This document shows, piece by piece, positions 1 to 64,000 of a stretch of DNA of 64,000 bases. The notes below the pieces were generated by a model, which searched no databases, was not told the DNA's origin, and saw only the letters and a program-made list of their open reading frames with translations. Position 1 is the first letter of the stretch. Every line of letters starts with the position of its first letter. The DNA lies in NCBI RefSeq assembly GCF_004116725.1, contig NZ_PDKG01000010.1, forward strand, positions 18,803 to 82,802, in the 5' to 3' direction. Both the position numbers and the translations under genes were made by a program. The DNA is from Arcobacter sp. CECT 8986 (GTDB lineage: Bacteria > Campylobacterota > Campylobacteria > Campylobacterales > Arcobacteraceae).

Positions 1-850
1 TACAGTTCTAGGAAAATGTGAGTTTATGAACCCTACTCACTCAGTAAAAGATAGAATTGGTACAAATATGATTAAAACTGCTATTGAAAATGGTTTAATC
101 AATGATACTACAACAGTAATTGAACCAACAAGTGGTAATACAGGTATCGCACTTGCTTCTGTTTGTGCTGGTCTTGGAATTAAATTAATCTTAACAATGC
201 CAAGTTCAATGAGTATTGAAAGAAGAAAACTTTTAAAAGCTTTAGGTGCAGAACTTGTACTTACTGAGCCAGAAAAAGGAATGAAAGGTGCTGTTGAAAA
301 AGCTGATGAATTAAGTAAAGAGATTGACAATTCGTTTGTTCCTCAACAATTTGCAAACCAAGCAAATCCAGATATTCACAGAAAAACAACTGCGAAAGAG
401 ATTTTAGCAGATACAGATGGTAAAGTTGACATTTTTGTTGCTGCTATTGGTACTGGTGGAACATTAACAGGAACTGGTGAGATTTTAAAACAACACAACC
501 CTGATATTAAAATCATTGCAGTTGAGCCTGAAGCTTCTCCTGTATTAAGTGGTGGTAAACCAGGTCCACATAAAATTCAAGGTATTGGTGCTGGATTTGT
601 TCCAGATGTATTAGATACTAAACTTTATGATGAAGTTGTAACAGTATCAAATGATGATGCAATCGAAAGTTCAAGAAGATTAGCTAAAGAAGAAGGTTTA
701 TTAGTTGGTGTTTCTGCTGGTGCAAATGTAAAAGTAGCACAAGATATCGCATCAAGACCAGAAAATAAAGGTAAAACAATTGTAACAATCCTTTGTGATA
801 CAGGTGAAAGATACTTAAGTTCTGGATTATATGAATATGATGATGAGTAA
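1..850 (+). CDS. cysK: Cysteine synthase A (O-acetylserine sulfhydrylase), 5' end outside the window
   Basis: PLP enzyme that makes L-cysteine from O-acetylserine and sulfide, the last step of the sulfate assimilation pathway encoded downstream. The reading frame is open from base 2, so the start lies before the window. The first visible residues include N-P-T-H-S-V-K-D-R, where the lysine forms the PLP Schiff base. PTSGNTG (substrate loop) and GTGGTLTG (phosphate-binding glycine loop) follow, and the C-terminal GVSAGAN segment is intact. About 282 residues are visible, so roughly 25-30 are missing from the usual ~310. The gene is the first visible member of a same-strand sulfur cluster. CysM is an alternative name, but the neighbourhood favours CysK. 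Confidence 0.93.
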
Positions 851-859
851 AATACTCAT

Positions 860-891
860 CCTCATATGAATTAGCTTTAAACCATATGAGG
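860..891 (+). promoter_or_regulatory. Hairpin holding the ribosome-binding site of the DUF2061 gene
   Basis: A perfect 9-bp inverted repeat, CCTCATATG (860-868) and CATATGAGG (883-891), lies between cysK and the next gene. It has no T-run, so it is not a classical terminator. Its 3' arm contains GAGG, the only Shine-Dalgarno-like sequence before the ATG at 902. Pairing would therefore hide the ribosome-binding site. A role in translational control is inference. Confidence 0.4.
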
Positions 892-901
892 AAATAAAAA
901 A

Positions 902-1132
902 ATGCATGAAAAACCCTACAGATCAATAGTAAAATCACTATCATGGAGAACATTGGGTACAATGGATACTATGATTATCTCTTATTTTATTACTGGTAAT
1001 TTTGTTATGGCAGCATCTATTGGCTCTATCGAAGTTTTTACAAAGATGGTTTTATATTATTTTCATGAAAGAGCTTGGAATAAAATTCCACTTGGTAGAA
1101 TAGAACCAACACAAAATGATTATCAAATTTAG
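902..1132 (+). CDS. DUF2061 small membrane protein
   Basis: A 76-residue protein that matches the DUF2061 family in character: a basic N-terminus (RSIVKSLSWRTLGTMDT), a hydrophobic segment around residues 22-52 that can form one or two membrane helices, and the family-typical ending K-x-V-L-Y-Y-x-H-E-R-x-W. Its biochemical role is unknown. It sits 8 nt before cysH, inside the sulfate-assimilation cluster, and DUF2061 genes are often found beside cys genes. That suggests a link to sulfate or sulfite handling, but nothing in the sequence proves it. The start is supported by GAGG 10 nt upstream. Confidence 0.75.
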   Translation: MHEKPYRSIVKSLSWRTLGTMDTMIISYFITGNFVMAASIGSIEVFTKMVLYYFHERAWNKIPLGRIEPTQNDYQI

Positions 1133-1140
1133 GTAGAAAA

Positions 1141-1839
1141 ATGGAAATTATTAATAAATTAAATGAAGAATTAAAAGATGTTTCAACATTAGAAGTGATT
1201 GAGTATTTTTTAAAAGAGTACAAAGATAAAATTGCACTAGCTTCAAGTTTAGGAGCTGAAGATCAAGTTTTAACGGATATGATTTTAAAAACAGATAAAG
1301 ATGCGAAAATTTTCACTTTAGATACAGGAAGATTAAATCCAGAAACATACAATGTAATGGATGCAACAAATCTAAAATATTCAGTAAAACTTGATGTTTA
1401 TTTTCCGAAGTTAGAAAATGTTGAAAACTTATATAAAACTCAAGGTGTAAATGGTCACTTTGAAAGTATAGATAATAGAAAAAACTGCTGTAAAATAAGA
1501 AAAATCGAACCTTTAAAAAGAGCATTAAAAGGACTTGATGTTTGGTTTACTGGACTTAGAAGTTCTCAAAGTGTTACAAGAGAAGAGATGAAATTAGTTG
1601 AATGGGATGAAGCTTTTGGTTTAATCAAAGTGAACCCTTTAATTAATTGGAGTGAAGATGATGTTTGGACATATATCAAAGAAAATAGTGTTCCTTATAA
1701 CAAACTTCATGACCAAGGATATCCAAGTATTGGATGTGCACCCTGTACCAGAGCCGTTAAGGACGGTGAAGATATTAGAGCCGGAAGATGGTGGTGGGAG
1801 AACCCTGAACACAAAGAGTGTGGTTTACATAAAAAATAG
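1141..1839 (+). CDS. cysH: Assimilatory adenylylsulfate (APS) reductase
   Basis: Reduces activated sulfate to sulfite with thioredoxin as electron donor. The protein has 232 residues with an N-terminal PP-loop-like nucleotide fold ([10 protein letters not shown], residues 34-43). It carries both cysteine pairs that bind a [4Fe-4S] cluster in APS reductases: Cys116-Cys117 in NCCKIRK and Cys199/Cys202 in GCAPCTR. The catalytic cysteine is in the C-terminal ECGLH motif (Cys227). PAPS-specific enzymes lack the cluster cysteines, so APS is the likely substrate. This fits the absence of an APS kinase (cysC) gene or domain in the cluster. The gene follows the DUF2061 gene by 8 nt. Confidence 0.92.
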
Positions 1840-1898
1840 TTGATATTTTCAAACCTTTAATTTGGAATATATTTAAAAGTTTATTTGATGGAGAGATT

Positions 1899-2810
1899 AT
1901 GTTAGATACGAAAAGATTAACTCACTTAAAACAATTAGAAGCTGAGTCAATTCATATTATTAGAGAAGTTGTAGCAGAATTTAATAACCCTGCAATGCTT
2001 TATTCAATTGGTAAAGATTCTGCTGTGATGCTTCACTTAGCAATCAAAGCCTTTGCTCCTGCAAAGTTACCTTTCCCTTTACTTCATGTTGATACGACAT
2101 GGAAATTTAAAGAGATGATTGAGTTTAGAGATAAAAGAGCAAAAGAGCTTGGTGTTGAATTACTTGTTCATATTAATCAAGATGGTGTTAAACAAGGTGT
2201 AGGGCCTTTTACTCATGGTAGTGCAGTTCATACAGATATTATGAAAACACAAGGTTTAAAACAAGCATTAAACAAATATAAATTTGATGCAGTTTTTGGT
2301 GGAGCTAGACGTGATGAAGAGAAAAGTAGAGCAAAAGAGAGAATCTACTCATTTAGAGATAAAAATCACAGATGGGACCCAAAAAACCAAAGACCTGAAC
2401 TTTGGAATATCTATAATGGAAGAGTTCACAAAGATGAATCAATAAGAGTATTTCCTCTTTCAAACTGGACAGAGTTAGATATTTGGCAATATATCTATTT
2501 AGAACAAATTCCTATTGTTCCTTTATATTTTGCTAAAAAAAGACCTGTTGTTGTAAAAGATGGTGTAAAAATCATGGTAGATGATGACAGAATGCCTATT
2601 GAAGAAGGTGAAGAGATTAAAGAAGAGATGGTTAGATTTAGAACCTTAGGTTGTTATCCATTAACTGGTGCAGTAGATAGTTCAGCAACTACTTTACCTG
2701 AAATTATCCAAGAGATGTTACTTACTAAAACAAGTGAGAGACAAGGAAGAGTTATTGACCAAGACCAAGCAGGGTCAATGGAAAAGAAAAAAATAGAGGG
2801 GTATTTTTAA
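1899..2810 (+). CDS. cysD: Sulfate adenylyltransferase subunit 2 (small, catalytic)
   Basis: ATP sulfurylase small subunit, which together with CysN activates sulfate to adenylylsulfate. It has 303 residues, the usual length. The PP-loop [12 protein letters not shown] lies near residues 37-48. The family signature [15 protein letters not shown] lies at about 135-149, and the C-terminal [14 protein letters not shown] and [14 protein letters not shown] segments are complete. A GGAGAG Shine-Dalgarno precedes the ATG. The stop codon is one base before the cysN start, so translational coupling is likely. Confidence 0.95.
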
Positions 2811-2811
2811 G

Positions 2812-4221
2812 ATGTCACATCAATCAGATTTAATAGAATCAAATATTGAACAATATTTAAAAGAACATGAAAATAAAGAGTTATTAAAATTTATTACTTG
2901 TGGTAGTGTTGATGATGGTAAATCAACTCTAATTGGTAGACTTTTACATGATTCAAAAATGATTTTCGAAGACCAATTAGCAGCAATAAAAAGAGACTCT
3001 AAAAAAACAAATACAACTGATAAAGAGTTTGACTTAGCACTATTAGTTGATGGATTACAAAGTGAAAGAGAACAAGGTATTACTATTGATGTAGCATACA
3101 GATATTTTAGTACTGATAAAAGAAAATTTATTATTGCGGATACTCCAGGTCATGAACAATATACAAGAAACATGGCAACTGGTGCATCAACTGCAGATTT
3201 AGCAATTATTTTAATTGATGCTAGATATGGAGTTCAAACACAAACAAAAAGACACTCATTTATTACTAAACTATTAGGTATTAAAAATATCGTAGTTGCT
3301 GTTAATAAAATGGACTTAGTTGATTTTAGTGAAGATAGATTCAATGAAATCAAAAAAGATTATGTTGAGTTTGCAAAAGAGTTAGGACTTGAAAATATTA
3401 TATTAGTTCCTATTTCTGCACTTAATGGAGATAATGTAGTTAACAGAAGTAAATTATCACCTTGGTACAAAGGTGAAACTCTAATGAGTACACTTGAAAC
3501 TATTGAAATTTCGAAAGATAGAGATTTAGCTCACTTTAGAATGCCTGTTCAATATGTAAATAGACCAAACTTAGACTTTAGAGGTTTTTGTGGGACAATT
3601 GCTTCTGGTGTAATTTCAGTAGGAGATGAAATAACTGTTCTTCCTTCTGGTAAAACATCAAAAGTAAAAGAGATTGTTACATATGAAGGTAATTTAGAGT
3701 ATGCATATGTAGAACAAGCAATTACATTAACATTAGAAGATGAAATAGATATTAGTAGAGGTGATATCATTGTAAAAAGTGATGAGCAACCAAATCATGC
3801 TAGTAGCTTAGATGTTGATGTTGTATGGATGAGTGATGAGCCTTTAACAAAAGGAAAATCTTATTATATTAAAAGAGCAACAACTTTTACTTCAGGTAGT
3901 GTTGAGTCATTTTATTACAAAACTGATGTTAATACTCTTGAAAAAGATGAAAATGCAAGTGTATTAAATCTAAATGAAATTGCTCATGTAAAATTAAACC
4001 TAGAACAAGAAGTGGCATTTGATTCTTATGAAAAAAATAAAACTATGGGAAGTTTTATAATCATTGATAGAATTACAAATAATACTGTTGGTGCAGGTAT
4101 GATAAGAAATAAATCAAAAGAGCAATCAAAAACTGAATCTAACTACTCTGATTTTGAGATTGAATTCAATGCTTTAGTTAGAAAACACTTTCCTCATTGG
4201 GATGCAAAAGTTATAAAATAG
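2812..4221 (+). CDS. cysN: Sulfate adenylyltransferase subunit 1 (GTPase)
   Basis: Regulatory GTPase subunit of ATP sulfurylase, in which GTP hydrolysis drives APS formation. It has 469 residues, close to E. coli CysN, with no APS-kinase extension. GTPase motifs are complete: G1 GSVDDGKST (about 32-40), a switch region [14 protein letters not shown]3 DTPGHEQY (about 109-116) and G4 NKMD (about 165). Elongation-factor-like beta-barrel domains follow. It sits immediately after cysD and overlaps no gene. The next reading frame starts 8 nt after its stop. Confidence 0.95.
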
Positions 4222-4229
4222 GTATTTTG

Positions 4230-5327
4230 ATGAAAGAAACAAAATCTCAAGAAATAGAGAGAATCAAAAGTGAAAAGAGTGCAGTAGATGTCTTAGCAGA
4301 CATCTACTTGTACGCTGTACTAGGTGAACCTGTAAGCGATGATGACATACAAAGATTTAACTGGTATGGATTAACTTTACAAAAAAAAGACAAATCAAAT
4401 CTATATTTCACTCTAAAAGTTAAGATTTTAAATGCAAAATTAACAATAAAACAAATTGATGTTCTTGCAAAAATATCAAAAGAGTTTGCAAATGGAAGTG
4501 CTAGATTTGTTGCTAGACAAAATTTAGAGTTTGATAATATTAAAATTTTTGATATTCCTGCAATTTTTAATCTATTAGATAGTGTAAACTTACACTCAAT
4601 CTTTGCAAGTGGTCATGTTCCAACAAATATTATGTCTTGCCCTATTAATGGATATAATAAAAATCAAACAACAGATGTATCAGATATTGTTTTAAAATTA
4701 AATGAAGATTTTGAAGGAAATAAAAACTTCTCAAACCTTCCTAATGAATTAAAAATAATTGTTGATGGCTGTGGTTGTGTGGGACAAGATTGCGAAGATA
4801 ATGATCTATTTTTTAAAGCAATTAAGAGTTCAAATGGTAAAATTCAATTTAAAGTTAATGTTAGTGGTGCAAATGAGATAAAAACTATTGGATTTATAGC
4901 ACCTTCACAAGTTGTTCCCCTTGCTAAAGCAGTTGCTAAAATATATAGAGACTTTGGGCAAAGAGGAGATGAGAAACATTCTAAACTTGCTTATTTAGTT
5001 GATGATTGGGGTATAGATAAATTTATTTATATTATTCAATCAGAACTTACATTTAAAATAAAAGAGTCTTATGACTATATTGATACTAAAAAAGAGTTTG
5101 AAAACTACAATGGTATCTTTGAAAGCAATAAAAAAGATTTTAGTTTTCTAGGGTTTGAATTAATAGACAAAAATATAAACTCAGATGGATTAGAAAAACT
5201 GTATAATATATTAAAAAGTCATAATGCAACAACAATAAAAATTACTCCAAAAGAGAATATTATAGTTTTAGATGTTCCAAATACAAATGCAAGTTCACTT
5301 GAAAAGGAATTAAAACAAAATTTTTAA
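4230..5327 (+). CDS. Sulfite/nitrite reductase-like protein, N-terminal half only, no siroheme cysteines
   Basis: About 365 residues aligned by eye to the first two-thirds of ferredoxin-type assimilatory sulfite/nitrite reductases. The ferredoxin-like half-domain includes WYGLTLQKK (about 43-51) and ARQNLEFDNI (about 96-105). VPTNIMSCPINGY and SNLPNELKI match the first reductase lobe. LVDDWGIDKF lies near 255, and a degenerate second half-domain ends at the stop. The four-cysteine signature (C-x5-C and C-x3-C) that holds siroheme and the [4Fe-4S] cluster is absent; the only cysteines are in MSCPING and DGCGCVGQDC. The family usually exceeds 500 residues. ATG at 4230 is chosen over the upstream in-frame ATG at 4197, which lies within cysN. 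The missing half is not found downstream. It may be a pseudogene, a regulator or an electron-transfer partner. Confidence 0.7.
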   Translation: MKETKSQEIERIKSEKSAVDVLADIYLYAVLGEPVSDDDIQRFNWYGLTLQKKDKSNLYFTLKVKILNAKLTIKQIDVLAKISKEFANGSARFVARQNLEFDNIKIFDIPAIFNLLDSVNLHSIFASGHVPTNIMSCPINGYNKNQTTDVSDIVLKLNEDFEGNKNFSNLPNELKIIVDGCGCVGQDCEDNDLFFKAIKSSNGKIQFKVNVSGANEIKTIGFIAPSQVVPLAKAVAKIYRDFGQRGDEKHSKLAYLVDDWGIDKFIYIIQSELTFKIKESYDYIDTKKEFENYNGIFESNKKDFSFLGFELIDKNINSDGLEKLYNILKSHNATTIKITPKENIIVLDVPNTNASSLEKELKQNF

Positions 5328-5375
5328 GTTGATGTTTCTATAACTTGTAGAACAAATCAAGACAAAAGATGGTTA

Positions 5376-6662
5376 ATGAAAAGAAATCTATTTAGAAAAA
5401 TTATTGATTCTAAAGACATAAAAAAACATATTATTGGTCAACATAAAAATTTGTATTTTGATTATACAGCTTCAGGATTGGCATTTGAGCCAATTGAAGC
5501 TCGTATAAATGAAGTTCTTCAAACATATGCAAATACACACTCAAAAGAAGCCTCAATGGCTAATACTACAAATAACTATTTTGAAGAAGCAAGAGAAAAT
5601 CTAAAAAAAATGTTTGAATTAACAGAAGATTTTACTATCTTACCAAATGGATGTGGAGCAACTGCAGCCATTAAACATTTTCAAGAGATTATGGGAATTT
5701 ACATACCACCTGCAACAAAAGAGAGATTTAATATCCAAGTAGATAAATCAAAACTTCCTTTAGTTTTAGTAGGACCATATGAACACCACTCAAATGATGT
5801 AAGTTTTAGAGAAGCTTTATGTGAGAAGATTAGAATCAATCTTGATAATAATGGTCTTGTGGATTTAAATCACCTAGAAGAAGTACTTAAAAAAAATCAA
5901 AATAGAGAAATTATAGGAAGCTTCTGCATTGCTTCAAATGTTACAGGAATTATAAGTGATTACAAAAATATATCAAAAATACTAAGAAAATATAATGCTG
6001 TTGTTTGCTTTGATGCTGCAGCAAGTTCTCCTTATATGAATGTTCCATGTGAATATTATGATGCAATGTTTGTTTCTCCACATAAATTACTTGGAGGTCC
6101 AGGAAGCTGTGGTCTTTTACTAATAAGAAAATCTCTTGTAAATAATGAAATAAGCCCTACTTTTGCTGGTGGTGGAACAGTTTTATATGTAAATAAAGAT
6201 ACACAAGAGTACGATAAAAAAATTGAAAATAGAGAAAATGCAGGAACGCCAGGAATATTACAATTTATTAGAGCCTCTTTAGCTTATCAATTAAGAAATG
6301 AGATTGGGTTTGAATATATAAAAGAGAAAAAAGAGAAGTTAACAAAATATTTTATTGACCAATTACAAAAAGTTCCAAATATTACAGTATATGGAAATTT
6401 AGAAGCTTCAAATATTGGTATTGTATCTTTTAATATCAAAAATCTAAGTCCTTATGACTTGTGTGCTAGATTATCAAATATCTTTGGTGTACAAACAAGA
6501 GCGGGTTGTTCTTGTGCAGGACCATATGGACATGATTTACTAGGAATTGAAAAAATTGATTTAGCAAATAAGCCAGGTTGGGTTAGAGTATCTGTTCACT
6601 ATACAATGGAAAAAGAAGATATTGATAATCTTCTAACTGCTATAAAAGATAGTATCAACTGA
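5376..6662 (+). CDS. Cysteine-desulfurase-like aminotransferase class V
   Basis: PLP enzyme of fold type I, 428 residues, related to SufS/NifS cysteine desulfurases and MoCo-sulfurase N-domains. Visible features are the early YFDYTASG segment, a PLP-binding FDAAASSPYMNVP stretch (about 213-225), the Schiff-base lysine in SPHKLLGG (about 235-242), and a cysteine-bearing C-terminal loop RAGCSCAGPYG (about 380-390) like that of desulfurases. It follows the truncated reductase by 48 nt in the same frame, with a single TAA between them and a weak ribosome-binding site. The context (cys operon) suggests sulfur transfer from cysteine. The exact substrate is not certain. Confidence 0.75.
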   Translation: MKRNLFRKIIDSKDIKKHIIGQHKNLYFDYTASGLAFEPIEARINEVLQTYANTHSKEASMANTTNNYFEEARENLKKMFELTEDFTILPNGCGATAAIKHFQEIMGIYIPPATKERFNIQVDKSKLPLVLVGPYEHHSNDVSFREALCEKIRINLDNNGLVDLNHLEEVLKKNQNREIIGSFCIASNVTGIISDYKNISKILRKYNAVVCFDAAASSPYMNVPCEYYDAMFVSPHKLLGGPGSCGLLLIRKSLVNNEISPTFAGGGTVLYVNKDTQEYDKKIENRENAGTPGILQFIRASLAYQLRNEIGFEYIKEKKEKLTKYFIDQLQKVPNITVYGNLEASNIGIVSFNIKNLSPYDLCARLSNIFGVQTRAGCSCAGPYGHDLLGIEKIDLANKPGWVRVSVHYTMEKEDIDNLLTAIKDSIN

Positions 6663-6670
6663 TACTATCT

Positions 6671-9211
6671 TTAGTTATTTAACTCTTTAATTTTATCTAA
6701 TAATTCAAATACTTTAATTATATCTTCTTCAACTATTTTTGTTTGATTTAATATTTCATTATTAGATTTTTCTTCTGAAAAGAATTCAACTGTTTTTTGT
6801 ACTTCTTGATGTACTTTTTTATGTAAAATTTTCAACTCTTCCCATTGTGGTGTTTGAGCAAATTCTTTATCTTCATTATTATCTATCCATTTACCAAGTT
6901 CACAATCATGGTGTTGTTTTACAGTAAATTTATTACCAACTTCACATTTAGCAAATGAGCTATTTTTAAATACAATATGGTCAGATTTCAATTTATTTAG
7001 ACTAAATATCATCTCTGGATTAGAAATTCTTTTTTTAGACTCTTCATTATATGAAGTGTTATTTATTGCATTTGTTAAATCTCTTACTAGATTTTGTGTA
7101 TTTTGAGCCATAGAACTAATTGTTGTAGATAATGAAGCATTTTCTTGTGTTGCTCTATCTAAATTATTTACTGTATCATTTATTTGACTAATTGCACTTT
7201 GTTGCTCTTTTGAGGCATCTGCAACCTCTTTTATTAGCTCAATTGTAGTATTAATTGTCGCATCTAAATGGTTATAACCATTTAACATTTTATCAGTAAC
7301 TTCTTTACCCTCTTGTGCTTTTAAAGTTGCATTTCCTACTATTTGTTTTATCTCTTGTGCTGCTTGTGCACTTCTGCTTGCAAGATTTCTTACTTCTTGT
7401 GCTACAACTGCAAATCCTTTTCCTGCTTCACCAGCACCAGCTGCTTCTACTGCTGCATTAAGTGAAAGAATATTTGTTTGAAATGCTATTTGGTCTATTA
7501 CTGTTATTGCTTCATTTATTGATATAACTTCTTCATTTAATTTACTCATCGCATCAACTGTAAGATGTGCTAATTTTTTTCCCTCATCATTTGATTTAAT
7601 TACATCATTTGTGTATGTACGCATTTTTTGCGCATTTTCACCACTTTGAAAAATAGTAGAAGTAATCTCTTCTATTGCAGCTGCTGTCTCTTCTAATTGT
7701 GCTGCTTGTAAATTTGATGATTCACTTAATTTTCTCGATGCATTTGATAACTCATCTGAACTTTTTGATAATTTGATATTTGCATCATCAATCAATGCCA
7801 TAACTTCTGATATAGTTGATTGTGTTACTTTTACTCCATCCAATAAAGATGCTATAAGACCTGTTATTCCTTCTATTTTTGGAACTTTGATATCATATTT
7901 TGCATGGGATAATTCTATAAAAGTATCAGATAAAATTGATAAATTATTACCCATTTTTTTTATCATTTCATTTATAACTTGAATTAATAATGTAACTTGT
8001 TTTGAGTTAGCCTCTTTTTTTATATTATCATTAAATAAGCCTGCATTAACTTTTTCCATAACGACTCTTGCTTCTTCAATAACCTCTCTATCTTTTTGTA
8101 TTCCTATTTCAATACTATCAAGATAAGAGTTGAAACTTTTAACAACATCGCCTATTTCATCATTATTTTTAACTTCTATATGTTTTGCATCGGTATTAGT
8201 CCCATGACTTATATTATCTATTGCCATTTTTAGATTTTTAATAGGAGAGATAATATTCTTTTTCATATTTAATAAAGAGATTACTACACTAATTAATAGT
8301 GATATAAATAAAATAAGTAATGATATAAAAATAATATGCGTAACTTGATAAACTGCCATATTTACAATCTTATCTAATCTTCCTATTAAAGCAATTCCAA
8401 CAACATTACCTTGAAAATCTTTTATTTGAGTATATGTATAAACATATTTACTTGTAACATAAATTTTATTTTTTAATAGTTCTTGTAGATTAATCTGTTT
8501 TGCATCATTTAAAAAATTTTTATTAATAAATTTTTGTGAAATCACATATTTATTTAAAAAAATCTTCTCATTTGGAACTTTTGATACTAAAAGATTTTTA
8601 TCCATAAGTAATAAAAATGCGTCTTTATCTTTGTCAAATGCCTTTGCAACAGAATTAATACCTTGCATAAATTCTAAAGAGCCTAGATGTTCATTATTCT
8701 CATCAATTATAGGAACAACTGACCTTATACTTAATCCAGCTTTACCTACTTCAAAAGTATTTATACTCTTTAGATTTTTATTTACAGATACCACACTTTT
8801 TCTAAATGAACTTAAATCATCTGCAAATTTATTTGGTTTCCAACTTCTTAAAAAAGAGTGATTGTCTTTAGTATGAATATGCACTTTAATATTTTTAAAA
8901 GGAGTATTTTCTTTCATATTCAAAGATAGTTTTGATAAAGCATTAATAGCAAGTTGCCTATTGTTATCTTTTAAAGCTTTTTTTATTGATTGATCATTTG
9001 CTATTGATATAGCATTTGAAATTCCTACATCAAATTTATTTTTAATTCGATTTAATGCAAGATTTTGTAAATCTTTTTGTAATTTAATATATACATCTTC
9101 AGTTAAATTAGTTTTGTAATAATTTAAAACAAAATAACCAACACCCATTGTAAGTACCGCAAATACGAGAGATATAAGGGTAAATTTTTTTGATATTGTA
9201 AAATTTTTCAT
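6671..9211 (-). CDS. Methyl-accepting chemotaxis protein with periplasmic sensor and C-terminal CZB domain
   Basis: Transmembrane chemoreceptor of 846 residues. It has an N-terminal membrane helix (about 10-30), a periplasmic Cache-like sensor (about 35-280), a second membrane helix (about 290-315), a HAMP segment, and the long signalling coiled coil with the conserved hairpin tip around [19 protein letters not shown]. The last ~110 residues contain a histidine/cysteine pattern ([10 protein letters not shown], later LHKKVHQE) typical of the zinc-binding CZB domain, which in related receptors senses oxidants through a zinc-bound cysteine. The ligand of the sensor domain cannot be named. It is convergent with the desulfurase-like gene, 8 nt apart. 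Confidence 0.9.
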
Positions 9212-9287
9212 CTACATACCTTCCCAAGCTAAGATTACCTATTATAGTTCAACTAATATAAAATTTTTATTTAATTTTTATTATTTA

Positions 9288-9319
9288 TTCATATTTCATT
9301 TATGTTAATAGTTTATAAT
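9288..9319 (+). promoter_or_regulatory. Promoter with OmpR-type direct repeat (TTCAT/TTTAT) and TATAAT
   Basis: TTCAT at 9288-9292 and TTTAT at 9299-9303 are 11 bp apart, one helical turn. TATAAT (9314-9319) follows after exactly 10 nt. The same geometry occurs before four other genes in the window. The predicted transcript start lies at or next to the ATG at 9325, and there is no Shine-Dalgarno, so the mRNA may be leaderless. The second half-site deviates from consensus at one position, so this is the weakest of the five sites. Confidence 0.5.
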
Positions 9320-9324
9320 TACAT

Positions 9325-10452
9325 ATGCGTTTTATAATATTTAGTACAATTTTTATTGCTGTTTTTGCTTTAATGAGCCTTTATATCTCAAAAAGATTTA
9401 TAAATAAACTTCATTTTAAAAAAGTTTATAAAAACTATTTAAACTACTTTTTGATTATAAATTTAATTGGAGTTTTTTGTTATTTTCTATTTAGAAGATA
9501 TCCTTTAATTCCTAATGAAATATACTTTTTACTTAGTATTCCAATAGGTTTGATATTTTTACTATTTTCTACAACAATAATATATGATTTATCATCTTTA
9601 CTAGTAAACAAAAGTGTAAAAGATAGCTCACGAAGAGAGTTTTTGAAAAAAACACTTGATTTTAGTGCAGTTGCAGTTGCTGCTGGAATAAATACAAAAG
9701 CTATTTATAATGCCAAACATACAGAACTTGAAAAAGTTGCAGTAAAACTAAAAAATTTAAAACAAAAATATAATATTGTACAAATAAGTGATGTACACAT
9801 TGGTGGGTTAATAGATAAAAAATTTATTGCATCAATGGTAACAAAAATAAATAGTTTAAATACAGATGCAATAGTTATAACAGGAGATTTGGTTGATACA
9901 AATCTAAAATTTGCAAAACCAGCTCTTGAACAGTTAAAGCATTTAAATAGCAAATATGGAACATACTTTATAGTTGGTAATCATGAATATTTTCATGGTG
10001 TAGATAAAATTATCTCTTATTTAAAAACATTAAATATTACTGTTTTAGAAAATAGCAACGTTTATATTGGTGAAAAAGATAATGGATTTAATCTTGCTGG
10101 AGTATATGATAGATTTGGAGAGAAATTTGGAAGTTTTAAACCAGATATTAAAGCGTCTTTGGAAAAAATAGATAAAAATTCACCAACTATTCTTTTAGCA
10201 CACCAACCAAAATATATAGAAGAGATAAAAGATACATCAAATATAGATTTAGTTCTAAGTGGTCATACACATGGAGGACAAATTGTGCCTTTTAATTTAT
10301 TAGTAAAGCTACAACAGCCATATATAAAAGGTTTACATCAACATAATAAAAATACTCAAATTTATGTTAATAAAGGAACTGGATTTTGGGGACCACCAAT
10401 GAGACTTGGTGCAAGTTCTGAAATTACATATATAAATCTAATTCCATCTTGA
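9325..10452 (+). CDS. Membrane-anchored calcineurin-like metallophosphoesterase (YkuE/LpxG type)
   Basis: A 375-residue protein with three predicted membrane helices in the first ~95 residues, then an SRREFLK motif (about 107-113) ahead of a weak hydrophobic stretch. The catalytic domain follows with the complete metallophosphoesterase motif set: SDVHIGG (about 155), TGDLVD (about 186), GNHEY (about 218), HQPKY, and GHTHGGQ (about 312-318). The family includes LpxG-type UDP-2,3-diacylglucosamine hydrolases and YkuE; the substrate here is not known. The gene has no visible Shine-Dalgarno and a TATAAT only 5 nt before the ATG. A soluble paralogue lies at 18866-19585. Confidence 0.85.
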   Translation: MRFIIFSTIFIAVFALMSLYISKRFINKLHFKKVYKNYLNYFLIINLIGVFCYFLFRRYPLIPNEIYFLLSIPIGLIFLLFSTTIIYDLSSLLVNKSVKDSSRREFLKKTLDFSAVAVAAGINTKAIYNAKHTELEKVAVKLKNLKQKYNIVQISDVHIGGLIDKKFIASMVTKINSLNTDAIVITGDLVDTNLKFAKPALEQLKHLNSKYGTYFIVGNHEYFHGVDKIISYLKTLNITVLENSNVYIGEKDNGFNLAGVYDRFGEKFGSFKPDIKASLEKIDKNSPTILLAHQPKYIEEIKDTSNIDLVLSGHTHGGQIVPFNLLVKLQQPYIKGLHQHNKNTQIYVNKGTGFWGPPMRLGASSEITYINLIPS

Positions 10453-10509
10453 TTTTAATCATTGTTTTTTTCATCTTAAATTTATAAAATATAATAAAAA
10501 GATTTTATA

Positions 10510-10857
10510 ATGACAGATAAAAAATTTGAATCAGAGACTAATACCCTAAAAAAATTCTATGAATTTTACTGCAAAAATAACCATACAAATCAAAAACATA
10601 ATAGTATTAAATTAACATACAAAGATAAGATATATAATATTGAGTTATTACTATGCAAAGAGTGCATAAATAATATAAACTACTCTTTTGAAAGATTACA
10701 AGAGTGTAAACATGAAGTTAAGCCAAGATGTAGAAACTGTCCAGAAACTTGCTATGATAAAATACATTGGAAAAAAACTGCTAAGGTTATGAAATATAGT
10801 GCTATTAGATTAGGGTTATCTTCAATAAAACAGAAAGTAAAGAATATATTCAAGTAA
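10510..10857 (+). CDS. YgbA-like (nitrous oxide-stimulated promoter family) cysteine-rich protein
   Basis: A 115-residue soluble protein that fits the YgbA_NO family. It has an N-terminal ETNTLKKFYEFYCKNNH segment, a central CKECINN motif, and a C-terminal cysteine-rich region CKHEVKPRCRNCPETCY ahead of a basic tail. In E. coli ygbA is induced by nitric oxide and supports growth under nitrosative stress. The cysteine spacing suggests metal binding. No NsrR or NorR site was recognised upstream. It is followed by a 12-bp hairpin. Confidence 0.75.
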   Translation: MTDKKFESETNTLKKFYEFYCKNNHTNQKHNSIKLTYKDKIYNIELLLCKECINNINYSFERLQECKHEVKPRCRNCPETCYDKIHWKKTAKVMKYSAIRLGLSSIKQKVKNIFK

Positions 10858-10875
10858 AGTAAAACTTTACTTGAA
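10849..10875 (+). terminator. Hairpin at the 3' end of the ygbA-like gene
   Basis: A perfect 12-bp inverted repeat, TTCAAGTAAAGT (10849-10860) and ACTTTACTTGAA (10864-10875), with a 3-nt loop spans the stop codon. No U-tract follows on this strand, so termination is likely but not assured. Confidence 0.5.
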
Positions 10876-10925
10876 TAACTCAAAAATTAAGTGCTATAAA
10901 AATAAGTATTTTCTAATTATTCTTG

Positions 10926-11333
10926 TTATTTAATTTGAATAATTTTTTTGTGCTTTTCTTCTGCTAATTTTGGAACTACTATTTCTAATACTCCATCTTC
11001 ATAATTAGCATCAATATTTTCAATATCTGCATTTTCTGGTAAAGTAAAGCCTCTACTAAATTTACCAAATGATGTTTCAACTTTATAATAGTCTTCTTCT
11101 TTTATCTCTTCTTTTGTTTTTCTTTCACCTGAGATTGTTAAAACATCTTTATGAATATCAACTTTTATATTCTCTTTTTTTACACCTGGTAAATCAACAT
11201 CAATGTGATATGCAAATTCACCTTCTCTTGTATTTACCATAGGAACAAATCCACTTACACCTTCATTTGTTTTGTAGAATCGTTTTTCAAATTCAGCAAG
11301 ATCTTTAAATGGATCAAATTTTGTAAGTAACAT
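10926..11333 (-). CDS. Small heat shock protein, Hsp20 / alpha-crystallin family
   Basis: ATP-independent holdase chaperone of 135 residues. The alpha-crystallin domain runs from about residue 38 (AYHIDVDLPGV) to 125, with the family signature FSRGFTLPE near 92-100. It ends with a KKIIQIK tail containing the I-x-I-type motif. The ATG at 11333 is preferred over an in-frame ATG 45 nt upstream because AAAGGAGACG lies just before it. It has its own sigma70 promoter, and its -35 element is embedded in a perfect CIRCE operator, so HrcA repression and heat induction are expected. Confidence 0.92.
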   Translation of the reverse strand: MLLTKFDPFKDLAEFEKRFYKTNEGVSGFVPMVNTREGEFAYHIDVDLPGVKKENIKVDIHKDVLTISGERKTKEEIKEEDYYKVETSFGKFSRGFTLPENADIENIDANYEDGVLEIVVPKLAEEKHKKIIQIK

Positions 11334-11387
11334 AATCGTCTCCTTTAAATTAAAAATACTTGATGTAATTCCTATCAAGTTGGTGTA

Positions 11388-11416
11388 ATTATAACAAATA
11401 TTTTAGCACTTGTCAA
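11388..11416 (-). promoter_or_regulatory. Sigma70 promoter of hsp20
   Basis: On the minus strand a consensus TTGACA (11416-11411) and a consensus TATAAT (11393-11388) are separated by exactly 17 bp. Both hexamers match consensus at all six positions, so the promoter should be strong when not repressed. The -35 lies in the spacer of the proximal CIRCE element. Confidence 0.85.
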
Positions 11417-11429
11417 TACTAAGTGCTAA
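11403..11429. promoter_or_regulatory. CIRCE operator (HrcA site), proximal copy
   Basis: TTAGCACTT-N9-AAGTGCTAA, a perfect 9-bp inverted repeat with the 9-bp spacer of CIRCE. It differs from the classical TTAGCACTC-N9-GAGTGCTAA only at the innermost pair, which is changed symmetrically. Its position over the -35 of hsp20 means HrcA binding would directly block RNA polymerase. Confidence 0.88.
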
Positions 11430-11434
11430 AATAT

Positions 11435-11461
11435 TTAGCAGTTTTTATATATAAGTGCTAA
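11435..11461. promoter_or_regulatory. Second CIRCE-like operator, distal copy
   Basis: TTAGCAGTT-N9-AAGTGCTAA matches the proximal element in arm length and spacer, with one mismatch in the left arm. It lies 32 bp (centre to centre) upstream of the first CIRCE, about three helical turns. A shared 17-bp palindrome (11424-11440) bridges the two elements. It ends 2 bp before the stop codon of the small gene at 11464-11556. Confidence 0.6.
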
Positions 11462-11463
11462 TT

Positions 11464-11556
11464 TTAACTAGCTATTGCTATAAAAGTTGTACTTATAGTT
11501 ATGAAATATATAGCTAAAACTATTATATAATCTTTTTTATTTGTATTAATTTTCAT
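11464..11556 (-). CDS. 30-residue single-pass membrane peptide (unannotated small gene)
   Basis: A short reading frame that starts with ATG at 11556 and ends with TAA at 11464. The protein begins MKINTNKKDY and continues as a hydrophobic helix rich in Ile, Ala and Thr to a C-terminal AS. A strong Shine-Dalgarno, AGAAGGAGAA, lies 7 nt before the ATG. The charged N-terminus followed by one hydrophobic segment is typical of bacterial small membrane proteins. It lies between the typA terminator and the hsp20 operators on the same strand. No homologue is recognised. The strong start signal is the main support. Confidence 0.55.
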   Translation of the reverse strand: MKINTNKKDYIIVLAIYFITISTTFIAIAS

Positions 11557-11570
11557 TTTTTTCTCCTTCT

Positions 11571-11594
11571 TATAGGAGAAAAAAATCTCCTATA
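11571..11594 (-). promoter_or_regulatory. Hairpin just upstream of the small membrane peptide's ribosome-binding site
   Basis: A perfect 9-bp inverted repeat, TATAGGAGA and TCTCCTATA, with a 6-nt loop. On the minus-strand mRNA the 3' arm (UCUCCU) can pair either with its own 5' arm or with the AGGAGA of the adjacent Shine-Dalgarno. An on/off switch is therefore possible, but this is inferred from complementarity only. Confidence 0.4.
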
Positions 11595-11660
11595 TTAATA
11601 TTTTAAATTTATCCTAAGACAATCAGTCATATGTGTTCTTTCCCATTTTTTAGATATAAA

Positions 11661-11694
11661 AAAAGGGAAAGAGCTAAAAAACTCTTTCCCTTTT
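11661..11694 (-). terminator. Intrinsic terminator of typA
   Basis: A perfect 13-bp stem (AAAAGGGAAAGAG with CTCTTTCCCTTTT) and an 8-nt loop, followed on the minus strand by a U-rich tract. It begins 20 nt past the typA stop codon. The symmetrical A/T flanks could let it work in both directions. Confidence 0.9.
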
Positions 11695-11713
11695 AAATAG
11701 ATTTTTCTATTTA

Positions 11714-13528
11714 CTAAGCGTATTTAGTCTTTTTAGCTGTTCTTTTTCTTGCTGTTGGATCAAGCTCTCTTTTTCTAACCCTAATAGAAATAGGAGTTAC
11801 TTCAACAAGCTCATCATCTTCAATCCACTCTAATGCATTTTCTAATGACATCTTTCTTGGTGGTACAAGTTTAATTGCTTCATCTGCACCAGAAGATCTA
11901 ACGTTTGATTGTTGTTTCCCTTTAATAGGGTTAACATCTAAATCATTAGATTTTGCATGCTCACCAATTACCATACCAATGTAAACTTTGTCTTGAGGTT
12001 TGATAAACATACTACCTCTATCTTGTAAATTGAATAGAGAATAACCTAATGCTTCACCATTTTCCATAGAAACTAGTGCACCATATTTTCTACTTTCAAC
12101 TACACCTGAGTGTGGTCTAAACTCTAAGAATGAGTGGTTAAGTACACCCTCACCTTTTGTTTCAGTTAAGAACTCAGTTCTAATACCAATTAAACCTCTT
12201 GCAGGAATTTCAAATTCTAATCTTGTAGAACCTTCACCCATTGGTACCATATTTGTCATATTTGCTTTTCTTTTTCCAAGCTTTTCAATAATTGCACCAG
12301 AATACTCATCAGGTGTATCAATTACTAAGTGCTCAAATGGCTCAAGTTTTACACCATTTTCTTCTTTAATAATTACTTCTGGTCTTCCAATTGAGAATTC
12401 AAAACCTTCTCTTCTCATATTTTCAGCAAGAATAGTAATTTGAAGTTCACCTCTTCCGTTTACTTTAAACTTACCTTCACCAATTTGCTCATAATTCATA
12501 GCAATATTAGTGTTCATTTCAGCTTTTAATCTTTCATCAATTTTATTTGAAGTTACAAATTTACCTTCAGTACCTGCTAATGGTGAATCATTTACTGCAA
12601 ATGTAACTGAAAGTGTTGGCTCTTCAATGTGCATAGGGTCAAGTGGCATTGGGTTATTTAAATCACATAAACTATCACCAACATCAATTGCTTCAAACCC
12701 TGCAACAGCACAGATATCACCAGATTCTACTGTTTTAACTTCGATTCTTTCAAGTCCTTTAAAACCAATAAGTTTTGTAACTCTACCTTTAATTTTTTCA
12801 CCATTTGCTTTACAAAGCATAACAGTTTCACCTTGAGAGATAGTTCCATTAAAAATTCTTGCAATACCAATTTTTCCAATAAAGTTATCATAATCTAAAG
12901 TAAATACTTGAAGTTGTAAACCATTTTCATCAGTTCCATTTGGTTTTGGAACCTCTTTTAATATTGTTTCTAATAAAGGTTTTACATCTTTCTTTTCGTC
13001 TTCTAAATCTAAAATCGCATATCCATCTTTTGCTGCTGCATAAACTACTGGGAATTCTAGTTGTTCTTCAGTTGCATCCATTTGTGCAAAAAGGTCAAAT
13101 ACTTCATCAACAACTCTATCTGGATCTCCAGCAGGTTTGTCAATTTTATTTACAACTACAATTGGTCTATGACCTAATGATAATGCTTTTTTTACAACGA
13201 ATTTAGTTTGAGGCATAACACCTTCTTGTGCATCCACAAGAAGTAAAACAGAATCAACCATTTTTAAAACCCTCTCAACTTCACCACCGAAATCGGCGTG
13301 ACCTGGAGTGTCAATGATATTAATTCTTACACCTTCATAATCAATTGCAGTGTTTTTTGAAAGAATAGTAATTCCTCTTTCTTTTTCAATATCATTACTA
13401 TCCATAACTCTTTCATCAACTGCTTGATGAGCAGAAAAAGTTCCTGATTGTTTTAGTAATTCATCTACTAATGTTGTTTTACCGTGGTCAACGTGTGCGA
13501 TTACGGCAATATTTCTAATATCTCTCAT
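11714..13528 (-). CDS. typA: Ribosome-associated translational GTPase TypA/BipA
   Basis: Translation-factor-family GTPase of 604 residues, the usual length. It binds 70S ribosomes and aids large-subunit assembly and stress or low-temperature growth. GTPase motifs are G1 AHVDHGKTT (about 10-18), ERGITI, G3 [11 protein letters not shown] (about 72-82) and G4 NKIDKP (about 126-131). EF-G-like domains and the BipA-specific C-terminal region ([13 protein letters not shown], then the RKREL basic end) are intact. It is transcribed away from the operon at 13695 and is followed by a strong terminator. Confidence 0.96.
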
Positions 13529-13628
13529 TTACTCTCTTTAAAGTTAAATTTTCGCGATTATACTAAAAACTAACTTAAAGTGTGTGTAATTCTTGAAACT
13601 AACCTTAAAAAAGAAATATGAATTTTTC

Positions 13629-13671
13629 TTCATATTTAATTCATAAGTAATTCATACTAACTAGTTACATT
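13629..13671 (+). promoter_or_regulatory. Triple TTCAT direct repeat and -10 element of the 13695-19585 operon
   Basis: Three identical TTCAT pentamers at 13629, 13640 and 13651 are each 11 bp apart. A -10-like TACATT (13666-13671) follows the last one after 10 nt. No good -35 hexamer is present, as expected when an OmpR/PhoB-type activator replaces it. Upstream, ATGAA at 13619 forms an inverted partner, as also seen before eptA. This is the richest copy of the motif in the window. Confidence 0.65.
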
Positions 13672-13694
13672 TTCAAAAAATAAAAGGATTTTAT

Positions 13695-14777
13695 TTGTTG
13701 AAATTATCTTTAAAAGCCCTAAAAGCCAATAAGTTAAAGACTTCATTAATTATATTAAGTCTTGTTTTTTCTATTACTTCAATATTTTTAATAACTTCAA
13801 TATCAAATGGTGTTATATCAATGTACTCATCTATGTTAAAAAGTGATGGAGATATTATTATCACACAAAAAAATATTTCAGATACATTTTTTTCTAATGT
13901 AGATATTAAATTAATTGATAAATTAAAACAACAAGAAGGAGTAAAAAAAGCATCTGCTTTAATAGTTGGAGCCTCTATTGTAGAAGATTTACCAATTGTT
14001 GCTGTTTATGGTGTTACAAAAAATAGATTTAATAATTATGATTTAAAAGAAGGAGAGTATCCAAAACTTGGAGAAGTTTTAGTTGGTAAATCTATATTTG
14101 AATCACTTAAAAATAAAAAAGAAGTATTAATTTCAAATAACAAATTTAAAATCGCAGGTGTTTTTCAAAGCAAAATTGGTTTTGAAAATGGAGGAGTTGT
14201 ACTAAATATTCAAGATGCAAGTAATATTTTTAATAAAAGTGCATCAATGATAATGTTAAATTGCAAAATAGATACTAATATAGATGAATTAGTAAAAAAA
14301 ATAAATAAAATAGATACAAACATTCAAGCTAAATCTACTACTAACTTTGTAGATAACTATAATCAATTTAAAATAATCAAAACTTCATCAAATGTAATAT
14401 CTTTTATCTCATTTTGTATGGGATTATTAACTATTGCATCAATTTTAAGTATCACAATAAATCAAAGAAAAACAGAGTTTGGGATTAAAAGAGCAATTGG
14501 TATTTCTATGAAAAAAATACTTCTTCAAATTATGAGTGAGAGTATTATATTAGCAATTGTTAGTTTTATTATCTCTATTTGTATTTCAAATATTATTCTA
14601 TTTTTAATCAAAAATATCTCTTACTTACATGGATATGTAAATGGAGAGATATCTTTTGATATTGCAATATTTATATTTATAACTTCTCTTTTAATAGCCC
14701 TACTTGGCTCTATTATTCCAGCACTTAATGCATCAAAAATAGATCCTATTATTTTAATACAAGGAAATAAAATATGA
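13695..14777 (+). CDS. FtsX/LolC-like ABC transporter permease
   Basis: A 360-residue permease of the MacB/LolC/FtsX class. It has one N-terminal membrane helix (about 17-37), an extracytoplasmic MacB-type domain (about 40-230), and three C-terminal helices (about 235-345) ending in IIPALNASKIDPI, the typical end of FtsX permeases. The start codon is TTG at 13695 or 13698; TAAAAGG lies 7-10 nt upstream. Its stop overlaps the ATPase start by 4 nt (ATGA). Lipoprotein release or export of a periplasmic substrate is likely from the family; the actual substrate is unknown. Confidence 0.85.
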   Translation: MLKLSLKALKANKLKTSLIILSLVFSITSIFLITSISNGVISMYSSMLKSDGDIIITQKNISDTFFSNVDIKLIDKLKQQEGVKKASALIVGASIVEDLPIVAVYGVTKNRFNNYDLKEGEYPKLGEVLVGKSIFESLKNKKEVLISNNKFKIAGVFQSKIGFENGGVVLNIQDASNIFNKSASMIMLNCKIDTNIDELVKKINKIDTNIQAKSTTNFVDNYNQFKIIKTSSNVISFISFCMGLLTIASILSITINQRKTEFGIKRAIGISMKKILLQIMSESIILAIVSFIISICISNIILFLIKNISYLHGYVNGEISFDIAIFIFITSLLIALLGSIIPALNASKIDPIILIQGNKI

Positions 14778-15394
14778 TTAGTATAAAAAATGTTTCACAC
14801 AAATATGAAAAAGACTTTGTATTAGAAGATATAAATCTTGAGATAAAAAAAGGCTCTTTTATAACTTTAACAGGAGAGAGTGGAAGCGGTAAAACTACAC
14901 TTTTATCTATTCTATCAACACTTTTAAAACCTACAAGTGGAGAGCTTTATTTTGAAGGTATAAATTATAAAGATATTAAGAATATAGATGAATTTAGACA
15001 AAAAAATATTGGATTTATTTTTCAATTTCACTACTTAATTAATTATTTAACAGTTAAAGAAAATATTCAATTAGCAAATGAAAAAGCAAGTGAAACAAAA
15101 ATAAGAGAAGTATTAAGACAGTTAAATATTGAAGATTTAATTGATTGCTATGCAAATGAGATTTCAGGAGGACAAAGACAAAGAGTTGCTATTGCAAGAG
15201 CTTTAATTAATAATCCAAAAATAATTTTTGCAGACGAACCAACAGGAAACTTAGATTCTCAAAATTCAATAAATGTTTTTAATATATTTCAAGAACTTAT
15301 CAAACAAGGTGTAACTCTTGTAGTTGCAACACATGATAAAAATTTAGCAAGTTTATCAGATATAAACATTGAGGTAAAAGATGGACAACTTTAA
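14774..15394 (+). CDS. LolD/MacB-type ABC transporter ATP-binding protein
   Basis: ATPase of 206 residues that pairs with the preceding permease. Walker A GESGSGKTT (about 34-42), Q-loop GFIFQFHYL (about 82-90), signature SGGQRQR (about 131-137), Walker B IIFADEP (about 152-158) with the D-loop GNLD, and the switch histidine in ATHDK (about 188-192) are all present, so it should be active. It overlaps both neighbours by 4 and 14 nt, which implies coupled translation. Confidence 0.93.
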   Translation: MISIKNVSHKYEKDFVLEDINLEIKKGSFITLTGESGSGKTTLLSILSTLLKPTSGELYFEGINYKDIKNIDEFRQKNIGFIFQFHYLINYLTVKENIQLANEKASETKIREVLRQLNIEDLIDCYANEISGGQRQRVAIARALINNPKIIFADEPTGNLDSQNSINVFNIFQELIKQGVTLVVATHDKNLASLSDINIEVKDGQL

Positions 15395-16943
15395 TTTATT
15401 TATAGAAAAACAGTTTAAGATTTCAGCTGTATTTCTATTCTTAGGACTTTTTTTTGGTATTTTATACTCTATTAATTTACTTGGATACTTTGTTGATTCT
15501 ACTACATTAAATCCTGTAAATATAAGAGCAATTCATATTTCACTTATGCTTTATGGATTTGTTCCTTTGATGCTATCTTATTTACCATTTTTATTAATAA
15601 ATAAAGAAGTAGGAAATAGTAAAGAAGGACTATTTTATCTAAACTTATATACTATTTTTTGGTATATATTTTTAATTTTTATGGTTAATACTTTACTATT
15701 TGGAAATACAAGAGGATTAGCTTTTTATGATTTTGCATATGAATTAAATTTTATTTTAGCTTTTGCAGGATTATTTTATATTATTGCTTTATATAAATTT
15801 ATAAAACTATATAAAGTAAAACCAACTTGGGTAAAAGTATCTTTATATATAGTTATATCAGCGCCTTTTGCACTACTTATTTTAATGAATCCAACAATAG
15901 GACAAGTTGAAAGTACTGTTTCTGGTCCACATGGAGATAACACTTTAGGAATGAGCTTTGCTTTAATTCCAATTTACTATTTAATAATTAAATTTTTAAG
16001 TAAAAATGATTTCAAATCAAGATGGAATATTTTTTGGATTATACCTCTTGTATTTTATATATTATCTGTTTTGCATAGAAGCTTCATTGGGCATTTAACT
16101 TATAATCAAGAGTGGTTTTTTCAATATCTTACACTATTTTATATTCCTTTACTTTATAGATGGTACAAAGATGCAGATATTGAAAAATACTCAAAACTTG
16201 CACTTTTAATATCAATTGCTGCATTTTTATTTGTAGATATTGAAGGGAATATTCTATTTATTCCTGAACTTAGATGGGTTTTTCATAGAAATGACTTAGT
16301 TATAGCACATGCTCACGTAGCTATGGGAATTGGTGTATTTTTTATGGTAATTTCAATGTTTGTTTCATATATAAAACAGCTTCAAAAACTACATTTTTAT
16401 ATTCTTTATTTAGCAGGTTTAGTAGGAATTTTTACAGTTTTAACACTAAGTGGATTTGCACAAGCTTCTATGTTAGATGCTTCAACTTATACATTATGGG
16501 AGTTTAGAACATTTTTTGGAGTTGTTACATTTTTATCAATAATTGCATTTATTCAAATAAGAACAAAATATTCTTTATTAGAAAAATATAATATTTTTGG
16601 TGTTTTAAGTGATGGATTGGGTGGAATCTTTTTGATTTTATTATCTAGTTATTTATATCCACTTTTTGGGTTTAGTTTTCAAGGTAAATATGAATATGTG
16701 GTTTTTGCTTTTGTAAGTATAACAGGAGTAATTCATTTTCTAGCTTTTAAATATAAAGAGTATGAAAATATTCTTACAAAACTTACTGTTTTTATTAGAG
16801 TATTTGTAAGTTCAATATTTTTCTCTTTATATTTAGCAAAATCTCTTCATATAGTTGCACTATTAATATCTTTATTTGATATTTCAATGGTTGTTTTTTA
16901 TCTAGTTTATATTTATAAAAAGGAGCAATTATGCAAAAACTAA
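15381..16943 (+). CDS. Heme-copper oxidase subunit I-like integral membrane protein
   Basis: A 520-residue protein with about 12-14 membrane helices. Several segments resemble CcoN/NOR-type subunit I. RAIHISLMLYGF (about 49-60) carries the expected low-spin heme histidine. SGPHGDNTLGM (about 182-192) corresponds to the helix holding one CuB histidine. DIEGNILF plus AHAHVAMG (about 308-315) carry the two heme-ligand histidines of helix X. The adjacent His-His pair for CuB is not conserved; only LHRS and GHL occur in that region. No CcoO/CcoP or NorC partner is nearby. It could be a divergent oxidase or reductase, a heme-only quinone protein, or a sensor. It overlaps its neighbours by 14 and 13 nt. 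Confidence 0.6.
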   Translation: MDNFNLFIEKQFKISAVFLFLGLFFGILYSINLLGYFVDSTTLNPVNIRAIHISLMLYGFVPLMLSYLPFLLINKEVGNSKEGLFYLNLYTIFWYIFLIFMVNTLLFGNTRGLAFYDFAYELNFILAFAGLFYIIALYKFIKLYKVKPTWVKVSLYIVISAPFALLILMNPTIGQVESTVSGPHGDNTLGMSFALIPIYYLIIKFLSKNDFKSRWNIFWIIPLVFYILSVLHRSFIGHLTYNQEWFFQYLTLFYIPLLYRWYKDADIEKYSKLALLISIAAFLFVDIEGNILFIPELRWVFHRNDLVIAHAHVAMGIGVFFMVISMFVSYIKQLQKLHFYILYLAGLVGIFTVLTLSGFAQASMLDASTYTLWEFRTFFGVVTFLSIIAFIQIRTKYSLLEKYNIFGVLSDGLGGIFLILLSSYLYPLFGFSFQGKYEYVVFAFVSITGVIHFLAFKYKEYENILTKLTVFIRVFVSSIFFSLYLAKSLHIVALLISLFDISMVVFYLVYIYKKEQLCKN

Positions 16944-17899
16944 CATTAATTTTTTTCATAGCTTTTGAACTATGTTATTACTTATTAATAGCACAAACAG
17001 GAATTGTAGAACACTACTCTTCTAATATATTTGCAATAGCTTTTTTACCAATTGGTGGTATTATTGGTTCTATTTTAAGTTTTGCTATTAAAGTTTCTGA
17101 AAAGAAGAAAATTATTGGTTTTCTAATAATTCAGTTAATTGTTAGTTTGTTTTATCCAAATATAAACTCTTTTTTACTTTTTATATTAGGAATAAGTGTT
17201 GGTGCTTTAGCTCCTTTATTAATAAATGAATTAAAAAAAGCATCAAATATCCAACTTGGATTTGCTTTAGCAATATCTTATGCACTTGGAACTTTTATGT
17301 TTACATATGATGCAAGTAAAAGAACAAGTATCGCTATTTTATTTACTATCATTACTCTAATCTCATCATTTTTTCTTGATATGAAAAAACATAAAGATTT
17401 GACTAAAAATAGTTCAAATTTCCCTCTTTATGTGATGGTATTATGGATATTTTTAGATTCATGTCTATTTGAAACACTATCAAGAGATATGGATATTTCT
17501 ATTTGGAGAGATGGTTTTAGTTTAGAAATAGCAACATTTCATATTATTGGTGTTGTATGCGCATTCTATTTTAAAATAGAAAAAGTTCAAAAAGAGCTAC
17601 TGATTATAACTTTATTTGCACTTTCATATCTATTCTATTTTTTACAAGAACCATTGATTTTATCAATAGTTTACCCTTTTGTTATATCTTTTTACAATGT
17701 AGTGATTCTTCAAACAATCGTAAAAAAAGATATAAAAACATTAGGTATTTATATGGTATTTATTGGTTGGGCTGCATCTGGAGCTGGATTATTTGTAGCT
17801 TTAGAAAACCTAATTTTATATGTACCATTAATGTTTTTCATTTCACTAATAAAAATTTTAATTACACAAATTCAAAACAAGGAGATTGCATATGTATAG
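16931..17899 (+). CDS. MFS-like integral membrane protein of unknown function
   Basis: A 322-residue, strongly hydrophobic protein with about ten predicted helices. A short cytoplasmic-looking loop KVSEKKK and a LDMKKHKDLTK linker divide it roughly in the pattern of a shortened MFS transporter. I do not recognise a family signature or catalytic motif. GGAGCAATT gives a good ribosome-binding site, and the start lies within the end of the oxidase-like gene. Its position between a heme-copper-like protein and a YceI lipocalin suggests a role in the same membrane process. A dedicated assembly or transport partner is one possibility. Confidence 0.5.
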   Translation: MQKLTLIFFIAFELCYYLLIAQTGIVEHYSSNIFAIAFLPIGGIIGSILSFAIKVSEKKKIIGFLIIQLIVSLFYPNINSFLLFILGISVGALAPLLINELKKASNIQLGFALAISYALGTFMFTYDASKRTSIAILFTIITLISSFFLDMKKHKDLTKNSSNFPLYVMVLWIFLDSCLFETLSRDMDISIWRDGFSLEIATFHIIGVVCAFYFKIEKVQKELLIITLFALSYLFYFLQEPLILSIVYPFVISFYNVVILQTIVKKDIKTLGIYMVFIGWAASGAGLFVALENLILYVPLMFFISLIKILITQIQNKEIAYV

Positions 17900-18416
17900 A
17901 TTATTAATGTTAGCGTTTTTTGCAATTGCATTAAATGCCCAAAATTTAGATTTTTCTGATGGAAAAATTTTAGCACATACTGAAGTTTTTGGAGATAGTA
18001 ATATCAACCCATTTTCTCAAAATATAAGCTCACATCTTAGAATGGATGATAAAATTGATACTATAAAAGGAGAAGTTGAACTAAATACTATTACTTTACA
18101 TAGTGAAAATAGTGATAGAGATGAACATATGTATGAAGTTTTACATACAAAAAACTTTCCTAAAATAAATTATTTGATTTCTGAAGTTAGAAAAGTTGAT
18201 GATGGTTATGAAATAAATGGTATTTTAACACTAAATGGCATAAAAAAAATAGTATCATCAAAAGCTACAATAATTGATGAAAATAATCATATTATTTTTG
18301 ATGGAAAATTTAGCATCAATTTAACTTCATTTAATTTAGAACCACCAACAATGTTCTTTTTAACGGTTAGAGATCAAATAGATATAACTTACCATTTAGA
18401 TTATATAAAAGGATAA
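17892..18416 (+). CDS. YceI-like periplasmic lipid-binding protein
   Basis: A 174-residue exported protein of the YceI beta-barrel family, whose members bind polyisoprenoids or amides in a hydrophobic pocket. A signal peptide (YRLLMLAFFAIALNA) ends near residue 17. Family features are the EVELNTITLHSENSDRDEHM segment (read in two parts: the E-x-N-x-I core and SDRDEHM) and a GILTLNGIKK turn. ATG at 17892 is preferred over TTG at 17886 because the AAGGAG sequence is then 7 nt away. It overlaps the preceding stop by 8 nt. A second YceI protein is encoded at 38859. Confidence 0.75.
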   Translation: MYRLLMLAFFAIALNAQNLDFSDGKILAHTEVFGDSNINPFSQNISSHLRMDDKIDTIKGEVELNTITLHSENSDRDEHMYEVLHTKNFPKINYLISEVRKVDDGYEINGILTLNGIKKIVSSKATIIDENNHIIFDGKFSINLTSFNLEPPTMFFLTVRDQIDITYHLDYIKG

Positions 18417-18419
18417 GTT

Positions 18420-18869
18420 TTGAAAAAAATACTTTTACTTATCTGCTTAGTTTTTTTTGCTAATGCAAAAGAGTTTCATATTGGAGATAATATAGGAAGT
18501 TTCTCTTTACTTGACCAATTTGATACAAAACATACTATAAACAAAGATGTAAAAACAATTCTTGTTTCATTTGAAAAACAAACAAGTAAAGATATAAATG
18601 AGTTTTTAAACTCAAAAAGCCCTACTTTTTTAAAAGAGCATAATGCTGTTTTTATAGCCAATATTTCAGGTATGCCATCAATTATTACAAAACTTTTTGC
18701 ACTACCTAAAATGAGAGATTACAAACATAAAATTTTATTAATTTATGACGAAGCAGATACAAGATTTAAAAGTGCTGAAGAAAAATCAACTCTATATAGG
18801 TTAGAAGATGGTGTAATAAAACAAATTGAGTTTATTACGAAAGATGATTTAGAAAAAGTTTTTAAATGA
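18420..18869 (+). CDS. Exported thioredoxin-fold protein without redox cysteines
   Basis: A 149-residue protein with a cleavable signal peptide (KKILLLICLVFFANA). The mature part starts HIGDNIGSFSLLDQFD, which resembles the N-terminus of peroxiredoxin/SCO/YtfJ thioredoxin folds. It has KTILVSF at the expected first strand and LIYDEAD later. The mature sequence contains no cysteine, so it cannot be a normal thiol oxidoreductase; a binding or structural role is more likely. It starts with TTG (18420), 3 nt after the YceI stop, and its stop overlaps the next ATG by 4 nt. Confidence 0.55.
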   Translation: MKKILLLICLVFFANAKEFHIGDNIGSFSLLDQFDTKHTINKDVKTILVSFEKQTSKDINEFLNSKSPTFLKEHNAVFIANISGMPSIITKLFALPKMRDYKHKILLIYDEADTRFKSAEEKSTLYRLEDGVIKQIEFITKDDLEKVFK

Positions 18870-19585
18870 AACTTCCAAATATATCAACTTTGAATATAAA
18901 TATAAAAAATGAAGATTTGCACAATATGCAAATTCTTCATTTAAGTGATTTGCATATAAATACAAAAACTTCAAATAAAGATATTGAACTTCTAGTAAAT
19001 AACTGCAATAATACAAAATATGATATTTTGGTAATTACAGGTGATATAATTGATTGCAAGGTAAAAAAAATAGAAGAAAAGTTAAAAATATTAAATAAAT
19101 TAAAAAAAGTTTATTATATTAGTGGCAATCATGACTTATTTTATGGAATAAAAGATTTAGAAAAGATATTAGATAATTTTAATTTTATAGATAATAAAAC
19201 TCTATTTATAAAATACAATAATAAGAATATTGCATTAGCAGGACTTAGTGATAGATTTTCTAAATTTTTTAAAATAAAAAGAGAAGAGATAAAAGTTTTT
19301 AAATTTTTAAATGAAAATAAAAACTCAATTTTATTAGCTCATCAACCAAAAGATTACAACTTTGCAGTAAATACAAACACAAATCTTTTCTTATGTGGTC
19401 ATACACATGGAGGCCAGATATTTCCTTTTCACTACCTTGTAAGATTAGTACAACCTTTTTTAGCAGGACTTTTTTATAGAAAAAATAGTGCAATTTATGT
19501 AAATAAAGGCTTAGGAACTTGGGGTATTGATTTTAGATTTAAAGCAAATAGTGAGATAACTTTACTCAAATTATTATACAAATAA
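18866..19585 (+). CDS. Soluble calcineurin-like metallophosphoesterase
   Basis: A 239-residue paralogue of the membrane-anchored enzyme at 9325, lacking its three membrane helices. All metal-binding motifs are present: LSDLHI (about 27), TGDIID (about 55), SGNHDLF (about 87), AHQPKD and GHTHGGQIFP (about 176-185). The C-terminal block after GHTHGGQ (VRLVQPFLAGL, YVNKGLGTWG) matches the paralogue closely, so both likely act on related substrates. UDP-diacylglucosamine-type lipids are the family precedent. It is the last gene of the seven-gene operon and lies 64 nt before the response regulator. Confidence 0.85.
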   Translation: MKLPNISTLNINIKNEDLHNMQILHLSDLHINTKTSNKDIELLVNNCNNTKYDILVITGDIIDCKVKKIEEKLKILNKLKKVYYISGNHDLFYGIKDLEKILDNFNFIDNKTLFIKYNNKNIALAGLSDRFSKFFKIKREEIKVFKFLNENKNSILLAHQPKDYNFAVNTNTNLFLCGHTHGGQIFPFHYLVRLVQPFLAGLFYRKNSAIYVNKGLGTWGIDFRFKANSEITLLKLLYK

Positions 19586-19588
19586 CTA

Positions 19589-19620
19589 TTCATTTAATAT
19601 TCATATTTTTTTTGTATTAT
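19589..19620 (+). promoter_or_regulatory. TTCAT-N6-TTCAT repeat and -10 of the response regulator gene
   Basis: TTCAT at 19589-19593 and 19600-19604, 11 bp apart. After 10 nt comes TATTAT (19615-19620); a TATAAT begins 3 nt later. It lies directly upstream of the OmpR-type regulator, so autoregulation is the simplest reading. Confidence 0.6.
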
Positions 19621-19649
19621 AATAAATAATTAAAAATATTGAGGCCAAT

Positions 19650-20318
19650 ATGAAAATTTTAGTAATAGAAGATGATGAAAAGATTGTAAACTTCCTAAAA
19701 AAGGGTTTGGAAGAAGAAGCATATGTGGTTGATTATTCATTTAATGGTGATGAAGGTATATACTTAGCAACTGTAAATGAGTATGACTTAATACTTCTTG
19801 ATATAATGATACCTGTAAAAGATGGTATTGAAGTATGTAAAACTCTTAGAAACTCAAATATAAATACTCCTATTATTATGTTAACTGCAAAAGATTCAAT
19901 TGAGGATAAAATAAAAGGTTTAGATATTGGAGCTAATGATTATTTAGCAAAACCTTTCTCATTTAGTGAACTATTAGCTAGAATTAGAGTTCAATTAAGA
20001 ACAAGCTACTCAAATCAAACTATACTTAAAATTGATGATTTAGAACTAAATATTCTAACAAAATCTGCAAAAAGAGGCGAAGATAATATAAACTTAACAG
20101 CAAAAGAGTTTGCTCTTTTAGAATACTTGATAAAAAATAAAGATAAAGTATTATCTGAAAGTGTTATTAGTTCAGCTTTAAGTAATATGGATGATACAAA
20201 TATTAGTAATATAGTAAATGTTTATATCTATAGATTAAGAAATAAAATAGATAAACCATATGAAAAAAAATTAATTAAAACTATGAGAGGATTGGGATTT
20301 AAAATAAGTGATGAATAA
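19650..20318 (+). CDS. OmpR/PhoB-family response regulator
   Basis: A 222-residue two-component regulator. The receiver domain has the acidic pocket EDD (7-9), phosphoacceptor Asp51, the conserved threonine in MLTAKD, and Lys101 in LAKPF. The C-terminal winged helix (about 128-220) contains INLTAKEFALLEYL and the recognition segment VNVYIYRLRNKID. A partner histidine kinase overlaps its stop codon. The next genes are eptA and dgkA, as in PmrAB-type envelope systems. The direct repeats it probably binds occur before its own gene, eptA, the operon at 13695 and two further genes. Confidence 0.92.
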   Translation: MKILVIEDDEKIVNFLKKGLEEEAYVVDYSFNGDEGIYLATVNEYDLILLDIMIPVKDGIEVCKTLRNSNINTPIIMLTAKDSIEDKIKGLDIGANDYLAKPFSFSELLARIRVQLRTSYSNQTILKIDDLELNILTKSAKRGEDNINLTAKEFALLEYLIKNKDKVLSESVISSALSNMDDTNISNIVNVYIYRLRNKIDKPYEKKLIKTMRGLGFKISDE

Positions 20319-21681
20319 TTTATCTATCAAAAAAAAGCTATTAATTTATAATATTTTAATTCAGACAATAATACTTTTATTATTCTCTTTTTCATTATAT
20401 AAAACACTTGAATCTTCTTCAAAAGATAAACTTGAGTCAACTTTAAAAGTTATTGTTCTTGATGTTGTTGATGATATTGTAGAACATAAAGATAGACTTG
20501 CAAAAAGAGTATTTAATGAAGAAAAAGAGTATAAGTTTAAACCCTTATACATTAGACTTTTAAAAGTTGATGATACATATGAAGTAGTTAATTCTACTAC
20601 TTTTCCAGACGACATAACAGAAGATATAAAACAGTTAAATAGTATACATAAAAATAGTATTTCATTTAATTATCAAAAAGATTACATAATTAGTCAAATG
20701 AAACTATTTTTAAATAATCAAAATTATGTGGTTGAAGTTGCTACAAATTTTGATGCAATAAACTCTACTTTAGATAATATTTTATATATACTATTTTTTA
20801 TCGTTCCAATAATTTTAATCATTTCAATTATTGCGGGTTATTTTCTAATTCATAAATCTTTTGCTCCAGTTGAAAATATGCTAGGCAATTTAAAAAATAT
20901 AAATGCTAGTGATTTATCAAAAAGATTAAAAGCAAATAATATGAATGATGAAATTGATTTATTAGCAAATGAGATAAATAATTTACTACAAAGACTACAA
21001 CTATCTTTTGAAAAAATATCTCAATTTAGTAGTGATGCTTCCCATGAATTAAAAACCCCACTTACAATTATTCGTGGAGAAATTGAAATAGCATTAAGAA
21101 AAGATAGATCAATTCAAGAGTACAAAGATAGCTTTGAAAACTGCTTAGATGAGATATTAGTTATCCAACAAACAATTGATGATTTACTATTTTTAGCAAA
21201 AGAAGAGTATGAAGTTTTAGAAAAAACTAAAGAGGATGTTTATCTAGATGAAGTTACAAATGAAGCTTATAAAGAGATGCTATCTTTTGCAAAATTGAGA
21301 CAAATAAAACTTCAATGTAAAATAGATGAAGCAATTCAAATAAAAGGTCACCACAAACTACTTAAAATTGCCATAAAAAACATCATTAAAAATGCTATTA
21401 CATTTAGCTTTAAAAATGAAGAAGTTTGTATCAAAAATTATAGTGATGATAAGTACTTTATTATTAGTGTTAAAGATAAAGGAATTGGTATTTCAAAAAA
21501 AGACCAAGATAAGATATTTGAAAAGTTCTTTAGAACAGACAAAAGCCGAAATAAAGAGTCTGGTGGAACAGGTTTAGGAATGTCAATTGTGAAAAAAATA
21601 GTTAAAATTCATAATGGAGAAATTGAGTTAAAAAGCCAAGAAAACAAAGGAACTTGTGTATACTTTAAATTCTTAAAATGA
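20311..21681 (+). CDS. HAMP-domain sensor histidine kinase
   Basis: Membrane histidine kinase of about 456 residues, partner of the regulator just upstream. It has helix 1 at about 10-30, a periplasmic domain of about 125 residues, helix 2 at about 155-178 and a HAMP segment. The H-box is SSDASHELKTPLT (about 240-252), followed by the N-box (KNIIKNAITFS), G1 (DKGIGIS) and G2 (GGTGLGMSIV). The start may be GTG at 20308 or ATG at 20311; both overlap the regulator's end. The periplasmic domain shows no cluster of acidic residues of the PmrB kind, so the signal is unknown. Confidence 0.9.
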   Translation: MNNLSIKKKLLIYNILIQTIILLLFSFSLYKTLESSSKDKLESTLKVIVLDVVDDIVEHKDRLAKRVFNEEKEYKFKPLYIRLLKVDDTYEVVNSTTFPDDITEDIKQLNSIHKNSISFNYQKDYIISQMKLFLNNQNYVVEVATNFDAINSTLDNILYILFFIVPIILIISIIAGYFLIHKSFAPVENMLGNLKNINASDLSKRLKANNMNDEIDLLANEINNLLQRLQLSFEKISQFSSDASHELKTPLTIIRGEIEIALRKDRSIQEYKDSFENCLDEILVIQQTIDDLLFLAKEEYEVLEKTKEDVYLDEVTNEAYKEMLSFAKLRQIKLQCKIDEAIQIKGHHKLLKIAIKNIIKNAITFSFKNEEVCIKNYSDDKYFIISVKDKGIGISKKDQDKIFEKFFRTDKSRNKESGGTGLGMSIVKKIVKIHNGEIELKSQENKGTCVYFKFLK

Positions 21682-21694
21682 ATATGAATTTTTG

Positions 21695-21737
21695 TTCATA
21701 AATTGTTAAACATTTATTAATGGTTACCTTATATAAT
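21695..21737 (+). promoter_or_regulatory. Regulator repeats and TATAAT promoter of eptA-dgkA
   Basis: TTCAT (21695), TTAAA (21706) and TTAAT (21717) are spaced by 11 bp. TATAAT (21732-21737) follows after 10 nt. An inverted ATGAA (21685) precedes them, as before the 13695 operon. Only the first pentamer is perfect, but the spacing to the -10 is the same as at the other sites. Confidence 0.55.
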
Positions 21738-21762
21738 TTCTTTATCAAAATAAAGGAATTAT

Positions 21763-23373
21763 ATGAAAAAAATCTCCCAATATAGACTTATTACTTATGT
21801 CTCTTTGCTTTTTGCAACTTTTTACAATTTTTCGTTTTTTAAAAACTTCTTTTTAGCTTATAGCTTTCATGGAATAAATATTGTTTATTTTTTTAGTGTT
21901 TTCTTTACACTTTTCTTATTTATCTCTTTTGTGTTATCACTATTAAGCTCTAGATATTATGTAAAACCATTTTTAATTATTTTATTAATTGTTTCATCAT
22001 TTACAGCTTATTTTATGGACACTTATAATATTGTTATTGATAGAGAAATGATTAGAAATGTTTTAGAAACAAACTTTAATGAAAGTCTTGATTTATTTAG
22101 TTTTCAATTAGTTTTATACGTAATATTTTTAGGAATACTTCCAAGTTTTTTTGTTTATAAAACAAATATTGATTATGGGACATTTAAAAAAGAGAGTTTT
22201 AGAAAAATTAAAACATTAATTTTACTTTTACTTATTATTATTGTTACTTTATTTAGTACAAGTAAATTTTATACATCATTTTTTAGAGAACACAAAACTT
22301 TAAAATATTATGCAAATCCAACTTACTGGATGTTTGCAATAGTAAATTATACTAAAAAAACATATTTTACAGGAAAACTTGTTGTTAAAAAAACAGGAGA
22401 TGATGCACTAATTGATGAGCCACCAACACAAAGAAAAGAGTTAATTATGATGGTTGTAGGAGAAGCTACAAGAGCAGATAGATTCTCTTTAAATGGTTAT
22501 GAAAGAGAGACAAATCCTTTATTGAAAAAAGAAGATGTATATAATTTTTCAAATATGTCATCATGTGGAACATCAACAGCATACTCTGTACCTTGTATGT
22601 TTTCAAAGTTTACAAGAAAGACTTATGACCATAAAAAAGGTATCACAAATGAAAACTTACTTGATGTTTTAAAACATACAAAAGATGTAAATATTTTATG
22701 GAGAGATAATAACTCTGATTCAAAAGGTGTTGCTCTAAGAGTTAAATATGAAGATTATAAATCTGATAAATTAAACACAATTTGTGAAAATGGCGAGTGT
22801 AGAGATGAAGGTATGCTAGTTGGATTAGATGATTTCATCAAAAATAGTGGGAATAATGATGTATTTATTATATTACACCAAATGGGAAATCATGGACCTG
22901 CTTATTATAAAAGATATCCAAAAAGATTTGAAAAATTCAAACCTGTTTGTAAAACTAACCAACTAGAAAAATGTACAAAAGAAGAGATTACAAATGCATA
23001 TGATAATGCAATTTTACATACAGATTATTTCTTATCACAAGTAATAAATTTTCTAAAACCTTACTCAAATAAATATGATACTGCAATGTTTTATATGAGT
23101 GACCATGGAGAAAGTTTAGGTGAAAATGGAATGTATTTACATGGAATGCCTTATTTTATGGCTCCAAAAGAGCAAACACATGTAGCATCACTTATGTGGT
23201 TTGGTGATGGTATGAAAAAACAACTTGATTTAAATAAATTAAATAGTATAAAAAATAATAATTTATCTCAAGATAATCTATTTCATACAATTCTTGGTTT
23301 ATTTGAAGTACAAACAGATGAATATGATAAAAAACTAGATATCTTATCAACAGTTAGAAAAGAGGAAAAATGA
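21763..23373 (+). CDS. eptA: Phosphoethanolamine transferase, EptA/EptC family
   Basis: Inner-membrane enzyme that transfers phosphoethanolamine from phosphatidylethanolamine to lipid A and, in Campylobacter, also to flagellar rod protein and glycans. It has 536 residues with five membrane helices in the first ~170, then a periplasmic sulfatase-like domain. That domain has GEATRAD (about 233-239), a CGTST motif (about 268-272) with the catalytic threonine, and zinc-ligand motifs HQMGNHGP and SDHGESLGE. The product reduces negative surface charge and gives polymyxin resistance in related bacteria. It is translationally coupled to dgkA (ATGA overlap). Confidence 0.92.
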   Translation: MKKISQYRLITYVSLLFATFYNFSFFKNFFLAYSFHGINIVYFFSVFFTLFLFISFVLSLLSSRYYVKPFLIILLIVSSFTAYFMDTYNIVIDREMIRNVLETNFNESLDLFSFQLVLYVIFLGILPSFFVYKTNIDYGTFKKESFRKIKTLILLLLIIIVTLFSTSKFYTSFFREHKTLKYYANPTYWMFAIVNYTKKTYFTGKLVVKKTGDDALIDEPPTQRKELIMMVVGEATRADRFSLNGYERETNPLLKKEDVYNFSNMSSCGTSTAYSVPCMFSKFTRKTYDHKKGITNENLLDVLKHTKDVNILWRDNNSDSKGVALRVKYEDYKSDKLNTICENGECRDEGMLVGLDDFIKNSGNNDVFIILHQMGNHGPAYYKRYPKRFEKFKPVCKTNQLEKCTKEEITNAYDNAILHTDYFLSQVINFLKPYSNKYDTAMFYMSDHGESLGENGMYLHGMPYFMAPKEQTHVASLMWFGDGMKKQLDLNKLNSIKNNNLSQDNLFHTILGLFEVQTDEYDKKLDILSTVRKEEK

Positions 23374-23723
23374 GAAATCAACCAAAATATAATTTTATAA
23401 AAAATACATCATATGCACTTGAGGGATTAAAAGATTTAATAAAAAGTGAAAGTTCATTTAAAATTGAACTTCTCTTTGCCATTATTCTTTTGCCAGTTAT
23501 ATATTTTGTTGATGAATCACTAACAAATAAACTTCTTTTATTTATCACTTTTAGTGGTGTTTTATTAGCAGAAATAATAAATAGTGCAATAGAAAGAACT
23601 GTTGATTTAGTGACTTTAGATTTTCATCATATGGCAAAAAGAGCTAAAGATGCAGGAAGTGCTATTGTTTTTTTAAGCATCTTTATTTGTACTATTACTT
23701 GGTTATCTATTCTTTTAGATTAG
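23370..23723 (+). CDS. dgkA: Diacylglycerol kinase
   Basis: A 117-residue trimeric membrane kinase that phosphorylates diacylglycerol to phosphatidate. It has three membrane helices, the catalytic EIINSAIERTVDLV motif (about 70-83) and a nearby AKDAGSAIVFLS helix, as in E. coli DgkA. Pairing with eptA makes sense because phosphoethanolamine transfer from phosphatidylethanolamine releases diacylglycerol that must be recycled. The start overlaps the eptA stop by 4 nt. Confidence 0.95.
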   Translation: MRNQPKYNFIKNTSYALEGLKDLIKSESSFKIELLFAIILLPVIYFVDESLTNKLLLFITFSGVLLAEIINSAIERTVDLVTLDFHHMAKRAKDAGSAIVFLSIFICTITWLSILLD

Positions 23724-23725
23724 GT

Positions 23726-24694
23726 TTATTTTCCAAATTTTACTAAAAGAATTAATCCAAAAATAGTTAAAAATATTCCAATAAAACTTAAAGTAGTTGG
23801 CATAGGAGCACTTAAAAATATAATTTCTGCTACCAAGGCAAAGAACACCTCTCCTGATTGAGTTGCGTCAACTACTACAAGTTTAGAAGAACTATTTGCA
23901 ATACTTCTTGCATATAAAAAAAGTGAAGTTGCTATAACTCCTGAAAGTAAAGAGACCATTGCTACACTAATTAACTGTCCATTTGAAGGCATTGGTGGAA
24001 GTGTAATAAAATATAAAATCACCCAAAATGGAAAAGAACCTAAAGTTATCAAAAATACCTTAACAAATGAGTTATTTAAAATATCATTTGAATAACCATT
24101 CTGTTTTCTTCTTATTTTTTCTTCCCACATAAGTTGATTACCCAAAGGATAAGAAAAAGCTGCAATTAGTACAGGAATAAAGCCTAAAAGTAAAAAATTT
24201 AAGTTTGTAAAACTAAAGTGTGCTAAATTAACAATTGTAACACCTATAAAAACTATAATAGTAAATACCCAAGTCATTTTTGATACTCTTTTTTTAAAAA
24301 AAACAAGAACAATAAGTGAAGCTATAATAGTTAATTGCCAAGTAGTTGCTACAATCCATCCAGGTGCAAAATCAGATGCATAACATAACATTGAATAAAA
24401 AAATCCAAAACCAAAAGTACCACAAATAGTATAAAACCAAAACTTTGATATATAATCTTTAATTACTATTTTAAAATAGTTAAATCCTTTAAAGAATATA
24501 AGTCCTATTGACAAAAAAATAATCGTATAAAAAAATCTTAAAGAAGCAGTCCAATACCAATGTCCACCCTCTAAAGATATTGCTCTATTTATAACAAAGG
24601 TTGCACTAAAGAATAGTGCTGATAAAAGACCTATTAACAGAAGATATGATGAGTTATTTTCATAATTTTTTAGTAATATTTTAATTTTGTTCAA
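23726..24694 (-). CDS. DMT-superfamily exporter (multidrug efflux transporter type)
   Basis: A 322-residue protein with about ten membrane helices arranged as two EamA-like repeats. Characteristic stretches are FVINRAISLEGGHWYWTASLRF near the N-terminus (given here as two motifs: FVINRA and GHWYWTASLR) and VVDATQSGEVFFALVAE near the C-terminus. The GHWYW motif fits the subgroup annotated as multidrug resistance efflux transporter. The substrate cannot be predicted. It is convergent with dgkA, with 2 nt between the stops. Confidence 0.75.
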   Translation of the reverse strand: MNKIKILLKNYENNSSYLLLIGLLSALFFSATFVINRAISLEGGHWYWTASLRFFYTIIFLSIGLIFFKGFNYFKIVIKDYISKFWFYTICGTFGFGFFYSMLCYASDFAPGWIVATTWQLTIIASLIVLVFFKKRVSKMTWVFTIIVFIGVTIVNLAHFSFTNLNFLLLGFIPVLIAAFSYPLGNQLMWEEKIRRKQNGYSNDILNNSFVKVFLITLGSFPFWVILYFITLPPMPSNGQLISVAMVSLLSGVIATSLFLYARSIANSSSKLVVVDATQSGEVFFALVAEIIFLSAPMPTTLSFIGIFLTIFGLILLVKFGK

Positions 24695-24849
24695 GTATTT
24701 TATCCTATATAAAAATTATACCTATTTAATGTATTTTTTTATATTTAATTAGTTTAATTTTTAAACAATTTTAAACTCATTAATCTAAAAAAGTAAAAAA
24801 AAATTTACCTTTTTAATACATTTTAATATTATTATTGATAATATTTCAG

Positions 24850-24929
24850 CAAGATTTGTGGTACAAATTGACATCTTGAATTTTTCTTTCAAGTTCTGTC
24901 ATAATTATTCTAAATATTGATTTTAGAAT
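24850..24929 (+). promoter_or_regulatory. Structured 5' leader of yedE with mutually exclusive stems
   Basis: Within the 262-nt intergenic region before yedE three hairpins follow each other: ATTTGT/ACAAAT (24854-24868), GACA..CTTGAA/TTCAAG..TGTC (24870-24900), and ATTCTAAA/TTTAGAAT (24907-24929). An alternative stem, CAAGAT (24850-24855) with ATCTTG (24873-24878), uses the same bases as the second hairpin. This resembles an attenuator or riboswitch layout. The part at 24695-24849 is very AT-rich and holds nothing I can name. Confidence 0.4.
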
Positions 24930-24956
24930 TTCTTATTTTAGCTCTTAGGAGTATTT

Positions 24957-26153
24957 ATGAATTTTTGGAAAAATTTCAAAAAAGATTTTTTAGTTAACTT
25001 TTGGTCACCTATTCCTGCAGTAATTGCACTTGGTGTTTTATCTGCTTATTATTTTGGGATAACAGGAACATACTGGGCTGTAACAGGTGAGTTTACTAGA
25101 TGGGGAGGTCATGTTTTACAGGCTTTTGGTGTAGATTTATCAACATGGGGATATTATCAAATAATGCATATGGATGGCAACTCATTTACAAGAGTTGATG
25201 GAGTTATGATTATTGGTATGTTTGCTGGTTGTATAGCTGCTGCATTTTGGGGAAATAATATTAAACTAAGAATGCCATCAAGTAAAATTAGAGTATTTCA
25301 AGCACTTATAGGTGGAATAATTGCAGGTTTTGGTGCTAGACTTGGTATGGGTTGTAACCTTGCTAGTTTCTTTACTGGAATTCCGCAATTTTCTGTTCAT
25401 GCATGGATTTTTACAATAGCAATGATTATTGGTGTATATTTTGGTGCAAAATTTACACTTTTACCTATGTTTAGATCAAAAATGAAAATGAAAAAAGTAT
25501 CTTGCGTAAAACCTTTAGAAAAAGATGAAACAAAAGTTAATAATGTATTTAAATTAGGAAGTATTGTTTTTATTGCAATTATTATTTGGGCATTATATTT
25601 AATATTTTTTCAAAATAGTACGAAACTTGGTATGGCAATGCTTTTTGGTAGTGCATTTGGGTTAATTATTGCAAAAGCTCAAATTTGTTTTACATCAGCT
25701 TTTAGAGATTTATTTATAACAGGAAGAAGCCAAATGGCTAAAGCAATTGTAATTGGTATGATTGTTGCAACAATTGGTGTATTTTCATATATTATGATGG
25801 GACAACCTCCTAAAATTATGTGGGCAGGTCCAAATACAATTATTGGTGGTTTACTATTTGGATTTGGTATTGTTCTTGCAGGTGGTTGCGAATGTGGTTG
25901 GATGTATAGAGCAGTTGAAGGTCAAGTCCATTTTTGGATAGTAGGTGTTGGAAATGTTATTGGTTCAACTCTTTTAGCTTTTGTATGGGATGATATTTCT
26001 GTAAGTTTAGCAACAAGCTGGCCAAAAATAAATTTACTAGAATCATTTGGAAATTATGGTGGTTTATTTTTTAATTATGGATTACTATTTTTACTATTTG
26101 TATTAATTTTAATTTTAGAAAAAAGATATTTAAATAAATCAAAAAATAGATAA
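24957..26153 (+). CDS. yedE: YedE/FdhT-type sulfur/selenium transport membrane protein
   Basis: A 398-residue membrane protein of the YeeE/YedE family with about ten helices. It closely resembles E. coli YedE as I recall it: ITGTYWAVTGEFTRWGG near residue 30, GFGARLGMGCNLASFF near 125, CFTSAFRDLFITGR near 245 and GGCECGWMYRAVEGQVHFW near 308. Conserved cysteines in GMGCNLA, AQICFTS and GGCECGW could pass sulfur or selenium atoms. The Campylobacter jejuni homologue FdhT supports selenium use for formate dehydrogenase. The TusA-like partner follows 10 nt downstream. The choice between selenium and thiosulfate is not settled by sequence. Confidence 0.85.
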   Translation: MNFWKNFKKDFLVNFWSPIPAVIALGVLSAYYFGITGTYWAVTGEFTRWGGHVLQAFGVDLSTWGYYQIMHMDGNSFTRVDGVMIIGMFAGCIAAAFWGNNIKLRMPSSKIRVFQALIGGIIAGFGARLGMGCNLASFFTGIPQFSVHAWIFTIAMIIGVYFGAKFTLLPMFRSKMKMKKVSCVKPLEKDETKVNNVFKLGSIVFIAIIIWALYLIFFQNSTKLGMAMLFGSAFGLIIAKAQICFTSAFRDLFITGRSQMAKAIVIGMIVATIGVFSYIMMGQPPKIMWAGPNTIIGGLLFGFGIVLAGGCECGWMYRAVEGQVHFWIVGVGNVIGSTLLAFVWDDISVSLATSWPKINLLESFGNYGGLFFNYGLLFLLFVLILILEKRYLNKSKNR

Positions 26154-26163
26154 AGGAAATAAG

Positions 26164-26403
26164 ATGAAAATTGAAGATATTATCCCAGATTTTAGACTTG
26201 ATATGCAAGGTGAACCTTGTCCTTATCCAGCATTTAATGCACTTGAAGCGATGAAAGATTTGCAAAAAGGACAAATTCTTGAAGTTATAAGTGATTGTCC
26301 ACAAAGTATTAATAATATTCCAGCAGATGCAAAAGCACATGGATATGAAGTACTAAATGTTGATAGCAGTGGTCCAACAATCAGATATATAATAAAAAAA
26401 TAA
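26164..26403 (+). CDS. yedF: YedF/FdhU TusA-family sulfurtransferase-like protein
   Basis: A 79-residue TusA-fold protein with the CPYP motif (Cys19) that carries persulfide, or possibly selenium, in this family. SDCPQSINNIPADAKAHGY is strongly YedF-like, with a second cysteine in SDCPQS. It should receive the chalcogen from YedE at the inner face of the membrane and pass it to a biosynthetic acceptor. The 10-nt gap and AAAGGA ribosome-binding site indicate an operon with yedE. Confidence 0.88.
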   Translation: MKIEDIIPDFRLDMQGEPCPYPAFNALEAMKDLQKGQILEVISDCPQSINNIPADAKAHGYEVLNVDSSGPTIRYIIKK

Positions 26404-26461
26404 TCTTTTACATTTATATTTTTGTATTGTATAATATTTCTCATTTTTTTAAGGATTATAT

Positions 26462-27382
26462 ATGAATTATCAAAAAATATTAGAAGATATACAAGAACAA
26501 ATACAACCAGAACTAATAAAAGGAAATGTAGCAGATTATATTCCAGCACTTAAAAATGTAAAAGAAGATGATTTTGCGATGAGTATAAGACTTTTAGATG
26601 GTCAAACTTTTAATGTGGGATGTTTTGATAAAAAATTTTCTATTCAAAGTATTTCAAAAGTCTTTACTTATTCAATGGCACTAAAAATTTATAGCAAAGA
26701 ACTTTATAGTAGAGTTTGGTATGAGCCATCTGGAAACCCATTTAACTCATTAGTTCAACTTGAATATGAAAAAGGAATACCTAGAAATCCATTTATAAAC
26801 GCAGGTGCAATTGTTACAACAGATAGTTTAGTAACTCACTTTAAAGATAAAAATATTGCTATTAAACAAATCAATGATTTTATAAACAAACTTAGTAAAG
26901 ATAATATCTTAATTAATGAAGATATTTATATGTCTGAACTTAAAACAGGACATAGAAATAGAGCCTTAGCAAATTTAATGAAAAGTTTTTCTAATATAAA
27001 AAACCCTATAAATAATACTTTAGAAACTTATTTTAAACACTGCTCTTTTATGATGAATACACAGCAATTAGCAACAACAATGCTATTTTTAGCAAATCAT
27101 GGAACAGACCCTTTAACAAAAGAGGAAATTATCACCTCATCAAAAGCTAAAAGGATAAACTCATTAATGCTTACATGTGGTCACTATGATGCATCTGGAG
27201 ATTTTGCTTTTCATGTTGGCTTACCTGGTAAAAGTGGAGTTGGAGGAGGAATTGTTGCAATAGTTCCTAAAAAAATGGCAATTTGTGTATACTCTCCAAG
27301 ACTAAACTCAAAAGGAAACTCTCTTGCTGGAACAAAAGCATTGGAGCTATTTACTACTATTACGGGATTATCTATTTTTTAA
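26462..27382 (+). CDS. glsA: Glutaminase
   Basis: Hydrolyses L-glutamine to glutamate and ammonia. It has 306 residues, the standard length for bacterial GlsA/YbaS enzymes of the serine beta-lactamase-like fold. The catalytic S-x-x-K motif is Ser63/Lys66 in IQSISKVF. PSGNPFNS (about 92-99), FINAGAIV, the conserved YMSE segment and the GKSGVGGGIVA loop are all present. It has its own TATAAT-like promoter (26430-26435). The gene is followed by the promoter of a b-type cytochrome on the same strand. Confidence 0.93.
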   Translation: MNYQKILEDIQEQIQPELIKGNVADYIPALKNVKEDDFAMSIRLLDGQTFNVGCFDKKFSIQSISKVFTYSMALKIYSKELYSRVWYEPSGNPFNSLVQLEYEKGIPRNPFINAGAIVTTDSLVTHFKDKNIAIKQINDFINKLSKDNILINEDIYMSELKTGHRNRALANLMKSFSNIKNPINNTLETYFKHCSFMMNTQQLATTMLFLANHGTDPLTKEEIITSSKAKRINSLMLTCGHYDASGDFAFHVGLPGKSGVGGGIVAIVPKKMAICVYSPRLNSKGNSLAGTKALELFTTITGLSIF

Positions 27383-27405
27383 AATGAAAAAATAGTAATT
27401 AAAAA

Positions 27406-27437
27406 TTCACCTATTATTCATATTTATTATCTATAAT
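27406..27437 (+). promoter_or_regulatory. Regulator repeat and TATAAT promoter of the cytochrome b gene
   Basis: TTCAC (27406-27410) and TTCAT (27417-27421) are 11 bp apart, followed after 10 nt by a consensus TATAAT (27432-27437). The layout equals that before eptA and the operon at 13695. No other -35 element is evident. Confidence 0.55.
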
Positions 27438-27463
27438 TTATTATATTAATAAAGGAATTTTAG

Positions 27464-28180
27464 ATGAATAAATCATATATTTGGTCTCTTCCCACAAGAG
27501 TTTTTCATTGGCTTTTTACAGTTATTATATTGATTGCTTTTTTAACAGATGATGATAAATTGCTTTTTTATCATGCAATTGCTGGTTACTCTATTTTTAT
27601 ACTTTTAATGTTTAGATTCTCTTGGGGATATATTGGTCCAAAATTTTCAAAATTTAAAGATTTTGATTTAAATATCAAATCTGTTAAATCATTTATAAAA
27701 TCTTTATTTATAAAAGATAGTGAGTATTTAGGTCATAATCCATTGGCTTCATATGTTATGATTAGTATGCTTATAATAACTACTTTAATTGTCATTACTG
27801 GCGTTTTTACATATGGTATTGAAGAGAAAAAAGGTATTCTTAGCTTCTTAGGATATTCATTTTTAAAAGATTTTAAAAGTATGGATAATATTCATGAGTT
27901 TTTTGCAAATCTATTACTTTTTTTAATAGGATTACATTTAATTGGAATAGTTATTGATAAACTTCTACATAAACAAAAAGCTACATTAAAATCAATTTTT
28001 ACAGGTTATAAAATAAGTAATAGTAGCATCAATATAAAATTAAACCTTTTTCAAAAACTATTTGCATTTTTGATGTTTGTTTTACTAATTTCATTTTTAA
28101 TATTTAATATCATTAAACCTGATAATAGATTAGTTGTTTTTAATAACATAAATAAAAATATAACAACAATAACTACATAA
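27464..28180 (+). CDS. Cytochrome b561 / Ni,Fe-hydrogenase b-type cytochrome family protein
   Basis: A 238-residue di-heme membrane cytochrome of the four-helix b561 family. Potential heme-ligand histidines are in RVFHWLF (about 14), YHAIAGY (about 38), IHEFFANLL (about 144) and LIGLHLIGIV (about 157). A fifth hydrophobic segment lies near the C-terminus. Such proteins move electrons between quinone and a periplasmic partner. E. coli couples a b561 homologue (YceJ) with YceI, and here a YceI gene shares the same promoter motif. No hydrogenase genes are nearby. Confidence 0.78.
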   Translation: MNKSYIWSLPTRVFHWLFTVIILIAFLTDDDKLLFYHAIAGYSIFILLMFRFSWGYIGPKFSKFKDFDLNIKSVKSFIKSLFIKDSEYLGHNPLASYVMISMLIITTLIVITGVFTYGIEEKKGILSFLGYSFLKDFKSMDNIHEFFANLLLFLIGLHLIGIVIDKLLHKQKATLKSIFTGYKISNSSINIKLNLFQKLFAFLMFVLLISFLIFNIIKPDNRLVVFNNINKNITTITT

Positions 28181-28246
28181 ACAAACACTATTCATTTAAA
28201 CTTAGAACTTTTTATGATAAAATTCCCAAAAAATAAAAGGTAGACA

Positions 28247-28852
28247 ATGAGTGCATTAGAATTAGCTGATATTATAGGAATTATATCATTTGCACTCAGT
28301 GGATTTTTAATAGCAGTTCATTATAAACTAGATATTTTAGGTGTATTTATTTCATCTTTTTTAACTGCTCTTGGAGGAGGAATGGTAAGAGATGTTATTT
28401 CAAATAAAACACCATATATCTTTACTCATACAACTCCAATAATACTAGTAATTGTGACAATACTATTATCTTTTGTTTTTAAACTTCACAATATAAATAA
28501 TTTAGAGAGTAAAACTGCTTTTATAGTATCAGATGCCATTGGACTTGCTTCATTTTCAATTACAGGTTCACTTGTAGCAATTGATAATGAATTTAATTTC
28601 TTGGGAGTTTTAATTTTAGCTTTTCTAACAGCAGTTGGAGGAGGAACAACAAGAGATATTCTTATAAACAATGTTCCTTTTATTTTAGTTTCTGAATTTT
28701 ATGCAACCGTATCAATTATTGTAGGTTTAATTACTTATATACTTCATCTTTTTGATTTGATAAGTATTTTATCTTTAACTATTGTTTTTATTTTTGGTAC
28801 AAGTTTAAGATTATTAGCGTTTTATAAAAAGTGGAATTTACCTAAACTATAG
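28247..28852 (+). CDS. TRIC-family (YadS/UPF0126) cation channel-like membrane protein
   Basis: A 201-residue protein made of two homologous halves. Each half has three membrane helices and a glycine-rich motif, LGGGMVRDVI (about 43-52) and VGGGTTRDIL (about 128-137). The family forms trimeric monovalent cation channels; an older name is glycine transporter. AAAAGGT supports the start at 28247. Its last 11 nt overlap the convergent purN gene. Confidence 0.88.
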   Translation: MSALELADIIGIISFALSGFLIAVHYKLDILGVFISSFLTALGGGMVRDVISNKTPYIFTHTTPIILVIVTILLSFVFKLHNINNLESKTAFIVSDAIGLASFSITGSLVAIDNEFNFLGVLILAFLTAVGGGTTRDILINNVPFILVSEFYATVSIIVGLITYILHLFDLISILSLTIVFIFGTSLRLLAFYKKWNLPKL

Positions 28853-29414
28853 TTTTTAGCGCTTCAACTATCGCTTTTTGTTCTAAATCTTTTATTTTTT
28901 GCTCTAGGGAATCTACTGTTTCATCTTTTGATAAATCAATTGATTTTTGTAATATATATTCACCTTCATCATAGTTTTCATCTACATAATGAATAGTAAC
29001 TCCTGATGTAGTTTCATCTGAGTTAATTACAGCTTCATGTACATTTCTTCCATACATTCCTTTTCCACCAAATTTTGGTAGAAGTGCTGGATGAGTATTT
29101 ATGATTTTTTTATCAAACTCTTTTAAAATCTCTTTTCCGATTTTTTTCATATATCCAGATAAAAATATAATATCGCAGTTATACTCTTTTAATAAATTTG
29201 TAATTATTAAATCAAGATTTTCATTTTCATAAGTTTTACTATTTACTATAAAATTTGGAATATGAAAAGATGCAGCTTTTTGTAAAACCTTAGCATTGCT
29301 ATTATTTGATATTACAACTACAACATTTGCATCTAAAACTTTATCTTCACACGCTTTTTGAATATACTCAAATCCACTTCCATTGTGTGATGATAATATT
29401 CCAATTCTTTTCAT
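28842..29414 (-). CDS. purN: Phosphoribosylglycinamide formyltransferase
   Basis: Transfers a formyl group from 10-formyl-tetrahydrofolate to GAR, the third step of purine synthesis. It has 190 residues, the typical PurN length. It shows the N-terminal LSSHNGSGFEYI phosphate-binding loop, SGYMKKIG, the catalytic asparagine and histidine in NTHPALLP (about 100-107), and HYVDENYDEGEYI with the catalytic aspartate. It is convergent with the TRIC-like gene and divergent in spacing from ruvC, 79 nt away on the same strand. Confidence 0.9.
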   Translation of the reverse strand: MKRIGILSSHNGSGFEYIQKACEDKVLDANVVVVISNNSNAKVLQKAASFHIPNFIVNSKTYENENLDLIITNLLKEYNCDIIFLSGYMKKIGKEILKEFDKKIINTHPALLPKFGGKGMYGRNVHEAVINSDETTSGVTIHYVDENYDEGEYILQKSIDLSKDETVDSLEQKIKDLEQKAIVEALKTIV

Positions 29415-29493
29415 AAATATTTCCTAAAACTTTTTTGAAGGCGAATTATATTTAAATTTATAAAAAATATCAAAACCTTTAAAAGTTAATTTT

Positions 29494-29961
29494 TTATTTT
29501 AATCTTTGAGAGTGAGTCAATGCAATTGCTATTGCATCAGTAATATCAAGAGGTTTAATCTCTTTTTTTATTCCCAACATTCTTTTTACCATAAAAGCTA
29601 CTTGTTCTTTTTGTGCTTTTCCATTTCCTGTTACCGCTTGTTTTACTTGTAAAGGAGTATACTCTGCAAAATTACCAAATTCAAGTAATACCTTTAAAGA
29701 TATTGCTCCTCTAAATTGTGCAAGTTTTATAACTGTTTTAGGGTTGTATGCATAAAACATATCTTCAATTGCAACCTCATCAATTGCAAACTTTTGAAAT
29801 ATCATATCAAGACCTTCTGTCATCTCAACTATTTGCTCTTGTAAAATCTTTGTTTTTATCTTAATCAGCCCTGCTTCTAAAAGTTTTATATCTCTTCCAT
29901 TTTTATCAATAATTGCATAACCACAATTTCTTGTTCCTGGATCTATTCCCAAAATCTTCAC
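29494..29961 (-). CDS. ruvC: Holliday junction resolvase
   Basis: Endonuclease that cuts four-way junctions made during recombination, acting with RuvAB. It has 155 residues. The four catalytic acids are visible: Asp in [10 protein letters not shown] (about 7), Glu in AIEDMFY (about 66), and the two aspartates in [12 protein letters not shown] (about 138 and 141). The gene ends the left flank of the replication origin; the ruvC-oriC-dnaA order fits my memory of Arcobacter-like chromosomes. Its start lies next to the first DnaA box. Confidence 0.93.
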
Positions 29962-29964
29962 TAC

Positions 29965-30196
29965 TTATTCACCTTTTATTCATCACATATTTTTCAAGTT
30001 TTCAACTTTTCACTTTAGTTTAATTCACGTTATTCACATATAAAAACTATGGAATAATCGTTAATCTTTCATAAATATTCACTTAATCACAATATTTTTT
30101 CACTATAAAATTATAAATTTATTCACTTGTTGATTAACTTTTTTATAATTATTTAGATATAATATTTATCAATTATGAATAAAGAGTATATATTAT
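29965..30196 (+). other. oriC: Chromosomal replication origin, part 1 (oriC1): DnaA box array and AT-rich unwinding region
   Basis: Nine DnaA-box-like 9-mers face the same way: 29965 TTATTCACC, 29976 TTATTCATC, 30006 CTTTTCACT, 30021 TAATTCACG, 30030 TTATTCACA, 30075 ATATTCACT, 30083 TTAATCACA, 30096 TTTTTCACT and 30119 TTATTCACT. The core TTATTCAC matches the Campylobacterota box, which differs from the E. coli TTATCCACA at one position. An AT-rich stretch at 30128-30196 next to dnaA is the likely unwinding element. Individual weaker boxes may not bind. Confidence 0.88.
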
Positions 30197-31513
30197 ATGA
30201 CAAATAAAGAGTTTTTATCAATTATAAAAGAAGAATCAAATTCTATAGATTATAACAGATATTTAAAACAGCTTGTTTATAAAAAAATTTCATCCGATGA
30301 AAAAATTGCTGTATTTGAAGTATCAAATAAATATATTGCATCTTGGATAAAGAGCAAATATAGAAATCTTATTCAACACTGCTTTGAAACTATTGATGGA
30401 ACAAAACCAGAAATAGAGATAAAAGTTGCTGGAGAAAAGAAAACAAAAAAAGAGATAATTACTGAAAAACTTAAAAATGATACTGCTGAAAGTACAATAC
30501 TAAATCCATCTTATACTTTTGATTCATTTGTTGTTGGAAGTTCCAACCAAATGGCATATAACGCCTCTTTAGCTGTATGTAAAAAACCAGGTATTCAATA
30601 TAATCCATTATTTATTTATGGTGGAACTGGACTTGGAAAAACTCACCTTTTACAAGCAATTGGAAATGATGCAATTGCTCAAGGTAAAACTGTAATTTAT
30701 GTAACAATCGAACAGTTTATGAATGATTTTACATTCTCTATCAAAAATAAAAATATGGAACATTTTAGAAATAAATATAGAAAATGTGATGTTTTACTTA
30801 TAGATGATATTCAGTTTTTAAGTGGGAAAGAACAAACTCAAGAGGAATTCTTCCACACTTTTAATGAACTACATAATGCTAAAAAACAAATAGTTATGAC
30901 TAGTGATAGGCTTCCATCACAAATTGCTGGACTTGTTGACAGATTAAAATCAAGATTTGAATGGGGATTAACAGCAGATATCCAAATTCCTGGACTTGAA
31001 ACAAAAATAGCAATTATTGAAAAGAAAAGTGAATTAAATGGTATTCATTTAAGTAGAGAAATTATTAACTTTATAGCTACTAACTTAGATAACTCAATCA
31101 GGGAAATTGAGGGGGTTCTAATTAGAATTAATGCTAGTGCTTTATTATTAAATCAAGAGATAAATTTAGAGTTAGTTCAAGGTTTATTAAAAGAGCAAAT
31201 TAAAGAGACAAAAGAGAATATCAAGCTACCAGATATTATAAATGTCGTAGCAAGAGAATTAAATATCAAACCAAGTGATATAAAATCAAGAAAAAGAACT
31301 GCAACAGTTGCAAATGCAAGAAGAGTTGTAATATACCTTGCAAGGGAACTTACACACAACTCAATGCCTGATATTGCTAAGTTTTTAGGAATGAAAGATC
31401 ACAGTTCTATTTCACATAATATTAGAAAAGCAAATGAATTAATAGAAAAAGATGAAAACTTCAAATTAATCATTGAAAATTTAAAAAATAAAATCATAAA
31501 TAAGGAGTGGTAA
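30197..31513 (+). CDS. dnaA: Chromosomal replication initiator protein DnaA
   Basis: AAA+ initiator that binds DnaA boxes and unwinds oriC. It has 438 residues: domain I (1-90), a short linker, the AAA+ domain with Walker A GGTGLGKTHL (about 148-157) and Walker B LLIDDIQFL (about 209-217), and the DNA-binding domain IV with the DHSSISHNIRKA signature (about 400-411). It lies between two clusters of DnaA boxes, so autoregulation is likely. The ribosome-binding site AAAGAG is weak and rather far from the ATG. Confidence 0.97.
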   Translation: MTNKEFLSIIKEESNSIDYNRYLKQLVYKKISSDEKIAVFEVSNKYIASWIKSKYRNLIQHCFETIDGTKPEIEIKVAGEKKTKKEIITEKLKNDTAESTILNPSYTFDSFVVGSSNQMAYNASLAVCKKPGIQYNPLFIYGGTGLGKTHLLQAIGNDAIAQGKTVIYVTIEQFMNDFTFSIKNKNMEHFRNKYRKCDVLLIDDIQFLSGKEQTQEEFFHTFNELHNAKKQIVMTSDRLPSQIAGLVDRLKSRFEWGLTADIQIPGLETKIAIIEKKSELNGIHLSREIINFIATNLDNSIREIEGVLIRINASALLLNQEINLELVQGLLKEQIKETKENIKLPDIINVVARELNIKPSDIKSRKRTATVANARRVVIYLARELTHNSMPDIAKFLGMKDHSSISHNIRKANELIEKDENFKLIIENLKNKIINKEW

Positions 31514-31672
31514 AAAAAAAGTTTTAGAAGCTTGTGTGAAAAGGTGTGAATATAAATATTTTATTATTCACTTTCATTTCGTACGATGAAATGGAAGTTT
31601 ACTCTATATTTTCATCTTTTCACACGCTCTACTGCTACCACTAATTAAAAGAAATAATAAGAGGAGATCAAA
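31514..31672 (+). other. oriC part 2: DnaA boxes between dnaA and dnaN
   Basis: The dnaA-dnaN spacer has boxes in both directions: TTATTCACT (31564-31572) and CTTTTCACA (31616-31624) on the + strand, TTTTCACAC (31534-31542) and ATATTCACA (31545-31553) on the - strand. With the array upstream of dnaA this forms the bipartite origin described for Helicobacter pylori and other Campylobacterota. The region also holds an 11-bp hairpin (31570-31598) and the dnaN ribosome-binding site AGAGGAG. Confidence 0.75.
31570..31598. repeat. Imperfect palindrome in the dnaA-dnaN spacer
   Basis: An 11-bp stem with one G-T pair and a 7-nt loop (GTACGAT), overlapping the inner DnaA box TTATTCACT by three bases. 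It has no T-run, so it may be a structural part of the origin or an RNA-processing hairpin rather than a terminator. Confidence 0.5.
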
Positions 31673-32746
31673 GTGAGATTTATCATCACAAAACATATCA
31701 TTGAAAATATCGTTTCTTCAATGCAACCGTTTCTAGAAAAAAAAGATGCTAGTTCAATTACTTCACATATATATTTAGAAGTTAATAATGATAAATTAAT
31801 TATGAAAGCAACAGATTATGAGATAGGATTAGAGTCTCAAATCGATGAACTAAATGAAAGTGCAAATGGTAAAGCAACTGTAAATGGTACTAATCTATTA
31901 GGAATATTAAAAAGATTAAAAGATTTAGAAATAATTGTTGAAACAGAAAATAACAATCTTATTATTAGACAAAATAAATCAACTTTTAAATTACCAATGT
32001 ATGATCCAGAAGAATACCCTACTTTACCAAAAGCTCAAAGTGATAATAAATTAGATATTAGTATGTTAAATCTTATTAATTCTATTAGAAAAATTACACC
32101 TGCAATTGATAATAACAATCCTAAGTTTGAATTAAATGGTGCATTAGTAGATATTAAAAATAGTAAAATCAACTTTGTAGCTACTGATACTAGAAGATTA
32201 GCAGTATCACATTTACAAAATATATCTAACAATACAGAAAATCAATTTATTATTCCTAAAAAAGCAATAATTGAAATTCAAAAACTATTTTTAGATGATG
32301 CATTAATTTCATATGATGAAACTAATTTAGTAATTTCAAATGAAAAGATGACTTTCTTTACAAAATTAATTAATGGTAAATTCCCTGATTATGATAGAAT
32401 TATTCCAAAAAGTCTAAAATATAATTTCTCTTTACCTAAAAATATGTTAATTGAATCAATCAAATTAGTTACATCACTATTTTCAAACATAAAAATTACA
32501 TTTAATAATGATAATATTATATTTGAAAGTTTAGATGAAGATAGTGAATCAAAAACTCAAATTGATATTAATTTAAATATTGAAAAATCATTTTATTTAG
32601 CAGTTAATGCAAAATACCTATTAGATTTTTTAAGTTTAACAAACAACGAAAATATTACTATTGGATTTAATGAATCAAATTTACCATTTTATTTAGAAGA
32701 TGAAAAATTCTTCACAATAGTAATGCCAATTGTATTAGAAAAATAA
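31673..32746 (+). CDS. dnaN: DNA polymerase III beta subunit (sliding clamp)
   Basis: Ring-shaped processivity clamp of 357 residues, close to the Campylobacterota norm. Typical segments are ATDYEIGLES (about 44-53), FKLPMYDPEEYPTLP (about 104-118), FVATDTRRLAVSHL (about 165-178) and a C-terminal VMPIVLEK, equivalent to the clamp's binding-pocket end. AAGAGGAGATC gives a strong ribosome-binding site before the ATG; the GTG shown 5' of it is part of the same spacer. It is followed by gyrB after 27 nt. Confidence 0.95.
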   Translation: MRFIITKHIIENIVSSMQPFLEKKDASSITSHIYLEVNNDKLIMKATDYEIGLESQIDELNESANGKATVNGTNLLGILKRLKDLEIIVETENNNLIIRQNKSTFKLPMYDPEEYPTLPKAQSDNKLDISMLNLINSIRKITPAIDNNNPKFELNGALVDIKNSKINFVATDTRRLAVSHLQNISNNTENQFIIPKKAIIEIQKLFLDDALISYDETNLVISNEKMTFFTKLINGKFPDYDRIIPKSLKYNFSLPKNMLIESIKLVTSLFSNIKITFNNDNIIFESLDEDSESKTQIDINLNIEKSFYLAVNAKYLLDFLSLTNNENITIGFNESNLPFYLEDEKFFTIVMPIVLEK

Positions 32747-32773
32747 AAGAAACAAAAGTAAGGATATAGATAG

Positions 32774-35084
<2,311 letters not shown>

Positions 35085-35086
<2 letters not shown>

Positions 35087-35110
35087 AAAAGAGGCTCCTT
35101 CCTCTTTTTT
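35085..35110 (+). terminator. Intrinsic terminator of gyrB
   Basis: A 10-bp perfect stem, AAAAAAGAGG / CCTCTTTTTT, with a 6-nt loop, running from the gyrB stop codon into a U-tract. It closes the dnaA-dnaN-gyrB unit. Confidence 0.9.
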
Positions 35111-35151
35111 ACTTTTTTAAACTATCCTTTTAAATATAATTTGGAGACTTT

Positions 35152-35673
35152 ATGAGAAAAAAAAGAGGCTTATCCTATGAGGCTAAAGTAATTTTAGTCA
35201 TCATTGCTATTTTAGTGCTTATTTTTGCACCTATTAATATTTTAGATAATGTTTTAACAACTGAAAACAGTATCAAAAACTTTTATGAAAAATATATAAA
35301 TATCTATCCTATATATCTACAAATATTTGTAATCTTATTACCATTTATTATATATTTTGTAGTAAAACAAGTAAGAAAAAATAGATGTTCATACAAAGAA
35401 GATATTATTTATAATCTAAAATGGAAATGGGATTGGTCAAAAGATAAAATTATAAATTTACAATGCTATTGTCCACATTGTGGTAGTGAAGTTTACTATG
35501 ATGATACAATTTCTAATTATGATAAATTAGCAATTAGTAAATTGGAGTTTATTTGTGATAATTGTAATAAAGTTGTTGCATCTCTTCCAAATACAAATAG
35601 TACAAAAAGATCTGCTGCAAATATTCAAAATGAGATACAAAGAGTTATAAACATTAGAGTAAGTAAAATGTAA
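35152..35673 (+). CDS. Hypothetical two-helix membrane protein with a zinc ribbon
   Basis: A 173-residue protein with a basic N-terminus, membrane helices at about 12-32 and 54-72, and a cytoplasmic domain. That domain contains CYCPHCGSE (about 108-116) and, 25 residues on, CDNCNK, a C-x2-C/C-x2-C zinc-ribbon arrangement. I do not recognise the family. It follows gyrB with its own TTGGAG ribbon-binding start signal. The 3' end is shared with a hairpin that also serves the convergent LysE gene. Confidence 0.6.
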   Translation: MRKKRGLSYEAKVILVIIAILVLIFAPINILDNVLTTENSIKNFYEKYINIYPIYLQIFVILLPFIIYFVVKQVRKNRCSYKEDIIYNLKWKWDWSKDKIINLQCYCPHCGSEVYYDDTISNYDKLAISKLEFICDNCNKVVASLPNTNSTKRSAANIQNEIQRVINIRVSKM

Positions 35674-35684
35674 ATTTTACTTAC
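35659..35684. terminator. Shared hairpin between convergent genes
   Basis: A perfect 11-bp inverted repeat, GTAAGTAAAAT / ATTTTACTTAC, with a 4-nt loop, covers the last codons of the zinc-ribbon gene and of the LysE-type gene. It is probably a bidirectional terminator. It lacks a long T-run on either side. Confidence 0.55.
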
Positions 35685-36318
35685 AAAATATATCAACTAA
35701 AATAAAAATGGCAATCAATAGAAGAATAAAACCTGATATTTTTTCTATTTTATTATAGTATGTTTGAATATAAACTCTATTTTTTTCATGACTTACTAAA
35801 TATACTATAAAAATATCCCATATTAAAACTGCAAAAAACATCCATAAAGCATATGAGTATTGATAAATTAAGCTAATATGTTCATTTGATGAAATAGAAA
35901 ACATAGTAAAATAAAAAATAGAATTTTTTGGATTTAATATTGCAGATAAAAATCCTTTAAAGAAGTTGTTAAATAGCTCTTTTTTTCTTTTGTTATTACT
36001 TCTTATATTTTTAAATAACTCTCTTTTTTTTGAATTTATTAGATGGTATGAGATATATAATAAATATAATGAACCCAAAAATTTTATACTTTCAAATAAA
36101 AATTCATTATTTGTAATAAACATAATACCAAATAGCGCTAATAAAATATAAATTCCATTTGATATAGCAATTCCAATTGCTGTTAATATCCCAGCTAATT
36201 TGCCCTGTTTTGATGAGGTTGATAAAAGTATAAAGAAATCTGCTCCAGGACTTAATAAAGCTATAAAATGAGCCGTAGCTAAAGGAATAAAACCTTGTAA
36301 AAAAATATCTAAATTCAT
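35677..36318 (-). CDS. LysE/RhtB-family amino acid exporter
   Basis: A 213-residue membrane protein with six helices. The N-terminal family signature HFIALLSPGADFFILLSTS (read as LSPGADFF, about 23-30) and a glycine-rich second helix are present. LSAILNPKNSIFYF (about 127-140) is the second conserved block. Export of an amino acid or homoserine lactone-like compound is typical of the family; the substrate is unknown. The AraC-type regulator 45 nt upstream on the same strand may control it. Confidence 0.88.
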   Translation of the reverse strand: MNLDIFLQGFIPLATAHFIALLSPGADFFILLSTSSKQGKLAGILTAIGIAISNGIYILLALFGIMFITNNEFLFESIKFLGSLYLLYISYHLINSKKRELFKNIRSNNKRKKELFNNFFKGFLSAILNPKNSIFYFTMFSISSNEHISLIYQYSYALWMFFAVLIWDIFIVYLVSHEKNRVYIQTYYNKIEKISGFILLLIAIFILVDIFCK

Positions 36319-36363
36319 AAATCTCCTTTGAAAAAAGAAATTCTATAAAAATTAGAAAATTAA

Positions 36364-37158
36364 TTATTGTACAAAGTTGTCTTTATACTCTTTTGGAGTT
36401 GAAGCAGTAATTTTTAAAAAGTTTCTATGAAAATGGCTTTGGTCGTAAAAACCACACTCTAAAGCTACTTCTACAATTGTATAACTCTTTTTTAGTAATT
36501 TTTTTGCAAGCTCTATTTTTAAATTTAAAAAAAATGAATATACAGATATTCCAAACTCTTTTTTAAAAAGCTTTATAATATAAAATTTTGAAAGATTAAA
36601 TTTTTTTGAGAGTTCTTCTAGTGTGATATTTTCTTTTACATTATCTTCTAAAAATTTAACTAATAAATCGATTTTTGTACCATTTTTTATTTTTAGAGGC
36701 TCTATATTTGAGTAGTTATTATAAATTTTAGAAATAAAATCTATTAATTTTAACTCTTTTTCTAAATATAATTTATTTGAGAAGATAGTTTCACATACTT
36801 CAATAAACTCAATAAATAGATATTTATCTTGAATTAGCTCTTCTTTAAACTCAATAAACTCTTCTTGATTTAAAATATCACAAATCCAGTTTTTATTTAA
36901 ATAAAGCATATAATATTCACTTTTATTTGATTCTTTACAGTTGCAACTATGTATTACATCTGGATTTACAATAGCCAAATCATTTTTTGATATTTCATAT
37001 TTATTATTTTTATTTGTGTACTCTCTTTTTCCATTTATAACTGCTCCAATAGAAAAAATATCATGGTGAAAATGCTCTTTATATGATAAATTAGAGTAAG
37101 AGTATCTCAATTCTAAAAATGGTAAATTTTTATCAATAAATATTTTAGTTTTGCTCAT
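36364..37158 (-). CDS. AraC-family transcriptional regulator
   Basis: A 264-residue regulator. The N-terminal cupin-like effector domain has the motif HFHHDIFSIGAVINGKR (read as EHFHHDIFSIG, about 28-38) and IVNPDVIHSC (about 63-72). The C-terminal double helix-turn-helix has LEELSKKFNLSKFYIIKLFKKEFG (first helix pair, about 180-203) and the family signature ALECGFYDQSHFHRNFLK (about 230-247). It is divergent from queF and precedes the LysE exporter, so a local exporter regulon is likely. Confidence 0.9.
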   Translation of the reverse strand: MSKTKIFIDKNLPFLELRYSYSNLSYKEHFHHDIFSIGAVINGKREYTNKNNKYEISKNDLAIVNPDVIHSCNCKESNKSEYYMLYLNKNWICDILNQEEFIEFKEELIQDKYLFIEFIEVCETIFSNKLYLEKELKLIDFISKIYNNYSNIEPLKIKNGTKIDLLVKFLEDNVKENITLEELSKKFNLSKFYIIKLFKKEFGISVYSFFLNLKIELAKKLLKKSYTIVEVALECGFYDQSHFHRNFLKITASTPKEYKDNFVQ

Positions 37159-37278
37159 AGTTTTGCATTATATATAAATTTGCATAAGGATTAATTATGT
37201 TAGATTTATTAGCATTGCTATCTTTGTAAGTATTTTTTTGATAAAATTGGCAAAAATTAATATTTAAAAGGTTATTTA

Positions 37279-37662
37279 ATGGAAATGAAATATGGTGAAA
37301 AAGAGATTGTTGAATTTGATATAAATAGTAGTGAACACTATTGGCCAAATAACAATGATAAAAACTATATAATTGATATTGAACTTCCAGAATTTATGGC
37401 AAAATGTCCAAGAAGTGGATATCCTGATTTTGCTACAATTAAATTACAATATACTCCAAACAAAAAATTAATTGAGCTAAAAGCTATAAAAATTTATATA
37501 AATACATTTATGTATAGATCAATTTCTCATGAAAACTCTGCAAATGAAATATTTGATACTTTATACAAAAACTTAGAACCAAAATGGATGAAAGTTGTTG
37601 CAGATTTTAAACCAAGAGGTAATGTACATACTGTAATAGAAATAGACAGTTCAAAAATGTAA
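37279..37662 (+). CDS. queF: NADPH-dependent 7-cyano-7-deazaguanine reductase (preQ0 reductase)
   Basis: Reduces preQ0 to preQ1 in queuosine biosynthesis. It has 127 residues, the short unimodular QueF type. The catalytic Cys43 and Asp50 are in ELPEFMAKCPRSGYPD (read as KCPRSGYPD, 42-50). The substrate-binding glutamate is in YRSISHENSAN, and DFKPRGN is the NADPH-loop motif. The ATG at 37279 has an AAAAGG ribosome-binding site. No preQ1 riboswitch was recognised in the 120-nt upstream spacer. Confidence 0.95.
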   Translation: MEMKYGEKEIVEFDINSSEHYWPNNNDKNYIIDIELPEFMAKCPRSGYPDFATIKLQYTPNKKLIELKAIKIYINTFMYRSISHENSANEIFDTLYKNLEPKWMKVVADFKPRGNVHTVIEIDSSKM

Positions 37663-37671
37663 GGATAAGTC

Positions 37672-38286
37672 TTGGAGAGATTAGTAACCACATCTCAAGC
37701 TGCACAAATATTGGGCTTATCTCTTCAAGGTGTACATTATAGAATTAAAAATAATCAGTTAAAATCTATTAAAAAATCTGGCAAAACATACGTTTATATA
37801 AGCGAATACGTAGAAGATAAATCAAAAACAAATGATACTCAACCACAAATAGTAGAAATCAAAGAGATAATCAAAGCAAAAGATGAACAGATAAATCTGC
37901 TTAAAAAAAATATAAAGTGGATGAGAAAACAGTATAATTCAGAAATAAATAGATTAGAAAGAAATCAAAAAAAGATAATAACAGTCTTTAATAGAGAGAT
38001 AGAGCTACTACAAAGCGCTTTTAATGAGATGCGTTCAATATATAAACCTCAAATAGAAAATAAGCAAGAAACTAAAGAAAAAACTTCAAATGAACAAAAA
38101 ATGAGTGAAGTAAAATATCTTACTTTACAGCAGTTTGCAAAAATGATGAAAGCATATGGAAAAAATGACTTAGAGATTAAGACAATTATCCTTACAGCTA
38201 TCAAATCTCAAGATTCTAGGTTCTTATATAATAAAAAAACAAAAAAGATATTAATAAGAGATACTGATTTTAGGGACTTTTTATAG
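37672..38286 (+). CDS. Helix-turn-helix protein with long coiled coil, unknown role
   Basis: A 204-residue protein. Its N-terminus (TTSQAAQILGLSLQGVHYRIKN, residues 6-27; motif core SQAAQILGLS) is a MerR/excisionase-like winged helix. A charged coiled coil follows from about 60 to 125. The C-terminal domain (about 145-204) has YLTLQQFAKMMKAYGKND and ends RDTDFRDFL. It starts with TTG 9 nt after queF with a good AAGGA ribosome-binding site. The HTH-plus-coiled-coil layout suggests a DNA-binding adaptor or a partition/nucleoid protein. I do not recognise a named family. Confidence 0.55.
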   Translation: MERLVTTSQAAQILGLSLQGVHYRIKNNQLKSIKKSGKTYVYISEYVEDKSKTNDTQPQIVEIKEIIKAKDEQINLLKKNIKWMRKQYNSEINRLERNQKKIITVFNREIELLQSAFNEMRSIYKPQIENKQETKEKTSNEQKMSEVKYLTLQQFAKMMKAYGKNDLEIKTIILTAIKSQDSRFLYNKKTKKILIRDTDFRDFL

Positions 38287-38313
38287 AAATTTTAAAAATT
38301 TCTTTTTTTACTC

Positions 38314-38343
38314 TTGACATTTAATACTAATTAGTAGTATAAT
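38314..38343 (+). promoter_or_regulatory. Sigma70 promoter of the marR-type gene with operator in the spacer
   Basis: A consensus TTGACA (38314-38319) and a consensus TATAAT (38338-38343) are 18 bp apart. The spacer contains the perfect 12-bp palindrome TACTAATTAGTA (38325-38336). Binding there would block polymerase, so autorepression by the MarR-type product is likely. Confidence 0.75.
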
Positions 38344-38364
38344 TTCACAAATGAAAGGAAAATG

Positions 38365-38817
38365 ATGCAAAAAACAAGTCTTAAAAGTTATGGAAAAAGA
38401 ACTGATAAAGTTATGAAGACTGTTGTAAGACTAGAAAGAGCAAGTCTTAAACTTCATAATATGACTGTAAATTATTTAGCAGATCATAACCTTACATTCA
38501 ATCAGTTTAAAGTTTTAGAAGTACTGTACCATAGAGGTGATTTAAATGTAAGTTCAATTACAAAACTTACAATGAGTACACCAGGTAATATTACAGTAGT
38601 AATTAGGAACTTAAAAAGAGATGGCTGGATTACTTCAGTTAAAGATCCTAATGATAGTAGAGCTTCTATTTTAACTATTACATCTAAAGGCAGAGATATA
38701 ATAAAAAGTGTGTTTCCTTCTCATGCCCAAAATCTTCATGATTCCCTTGAAATTTTAGATGATAATGAGTTAGATAAGTTATATGAGCTTCTAAATAAAG
38801 TGTATAAAGCAAATTAA
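38365..38817 (+). CDS. MarR-family transcriptional regulator
   Basis: A regulator of about 150 residues with the MarR winged-helix core: LTFNQFKVLEVLYHRG (about 48-63), the recognition helix region STPGNITVVIRNLKRDGWI (read as MSTPGNITVVIRNL) and the wing DPNDSRASILTITSKG. ATG at 38365 is preferred over ATG at 38362 because it leaves a better gap after AAAGGA. Its promoter spacer holds TACTAATTAGTA, and the same palindrome lies before the yceI gene 41 nt downstream. It probably represses both. Confidence 0.9.
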   Translation: MQKTSLKSYGKRTDKVMKTVVRLERASLKLHNMTVNYLADHNLTFNQFKVLEVLYHRGDLNVSSITKLTMSTPGNITVVIRNLKRDGWITSVKDPNDSRASILTITSKGRDIIKSVFPSHAQNLHDSLEILDDNELDKLYELLNKVYKAN

Positions 38818-38832
38818 AAATTTAAATAAAAA

Positions 38833-38846
38833 GTACTAATTAGTAC
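38833..38846. promoter_or_regulatory. MarR-type operator palindrome upstream of yceI
   Basis: GTACTAATTAGTAC, a perfect 14-bp palindrome. Its core is identical to the TACTAATTAGTA in the marR promoter about 500 bp upstream. It lies between the marR stop and the yceI ribosome-binding site. Confidence 0.7.
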
Positions 38847-38858
38847 AAAGGAAAAAAG

Positions 38859-39428
38859 ATGAAAAATTTAGTAAAATTAGGTTTAGTTTCAATAGTAGCA
38901 GCAGGTTCATTATTCGCTGGAACATATAATGTTGATGCATCACATTCAAATGTTGGTTTTAAAGTAAAACACTTAATGATTTCAAATGTTACAGGTAAAT
39001 TTGATAAATTCAGTGGTTCTTTTGAATATGATGAAAAAACAAAAACATTAAAAAGTTTAACTGGTAATGTAGATGTTGCATCTATTAACACTGAAAATGA
39101 AAAAAGAGATGGTCACTTAAAATCAAAAGATTTCTTTGATGCAGCGAACTTCCCTAAATTAACTTTCAAATTAAAAAAAGTTGAAGATGATAAAGCATAC
39201 GGTGTATTAACTATGAAAGGTGTTTCTAAAGATGTAGTTTTTGATTTTGAAAACAATGGAACTGTTAAAGATCCATGGGGAAATCAAAGAGTTGGTTTAG
39301 AATTAAGCGGAAAAATTAATAGAAAAGACTTTGGATTAAACTGGAATAAAGCACTAGAAGCTGGTGGTGTAATGGTTGGTGAAAACGTTAAATTAAATAT
39401 CGAATTAGAAGGTATTCAAGCTAAATAA
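38859..39428 (+). CDS. yceI: YceI-family periplasmic polyisoprenoid-binding protein
   Basis: A 189-residue exported lipocalin-like protein. The signal peptide ends at LFAG-TYNVD (about 21). The mature part has the YceI pattern: DASHSNVGFKVKHLMISNVTGKF (read as SHSNVGFKVKHL, about 27-38), SINTENEKRDGHLKSKDFF and FPKLTFK. It binds isoprenoid-like lipids in homologues, including a base-inducible E. coli protein. CAAAGGA gives a strong start. A probable MarR operator precedes it. It is a paralogue of the shorter protein at 17892. Confidence 0.92.
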   Translation: MKNLVKLGLVSIVAAGSLFAGTYNVDASHSNVGFKVKHLMISNVTGKFDKFSGSFEYDEKTKTLKSLTGNVDVASINTENEKRDGHLKSKDFFDAANFPKLTFKLKKVEDDKAYGVLTMKGVSKDVVFDFENNGTVKDPWGNQRVGLELSGKINRKDFGLNWNKALEAGGVMVGENVKLNIELEGIQAK

Positions 39429-39467
39429 TTAAAGGGGTACTTCCCCTTTATATTTAGGAGTAAAGCC

Positions 39468-40229
39468 ATGATTCCATCTTTATTTATATCACACGGTGGC
39501 CCTAATACAATTTTACACGATAACACAACAAAAAAAAGTCTAAAAAATATAACAAACGTTTTAAAAAATCCAAAATATATAGTTATTGTTTCTGCACACT
39601 GGTCAACTAGAAGTTTAGAGATAATAAGCCCTAATGCAAATAAAATAATGTATGATTTCTATGGCTTTGAAAAAGAGTTATATGAATACAAATATAAAAT
39701 AAAAAGTGATTTAAAATATACAAATAAAGTATTAGATAAATTACAAAGTTTTGATGTTAGATTAAGTAACAAAGATAGCTTTGACCACGGAGTATGGACA
39801 GTTTTAGCAATGATGTATAAAAAACTTGATATACCTGTAATAAATATTAGTTTACCACTTGGTTATAGTGCTGAAAAACTATTTTTATTAGGACAAAGTC
39901 TAAAAAGTTTAAGAGATGAAGCTCTTCTAATATTTAGTGGTTCAATAACTCATAATTTATATGATTTATACCCAAGTTTAGATGCTCCTGTTAAAAAGTA
40001 TGCATATACTTTTAATGAAAAAATAAAACAAATTTTAAAAACAGGTGACAAAGAGCAGTTATTGAATTATGAAAATATAGAGTACTTTAAGCAAAACCAC
40101 CCTACTAAAGAGCATTTTCTTCCATTGCTAATTGCTTTAGGTACTTCAAAAAGCTATAAAGCTAAAAGTTTTAATAGTGAGATTGTTTATTCTAATTTAT
40201 CAATGGAAAGCTACATTTTCGAAGATTAA
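39468..40229 (+). CDS. DODA/LigB-type extradiol ring-cleavage dioxygenase family protein
   Basis: A 253-residue protein of the class III extradiol dioxygenase superfamily, similar to E. coli YgiD. It has SLFISHGGPN near the N-terminus (first metal histidine), VSAHWSTR (about 43-50), DHGVWTVLAMMY (about 106-117) and FSGSITHNL (about 158-166), which supply the expected histidines for a single Fe(II) or Zn(II). The natural substrate is not known. The last 28 codons or so are duplicated at 42111, at the far side of the accessory island. Confidence 0.85.
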   Translation: MIPSLFISHGGPNTILHDNTTKKSLKNITNVLKNPKYIVIVSAHWSTRSLEIISPNANKIMYDFYGFEKELYEYKYKIKSDLKYTNKVLDKLQSFDVRLSNKDSFDHGVWTVLAMMYKKLDIPVINISLPLGYSAEKLFLLGQSLKSLRDEALLIFSGSITHNLYDLYPSLDAPVKKYAYTFNEKIKQILKTGDKEQLLNYENIEYFKQNHPTKEHFLPLLIALGTSKSYKAKSFNSEIVYSNLSMESYIFED

Positions 40230-40263
40230 CAGACAAAAAAAAAGAGTGTTATAAAGCACTCTT
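40178..40263 (+). repeat. Left 86-bp direct repeat of the accessory island
   Basis: Starts TGAGATTG inside the 3' end of the dioxygenase gene and runs through its stop and the following hairpin to CACTCTT. It matches 42111-42195 except for one substitution (GAGTGTT against GAGTGCT) and one A fewer in the A-run of the right copy. It is interpreted as an attachment-site-like duplication. Confidence 0.85.
40243..40262 (+). terminator. Terminator hairpin after the dioxygenase gene (repeat copy)
   Basis: AGAGTG / CACTCT stem with a T-G pair extending it and a short T-run. It is the degraded copy of the ffs terminator at 42175-42194. Confidence 0.6.
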
Positions 40264-40324
40264 TAGAATCTTATATAATTTTTATAAGTACTTATAGAAA
40301 TATTTCTTTTAGTGCACCAAAAAA

Positions 40325-40766
40325 TTAATTTATTTGCCATACAGCTTCAATTATTTTCATTTTAGTTGATTCACTTAATTCATCTTCATTAATAATTGAT
40401 ACTAGAATTTCCAGTAATAATTTATCATTTATTTTACCTTCAGCGAGCCAAACTACAATTTCTTCCATATGATACATAAATCTTTTTATACAATAATCAT
40501 ATCCATTAATTTCTAAAAAATATGCCCTAGTACTAAACTAGAACGTTTATTTCCATCATTAAATGGATGAAATTTATTTACAGCAATTATTAAATGTTTT
40601 AATTTTTCTTCAATTGTAGGATAATATAAATCATGTTGAATATGTTCTAAGGCACTTTCAAGTAAATGAATTTCTCTGTTTCCACACAAGCCACCACTTT
40701 TTTTATAATCCAATCATGTACTTCAATAGCATGCTTTATATTAAAATAAAATATTGTTGAACTCAT
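40325..40766 (-). pseudogene. doc: Death-on-curing (Doc/Fic) toxin with two frameshifts
   Basis: Three frames together encode a Doc-type Fic protein of about 147 residues. It begins MSSTIFYFNIKHAIEVHDWIIKK, shifts into SGGLCGNREIHLLESALEHIQ and the intact Fic motif HPFNDGNKRSSL, then shifts again into AYFLEINGYDY and a tail ending IIEAVWQIN. Each break needs one added base: an eighth A in the run at 40701-40707 and a fourth G in the GGG near 40525. Doc toxins modify elongation factor Tu. The start lies 1 nt after the RhuM-like stop. Sequencing error in homopolymers is possible. Confidence 0.8.
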
Positions 40767-40767
40767 T

Positions 40768-41784
40768 TTATCTATCTTTTAGTCGTTTTAAAATAGCTAG
40801 TGTTTCTGGGTCTGAAAGTCTTTCTTCTAATGTTTTACTTTTTTCTCCTAAGAATTTATCAAAATCCACTTTAGGAACAGATTCTACGTAATTTTCAAGT
40901 TTTTCATGTAATGCATCTCTGAAACATAAATCCCGACTTGCCATTTTAGCTCTAGCATCATTAATATGTGGAGTAAGATATGGATTTTTAGCTGCTTTAT
41001 CAAAAAGGTGATTTAATTCATCTGTAGATAATTTTCTTCCTAAATCTTCAAATTTTTCTTTCATTTCAGTAGCAATTCCATGTTCAAAAGAGGCAATAGC
41101 ATTAAGAACTTCTGCATACATAGTGTCTCTTACACTATCTTTATCTTTTAAAGATAATATTTTTTTATATTCCTTTGCATTTTCTAGAAAAATAATTTGA
41201 TATATTTTATTTGTATAAGTTGCATATTTCCATTTACTATTTGAATCTAAATATAAATCTAATGCATCAGTGAATTCTTTTCTATAACTAAATTCTTTAT
41301 ATGCTGAAGGTAGATATGATTCATCTCTTTGATTAATGAATTTTGTATGTCCACCTGATTTTTCAGCCATAACATCCAATACAATATCTAATATTTTATT
41401 TCTTATTTCTTTTGCTCTTTTACTCTCCGTAACTAACATTGCTAAGTTTAATACAGTACGAAAGGTAAATAACCCTAAAGAAGGACTTTGTGATATGTCA
41501 CCGACACCAATGTCGGAGAGATAATTCTTAAAACTTTTAAGTTCTAAACCTTTAAGAACTTTATATCCATTTTTAGTTAGTTCTTCATTATGATTTTCTA
41601 AGTATCTTTCAATAGTACGAACATTTACATCTAATATTTCTGCTACTTTAACTTTACTAAAAATAGCTTCATTCTTCCAATATAATCCACCTAAATTTAG
41701 GTTTTCTTCTATTTTTTCAATGGCATAACCGTTATTTAAAATATTTTGTCTATTAGTAGTTGATGAAGTTAAATCTTTTTTCAT
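40768..41784 (-). CDS. RhuM-like DNA-binding protein, possible antitoxin partner of Doc
   Basis: A 338-residue protein. A helix-turn-helix-like segment, FSKVKVAEILDVNVRTIERYL (core VKVAEILDVNVRTIERYL, about 44-61), is followed by FRTVLNLAMLVTESKRAKEIRNKILD (about 108-133), which resembles RhuM/Bro-N proteins, and a long helical C-terminus. It is not a Phd antitoxin. It directly precedes the Doc frame (ATG 1 nt after its stop), the position normally taken by the antitoxin. It lies in the repeat-bounded island and could be a mobile-element regulator instead. Confidence 0.6.
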   Translation of the reverse strand: MKKDLTSSTTNRQNILNNGYAIEKIEENLNLGGLYWKNEAIFSKVKVAEILDVNVRTIERYLENHNEELTKNGYKVLKGLELKSFKNYLSDIGVGDISQSPSLGLFTFRTVLNLAMLVTESKRAKEIRNKILDIVLDVMAEKSGGHTKFINQRDESYLPSAYKEFSYRKEFTDALDLYLDSNSKWKYATYTNKIYQIIFLENAKEYKKILSLKDKDSVRDTMYAEVLNAIASFEHGIATEMKEKFEDLGRKLSTDELNHLFDKAAKNPYLTPHINDARAKMASRDLCFRDALHEKLENYVESVPKVDFDKFLGEKSKTLEERLSDPETLAILKRLKDR

Positions 41785-42110
41785 ATTTTCTCTTTTATTT
41801 TATTAAAAAAACTTTTCTAGATTATACCTTTAAGTAGTTTAGATGAATACTTTTTTAATATTATATAATGATAATAATTTATTTTTCAAATTTTAGCTAT
41901 TGTTCACCGATTAATTCAAAGTTGTTCTTTTCCCTTTTGTCAGATTGACTTGGACTTGCAAATTTAAATTTTCATAGTTTTTTCCAGTAAGTTTAACAAT
42001 AATCCATCTACTTAAGTTATTTAGGCTTGAGATTTTTAAGTTTTATATCTACTAAAGTTTTAGAAATTTTTTCATATCATTACATCAATGGTACATTGGA
42101 TAAAATTAAT
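41785..42110. other. Island end with a decayed coding remnant
   Basis: No intact gene is visible in these 326 bases. On the minus strand two short frames look like the end of a lost gene: SRWIIVKLTGKNYENLN from about 42012, then, after a +1 shift, FASPSQSDKREKNNFELIGEQ (about 20 residues) ending at TAG 41897-41899. The composition changes from the AT-rich RhuM promoter (41785-41880) to more mixed sequence. The remnant's family is not recognised. Confidence 0.4.
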
Positions 42111-42195
42111 TGAGATTGTTTATTCTAATTTATCAATGGAAAGCTACATTTTCGAAGATTAACAGACAAAAAAAAGAGTGCTATAAAGCACTCTT
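42111..42195 (+). repeat. Right 85-bp direct repeat of the accessory island
   Basis: A second copy of the dioxygenase 3' end, stop codon and terminator hairpin, joined directly to the 3' end of the SRP RNA gene. It probably marks the original junction between the dioxygenase gene and ffs before the island entered. Confidence 0.85.
42175..42194 (-). terminator. Intrinsic terminator of the SRP RNA gene
   Basis: On the minus strand AGAGTGC / GCACTCT forms a 7-bp stem with a 6-nt loop, followed by eight Ts. The hairpin's first arm overlaps the 3' end of the SRP RNA. Confidence 0.85.
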
Positions 42196-42293
42196 CTCCA
42201 GATACCCAAACACACCACTAAGTAAGGTGCCTTGCTGTGTTCCCACCCTGGGGCGTTGTCTTAAATAATGATTGCAAGGGTCTAAAGAAGAGC
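42190..42293 (-). ncRNA. ffs: Bacterial small SRP RNA (4.5S RNA)
   Basis: Read on the minus strand, this ~104-nt RNA folds into a single long hairpin. The ends pair as CTCTTCT / AGAAGAG and ACCC / GGGT. The apical part contains the conserved Ffh-binding elements: CAGGGTGGGAACACAGCAAGG, i.e. a CAGG strand, a GGAA tetraloop and an AGCA strand. The exact ends are inferred from base pairing. It works with Ffh and FtsY to target membrane proteins. Confidence 0.88.
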
Positions 42294-42438
42294 ACTCAAA
42301 ATACTAAAAAATATTTTCAGTGCTTCACTTTAGAACGGATATTATAACTAAAAAAACTTAAAACAACTTTTAAGTAAAAAGTATAGTTTAAGATTTTTTG
42401 GATATAACTCTATTCTTATTTTATCAAAAGAGTATGAA
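42294..42438 (-). promoter_or_regulatory. Promoter and 5' leader of ffs; short spacer to the DMT gene
   Basis: On the minus strand a consensus TATAAT (42346-42341) lies about 48 nt before the RNA body. GCACT-x-AAAATA (42325-42314) can pair with TATTTT-x-AGTGC (42303-42293), giving a precursor hairpin at the 5' end. No clear -35 is seen, and nothing else was recognised in the spacer. Confidence 0.5.
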
Positions 42439-43356
42439 TTGAATAATAAATATAATTTACTTGGAATTTTTTCACTAATTTTTGCAATGTTTATTTGGGG
42501 AAGTTCTTTTATAGGACTTAAAATTGCCCTAGAATCATATAATCCATTTACAATTATTTTTATAAGAATGGTTTTTGCTTCTTTATGTTTTACATTTTTT
42601 ATAAAAGAGTTTTTAAAATACGATTTTACAAAAAAAGATTTTTTTTATATTCTATTATTATCACTATTTGAACCTTGTTTATATTTTATTTTTGAAGTAA
42701 ATGCTTTACAGTTAACTACTGCTTCACAAGCTGGAATGATTACTTCTTTAATGCCTTTAGTAACATCAATAGCAGCTGTATTTGTTTTGAAAGAGTTAGT
42801 ATCAAAACAGTTTATCTTTGGTTCATTTCTTGCTGTTTTTGGTTCTATTTGGCTAAGTTTAGAAGCAACTTCATCTTTAAGTGCTCCAAATCCTATTTTA
42901 GGTAATTTCTTAGAGTTTTTAGCTATGACTTGTGCAGCTGGATATACAATAGTTGCAAAACACTTAACTTATAAATTTTCTGCACTTTTTATAACTGCTG
43001 CTCAAGCTTTTGTAGGAGCAATATTTTTTCTACCTTTTTCATCATATGAGTTTGCTACAAGTGAGTTTGTATTTAATTTAGAAGGGTTTTTATGGATTAT
43101 GTATTTAGGTGTTGTGGTTACTTTAGGAGGTTATGGTTTATATAACTTTGCTTTGACAAAAATCACAGCTTCAAAAGTATCTATTTATATTAATTTAATA
43201 CCTGTATTTACACTTATTTTAGCCTTTTTGATACTAAAAGAGAAACTATCTTTTAGTGAAATTTTTGCATCATTTGTAATTTTATTTGGTGTATTTATAT
43301 CTCAAATAAAAATCGTAATACCAAAAAAGATATATAATTTTTTTAATAAAGCATAA
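42439..43356 (+). CDS. EamA/DMT-family transporter
   Basis: A 305-residue membrane protein with ten helices in two EamA repeats. The first repeat starts FAMFIWGSSFIGLKIAL (core FIWGSSFIG, about 15-23); the second includes AAGYTIVAKHLTYKF near 173. It likely exports metabolites or amino acids; the substrate is not predictable. The start codon is TTG at 42439, with only a weak ribosome-binding site (AAAAGAG). Its stop overlaps the next ATG by one base. Confidence 0.8.
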   Translation: MNNKYNLLGIFSLIFAMFIWGSSFIGLKIALESYNPFTIIFIRMVFASLCFTFFIKEFLKYDFTKKDFFYILLLSLFEPCLYFIFEVNALQLTTASQAGMITSLMPLVTSIAAVFVLKELVSKQFIFGSFLAVFGSIWLSLEATSSLSAPNPILGNFLEFLAMTCAAGYTIVAKHLTYKFSALFITAAQAFVGAIFFLPFSSYEFATSEFVFNLEGFLWIMYLGVVVTLGGYGLYNFALTKITASKVSIYINLIPVFTLILAFLILKEKLSFSEIFASFVILFGVFISQIKIVIPKKIYNFFNKA

Positions 43357-43775
43357 TGGTTTATATAACTCTTTTTTTTATTAGTTTAATCTCTGCAACC
43401 CTATTTCCTTTAGGAAGTGAGGCTTTGCTTATTTATAACATAAATGAAGGATACAACCTATATGCGCTTTTATTTTTTGCAACTTTTGGAAATGTCCTTG
43501 GTTCTATTATTAATTATATTTTAGGATTAAAAGGTGAGCAGTTTTTACAAAATAGAAAAATATTAGATGAAAAAAAACTCTATAAATATAAGAATTTTTT
43601 TCAAAAGTATGGATTTTATTCTCTGTTTTTAGCATGGGCTCCAGTTATTGGTGACCCTATAACTTTAATTGCAGGTGTTTTAAAATATGATTTTAAAAAG
43701 TTTGTTTTGATTGTATCTATCTCAAAATTTTTAAGATATCTTTTTTTGTGTATAGCAACTTTATATTTAGTATAA
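43356..43775 (+). CDS. YqaA/VTT-domain (DedA-like) membrane protein
   Basis: A 139-residue protein with four hydrophobic segments that matches the YqaA branch of the VTT (SNARE-associated) superfamily. Key elements are LFPLGSEALLIYN (about 17-29), FATFGNVLGSIINYILG (about 41-57) and the re-entrant-loop motif LAWAPVIGDPITLIAGVLK (about 92-110). Relatives are lipid scramblases or flippases and proton-linked transporters. It overlaps the DMT gene by one base and the convergent kinase gene by 9 nt. Confidence 0.8.
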   Translation: MVYITLFFISLISATLFPLGSEALLIYNINEGYNLYALLFFATFGNVLGSIINYILGLKGEQFLQNRKILDEKKLYKYKNFFQKYGFYSLFLAWAPVIGDPITLIAGVLKYDFKKFVLIVSISKFLRYLFLCIATLYLV

Positions 43776-45665
43776 AGGAAGCTTGATTATGAAGTTTGCT
43801 CCATAATACTCTTTTTGTTTTATTTCAAAACTACAGTTTTCTACTATTAGTTTTCCTTTCATATGTTTTTCAATTATTTCTCTACTCATATAAAGCCCTA
43901 TTCCAGTACCATTTTCAGCCTCTTTTGTAGTAAAATATGCATCAAAGATTTTATTTATAATCTCATTATCTATTCCACCAGCATTGTCTTTTATTGAGAT
44001 AATTAATTCTTCTTCTTTTTTATATGTTTTTATAAAAATAAGTTTATTTTCTATATCTTCTTTTATCATCAATTGGTCTCTTGCATTATTCAAGATATTT
44101 ATAAGTACTTGAATTAGTTCATTTTCAAGTTGAAATAGTTCAACATTTTCTATTTGTTTTATTATTTCAATATTTTTAGACCTAAATTGTGCTGAGATTA
44201 GATTTATACTTTTTTCTAAAATATCAGCTGTTGTGAAAGCAGTCTTATTTTTATTTGGTTTAAAAAAGTTTTTAAAATCATCAATTGTAGTTGATAGATG
44301 AACAGTCGCATCTGTAATTGTTTTTATATCATCATCAAGGTCTTTATCATTTAGTATTCCAAACTCTTTTTGAATTTTTATACCAGATGCAGCTGTTGAG
44401 ATAAGTGATAGTGGTTGTCTCCATTGGTGAGCAATATTTCCTATCATTTCTCCCATAGTCGCCATTTTTGATTGTTGTGTTAAAAGGCTATCTTTTTTTC
44501 TATTTTTATCAACTTCTTCATAAATAATCTCTTTATATTTTATAAATCTTTTTTTGATTTGATTTGATAAATAGCAAGATATAAGTAATAAAACTAATGT
44601 TGTAGAGATACATATAAACAAAATATTTATTATGTACTCTTTTTTCATTTTATCAGCTTCAATTTTCTTTTGTTTTATTATATTTTCTAATTTGTCTTTA
44701 TAAAACCCCATACCAATTGCCCAATGCCATTGAGGAATATTTTTAATAAATGAAGTTTTATCTCTTTTTTTATCAGTAATTAGGCTCTCACTATAAGATA
44801 AAAAGCCTTCATTTTTATTTTTTGCAATATCAACTACTTTTTCTATAATATCATTATTTAAAAGTTCAGATTTTTTATTTATTTTTTCTAGTGCTTTGTG
44901 TCCTAAGATATCTTTTTTATAATTTATTATAAATAGATATTTGTCATTTATTTTATTGATTTTATTTACATATTTTAAAATATCTTTTTTTATACCATTT
45001 TCAAAATCGTGTAGATACTCCCCTGTTCCTATTGATATATTCAATGGAGCAAAATATTTATAAAAAGATATTTTTTTATGAACTCTATCTTGTTCTTTTG
45101 AAGGTTTACTCCAATAATAAGTGTCAAAAGATTCTGTTTTATTTTTGATTGTATCTACAATTTTTTTTACAAAAAAGTGCTCTTTTTTATCTTTTAAGTT
45201 TAAATAGTTTTTATTTTCAAGCTCTATATTTGTTGGATAAAGTAGATTATTACCTTTTATATCATGTATAAAGTAATAACCTCTTCCATCATTAAATCTG
45301 ATATTTCTAAGTGCATCTTTTATCATCTTTAAAATTGTTTTTTTATCTTTGTTTTTATTTTGTAGATAAATATTATACGAAATATCATATGCTTCATTTA
45401 CCCTATTTTTTAGCTCTTTCTTTAATTTCTCTTCACTTTTGTTTTTTTGATACATTATGTATTGATAAAATTTTTCTACTTCTAATTTAATCTCTTCTTT
45501 ACTTTGTTGAGTAAAAGTATATTCTATTTTTTTTATCTCTTTTTTATAGTAAGTTTGATTATTTAATAATAGTACATATGTAATTAACATTGATAAGAAA
45601 ATTATAAATAAAATGGGTGCATATTTTATAATTTGTAATATTGTTTTTTCGCTTCTTTTTAACAT
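43767..45665 (-). CDS. Sensor histidine kinase with double Cache periplasmic domain
   Basis: A 632-residue membrane kinase: helix 1 (about 13-32), a ~310-residue periplasmic region with two Cache repeats (GRGYYFIHDIKGNN near 125 and GFLSYSESL near 290), helix 2 (about 345-368) and a kinase core. The phosphoacceptor is in IGNIAHQWRQPLSLIS (about 411), followed by N-box LINILNNARDQL, DNAGGIDNEI and GTGIGLYMSREI. No response regulator is adjacent. Cache domains usually bind small organic acids or amines. Confidence 0.88.
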   Translation of the reverse strand: MLKRSEKTILQIIKYAPILFIIFLSMLITYVLLLNNQTYYKKEIKKIEYTFTQQSKEEIKLEVEKFYQYIMYQKNKSEEKLKKELKNRVNEAYDISYNIYLQNKNKDKKTILKMIKDALRNIRFNDGRGYYFIHDIKGNNLLYPTNIELENKNYLNLKDKKEHFFVKKIVDTIKNKTESFDTYYWSKPSKEQDRVHKKISFYKYFAPLNISIGTGEYLHDFENGIKKDILKYVNKINKINDKYLFIINYKKDILGHKALEKINKKSELLNNDIIEKVVDIAKNKNEGFLSYSESLITDKKRDKTSFIKNIPQWHWAIGMGFYKDKLENIIKQKKIEADKMKKEYIINILFICISTTLVLLLISCYLSNQIKKRFIKYKEIIYEEVDKNRKKDSLLTQQSKMATMGEMIGNIAHQWRQPLSLISTAASGIKIQKEFGILNDKDLDDDIKTITDATVHLSTTIDDFKNFFKPNKNKTAFTTADILEKSINLISAQFRSKNIEIIKQIENVELFQLENELIQVLINILNNARDQLMIKEDIENKLIFIKTYKKEEELIISIKDNAGGIDNEIINKIFDAYFTTKEAENGTGIGLYMSREIIEKHMKGKLIVENCSFEIKQKEYYGANFIIKLPLY

Positions 45666-45697
45666 AGGTAATATTATATATAATTATCTTTAAAGTT

Positions 45698-46603
45698 TCA
45701 CATAAAAAAGTGATTTTTTAATGAGTTATTTTTTGAATATAACTTAAAAATAATATTTTTGAAACAAAATTCTAAATAGTTAGCATGTAGCCATAGTCTG
45801 TAACTTCCTGTCACTTCTTCTCTTTTTTTATCTTCAAGTGTTTTATTTAAATAATTTTCTGCACTTTCATCATCAACTCCATAAATTGGGTCACCTAAAA
45901 TTCTGTGACCTATTGAATATAGATGTACTCTTATTTGGTGTTGTCTTCCTGTATGTGGAATTGCCTCAATTAGAGTTAAATTCTTTTTTTCATTGTATGA
46001 AATAGGTTTTACTATTGTTAAAGACTCTTTTCCTTCATCCTTTGAAGTTTTCATTCTTACTCCAATATTTTTACCCTCTTTTGTAATTTTCTTATCAATT
46101 TTTATCTCTTCAGTGATTTTTCCTTCAACTATTGCTAAATATGATTTTTTATATTTTTTTTCTAAAAACATATTTTTTAATTCAATTTCACTTTTTTTAT
46201 TTTTACCTACAATTATTAGTCCTGATGTTTCTGCATCAATTCTGTGAGCAAGATTTGCATCTTCACCAAAATGGTATCTTATCTCATCTAATAATGAATA
46301 TTTTGTATTTTTTGAAATTGGATGAACCATAAGATTTGAAGGTTTATCAAAAAGGGCAAAATCTTTAAATTCAACAAGTGGTTTAAGACCTCGTGTATGC
46401 CCCTCAAATTGCGCAATATATATACAGTTACCTCTAATTAAATCGCTATGATTATAAGGAACTTGATTTTCATCAAAAATTCTATTTTTAGATAAGTACT
46501 TTTGCGATAATTTGGGGCTTAAAGCTAAATCTTGTAATAAAAATAGTTGTATTTTTTTGCCACTAACAGCATCATATTTCTTTAAAATAAAAGGCACAGA
46601 CAT
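45698..46603 (-). CDS. RluA-family pseudouridine synthase
   Basis: A 301-residue RNA-modifying enzyme. It has an N-terminal S4-like segment, FDKPSNLMVHP (about 103-113), and the catalytic block HRIDAETSGLII (about 145-156) with the nucleophilic aspartate. IPHTGRQHQIRVHLYSIGHRILGDPIYG is recognisable as TGRQHQIRVH and GDPIYG. The exact rRNA or tRNA target cannot be assigned; RluA, RluC and RluD share these motifs. Confidence 0.88.
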   Translation of the reverse strand: MSVPFILKKYDAVSGKKIQLFLLQDLALSPKLSQKYLSKNRIFDENQVPYNHSDLIRGNCIYIAQFEGHTRGLKPLVEFKDFALFDKPSNLMVHPISKNTKYSLLDEIRYHFGEDANLAHRIDAETSGLIIVGKNKKSEIELKNMFLEKKYKKSYLAIVEGKITEEIKIDKKITKEGKNIGVRMKTSKDEGKESLTIVKPISYNEKKNLTLIEAIPHTGRQHQIRVHLYSIGHRILGDPIYGVDDESAENYLNKTLEDKKREEVTGSYRLWLHANYLEFCFKNIIFKLYSKNNSLKNHFFM

Positions 46604-46724
46604 TTCCTAAAAATTAAGTTTAAATTAACCAAATTTTAATAAAAAATTTTGGCTAAGTTAGTTAATATATCATACAAAAAAAAGCAATAAAAATTCATAA
46701 AAAAAGAAAATAAGGGACTATTAA

Positions 46725-48053
46725 ATGGTTGAAAGATATGCAAGAGAAGAGATGAGTTCAAAATGGACTATGCAAGCGAAATATCAAGCATGGTTAGATG
46801 TTGAAAAAGCAGTTGTAAAAGCTTGGAATAAATTAGGTCTAATTCCTGACGAAGATGCAAAGAAAATCGTAGAAAATGCAGGTTTCTCAGTAGAAAGAAT
46901 TGATGAAATTGAAGCAGTAACTAGACATGACTTAATCGCTTTTACTACAAGTGTATCTGAAACACTTGGTGATGAATCAAGATGGTTTCACTATGGTATG
47001 ACTTCTTCTGATACTGTTGATACAGCAGTTGCTTTACAAATGAAAGACTCTTTAGAACTAATCATCAAAGATGTAAAAATGATGATGGAATCTATCAAAA
47101 AAAGAGCCGAAGAGCATAAATATACTTTAATGGTAGGTAGAAGTCATGGTATTCATGGTGAGCCTATAACATTTGGACTTGTTCTTGCAGTATGGTATGA
47201 TGAAATGGCAAGACACTTAGAAAACTTAGAACAAACAATGAAAGTTATTAGTGTTGGTCAAATTTCTGGTGCTATGGGTAACTTTGCACACGCTCCTTTA
47301 GATTTAGAAGAGTATGCAATGGCAGAATTAGGTCTTCAACCAGCTCCTGCTTCAAATCAAGTAATTCAAAGAGATAGATATGCAAGACTTGCAACTGCAC
47401 TTGCACTATTAGCTAGTTCTGTTGAAAAATTTGCTATTCAAGTTAGACATTGGCAAAGAACAGAAGTTTATGAGTGTGAAGAATTTTTTGCAAAAGGTCA
47501 AAAAGGTTCTTCAGCAATGCCTCATAAAAGAAATCCTATTTTAACAGAAAACATTACAGGACTTGCAAGAATTATCAGAGCTTTTGCTACTCCTGCGATG
47601 GAAAATGTAGCATTATGGCACGAAAGAGATATCTCTCACTCTTCAACTGAAAGATTCTGGTTACCAGATACATTTGTTACAACTGATTTTATGCTTCACA
47701 GAATGAATAATGTTATTGCTAATTTAACAGTAATGCCTGAAAATATGATGAAAAATCTTAACTTAACAGGTGGATTAGTATTTTCTCAAAGAGTATTACT
47801 AGAGTTACCAAAAGCTGGTGTAAGCAGAGAAGATGCATATAAAATTGTACAAAGAAATGCTATGAAAGTTTGGGAAGAAATCCAACATGGAAAACCAACA
47901 ACAAATGAAAAAGGTGAGTCAATCTATTTAGGGCACTTATTAGCTGATGAAGACTTAAGAGCGAAATTAAGTGAAGAACAAATTAGAGAGTGCTTTAACT
48001 ATGAATATTACACAAAAAATGTAGATGCAATTTTTAAAAGAGTATTTAAATAA
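46725..48053 (+). CDS. purB: Adenylosuccinate lyase
   Basis: Acts twice in purine synthesis, on SAICAR and on adenylosuccinate. It has 442 residues of the fumarase/aspartase superfamily: the signature GSSAMPHKRNP (about 264-274) with the catalytic serine loop, GRSHGIHGEP (about 138-147) with the catalytic histidine, and TSSDTVDTA (about 93-101). It starts with ATG after an AAGGGA ribosome-binding site and is followed by nrdA after 33 nt. Confidence 0.96.
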   Translation: MVERYAREEMSSKWTMQAKYQAWLDVEKAVVKAWNKLGLIPDEDAKKIVENAGFSVERIDEIEAVTRHDLIAFTTSVSETLGDESRWFHYGMTSSDTVDTAVALQMKDSLELIIKDVKMMMESIKKRAEEHKYTLMVGRSHGIHGEPITFGLVLAVWYDEMARHLENLEQTMKVISVGQISGAMGNFAHAPLDLEEYAMAELGLQPAPASNQVIQRDRYARLATALALLASSVEKFAIQVRHWQRTEVYECEEFFAKGQKGSSAMPHKRNPILTENITGLARIIRAFATPAMENVALWHERDISHSSTERFWLPDTFVTTDFMLHRMNNVIANLTVMPENMMKNLNLTGGLVFSQRVLLELPKAGVSREDAYKIVQRNAMKVWEEIQHGKPTTNEKGESIYLGHLLADEDLRAKLSEEQIRECFNYEYYTKNVDAIFKRVFK

Positions 48054-48086
48054 TTATAAAAATTCCACAGTAAAAAGGCAACAAAT

Positions 48087-50471
48087 ATGGCAATAATGAT
48101 TCAAAAGAGAAATGGTAGAAAAGAGGTCTTAGATATTACTAAGATTCAAAAAATGACAATTGATGCAACAAAAGATTTAGATGGGGTAAGTCAAAGTGAA
48201 TTAGAACTTGATGCACAAATTAAATTTGTAGATGGTATGAGTTCGTCAGATATTCAAGATGCATTAATTAAAACAGCTGTTGAAAAAATTGATATTGATG
48301 TACCTAACTGGACTTTTGTTGCTGCAAGACTATTTTTATTTGATTTATATCATAGAGTTGGAAAAGAGACACATGGTGTTAAAGGTGAACCATATTGCCA
48401 TATTGAAGAATATTTAAAGTTTGGTAAAAAAGCAGAAAGATTACTTCCTGCTCTTGGTGAAGGTTATGATTTAGAAGATTTAAATAACTATATTAAACCA
48501 GAAAGAGACCTTTTATTTAACTACCTTGGAATCAAAACACTATATGATAGATATCTAATCAAAAATAAAAAGGGTGAACCAATTGAGTTACCACAACATA
48601 TGTTTATGGCAATAGCAATGTTTTTAGCTCAAGAGGAAGAAGATAAACAAGAAAAAGCAAAAGAGTTTTATGATGTAATCTCAAAATTTGAGGTAATGTT
48701 AGCAACTCCAACACTTTCAAATGCAAGAACAAATAGACATCAACTTTCATCTTGTTATATTGGGTCAAGTCCTGATAATATTGAAGGTATTTTTGATGGA
48801 TATAAAGAGATGTCACTACTTTCTAAATATGGTGGTGGTATTGGTTGGGATTGGAACCAAATTAGAGCTTTAGGTGGAGTTATAGATAATCACAAAAGTG
48901 CTGCTGGTGGGATTATTCCTTTCTTAAAAATCACAAATGACTTAGCAATTGCTGTTGACCAATTAGGAACAAGAAAAGGTGCGATTGCAGTTTATGTTGA
49001 GCCTTGGCATATGGATATTGTTGATTTTGTTGATTTAAAGAAAAACTCTGGTGAAGAAAGAAGAAGAACACACGATTTATTCCCAGCTCTTTGGATAACT
49101 GACCTATTTATGGAAAGAATTTTAGAAGATTCTCACTGGACTTTATTTGACCCTTATGAAGTGAAAGATTTAAGTGAGCTTCATGGTGAAGAGTTCAAAA
49201 AAAGATATGAAGAGTATGAAAAAGATGAATCTATCACAAAAGATACGATGAAAGCAAAAGATTTATGGAAAAAAATCTTAACTTCATATTTTGAATCTGG
49301 AAGTCCATTCTTATGTTTCAAAGATAATGCAAATAGAGCAAACCCAAATAGTCACGTAGGACATATTAGAAGTTCAAATCTTTGTACAGAAATATTCCAA
49401 AATACAAACCCTAACCACTATAAAATAAAATTAGAGTTTGAAGATGGAAGTATTGAAACTTATGAAGAAAACGAAATAGTAAAAGTAGATGCAGGTCAAG
49501 AGAAAAAAGCAAATAAAATTACTGCACTTGATTCTATAAATGGAAAAAGAGTATTTATAGTAGAAAAAGAGAAAATTGATGGAGATACAGCGGTTTGTAA
49601 CCTTGCTTCAATTAACCTTTCTAAAATAAATACAAAAGAAGATATAGAAAGAGTTGTACCAACAGCAATTAGAATGCTAGATAATGTAATTGACTTAAAC
49701 TTCTATCCACTAAGAAAAGTAAAAGCAACAAACTTAAAATCAAGAAGTATTGGTCTTGGTGTTATGGGTGAAGCACAAATGTTAGCAGAGCACCAAATTA
49801 TGTTTGGTAGTGAGCAACACCTTAAAAAAATTGATGCAGTAATGGAAGCAATTTCATATAATGCAATCAAATCTTCAAGTGAACTTGCAGTTGAAAAAGG
49901 AATTTATCCTACATTTGAAGGTTCAAATTGGTCTAAAGGTATTATGCCACATGACCATGCACCACAAGCTGTACAAGCTTTAATAAATAAAGATTTATTT
50001 GATGGTGGATATGACTGGGAAGAACTAAGAGAAAAAGTTAAAAAAGATGGTATGAGAAATGGTTACTTAATGGCTATTGCTCCAACATCATCTATTTCAA
50101 TCTTAGTTGGAACAACTCAAGCAATTGAGCCAGTTTATAAAAGAAAATGGTATGAAGAGAACTTATCTGGACTTATTCCAGTTGTTGTTCCAAAACTTAG
50201 CCCAGAAACTTGGCAATATTATATTCCAGCATATGAAGTTGAGCAAACAGATATTATTAAAGCAGCTTCAATTAGACAAAAATGGATAGACCAAGGACAA
50301 AGTACAAATATCTTTATGAGCTTAGAAAAAGCAAGTGGTAGACACTTACATGAAATATATACATTAGCTTGGAAATTAGGATTAAAATCTACTTATTACC
50401 TAAGAAGTCAATCTCCAGAAGCAAGTAATGATGTAGAAGACAGAAGTATGGAGTGTGCAGGTTGTCAATAA
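48087..50471 (+). CDS. nrdA: Class Ia ribonucleotide reductase, alpha subunit
   Basis: Makes deoxyribonucleotides together with NrdB. It has 794 residues with an N-terminal ATP-cone (about 5-95, starting QKRNGRKEV). Active-site cysteines are Cys in LSSCYIGSS (about 225), the radical cysteine in SNLCTEIFQN (about 432) and Cys in TAVCNLASIN (about 505). GYLMAIAPTSSIS contains the nucleotide-loop region, and the C-terminal ECAGCQ holds the redox-active pair that passes electrons from thioredoxin. It precedes nrdB by 83 nt. Confidence 0.96.
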   Translation: MAIMIQKRNGRKEVLDITKIQKMTIDATKDLDGVSQSELELDAQIKFVDGMSSSDIQDALIKTAVEKIDIDVPNWTFVAARLFLFDLYHRVGKETHGVKGEPYCHIEEYLKFGKKAERLLPALGEGYDLEDLNNYIKPERDLLFNYLGIKTLYDRYLIKNKKGEPIELPQHMFMAIAMFLAQEEEDKQEKAKEFYDVISKFEVMLATPTLSNARTNRHQLSSCYIGSSPDNIEGIFDGYKEMSLLSKYGGGIGWDWNQIRALGGVIDNHKSAAGGIIPFLKITNDLAIAVDQLGTRKGAIAVYVEPWHMDIVDFVDLKKNSGEERRRTHDLFPALWITDLFMERILEDSHWTLFDPYEVKDLSELHGEEFKKRYEEYEKDESITKDTMKAKDLWKKILTSYFESGSPFLCFKDNANRANPNSHVGHIRSSNLCTEIFQNTNPNHYKIKLEFEDGSIETYEENEIVKVDAGQEKKANKITALDSINGKRVFIVEKEKIDGDTAVCNLASINLSKINTKEDIERVVPTAIRMLDNVIDLNFYPLRKVKATNLKSRSIGLGVMGEAQMLAEHQIMFGSEQHLKKIDAVMEAISYNAIKSSSELAVEKGIYPTFEGSNWSKGIMPHDHAPQAVQALINKDLFDGGYDWEELREKVKKDGMRNGYLMAIAPTSSISILVGTTQAIEPVYKRKWYEENLSGLIPVVVPKLSPETWQYYIPAYEVEQTDIIKAASIRQKWIDQGQSTNIFMSLEKASGRHLHEIYTLAWKLGLKSTYYLRSQSPEASNDVEDRSMECAGCQ

Positions 50472-50554
50472 GATAACCTTACACTTTTTGCATACAAATT
50501 ACAAAAAAAATACAATAAAATAAATTAGACTTAAAATTTATAGAGGAAATCCCA

Positions 50555-51586
50555 ATGGATAGAAAAATAATATATAACCCAGATTCAAAAGAGAACTTAA
50601 ACGATAGAAGAATGTTCGGTGGAAACCCAGATGGTATGATAAACTTCACAAGAATGAAATATCAATGGGCATTAAATCTTTGGGATATGATGGAAGCTAA
50701 TACTTGGTTCCCAAGAGAAGTTCAAATGACAAATGATGCTAAAGATTATAAATACTTAACTCCACCAGAAAAAAGAATGTATGACTTAGTTCTATCACAA
50801 CTTATCTTTATGGACTCACTACAAACAAATAACTTAATGGATAATATCAATCCATATATTACTGCTCCTGAAGTAAATGCTTGTTTATCAAGACAATCAT
50901 ACGAAGAAGCAAACCACTCTAAATCATATGCAGTTATGGTAGAGTCAATCTCTGATAATACAGATGAGATTTATGATATGTGGAAAACAGACGCTAAACT
51001 AAGAGAAAAAAATACTTTTATTGCTGAAACATATAGAAGTTTAGCAGCTGGTGATGGTGAGATGATTTCTGATGAAGAGATTTTACTTGCAATGTTTGCA
51101 AATCAAATCTTAGAAGGATTATATTTTTATGCTGGATTTGCAGCAATTTATGCACTTGGAAAATCAGGTAAAATGCTTGGAAGTTCTCAAATGATTAGAT
51201 TTATTCAAAGAGATGAAGTAACACACCTTTTATTATTCCAAAATATGATTAACTCTACTAGAAAAGAAAGACCTGATTTATTTACTCCTGAATTAGAAGC
51301 AAAAGTAAGAGAGATGTTTAAAAAAGCAGTAGAACTTGAGTCTTCTTGGGGTGCTTATATTACTCAAGGACAAATCTTAGGATTTACAGATGCAATTATC
51401 ACTCAATATATTCAATACTTAGCTGATAAAAGATTAGAAGCAGTTGGATATAAACCAATGTATAACGTGAAACACCCTATTCCTTGGGTTGATGGTTATG
51501 CTTCATTTAATGACCAAAGAACTAACTTTTTTGAAGGGAATGTTGTAAATTATTCGAAAGGTTCGATTAACTTTGACGACTTTTAG
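50555..51586 (+). CDS. nrdB: Class Ia ribonucleotide reductase, beta subunit
   Basis: Carries the di-iron/tyrosyl-radical centre that starts catalysis in NrdA. It has 343 residues. Iron ligands are in [21 protein letters not shown] (E and H), EGLYFYAGF and QRDEVTHLL (E and H). It ends with the usual C-terminal interaction peptide region (GSINFDDF). A GAGGAAA ribosome-binding site precedes the ATG. A long imperfect hairpin follows about 35 nt after the stop. Confidence 0.96.
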
Positions 51587-51620
51587 AATTTTATCTTTTA
51601 CATAAATTCTTCGTTTTTGC

Positions 51621-51668
51621 AAAAATTATGACAGTCATTTACTTTAGTAAACTCCTGCCATAATTTTT
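51621..51668 (+). terminator. Long hairpin after nrdB, probable terminator
   Basis: AAAAATTATGACAG (51621-51634) pairs with CTGCCATAATTTTT (51655-51668) with one mismatch; the loop holds a small TTTAC/GTAAA stem. The 3' arm ends in a T-run, as expected of an intrinsic terminator. TTTTTGCAAAAA just upstream is a second small palindrome. Confidence 0.65.
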
Positions 51669-51739
51669 ACTGCAGGCCTTGAATTTAAAGTAAAATAGAA
51701 AATTTAAGTATGAAAATTTGACCGAAATGTCGTGAAACT

Positions 51740-51881
51740 ATGTGTTAAGAGTTAATATACCAGTTTAGATTTTTGAAAATCCAAACAAGTATACTTATTG
51801 TTTAGCGGCTAAAAGTATAACTTACAAATTCTTCAAAAAATCTTTAACATGAATATTGATTGGTATATTTTGTATGCACAT
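51740..51881 (+). ncRNA. Candidate structured RNA upstream of the DUF3892-like gene
   Basis: An outer helix ATGTG (51740-51744) / CACAT and AATATACCA (51753-51761) / TGGTATATT (51861-51869) encloses further hairpins: GTTTAGATTTT / AAAATCCAAAC, the palindrome AAGTATACTT paired with AGTATAACTT, and TTTAG-CGG-CTAAA. The nested, multi-branched layout is unusual for an AT-rich spacer. It does not match an RNA family I know. Whether it is transcribed is unknown. Confidence 0.35.
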
Positions 51882-51921
51882 TAATTTGTGAGAATAAAGC
51901 CAACTCAAAAAGGAGTTCATA

Positions 51922-52134
51922 ATGGCATATAATATTAGTGGAAATCAAGATGGATTAAATGGAAGAAATAAAACATATATAATTCCAGGTAGAGGTACAG
52001 TTTCAAGAAAAACGTTAGTAAAAGAAGTTGAATTAGGTAAACATCCAAATCACTCTACATACAAAATTAATGGACAAAAATATGTTCGTGCTAATCCTGA
52101 TATAACTACATGTAATAATGTAAATAAATCTTAA
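51922..52134 (+). CDS. Small DUF3892-like protein
   Basis: A 70-residue soluble protein beginning MAYNISGNQDGLNGRNKTYII and ending with a KYVRANPD motif. The pattern (an MAY-I-x-G start, a glycine-rich middle, H-x-x-x-Y/F-x-x-x-G-x-x-V at the end) fits the small DUF3892 family, but the match is by memory and weak. AAAAAGGAGTTCATA gives a strong ribosome-binding site, part of which (GGAGTT) can pair with AACTC just upstream. It stands alone between two structured intergenic regions. Confidence 0.6.
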   Translation: MAYNISGNQDGLNGRNKTYIIPGRGTVSRKTLVKEVELGKHPNHSTYKINGQKYVRANPDITTCNNVNKS

Positions 52135-52144
52135 TATTAATGAG

Positions 52145-52300
52145 CCAGCATTTGTTAAAGCTGAGTTGTTTTAAATTTTTTTCGAAATAGCTGAGGACTG
52201 TTTGAGTAAGTAAAGTGCTAAATGCACTTTACTTACGAGTTCCGCAAGCAGAAAATAAATTTATAATAATGAAGGAAGTTTACCTTTAACAATTAGCTGG
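52145..52300. repeat. 156-bp concentric inverted repeat (MITE-like or structured element)
   Basis: Outer arms CCAGCATTTGTTAAAG (52145-52160) and CTTTAACAATTAGCTGG (52284-52300) are centred on the same point as a perfect 13-bp inner hairpin, GTAAGTAAAGTGC / GCACTTTACTTAC (52206-52236). GGACT / AGTTCC and A/T-rich stretches pair in between. The whole unit could fold as one long hairpin. It encodes no protein. The rest of the spacer to 52475 holds only a small hairpin. Confidence 0.5.
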
Positions 52301-52311
52301 TTGCTTTTTGC

Positions 52312-52337
52312 AATACTTTTTTCAATAAAAAAGTATT
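52312..52337. terminator. Perfect 11-bp hairpin, terminator-like
   Basis: AATACTTTTTT / AAAAAAGTATT with a CAAT loop. The T-run is inside the stem, so termination efficiency is uncertain. Confidence 0.4.
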
Positions 52338-52475
52338 ATATAAAGTATTCTATTTCTTCTTTTATTTATAAAATAAGCCATTTTAATACTTACCTTAACA
52401 AAACCATTAAATCCACATAATAATCACTTTAAAAGCTATTTATGCTTAAAATAACGCATATTTTAAAGGATATAA

Positions 52476-52733
52476 ATGCTAAAAGAAAAAACACAAGACT
52501 TTTTAAGAGCTCAAATTATGGATTTGAATGATTTTAACTACTCATTTGAAGAAGATGGGGAATATTTACACGTGATTTTTGATGAAGTTTTTTCAAAAAA
52601 AATACAAAAAGAGTTTACATTTAAAGTTTTAAATGATACTTTGTATATGCACTCTACTTCATATGGGTGGAAACCTGTACAAAAAGGTGCTTCAAATAAA
52701 TATTTTTGGATAGATTTATTATACGAGGATTAA
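52476..52733 (+). CDS. Hypothetical 85-residue protein
   Basis: A small soluble protein, acidic overall, with aromatic-rich segments DFNYSFEEDGEYLHVIFDE and SYGWKPV near the C-terminus. No family, signal peptide or membrane segment is recognised. AAAGGA lies 7 nt before the ATG. It ends 2 nt before the nitroreductase start, so the two are probably co-translated. The link may be functional, but nothing in the sequence shows it. Confidence 0.6.
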   Translation: MLKEKTQDFLRAQIMDLNDFNYSFEEDGEYLHVIFDEVFSKKIQKEFTFKVLNDTLYMHSTSYGWKPVQKGASNKYFWIDLLYED

Positions 52734-52735
52734 TT

Positions 52736-53494
52736 ATGAATGAGACTATAAAACAGTTATCAAATAGACGTTCAGTAAGGGAATTTACAGGTGAGTCTGT
52801 AAGTGATGAAGACTTAAATCTAATACTAAAAACAGCACAAAGATGCCCTACTTCTGTAAATGGGCAACAAATCTCAATAATTTATACAAGAAATAAAGAA
52901 AAATTAGCAAAGATTAGCGAACTTTGTGGAAATCAAGAGCATATTAAACATTGCGATATTTTTATTATGTTTGTTATTGATTATAATAGAATTTCACACG
53001 CATTAGACTCTATAAATGAGAAGCTAAATATTCAAAAATCAGCTGAGGGAATAATAGTTGGTGCAGTTGATGCGGGAATTATGCTAAGTTCATTACAAAC
53101 AAGTGCAGAGTCTTTGGGGTATGCAACTACTGCAATTGGTGCAGTAAGACAAAATCCAAATGAATTTATAAAACTTTTTGACTTACCTAAAAACACTTAT
53201 CCTTTAGTTGGTTCTACTTTAGGTGTTCCTACAACAACGGCAAAAGATGCACCACTAAAACCAAGAATCAAACTTGATTGTTTTGCATTTGAAGATAAAT
53301 ATGATGATACAAAAGCAAAAGAAGGTATTTTTGAATATGAATCAACTCTAAAAGAGTTTAGAAAAGAGAATAATATGGATTATAAAACTTCATATAATCA
53401 AGATATGGCAAGATTTTATACTAAAAGTTATACAAGAGATATCAAAAAAACTTTTGAACAACAAGGCTTTGTTTTTGAAGATATTAATAAGTAG
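52736..53494 (+). CDS. NfsA-type NAD(P)H-dependent nitroreductase
   Basis: FMN enzyme of 252 residues that should reduce nitroaromatics or quinones. The N-terminal RRSVREFTGESV (about 10-21) and CPTSVNGQQ (about 38-46) are FMN-binding segments. DAGIMLSSLQTSAESLGYATTAIGAVR (seen as SAESLGYATTAIG, about 121-133) and the VGSTLGVP block match the NfsA/Frp group. The ATG at 52736 is preferred over one 30 nt upstream inside the previous gene because ACGAGG lies before it. Confidence 0.85.
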   Translation: MNETIKQLSNRRSVREFTGESVSDEDLNLILKTAQRCPTSVNGQQISIIYTRNKEKLAKISELCGNQEHIKHCDIFIMFVIDYNRISHALDSINEKLNIQKSAEGIIVGAVDAGIMLSSLQTSAESLGYATTAIGAVRQNPNEFIKLFDLPKNTYPLVGSTLGVPTTTAKDAPLKPRIKLDCFAFEDKYDDTKAKEGIFEYESTLKEFRKENNMDYKTSYNQDMARFYTKSYTRDIKKTFEQQGFVFEDINK

Positions 53495-53651
53495 CAAAAG
53501 CTACTTATTAAGGTAAATTGATTTAAAATAATAAAATATACAGATAAATTAGTAATTTATAATAAACTAATTTATTAATTTGCCTTTTCTTTTACCTCTT
53601 CTTAGAAAATTTAAGATATAATAATTAAATTTCGTAGAAAGAGTGACACAT

Positions 53652-54416
53652 ATGAATTTAGGTAAAAAAGTTTTTTTATTATCTTTATTGTTACTATTAT
53701 TGATTGTGACATGTGTATATGAACACACTGAAGAGTTTATGAATGGCGCTTCTATAAATCAAAAACAAGTGGCAGTAAAAGAAGAACAAGTACAACCAGT
53801 TAAGATTGAACCAACTCAAAATGAAGCTCAAGAAGAACAAGTTATACCAGAAAATAATGAAAAACAAGATGAGATTTCACAAGAGAATATTGAGCCTAAA
53901 GTAGAGACTACAAACGAAAAAATAACTAAAGTTGAAGAACAAACTCAACAAATAGAAGAAATAAAAGAGCCTGAGCCTATTATTCTTAAAAGAAAAGATG
54001 AAGGATATAGAAGATCAAATGGCGAATTTTTCTATTATGAATTATCACCAAAATCAAAAGAGATACAAGATAAATTATATACTATTATGAGAACAGAACC
54101 ATTTGTTTTTGGTAAAAATGATGGAATAAACTACTTAAAAAGAAATGATGAGTTATTAAATAAAATAATAAAAATTATGAAAGATAACCCAAAATTAAAA
54201 TTTGAGATTGCAGGTCATTCAAGTATCAGACCAAATGATGATAGATACAATACTTATATTTCTGTTATGAGAGCTGCAAATATCAAAAAAGAACTAATTG
54301 CTAGAGGAATTTCTAAAAGAAGAATGAAAGCAAGAGGTTATGGTGACAAAATACCTTTAATACAAGATCAAATTAAATTATTTAATAGAATTGAATTTAA
54401 TATCATAGGAGAATAG
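53652..54416 (+). CDS. OmpA-domain peptidoglycan-associated protein
   Basis: A protein of about 254 residues. A signal anchor ([18 protein letters not shown], core [11 protein letters not shown]) is followed by a Glu/Gln-rich linker (about 30-115) and a C-terminal OmpA-like domain. The domain has FEIAGHSSIRPNDDRYN and MRAANIKKELIARGISKRRMKARGYGDKIP (motifs IAGHSS, RAANIKKELIARG, RMKARGYGD), which contact peptidoglycan. The start may be ATG 53652 or GTG 53643. No lipobox is clear, although a cysteine follows the hydrophobic segment. Confidence 0.82.
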   Translation: MNLGKKVFLLSLLLLLLIVTCVYEHTEEFMNGASINQKQVAVKEEQVQPVKIEPTQNEAQEEQVIPENNEKQDEISQENIEPKVETTNEKITKVEEQTQQIEEIKEPEPIILKRKDEGYRRSNGEFFYYELSPKSKEIQDKLYTIMRTEPFVFGKNDGINYLKRNDELLNKIIKIMKDNPKLKFEIAGHSSIRPNDDRYNTYISVMRAANIKKELIARGISKRRMKARGYGDKIPLIQDQIKLFNRIEFNIIGE

Positions 54417-54418
54417 TT

Positions 54419-54811
54419 GTGATAGAGATAGCTTCGAAGATTGTAGTATGTTTAGTACTTGCAGCATTTATAGGATTTTTAATAGGATTTATCATAGGTA
54501 GAGCTACAAGAAAAGAAGAGTATGCAGCAGTTACTGATAACCAATCAAAAAGAGTTGGAAATATTTATAATAAACCTCTAATTTTTAGTTGCCCAAGACC
54601 AGCGGGTAAAGATAATCTAAAACAAATAGAGGGAGTAGATTCTTTTATTGAAGCTCAATTAAATCATCTTGGTATTTTTCATTTTGATCAAATTTCAAAT
54701 TGGACTGATAAAAACTGCGAATGGATAGAAAACTATCTAGATATTAGTGATAGAATAAAAGAAGAAAACTGGGTAGAACAAGCAAAAGGTCTGTCTAAAC
54801 CAACAGTTTAA
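54419..54811 (+). CDS. Membrane protein with a helix-hairpin-helix-like C-terminal domain
   Basis: A 130-residue protein: one N-terminal membrane helix (about 8-29, rich in glycine), a short linker, then a domain with LKQIEGVDSFIEAQLNHLGIFHFDQISNW (read as QIEGVDSFIEAQLNHLGI, about 68-85) and ENWVEQAKGL. This matches the small helix-hairpin-helix module also found at the end of some NuoE proteins and ribosomal-protein-like fusions. GTG start at 54419, 2 nt after the OmpA-like gene. The function is unknown. Confidence 0.65.
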   Translation: MIEIASKIVVCLVLAAFIGFLIGFIIGRATRKEEYAAVTDNQSKRVGNIYNKPLIFSCPRPAGKDNLKQIEGVDSFIEAQLNHLGIFHFDQISNWTDKNCEWIENYLDISDRIKEENWVEQAKGLSKPTV

Positions 54812-54827
54812 TATTAATAAACAAAAG

Positions 54828-55277
54828 TTAGCACTTTTGTTTTATTAACTCTTTTACACAAGTATCTATCATCTCATAGACCTTGTCAAAGCCTTCAAAT
54901 CCATCAAAAAAGAATGGGTCTGGAACATCTTCTCCATTGAAACCAAATGAACCTAATTTTATAGGATTTTTACAACCTAATTTTTTTAAATTTTTCAGAT
55001 TACTATCATCTAAACCAACAACCAAATCATACTCATAAAAGTCTTCTAATCTAACTTGTCTTGCAATTTGTCTTGATATATCTATTCCATTATTTAAAGC
55101 AACTTTTATTGAATTGTCACAAGGATTTTCACCAATATGCCAACTTCCTGTACCTGCACTATCAATTTTTAGTTCTATATTATTATCTTTTGCATATTTT
55201 TCTGCAATTCCCTGCGCAATAGGAGAACGACAAATATTACCTAAGCAAACAAAAATAATTGATTTTACTTTTTCCAT
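54828..55277 (-). CDS. Low-molecular-weight protein-tyrosine phosphatase
   Basis: A 149-residue phosphatase. The P-loop is C11-LGNIC-R17-SP at the N-terminus, and DPFFF (about 117-121) supplies the general-acid aspartate. SAGTGSWHIGE and QVRLEDFYEYDLVVGLD are family-typical. In bacteria such enzymes often act on tyrosine kinases of capsule pathways; no such kinase is nearby. It is followed on the same strand by a nitrilase-like gene, 4 nt from its start. Confidence 0.92.
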   Translation of the reverse strand: MEKVKSIIFVCLGNICRSPIAQGIAEKYAKDNNIELKIDSAGTGSWHIGENPCDNSIKVALNNGIDISRQIARQVRLEDFYEYDLVVGLDDSNLKNLKKLGCKNPIKLGSFGFNGEDVPDPFFFDGFEGFDKVYEMIDTCVKELIKQKC

Positions 55278-55281
55278 AAAT

Positions 55282-55998
55282 TTATATTCCTACGTTTATA
55301 TAACTTCTCATTTTTTTTATATCTAATTTGTTAAATTCTAAAGATAATATCTCTTTGGAATCATCTATAATTACTTCCCCAAAAGGATTGATAATAGCAC
55401 TACCTTTACAGCATGATTCATCAGCACTATTAGCTGCAATAACAAAACATTGATTTGCAATCGCTAGAGCTTTTGTAAGTGCCTCATAGTGCTCTTTTCT
55501 TCCTTTTCCCCACATAGCAGGAACTAAAATAATATCTGCACCTTTTAATCTATCCCAATACTTTGTAAATCTAAGTTCAAAGCAGATTAAAGTAGCTATT
55601 TTAAACTCTTCTATTTCATATATTTGTATTTGTTCATCATTTTTTTTATTACTAAAATATTTTGTTTCATTTCCCAATTCAAATAGCTTATATTTATCTT
55701 GAGTATAAACAATTTTTTTATTTGAAAAAAGAAAAAATCTATTAAAGTAGTTACCATCTTCTTCTATAATCATAGTAATAGCAATTTTTTTATTTAAAGA
55801 CTCTTCTAAAAGTCTATTTATAGCATGTTTTGAGAATTGTGCTGCTTTAATAAAATTGTTATAAGAGTAACCAGTCAATGCAAGCTCACTTGCAAGAATA
55901 AGGTCACTATCCTTGCAAGTTTTAATAAGCTTTATTATATTTGTAAGATTTTTTCCAAAATCTTTATCTATATTAGTTTGAAGAGCTACTAAGTTCAT
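55282..55998 (-). CDS. Carbon-nitrogen hydrolase (nitrilase superfamily)
   Basis: A 238-residue amidase-type enzyme. The catalytic triad is visible: Glu in LASELALTGY (about 40), Lys in DKYKLFELGNE (about 103) and Cys in ICFELRFTKYWD (about 138). ANSADESCCKGSAIINPFGE matches the nitrilase C-terminal block. The substrate (amide, nitrile or deaminated glutathione) cannot be read. Its start overlaps the phosphomannomutase 3' end by 26 nt, so translation is coupled. Confidence 0.85.
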   Translation of the reverse strand: MNLVALQTNIDKDFGKNLTNIIKLIKTCKDSDLILASELALTGYSYNNFIKAAQFSKHAINRLLEESLNKKIAITMIIEEDGNYFNRFFLFSNKKIVYTQDKYKLFELGNETKYFSNKKNDEQIQIYEIEEFKIATLICFELRFTKYWDRLKGADIILVPAMWGKGRKEHYEALTKALAIANQCFVIAANSADESCCKGSAIINPFGEVIIDDSKEILSLEFNKLDIKKMRSYINVGI

Positions 55999-57370
55999 CT
56001 TTTGCTAGTTGAATTAGTTTATTTACTTCTTCTTCATACTCAATTGCAGTTTTTTCATCTGTTGATTCAAATCTTGTAACTAATACAGGAGTAGTATTTG
56101 AAGCTCTTACAAGTCCCCATCCGTGTCTAAAGTTTATTCTAACACCATCTACATCAATAATATCTAAAATTTTAGGAAAACTTGCTGGAGGATTTTTTAA
56201 TAACTCTTTGATTTTATCAATTAGTAAAAATTTTTCTTCTTCTGTTGTATTTACTTTTATCTCTTCTGTTGAGTAAGTTTTAGGAAGTTTTTCTATCTCT
56301 TTGTCTATATTCATTCCATTTTTTATAAGTTCTAAAATTCTAAATGTTACATAAACAGCATCATCAAAACCAAAAAATCTATCGTTAAAGAATATATGTC
56401 CAGAAACTTCAGCAGCAAGATGTGCATTTACCTCTTTTAGTTTTACTTTTAAGTTACTATGTCCTGTTTTGTACATAATAGCTTTTCCCATTTCATTGAT
56501 TAAGTCATACATAACTTGAGTACATTTAACTTCACCAACAACAACAGGCTCTTTCATAGTTTTTGCAAAAAGAAGTGCTAGAATATCACCTTTTACATTA
56601 TATTTTTTTGTCAAAAATGCAATTCTATCCGCATCTCCATCATATGCAAAACCATATTGAGCATCTTTTTCTAAAACTTTTTTCAAATCTTTTAGATTAG
56701 CTTCAACACTTGGGTCTGGATGATGATTTGGGAAAGTTCCATCTGGTTCACAGTATAAACCTTCATATTTTAGTTCAAGTTTATCTAAAATCTCGCATAA
56801 AACAGTATTTGCTACACCATTTCCACAATCAATTGCAAAAGGTACATCAAACCCTCTTAACTCTTCAAACTCATTTACCATATATTTTACATATAAAGCT
56901 TTTGCATTTATTCTTTCATACTGTTTGTTATCTTCAATATCTAAATCTTGATTTTTAATAATTTCATCACCAAGTTTATAAATATCATCTGCAAAAAATG
57001 GTTTGTTATTAATAGTAATTTTAAATCCATTATATTCACTAGGATTGTGACTTCCTGTAATCATAACAGAAGCATTTGGTCTAATTCCATTAAACTCTTG
57101 ATAAGATGCGAAATAGTTAACTCCTGTTGCAACTAATCCAATTCCTAATACTTTTACACCTGCTTTATTAAAACCGCTTGTTAAGTACTCAAATAGTTGT
57201 GGAGAGTGTGTTCTTGCATCATATCCAATAACAATATATGGGTTTTCATTTGTTCTTTTTTTTACTTCTAAACCAAGATAATATCCAATAAGTTTTACAC
57301 TTTGCTCGTTTAATTCTTGCTCAACAATTCCTCTAATATCATATTCTCTAAAAATTGACTTGTTTATCAT
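55973..57370 (-). CDS. Phosphomannomutase/phosphoglucomutase
   Basis: A 465-residue enzyme of the alpha-D-phosphohexomutase family (AlgC/ManB type) that supplies mannose-1-phosphate or glucose-1-phosphate for surface glycans. The phosphoserine loop is ASVMITGSHNPSEYNGFK (core TGSHNP, about 107-112). The metal-binding loop is DGDADR (about 247-252), followed by the sugar-specificity EVSGH (about 325-329) and the phosphate-contact loop RASNTTP near the C-terminus. The gene symbol is left blank because algC and manB cannot be separated. Confidence 0.92.
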   Translation of the reverse strand: MINKSIFREYDIRGIVEQELNEQSVKLIGYYLGLEVKKRTNENPYIVIGYDARTHSPQLFEYLTSGFNKAGVKVLGIGLVATGVNYFASYQEFNGIRPNASVMITGSHNPSEYNGFKITINNKPFFADDIYKLGDEIIKNQDLDIEDNKQYERINAKALYVKYMVNEFEELRGFDVPFAIDCGNGVANTVLCEILDKLELKYEGLYCEPDGTFPNHHPDPSVEANLKDLKKVLEKDAQYGFAYDGDADRIAFLTKKYNVKGDILALLFAKTMKEPVVVGEVKCTQVMYDLINEMGKAIMYKTGHSNLKVKLKEVNAHLAAEVSGHIFFNDRFFGFDDAVYVTFRILELIKNGMNIDKEIEKLPKTYSTEEIKVNTTEEEKFLLIDKIKELLKNPPASFPKILDIIDVDGVRINFRHGWGLVRASNTTPVLVTRFESTDEKTAIEYEEEVNKLIQLAKDELSSSSN

Positions 57371-57467
57371 AATGCCCTCAGCAAAATTTTTTCATAATTA
57401 TATCGTTTGAAGCTTTAATAGTAATAACTTTTTATATGTTATAATTAAATCTAATCAAGGAGAGAAA

Positions 57468-58097
57468 ATGATTGAGTTATCTAATTTATATATGTTTGTA
57501 TTATCATCTTTTTTACTATGTTTAGCCCCAGGCCCAGATAATATTTATGTTCTAACACAAGGTATGACAAAATCAAAAAAAGCAGCTGTGGTTACTACTT
57601 TTGGATTATGTAGTGGACTTATTATTCATACAAGTGCAGCAGCATTTGGAATATCAGTGATTTTTAAAACTTCACAAATTGCTTTTGATATTGTTAAGTA
57701 TTTAGGTGCTGCTTATTTACTTTATATTGCATATCAAGTATTTATTCATAGAAATGAGCCACTTGATTTAACAGCACATGGTTCTAAAAAAGGATTAAAA
57801 GCCTTGTATATAAAAGGATTTTTTATGAATATCTTAAATCCAAAAGTATCAATATTCTTTTTGGCTTTTTTACCTCAATTTGTAAGTGTAGAAAATGGAA
57901 ATGTACCTTTACAGATGATTATTTTAGGAGTGATTTTTATGTTACTTACAATTATCGTATTCTGCTCAATTGGAATTGCTGGTAATATGTTAAGTTCAAA
58001 ACTACTTCAAAAACCAAAAATTGTATCGTATATGAATATTATTACTTCATTTGTATTAGTTAGTTTAGGTATAAAATTGGCTTTATCTCAAAGGTAA
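57468..58097 (+). CDS. LysE/RhtB-family amino acid exporter
   Basis: A 209-residue six-helix exporter. CLAPGPDNIYVLTQGMTKSKKAAV (core LAPGPDNIYVL, about 20-30) is the family signature; GFFMNILNPKVSIFFLAFLPQFV (core NILNPKVSIFF, about 119-129) is the second block. It is a distant relative of the protein at 35677. A TATAAT lies at 57440-57445, and GGAGAG precedes the ATG. No regulator is adjacent, and the substrate is unknown. Confidence 0.9.
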   Translation: MIELSNLYMFVLSSFLLCLAPGPDNIYVLTQGMTKSKKAAVVTTFGLCSGLIIHTSAAAFGISVIFKTSQIAFDIVKYLGAAYLLYIAYQVFIHRNEPLDLTAHGSKKGLKALYIKGFFMNILNPKVSIFFLAFLPQFVSVENGNVPLQMIILGVIFMLLTIIVFCSIGIAGNMLSSKLLQKPKIVSYMNIITSFVLVSLGIKLALSQR

Positions 58098-58138
58098 TGA
58101 CACATTTGTGATGCTCATATTATATTATTTATGGTAGA

Positions 58139-59071
58139 ATGTATTTTATGAAAAGCATAATTTTATTTTGTTTAGTTATAAATACTTTAATCTGCAAAGA
58201 GTTGATTTTACCTATAAAATCTGAAGTTAACTATAATATTCAGAAAGCTCTTTTAGGTAAGAAACTCTTTTTTGATACAAGATTGAGTAAGGATGATACT
58301 ATATCATGTGCATCGTGTCATGATATTAGTAATGGGGGTGATGACAATAGAGATTTTTCTATTGGAATTAATAACAGAAAAGGAAGTGTAAACTCTCCTA
58401 CAGTTTTAAATTCAAAGTATAATTTTACTCAGTTTTGGAATGGTAAAGCAAGAGATTTGAAAGAACAAATCAATGGACCAGTACACAATCCAATGGAGAT
58501 GGGGTCTTCTTTAGATGAGATTGTAAAAAAAATATCTTCTGATAGCTATTATAAAAAGCAGTTTGAACTTATATTTAAAGATGGATTAACAAAAACAAAC
58601 TTAGTAGATGCGCTTGCAGAGTTTGAAAGTGCATTAATAACGCCTGATTCAAGATTTGATAAATATCTAAAAGGTGATAAAACAGCATTAAGTAAAGATG
58701 AAATCAAAGGGTATGAACTCTTTAAGAAAAATGGATGTATCTCTTGTCATAATGGAGTAAATATTGGTGGAAACTTATTTCAAAAAATGGGGATTTTGAA
58801 AGAGTATAAATCAAAAACAAATAATCTTGGAAGATTTAATGTTACTAAAGATGAAGAGGATAAAAACTATTTTAAAGTACCAACTTTAAGAAATATAGAT
58901 AAAACAGCACCATATTTTCATGATGCATCAGCAAAAACTCTTCATGATGCAGTATCTGTAATGATGGAGTATCAACTTGGAATTGAGCCAAATGAAGATG
59001 AAATTGATAAAATTGTGAAGTTTCTAAAGACTTTAGATGGTCAAACACCAAAAATAATGGATGAAAAATGA
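58139..59071 (+). CDS. Di-heme cytochrome c peroxidase
   Basis: Periplasmic peroxidase of about 300 residues that reduces hydrogen peroxide with electrons from cytochrome c. A signal peptide precedes KELILP. Two heme c sites are present: C57-x-x-C60-H61 (ISCASCHD) and CISCHN (about 200-204). A methionine-containing NPMEMGSS lies near 118, and the C-terminal VPTLRNIDKTAPYFHDA is the family-typical block. The start may be ATG 58139 or 58148; the latter gives a more typical signal peptide. It overlaps the following kinase gene by 4 nt, so peroxide and sensing may be linked. Confidence 0.9.
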   Translation: MYFMKSIILFCLVINTLICKELILPIKSEVNYNIQKALLGKKLFFDTRLSKDDTISCASCHDISNGGDDNRDFSIGINNRKGSVNSPTVLNSKYNFTQFWNGKARDLKEQINGPVHNPMEMGSSLDEIVKKISSDSYYKKQFELIFKDGLTKTNLVDALAEFESALITPDSRFDKYLKGDKTALSKDEIKGYELFKKNGCISCHNGVNIGGNLFQKMGILKEYKSKTNNLGRFNVTKDEEDKNYFKVPTLRNIDKTAPYFHDASAKTLHDAVSVMMEYQLGIEPNEDEIDKIVKFLKTLDGQTPKIMDEK

Positions 59072-60954
59072 AAAAGATATTTTTTATAGTTTTTATTTTC
59101 ATCTCTCTTTTATTTTTATTGATTTTTACTACAAATCACTCAAATAAAAAAATAGATAATTTTTTTAAAATACAAAAAGATATCTCTCATCTTATTTCAA
59201 CAAATAAGAACTTTGATATTTTCATGTCAAGTAGTATCTCATACAATAATTTTGATGTTATACAAAAAGATATTTTTAAAATAAAAGCTATTTTAAGACA
59301 GATGAATAGTAGTACATTTTTCAATACACAATTAAACTCTTTGAAAAAAGATTTTGATGAGATAGATGAACTTTTTAAAGAGAAGATGAAAAATATCGAG
59401 AGATTAAAATCTACAAGTGCAGTTTTAAATAATTCATATAGATATATTCAAACAATTTATGAAAAATTTTCAGATAAAAATCTAAATAGTATTTATACAA
59501 GATTAATAGGTTTGGAGTTTAATAGTGAAGTTAGTATTACAAAACTAGAAAATGATATAAACCTTATAAAAACAACTACAAAACAAGAGAAGATATTTAT
59601 AAGACATGCAAAAAATATATTGCATTACTTTAAAAGATTTGAGCAGTTAAAAAATAGAATAAACTCCTTAAAACTTAGTGTAAAGCTAGAGAGTTTTGAG
59701 CAAAGATATAATAACTCATCAAATATCTTTATTAAAGAGATTAAACTTGTTTTATGGAGTATTATACTTTTACTAAGTATTAGTTTACTTCTGTTTTTAT
59801 ATTACTATTCAAGAATAGCTTATCAAAAAATACAATTAAATAGATTTAAATTAGCAGTTGAAAATAGTGATAATATTATTATGACAACAGACTATAATCA
59901 AAAAATCAAATATGTAAATGATAACTTTATAAAACATACAGGATATACATATAGTGAAGTAATTGGTAAAAAAGCATCAGTTTTAAAATCTGGACTTAAT
60001 AGTAAGAAATTCTATAAAAATCTAAATGATACTATTTATAGTGGAAATAGATGGTTTGGAGAGTTCATAAATAAAAGAAAAGATGGAGAGTTAAGTTATG
60101 AAAAGACTTCAATCTCTCCTATTTTTGATGAAAAAGGTAATATTATCGAGTTTTTGGCTATCAAACTTGATGTTACAAAAGAAAGAACAATAGAAAAAGA
60201 CTTGAAAAACAAAGAGCATATTTTGATGCAACAAGCAAAAATGGTAGCTTTACATGAGATGCTAGATAGTATTGCACATCAATGGAGACAACCTTTATCA
60301 ACTATTTCAACTGCAGCTAGTGGAATGAAGTTAAATAAAGAGTTTGATTCATTGGATGATGAGACATTTAATAAACTAATTGATTCTATTGTTGAAAATT
60401 CATTGTATTTATCAAAAACAATTGATAACTTTAAAAGCTTCTTTAAAACAAATAGTGAGAATGTACTATTTAATATAAAAGATACGATAAATAAAGTATT
60501 TAATCTAATGAGCTATAAATTCAATGAAAATAAGATTGAGTGTATATTAAATATAGATGATATAAAAATTGAAGGTTTAGAACATGAACTTATTCAATCT
60601 TTAGTAAATCTATTTAACAATGCACAAGATGCAATAAATAGAAAGCTAACAGTTGATGATAGAAAGCTTATCTTTTTAGATGCATATAGTGATGAAACAA
60701 ATAATTTGATTATCAAAGTAAGAGATAATGCTAATGGTATTGATGAAAAGATTATAGATAAAATTTTTGAGCCTTATTTTACCACAAAACATAAAAGTCA
60801 GGGTACGGGAGTTGGATTGTATATGACTTATGAAATTATTTCAAAACATTTTAATGGAATAATATATGTAAAAAATGTATCATATACATATGAAAATAAA
60901 GAGTACAAAGGTGCTGAATTTATAATAAAAATTCCTACAAAAATTAAATACTAG
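59068..60954 (+). CDS. PAS-domain sensor histidine kinase
   Basis: A 628-residue membrane kinase: helix 1 (about 5-22), a ~200-residue periplasmic helical domain, helix 2 (about 227-248), a PAS domain with GYTYSEVIGKKASVL (about 296-310) and the PAC end IEFLAIKLDVTKER, then the kinase core. The phosphoacceptor is in DSIAHQWRQPLSTIS (about 405). The N-box LVNLFNNAQDAI, DNANGIDEKI and GTGVGLYMTYEI are intact. It overlaps the cytochrome c peroxidase stop and is 9 nt before a response regulator. Confidence 0.9.
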   Translation: MKKIFFIVFIFISLLFLLIFTTNHSNKKIDNFFKIQKDISHLISTNKNFDIFMSSSISYNNFDVIQKDIFKIKAILRQMNSSTFFNTQLNSLKKDFDEIDELFKEKMKNIERLKSTSAVLNNSYRYIQTIYEKFSDKNLNSIYTRLIGLEFNSEVSITKLENDINLIKTTTKQEKIFIRHAKNILHYFKRFEQLKNRINSLKLSVKLESFEQRYNNSSNIFIKEIKLVLWSIILLLSISLLLFLYYYSRIAYQKIQLNRFKLAVENSDNIIMTTDYNQKIKYVNDNFIKHTGYTYSEVIGKKASVLKSGLNSKKFYKNLNDTIYSGNRWFGEFINKRKDGELSYEKTSISPIFDEKGNIIEFLAIKLDVTKERTIEKDLKNKEHILMQQAKMVALHEMLDSIAHQWRQPLSTISTAASGMKLNKEFDSLDDETFNKLIDSIVENSLYLSKTIDNFKSFFKTNSENVLFNIKDTINKVFNLMSYKFNENKIECILNIDDIKIEGLEHELIQSLVNLFNNAQDAINRKLTVDDRKLIFLDAYSDETNNLIIKVRDNANGIDEKIIDKIFEPYFTTKHKSQGTGVGLYMTYEIISKHFNGIIYVKNVSYTYENKEYKGAEFIIKIPTKIKY

Positions 60955-60963
60955 GCAGTTATA

Positions 60964-61620
60964 TTGAAGATACTTTATGTTGAGGATGATGAGGTTGCAA
61001 GAGTAAATGCAGTCGAGTTTTTAGAAGACTATTTTGAAAATATTTATAGTGCTAAAGATGGACTTGAAGCTTTAAGCCTTTATGAAAAATTTCATCCTGA
61101 TATAATAATTACAGATATTCAAATGCCAAAAATAAATGGTTTGGAGTTTATAAAAAAAGTAAGAAAACATGATTTGAATACACAAATCATAATAATAAGT
61201 GCATATAGCACTAAAGATTACTTACTTCAAGCTGTTGAACTAAGACTTATTAAATACCTTATCAAACCAATAAAGTTTGATGAGTTATTAAAAGTGATAG
61301 AAGAATCAAAAGATTTTTTACAAAACAATAGCTCAAATATCATCAACTTTTGTGATAATTTGACTTTTGATATGTTTAATAAAGTTGTAAAAAGAGACAA
61401 CACTCTTATAAAAATAACTATGAAAGAGCTACTTCTTTTAGAACTACTACTTAAAAATAAAAATCGTTATGTTACTTATCAAGAGATAGAAAATTATGTT
61501 TGGGCAGATGATATGATGAGTAAAGATGCTTTAAAATCACTAATCAAAAGATTGAAAAATACTCTTGAGTGTGAGTGTATTATAAATTTGTCTGGATATG
61601 GTTATAAAATAGATGTATGA
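60964..61620 (+). CDS. Response regulator with winged-helix output
   Basis: A 218-residue regulator. The receiver has EDD (7-9), phosphoacceptor Asp51 in ITDIQMP, a threonine/serine position in ISAYSTKD and Lys in YLIKPIKF (about 101). The C-terminal OmpR-like domain has KITMKELLLLELLLKNKNRYV and SLIKRLKNTLE (core KSLIKRLKN). TTG start at 60964. Its stop overlaps the start of a second kinase by 8 nt. The pairing of both kinases with this regulator is inferred from position. Confidence 0.9.
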   Translation: MKILYVEDDEVARVNAVEFLEDYFENIYSAKDGLEALSLYEKFHPDIIITDIQMPKINGLEFIKKVRKHDLNTQIIIISAYSTKDYLLQAVELRLIKYLIKPIKFDELLKVIEESKDFLQNNSSNIINFCDNLTFDMFNKVVKRDNTLIKITMKELLLLELLLKNKNRYVTYQEIENYVWADDMMSKDALKSLIKRLKNTLECECIINLSGYGYKIDV

Positions 61621-62929
61621 TATAAATATAGTCTTGGCTTATGGTGTAACCTTTGGAATACTTATTATGAGTATTTTATATACTTTAGTTAGATATATTT
61701 ACCTAAAAGAGTTCTTTTATTTGGCATATTGTTTTACTCAAATATTTTCTTTAGGTTTTATCATAATTTATAGTCAGCTTTTTGATATTGCAGATTTTTA
61801 TAAAGATGTTTGTATTGTATTTGCATCTTTTTTTGCAGTTGCTTTTGCATTTGGATTTTTCAAAGGCCAGATTTTGCCTTCTATTGATAGTAAAAAAGAG
61901 CTTTTTTTGATTAGTTCTTTGACTATTTTTGCTCTTGTTATAGTTGTTTATCACTATATGCTTTTTTCTTATCTTCCTTATACAATTATTTACTTATTAC
62001 TTTTGTTGTCTGTTATTTTTAATATTAAAGAGGGAGTAAAGTCTACACTTTTACATATTTTTGCTTGGTCTTTGGTGTGTTTGTTTCTGTTTATTTTACA
62101 AATAAAAAGTATTTATATTAAAAGTGGTTATATCGATTTGATTCTTATTGCATTTATGCTTGAAGCTATTTTATTTACAATAAATCTTGCAAATAAATAC
62201 AAAGAACTAAAAATGGCAAATGAAGATTATGAAAATATGTTATTACAGCAAACAAAACTTGCAAAAACTGGTTCTATGATAGGAAATATTGCTCATCAAT
62301 ATAGACAACCTCTAAATAATATCTCATATATTTTGATAAATCTAAGAAACAAATATGAAAAAAACAAATTAACAAAAGAGTTTTTTTATAATAAATACAA
62401 TCAAATAGAAGAGCAATTGCACTTCATGTCTAAAACCATTGATGATTTTAAAGAGTTTTACTCTCCAAATAAAGAGAAAGAGAACTTTTTATTAATAGAT
62501 TCAATAAATCGTGCAATAAACATATTACAGCCACTTGTAAAGCAATATTCTGTGCATTTAAATATCAATTTTAATACAAGTGAAGTAACTAAAGTCTATG
62601 GAGTTGCAAATGAGTTCTCTCAAGTTATTCTTATTTTATTAAAAAATGCAATAGAAGCTTCAAAAGATGAAAAAAATCCAATAATAAATATAGAAGTGTC
62701 TTCTCAAAATGGCTTAATAAAAATAGAAATAATTGATAATGGTATAGGTATTTCAAAAACAAATTTTGTAAAGCTATTTAAACCATACTTCTCTACAAAA
62801 AAAGAAGGGTTTGGAATAGGTTTATATATGGTAAAACTAATAATTGAGAAAAGTTTCAATGCAGAGATAAAAGCTGATTCTTTAGAAAAAGGAATGAAAT
62901 TTTCCATTTTTCTAGAGAAAAGCTTTTGA
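61613..62929 (+). CDS. Multi-helix membrane sensor histidine kinase
   Basis: A 438-residue kinase. Seven hydrophobic segments occupy the first ~195 residues, with hardly any extramembrane loops, like 7TM-type sensor domains. The kinase core follows: IGNIAHQYRQPLNNIS (phosphoacceptor about 227), N-box LILLKNAIEASKD, DNGIGISKTN and GFGIGLYMVKLI. It is the third part of a kinase-regulator-kinase set behind cytochrome c peroxidase. The sensor's ligand is unknown; a membrane-embedded signal such as quinone state is possible. Confidence 0.85.
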   Translation: MYDINIVLAYGVTFGILIMSILYTLVRYIYLKEFFYLAYCFTQIFSLGFIIIYSQLFDIADFYKDVCIVFASFFAVAFAFGFFKGQILPSIDSKKELFLISSLTIFALVIVVYHYMLFSYLPYTIIYLLLLLSVIFNIKEGVKSTLLHIFAWSLVCLFLFILQIKSIYIKSGYIDLILIAFMLEAILFTINLANKYKELKMANEDYENMLLQQTKLAKTGSMIGNIAHQYRQPLNNISYILINLRNKYEKNKLTKEFFYNKYNQIEEQLHFMSKTIDDFKEFYSPNKEKENFLLIDSINRAINILQPLVKQYSVHLNINFNTSEVTKVYGVANEFSQVILILLKNAIEASKDEKNPIINIEVSSQNGLIKIEIIDNGIGISKTNFVKLFKPYFSTKKEGFGIGLYMVKLIIEKSFNAEIKADSLEKGMKFSIFLEKSF

Positions 62930-62945
62930 TTTTAATGATATAAGA

Positions 62946-63803
62946 TTACACTTCCTCTTTAGCGTTGTTTTTAATAGCTTCATAGGCTACTAAAACTTTT
63001 TTCCGTTCTATCCCCCATCTATATCCTGTCATAGCTCCTGATTTACCTAAAACTCTATGACAAGGAATTAAATACCCAATAGGATTAGAGCCAATTGCAT
63101 TTGCTACTGCTCTTACTGCTTTTGGATTGTCTAAGTATTTTGCAACATCTTGATAAGTAGTAATTGAACCATCTGGAATATTTATAAGTGCTTTCCATAC
63201 ATTTATTTGAAAGTTTGTTCCTTTTACATATAGATTGAATTTTTTGTCTTTTTTTATGAAAATACTATCTAATATGGAACTTGCTTTTTTATCATCTTTT
63301 ATTAGTTTTGCATTTGCCCATATCTCTTTAAATCTATTGTAAACACTATCTTTTTCTTTATCATAAAAACCAAGAAAACATATACCTCTTTTTGTTGTTG
63401 CAATTAGTGCATTTCCAAATGGAGTGTATCCATATCCATATGTTATTTCAACATTTTGTCCTAAGTCTTTATACTCTTTTGGTGTAACGCCAATAATATT
63501 TACAAATAAATCATGTAATCTACTAGGACTTGATAATCCTAAATCAAGTGAACTTTCAAGTAAAGAACTTGATTCTTTTAGATGTTCTTTTGCATAGTTT
63601 AATGTAACTGATTGTAAGAATTGAATAGGTGTAACTCCAACATACTCTTTAAATACTCTAATGAAGTGGTATTTACTCATGCCAATATGCTCAGCAATAG
63701 TATCAATTGTTGGTTGTTCTTTAAAGTTTTCGTCTATATATTTTATAGCTTTTACTATTTTATTGTAGTTTTCGTTTTGTAAATATAATTTTTCTTGACT
63801 CAT
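62946..63803 (-). CDS. Ada-like protein: AraC-type HTH fused to O6-methylguanine-DNA methyltransferase
   Basis: A 285-residue fusion protein. The N-terminal AraC double HTH (about 12-105) has ISMSKYHFIRVFKEYVG-like helices (core MSKYHFIRVFKEY) and SPSRLHDLF. The C-terminal OGT domain has the active-site block IPCHRVLGKSG (about 243-253) with the alkyl-accepting cysteine. The N-terminal zinc domain of E. coli Ada, which senses methyl phosphotriesters, is missing, so this resembles the shorter form found in many bacteria. It repairs O6-alkylguanine and may regulate its own gene. Confidence 0.9.
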   Translation of the reverse strand: MSQEKLYLQNENYNKIVKAIKYIDENFKEQPTIDTIAEHIGMSKYHFIRVFKEYVGVTPIQFLQSVTLNYAKEHLKESSSLLESSLDLGLSSPSRLHDLFVNIIGVTPKEYKDLGQNVEITYGYGYTPFGNALIATTKRGICFLGFYDKEKDSVYNRFKEIWANAKLIKDDKKASSILDSIFIKKDKKFNLYVKGTNFQINVWKALINIPDGSITTYQDVAKYLDNPKAVRAVANAIGSNPIGYLIPCHRVLGKSGAMTGYRWGIERKKVLVAYEAIKNNAKEEV

Positions 63804-63819
63804 CTTATATCTTATATAA

Positions 63820-63857
63820 AAAGGTTTAAGTTGGAAAAGTATACCACTTAAACCTTT
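63820..63857 (-). terminator. Terminator of the partial gene at the right end
   Basis: AAAGGTTTAAGT (63820-63831) and ACTTAAACCTTT (63846-63857) form a 12-bp stem extended by GG/CC. On the minus strand it ends in a run of Ts. It separates the partial gene from the Ada-like gene. Confidence 0.8.
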
Positions 63858-63875
63858 AATATACTCAATATAAAA

Positions 63876-64000
63876 TTAGTAAGTAGATTGAGAGTAAATA
63901 ACAAAGTTAGAAGCTAAAGCTTCAAGTTCTTTGTTAACGCTAGCTTGAAGTTCAGTGTTTTCAATGTCATCTAAAACATCACAAATTTTATTTGCAATAA
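63876..64000 (-). CDS. C-terminal end of an unidentified protein (partial)
   Basis: The last 40 codons of a minus-strand gene whose start lies beyond the window. The visible end is hydrophilic and helical, with [25 protein letters not shown] and a final YSQSTY. It has clear codon character matching the neighbours and a strong terminator behind it. The fragment is too short for me to name. Confidence 0.7.

Follow-up and report, generated by a model that had tools for sequence, protein, structure and literature searches.

A predicted TTCAY direct-repeat operator of a small OmpR-family two-component regulon in Arcobacter

In a 64,000-nucleotide stretch of the genome of Arcobacter sp. CECT 8986 (the window), several promoters carry TTCAT-like boxes that recur every 11 bp and end 10 nt ahead of the -10 hexamer, raising the question of which regulator reads these boxes and which genes it controls. 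The preliminary description of this DNA had assigned five such promoters to one response regulator, as a regulon of envelope and quinone genes. The analyses reported here favour a smaller gene set, and it appears quite probable, from sequence comparison, that the repeat TTCAY-N6-TTCAY is the operator of a small, self-activating OmpR-family two-component regulon that consists of a membrane-protein operon, the regulator pair itself and a cytochrome b561.

The locus and its repeats

Seven genes of the forward strand that run in the same direction with short or no gaps (13695..19585) were taken as one operon. They encode a MacB-like FtsX permease (13695-14777), an ABC ATPase (14774-15394), a Cox1-fold membrane protein (15381-16943), a 322-aa membrane protein (16931-17899), YceI (17886-18416), a 149-aa protein with a signal peptide apparent by eye (18420-18869) and a calcineurin-like phosphoesterase (18866-19585). 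On the same strand follow an OmpR/PhoB-family response regulator (19650..20318), whose receiver and Trans_reg_C domains (PF00072 and PF00486) both score above the gathering thresholds, and a sensor histidine kinase with HAMP-like, HisKA and HATPase_c regions (20308..21681), by adjacency its presumed cognate partner. The same gene set surrounds the regulator in relatives. The basis of a candidate link to quinones is confined to the YceI domain and the Cox1-like protein.

The exact form TTCAY-N6-TTCAY-N10-TANNNT is found at three places in the window, all on the forward strand: ahead of the operon (13640..13671, TTCAT-N6-TTCAT-N10-TACATT, preceded by a third, in-phase TTCAT at 13629-13633), ahead of the response regulator (19589..19620, TTCAT-N6-TTCAT-N10-TATTAT) and ahead of the b561-type cytochrome (PF01292, 27464..28180, forward strand; site at 27406..27437, TTCAC-N6-TTCAT-N10-TATAAT). 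The two further promoters of the original five do carry the sequences ascribed to them, in deviating form. Ahead of a second calcineurin-like phosphoesterase (9325..10452, forward strand), whose N-terminus by eye includes a membrane region, the second box of the forward-strand site is TTTAT (9288..9319, TTCAT-N6-TTTAT-N10-TATAAT). Ahead of eptA, also on the forward strand (21695..21737), TTCAT, TTAAA and TTAAT precede N10-TATAAT at an 11-bp pitch, so that, counted from the -10, TTCAT is only the third box, after TTAAT and TTAAA. The common layout, a direct repeat with an 11-bp pitch in the -35 position and at a fixed distance of 10 nt from the -10, was confirmed; at the sequence level, it is that of an OmpR/PhoB-type operator, and the repeat likely takes the place of the -35 element. 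Many operon heads have poor -10 hexamers (TAAACT, TAAATT).

Loose versions of the motif carry little information. With two mismatches allowed, the window contains 24 matches, compared to 17.6 +/- 5.0 in 100 shuffles, 13 of which reached that number, i.e., there is no enrichment, and with one mismatch, the pattern is hardly enriched genome-wide (109 matches versus 86 for the reversed pattern); both scans were discarded as evidence because they are near background. In contrast, the exact pattern occurs 7 times in the 2.65 Mb genome, compared to a single match of the reversed pattern, and three of the seven are located in the window. The small size of this genome-wide excess points to a small local regulon. 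Of the four exact sites outside the window, three (L002, L003 and L004) lie antisense within ORFs and were taken as chance occurrences. The excess of the exact motif is mild in the 27 regulator-bearing genomes (135 matches versus 83 for the control); the respective numbers are 132 and 94 in 46 genomes of the family that lack the regulator.

The layout itself is highly specific. In the window and 20 orthologous loci, the combination of a 6-nt gap and a 10-nt spacer is represented by 28 sites, compared to at most 6 for any other of 139 combinations. Of the 28, 24 belong to three positions, with 15 ahead of the operon, 5 ahead of the regulator and 4 ahead of the cytochrome. Within this layout, TTCAT occurs 21 times and each of 19 other orders of its letters 0-2 times. 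A weight matrix was built from 31 sites, excluding the window and the loci known to belong to its genus, and when all window positions on both strands were ranked, the top four were 19589 (in first place), 27406, 13640 and 9288. Three positions score at least 16 bits (0.08 expected), a number not reached in any of 60 simulated windows; at 18 bits or more, there is one position, and 2 of the 60 simulations reach that. Isolated high scores can arise by chance, the highest simulated score (23.9 bits) exceeding the best real one (20.3 bits).

A periodic signal is known for Campylobacter promoters. The repeat might reflect nothing but an 11-bp recurrence of A/T in the sigma-70 promoters of Campylobacterota, which lack a -35 element, with no dedicated regulator, which would also fit the background level of the loose motif versions. 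However, the C of each box is almost fixed in the matrix (2.8 bits), the permuted boxes are nearly absent from the layout, and the mere seven exact sites in the genome argue against a general promoter element, so that this explanation is very improbable.

Additional TTCAC/TTCAT copies at 29957-29999 (counterpart in L008 at 9879) belong to the TTATTCAC cluster, which is flanked by ORFs that we take to be ruvC and dnaA; they fit the DnaA box and were rejected as regulator sites. The DnaA box of Arcobacter butzleri has been given as HTWTTCACW (PMC5043019).

Conservation at the operon head and at the regulator

Among 42 distinct permease upstream regions, the site is exact in 34 and has one mismatch in 6; in the remaining two (L323 and L324), the first gene of the operon differs and is preceded by an exact site. 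These two also account for the 2 of 38 upstream regions of the 322-aa gene that carry the exact site (L323, from G092, is included in both totals). Four other families again have an exact site ahead of the operon, in two cases with a changed first gene. It should be noted that the upstream regions share descent, and thus these counts, like those below, are not independent. The exact site is absent upstream of the genes for the histidine kinase (0/36), the ABC ATPase (0/38), the Cox1-like protein (0/38), YceI (0/40), the phosphoesterase (0/39) and dgkA (0/8).

The regulator gene is preceded by an exact site in 12 of 38 distinct upstream regions; in 9 of these, 40-66 nt separate it from the gene before, and in 3 no preceding gene is called. 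In the 26 regions without a site, the gap is at most 23 nt in 25 cases, and in one the genes overlap. Hence, the regulator has its own site only where its gene is not packed against the preceding one. The retention of the doubled tag at the operon head in relatives suggests that the regulator likely activates itself together with the operon genes, and autoregulation through the 19589 site is likely. The cytochrome site is less widespread, being kept in 3 of 15 distinct upstream regions (L008, L009 and L010), plus G005, and absent from the other 12. The anticipated conservation was thus strong at 13640 and 19589, partial at 27406 and weak at 9288, and it failed at eptA.

Orthologues of the regulator (at least 76% identity) are present in 27 of the 73 family genomes searched, and all 27 contain the Cox1-like marker of the operon; the recognition-helix region is conserved among the relatives that carry the site. 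The proposed tie to the regulator at 19650 is supported by conservation of the site at its own promoter and by its co-inheritance with the seven-gene operon. Nevertheless, the box is no proof of this one regulator, since the operon site persists in G075 and G092, neither of which gave a match to the regulator at E <= 1e-40, and since TTCAY-N6-TTCAY repeats lie near paralogous regulators in relatives. The box might instead be an operator common to a class of response regulators in Campylobacterota, with another regulator reading some of the sites in this genome. Other families have such repeats before genes for secreted or membrane proteins (judged by eye from the N-termini). In the genome studied, an exact TTCAC-type copy precedes cptA (C1:143012), and one with a single mismatch precedes a cytochrome c gene. 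However, own-promoter sites track the gene of the 19650-type regulator itself. Of the OmpR-type regulators of this genome, 26 could be scored; apart from the one at 19650, all of these lack an exact site upstream and share at most 36% identity with it. There may be yet another candidate, as these 26 derive from 44 matches, 14 of them without a locus and 4 at loci that could not be scored. On balance, we consider it quite unlikely that a regulator other than that at 19650 reads some of the sites in this genome.

The eptA promoter and the 9325 phosphoesterase

eptA was counted as a member at first and was then removed, because its promoter has an 11-bp repeat of the TTRAY type that occurs in regulator-bearing and regulator-less genomes alike. 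In G051 and G057, two genomes in which nothing matched the regulator at E <= 1e-40, eptA is preceded by arrays of three to four TTRAY copies. Of 30 eptA upstream regions, 25 lack the TTCAY pair. Several observations speak against the TTRAY reading: of the five regions with a TTCAY pair, four come from genomes counted as regulator-less (no match of at least 76%), including G016 with a 57% match; ten of the 30 regions contain no TTRAY copy in register; and the eptA promoter of the window, with TTAAA as its middle box, has only one copy, a number attained in 16 of 200 shuffles. The eptA promoter is probably read by a different, PmrA-like regulator.

It is unlikely, though somewhat more than far-fetched, that the larger regulon is correct after all and that eptA and the 9325 phosphoesterase are targeted via degenerate boxes. 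The eptA promoter shares the 11-bp pitch and the 10-nt spacer, the gene adjoins the kinase gene, and in G047, whose regulator is 59% identical, eptA is preceded by an exact TTCAT site; the 9288 site ranks fourth in the window and is retained in G005. Yet the eptA registers rank only 276 and 857 in the matrix search, with scores below 0 bits. The 9288 site, with the same mismatch, is kept solely in G005, the closest of five other genomes of the genus, and is at least 3 mismatches off in G001, G003 and G004. Membership of eptA-dgkA via a TTCAT box is not supported, and the 9325 phosphoesterase has no firm place in the regulon, being retained as a weak candidate target.

A proposed circuit and its relatives

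In the small regulon favoured here, the kinase would phosphorylate the regulator, which would then bind TTCAY-N6-TTCAY and activate the operon, the cytochrome and itself. A head-to-tail pair of protomers, offset by one helical turn, might occupy the -35 position and recruit sigma-70 to a weak promoter; we infer activation rather than repression. A regulator gene with a promoter of its own has the site in position for direct autoregulation, and one that follows closely behind the operon would be transcribed from the site at the operon head, closing the same loop. The inducing signal is probably a disturbance of the envelope.

The DccR consensus, WTTCAC-N6-TTCACW, lies over the -35; the half-sites here are mostly TTCAT rather than TTCAC, in a layout that may be comparable. 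DccRS of Campylobacter jejuni has been described as having an OmpR-type regulator (PMC9449129) and a small regulon of periplasmic and membrane genes plus dccR itself (PMC7118207), and it has been linked to MacABC (PMC11365321). The present system shares the type of regulator, the small membrane and periplasmic regulon that is predicted to include the regulator gene, and the MacB/MacABC link, whereas its operon content differs (Cox1-like protein, YceI, phosphoesterases). Another parallel is found in Sulfurospirillum, a further genus of Campylobacterota. Its regulator RR2, involved in tetrachloroethene respiration, was reported from gel shifts to use short repeats with a six-nucleotide gap that overlap the -35; its half-site is CTATW, the two bound copies lie 17 bp apart, and the targets are dehalogenation genes (PMC7755780). 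The likeness thus concerns an OmpR-family regulator and six-nucleotide gap repeats at the -35, for which binding is known in RR2 and predicted here.

The two-component pair PmrAB (BasRS) adjoins eptA-dgkA, as does the pair described here. PmrA has been reported to use an 11-bp-pitch direct repeat, TTTAAG-N5-TTTAAG (YTTAAK; PMC10927774). The regulator at 19650 has TTCAT-N6-TTCAT rather than a YTTAAK repeat at its own promoter and TTCAY at its sites, in contrast to the more PmrA-like TTRAY at eptA, and it scores 177.5 bits against the PmrA (BasR) equivalog NF007928 (cut-off 330). The best NCBIfam matches are the heavy-metal subfamilies of CusR/HprR, and these also stay below the cut-offs (regulator TIGR01387, 252 versus 279.2; kinase TIGR01386, 241.2 versus 292.55; NF008567, 231.2 versus 353). 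The boxes of CusR/HprR are inverted repeats, whereas the sites here are direct repeats.

In the open papers searched, nothing was found on the 19650 regulator or on an Arcobacteraceae TTCAT-N6-TTCAT regulon; for the Arcobacter regulator CemR, other targets are reported (PMC11334517). The analysis provides a hypothesis, at the level of single bases, for a two-component system that apparently has yet to be characterised and is present in 27 of the 73 family genomes searched; the predicted operator is conserved outside the family as well. It names promoters that are predicted to respond and one, eptA, that is predicted not to, and assigns a single regulatory input to the unexplained Cox1-like/YceI/MacB-like membrane operon. 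More tentatively, TTCAY-N6-TTCAY-N10-TANNNT may be a Campylobacterota-wide operator code for related response regulators: the operator of the operon for the MacB-like exporter, the Cox1-like heme protein, YceI and the phosphoesterase would have persisted through changes of gene order and regulator, so that the operator, and not the regulator, would be the conserved part of the circuit. If the code were indeed class-wide, unnamed Campylobacterota regulators could be assigned to their targets by sequence alone.

Geometry, letters and chance level of the repeat

The preliminary description had proposed five promoters of one layout in the window (G000:C10:18803-82802, in an own genome of 2.65 Mb). 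The layout is exact (TTCAY-N6-TTCAY-N10-TANNNT) in the sequence at 13640, 19589 and 27406, while the second box at 9288 is TTTAT and the boxes nearest the -10 hexamer of the eptA promoter (21695) read TTAAA and TTAAT. At the looseness that these five sites demand, an excess over chance was not found: with two mismatches, the window contains 24 matches versus 17.6 +/- 5.0 in shuffled sequence, a count that 13 of 100 shuffles attain. More informative is the exact form, which is rarer: it occurs seven times genome-wide, three of them in the window, versus one for the control (109 versus 86 for the reversed control pattern when one mismatch is allowed). Three of the four exact sites outside the window lie inside antisense ORFs, and the fourth about 30 nt 5' of a cptA-like gene.

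Both spacing and letters are specific. In the window and 20 loci with regulator orthologues (837,414 bases with both strands included), a gap of 6 and a spacer of 10 yielded 28 exact sites, versus 0-6 for each of 139 other gap/spacer combinations, and in this geometry TTCAT occupied both boxes 21 times, versus 0-2 for 19 other orders of the same letters. Of these sites, fifteen are at the operon head, before the MacB-like permease, five are upstream of the regulator and four upstream of the cytochrome; four lie elsewhere, one of them in an oriC-like region. A dense TTATTCAC cluster in the window (29957-30200), which imitates the TTCAY repeat, lies between genes that we take to be ruvC and dnaA; it fits an Arcobacter DnaA-box cluster, so that a replication origin is probably located there.

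The 31 sites of a weight matrix comprised 23 from operon heads, five from regulator genes and three from loci L009/L010 (two before the cytochrome, one before an unassigned 632-aa gene). Neither the window nor any locus known to share its genus (L008, L024, L153-L156) contributed a site, although one matrix site matches the regulator site of L024 (Malaciobacter halophilus DSM 18005) letter for letter. The own genome and G003 belong to one genus, and a 400-base piece of the regulator gene is identical between L154 of G003 and L024, from which the genus is taken to be Malaciobacter. In the matrix ranking of window positions, 19589, 27406, 13640 and 9288 take the first four places, the eptA registers coming 276th and 857th. 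Three window positions reach at least 16 bits versus 0.08 expected, which none of 60 simulated windows equalled; a single score of at least 18 bits arose in two of the 60 simulations, the highest of which (23.9) exceeds the best real score.

Conservation at the operon head

The operon (13695-19585) encodes a MacB-like permease and its ATPase, a Cox1-fold membrane protein, YceI and a calcineurin-like phosphoesterase, together with a 322-aa membrane protein and a 149-aa protein that have no Pfam match. An alignment of 19 Cox1-like proteins has six invariant histidines (52, 184, 302, 310, 312 and 452), with no neighbouring pair among them, and the Cox1-fold protein (15381-16943) is perhaps a heme protein other than an oxidase.

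Conservation before the same genes in relatives, which had been proposed as a check, was borne out at the operon head: among 42 distinct permease upstream sequences of up to 90 bases, which are related by descent so that the counts are not independent events, 34 contain the exact site and six a site with one mismatch. The same scan found no exact site upstream of the kinase (0/36), ABC ATPase (0/38), Cox1-like (0/38), YceI (0/40), phosphoesterase (0/39) or dgkA (0/8) genes. The two permease upstreams without a site belong to G075 (L324) and G092 (L323). The operon of G075 is reordered, with the 322-aa gene first and an exact site 5' of it; that of G092 begins with an ORF of 323 aa, overlapping the start of the permease gene, that has an exact site 5' of it, and a second exact site lies within the operon, 5' of the 322-aa gene. 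The 322-aa genes of G075 and G092 are thus the only two with an exact site among 38 upstreams of this gene. Exact operon-head sites are also present in G077 and G091, from two further families, whose permease, ATPase and Cox1-like proteins are 49-56% identical, and the operon head of G047 has one mismatch. In 28 exact operon-head sites the distance to the operon start is 19-30 nt. An inverted repeat, AATATGAA-N6-TTCATATT (13615-13636), overlaps the operon promoter at its outermost TTCAT and faces a divergent gene that is presumably typA.

The regulator and its own promoter

Upstream of regulator orthologues the exact site occurs in 12 of 38 distinct sequences. Nine of these 12 regulator genes lie 40-66 nt from the preceding co-directional gene, and the other three have no such gene called; in 25 of the 26 without a site the gap is at most 23 nt. 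The last one, L160, has no upstream gene called, and in L025, which it matches, a phosphoesterase match overlaps the regulator start. The site is thus present where the regulator needs a promoter of its own, and missing where it would be cotranscribed with the site-bearing operon.

Orthologues of the regulator (19650-20318) at least 76% identical occur in 27 of 73 family genomes searched, own included, and the operon marker protein occurs in all 27, in one more genome of the family (G047, whose regulator is 59% identical) and in four from other families. The own genome contains 44 Trans_reg_C matches, 43 above the cut-off; among the 26 OmpR-type regulators scored (30 loci of the 44 matches) only this one has an exact site upstream, and none of the other scored regulators exceeds 36% identity to it. 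The region of the recognition helix, usually NVYIYRLR-x-KIDK, is kept down to regulators 57-62% identical; several of these likewise have exact sites, which lie 27-185 nt 5' of the regulator or of a gene that precedes it. The sites might not be exclusive to the regulator at 19650, as paralogues about 50% identical adjoin TTCAT-type repeats and the operon site is retained in G075 and G092, which have no regulator match at E <= 1e-40. Against the models for PmrA, CusR, HprR and the heavy-metal subfamily the regulator scores below each curated cut-off, and it is therefore assigned to a known kind as a new example.

Other candidate members and the proposed mechanism

Two of the proposed members are weak. 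Each of the six genomes of the genus has an orthologue of the 9325 phosphoesterase (9325-10452); the degenerate form of its site at 9288 recurs in G005 (TTCAT-N6-TTTAT-N10-TATAAT), G002 has TTCAT-N6-TTAAA-N10-TATAAT, and G001, G003 and G004 have no match closer than three mismatches. Among 30 eptA upstreams, arrays of 3-4 in-phase TTRAY copies are present in G005, G002, G001, G054, G044, G022, G018, G051 and G057, yet no regulator match at E <= 1e-40 is present in G051 and G057. In-register TTRAY copies are lacking from ten of the 30, and five of these (G055, G010, G059, G071, G016) have two TTCAT copies. The window's own eptA has one in-register copy, which 16 of 200 shuffles reach, and its 5'-most TTCAT is an arm of an ATGAA-N6-TTCAT inverted repeat just 3' of the kinase stop codon. 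From these sequences we read the eptA promoter as belonging elsewhere, to another, PmrA-like regulator; PmrA repeats are of the TTAA type according to PMC10927774. The eptA TTRAY repeats (window 21684-21740, L230, L232, L233, L234), with an 11-bp pitch and 10 nt to the -10, are perhaps a second, parallel operator class. The eptA promoters of L240-L242, L244 and L252 contain TTCATTTTCATTTCAT repeats, and in G055, G010 and G071 the contig also carries a paralogous regulator at a distance of about 3 kb or less.

Candidate members within the genus are the cytochrome (27464-28180; own genome, G002, G005) and the cptA-like phosphoethanolamine transferase gene (own genome, and likely counterparts with exact sites in G001, G002 and G005, matched by similar N-termini; L319 1776-3482 on C1, with an exact TTCAC-N6-TTCAC-N10 site at C1:143012). 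A TTCAC-type repeat also precedes a gene for a small cytochrome c (with CxxCH seen by eye) at C1:152636 (L075) and in L277; this gene lies near another OmpR-type regulator gene (C1:154155), and the repeat perhaps marks a separate TTCAC regulon. The 27 genomes with the regulator contain 135 exact matches versus 83 for the control, about two extra per genome, and 46 family genomes without it contain 132 versus 94, as would be expected of a few true sites per genome above a background, rather than of a large regulon.

The sequence itself shows the domains of the regulator and kinase, a conserved repeat, the position of this repeat relative to the operon start and its constant spacing from a -10-like hexamer. 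A similar geometry is known from a solved case, the Streptomyces activator AfsR, for which PMC10936776 gives an OmpR-type DNA-binding domain, 11-bp repeats and, for the AfsR family, a 3' repeat 8 bp from the -10; RR2 of Sulfurospirillum binds repeats with a six-nucleotide gap that overlap the -35, according to PMC7755780. In the most probable mechanism, the kinase (20308-21681) would sense the state of the envelope and phosphorylate the regulator, a dimer of which would bind both TTCAY boxes head to tail at the place of the -35 and contact sigma, so that the operon and the regulator pair would be activated together.
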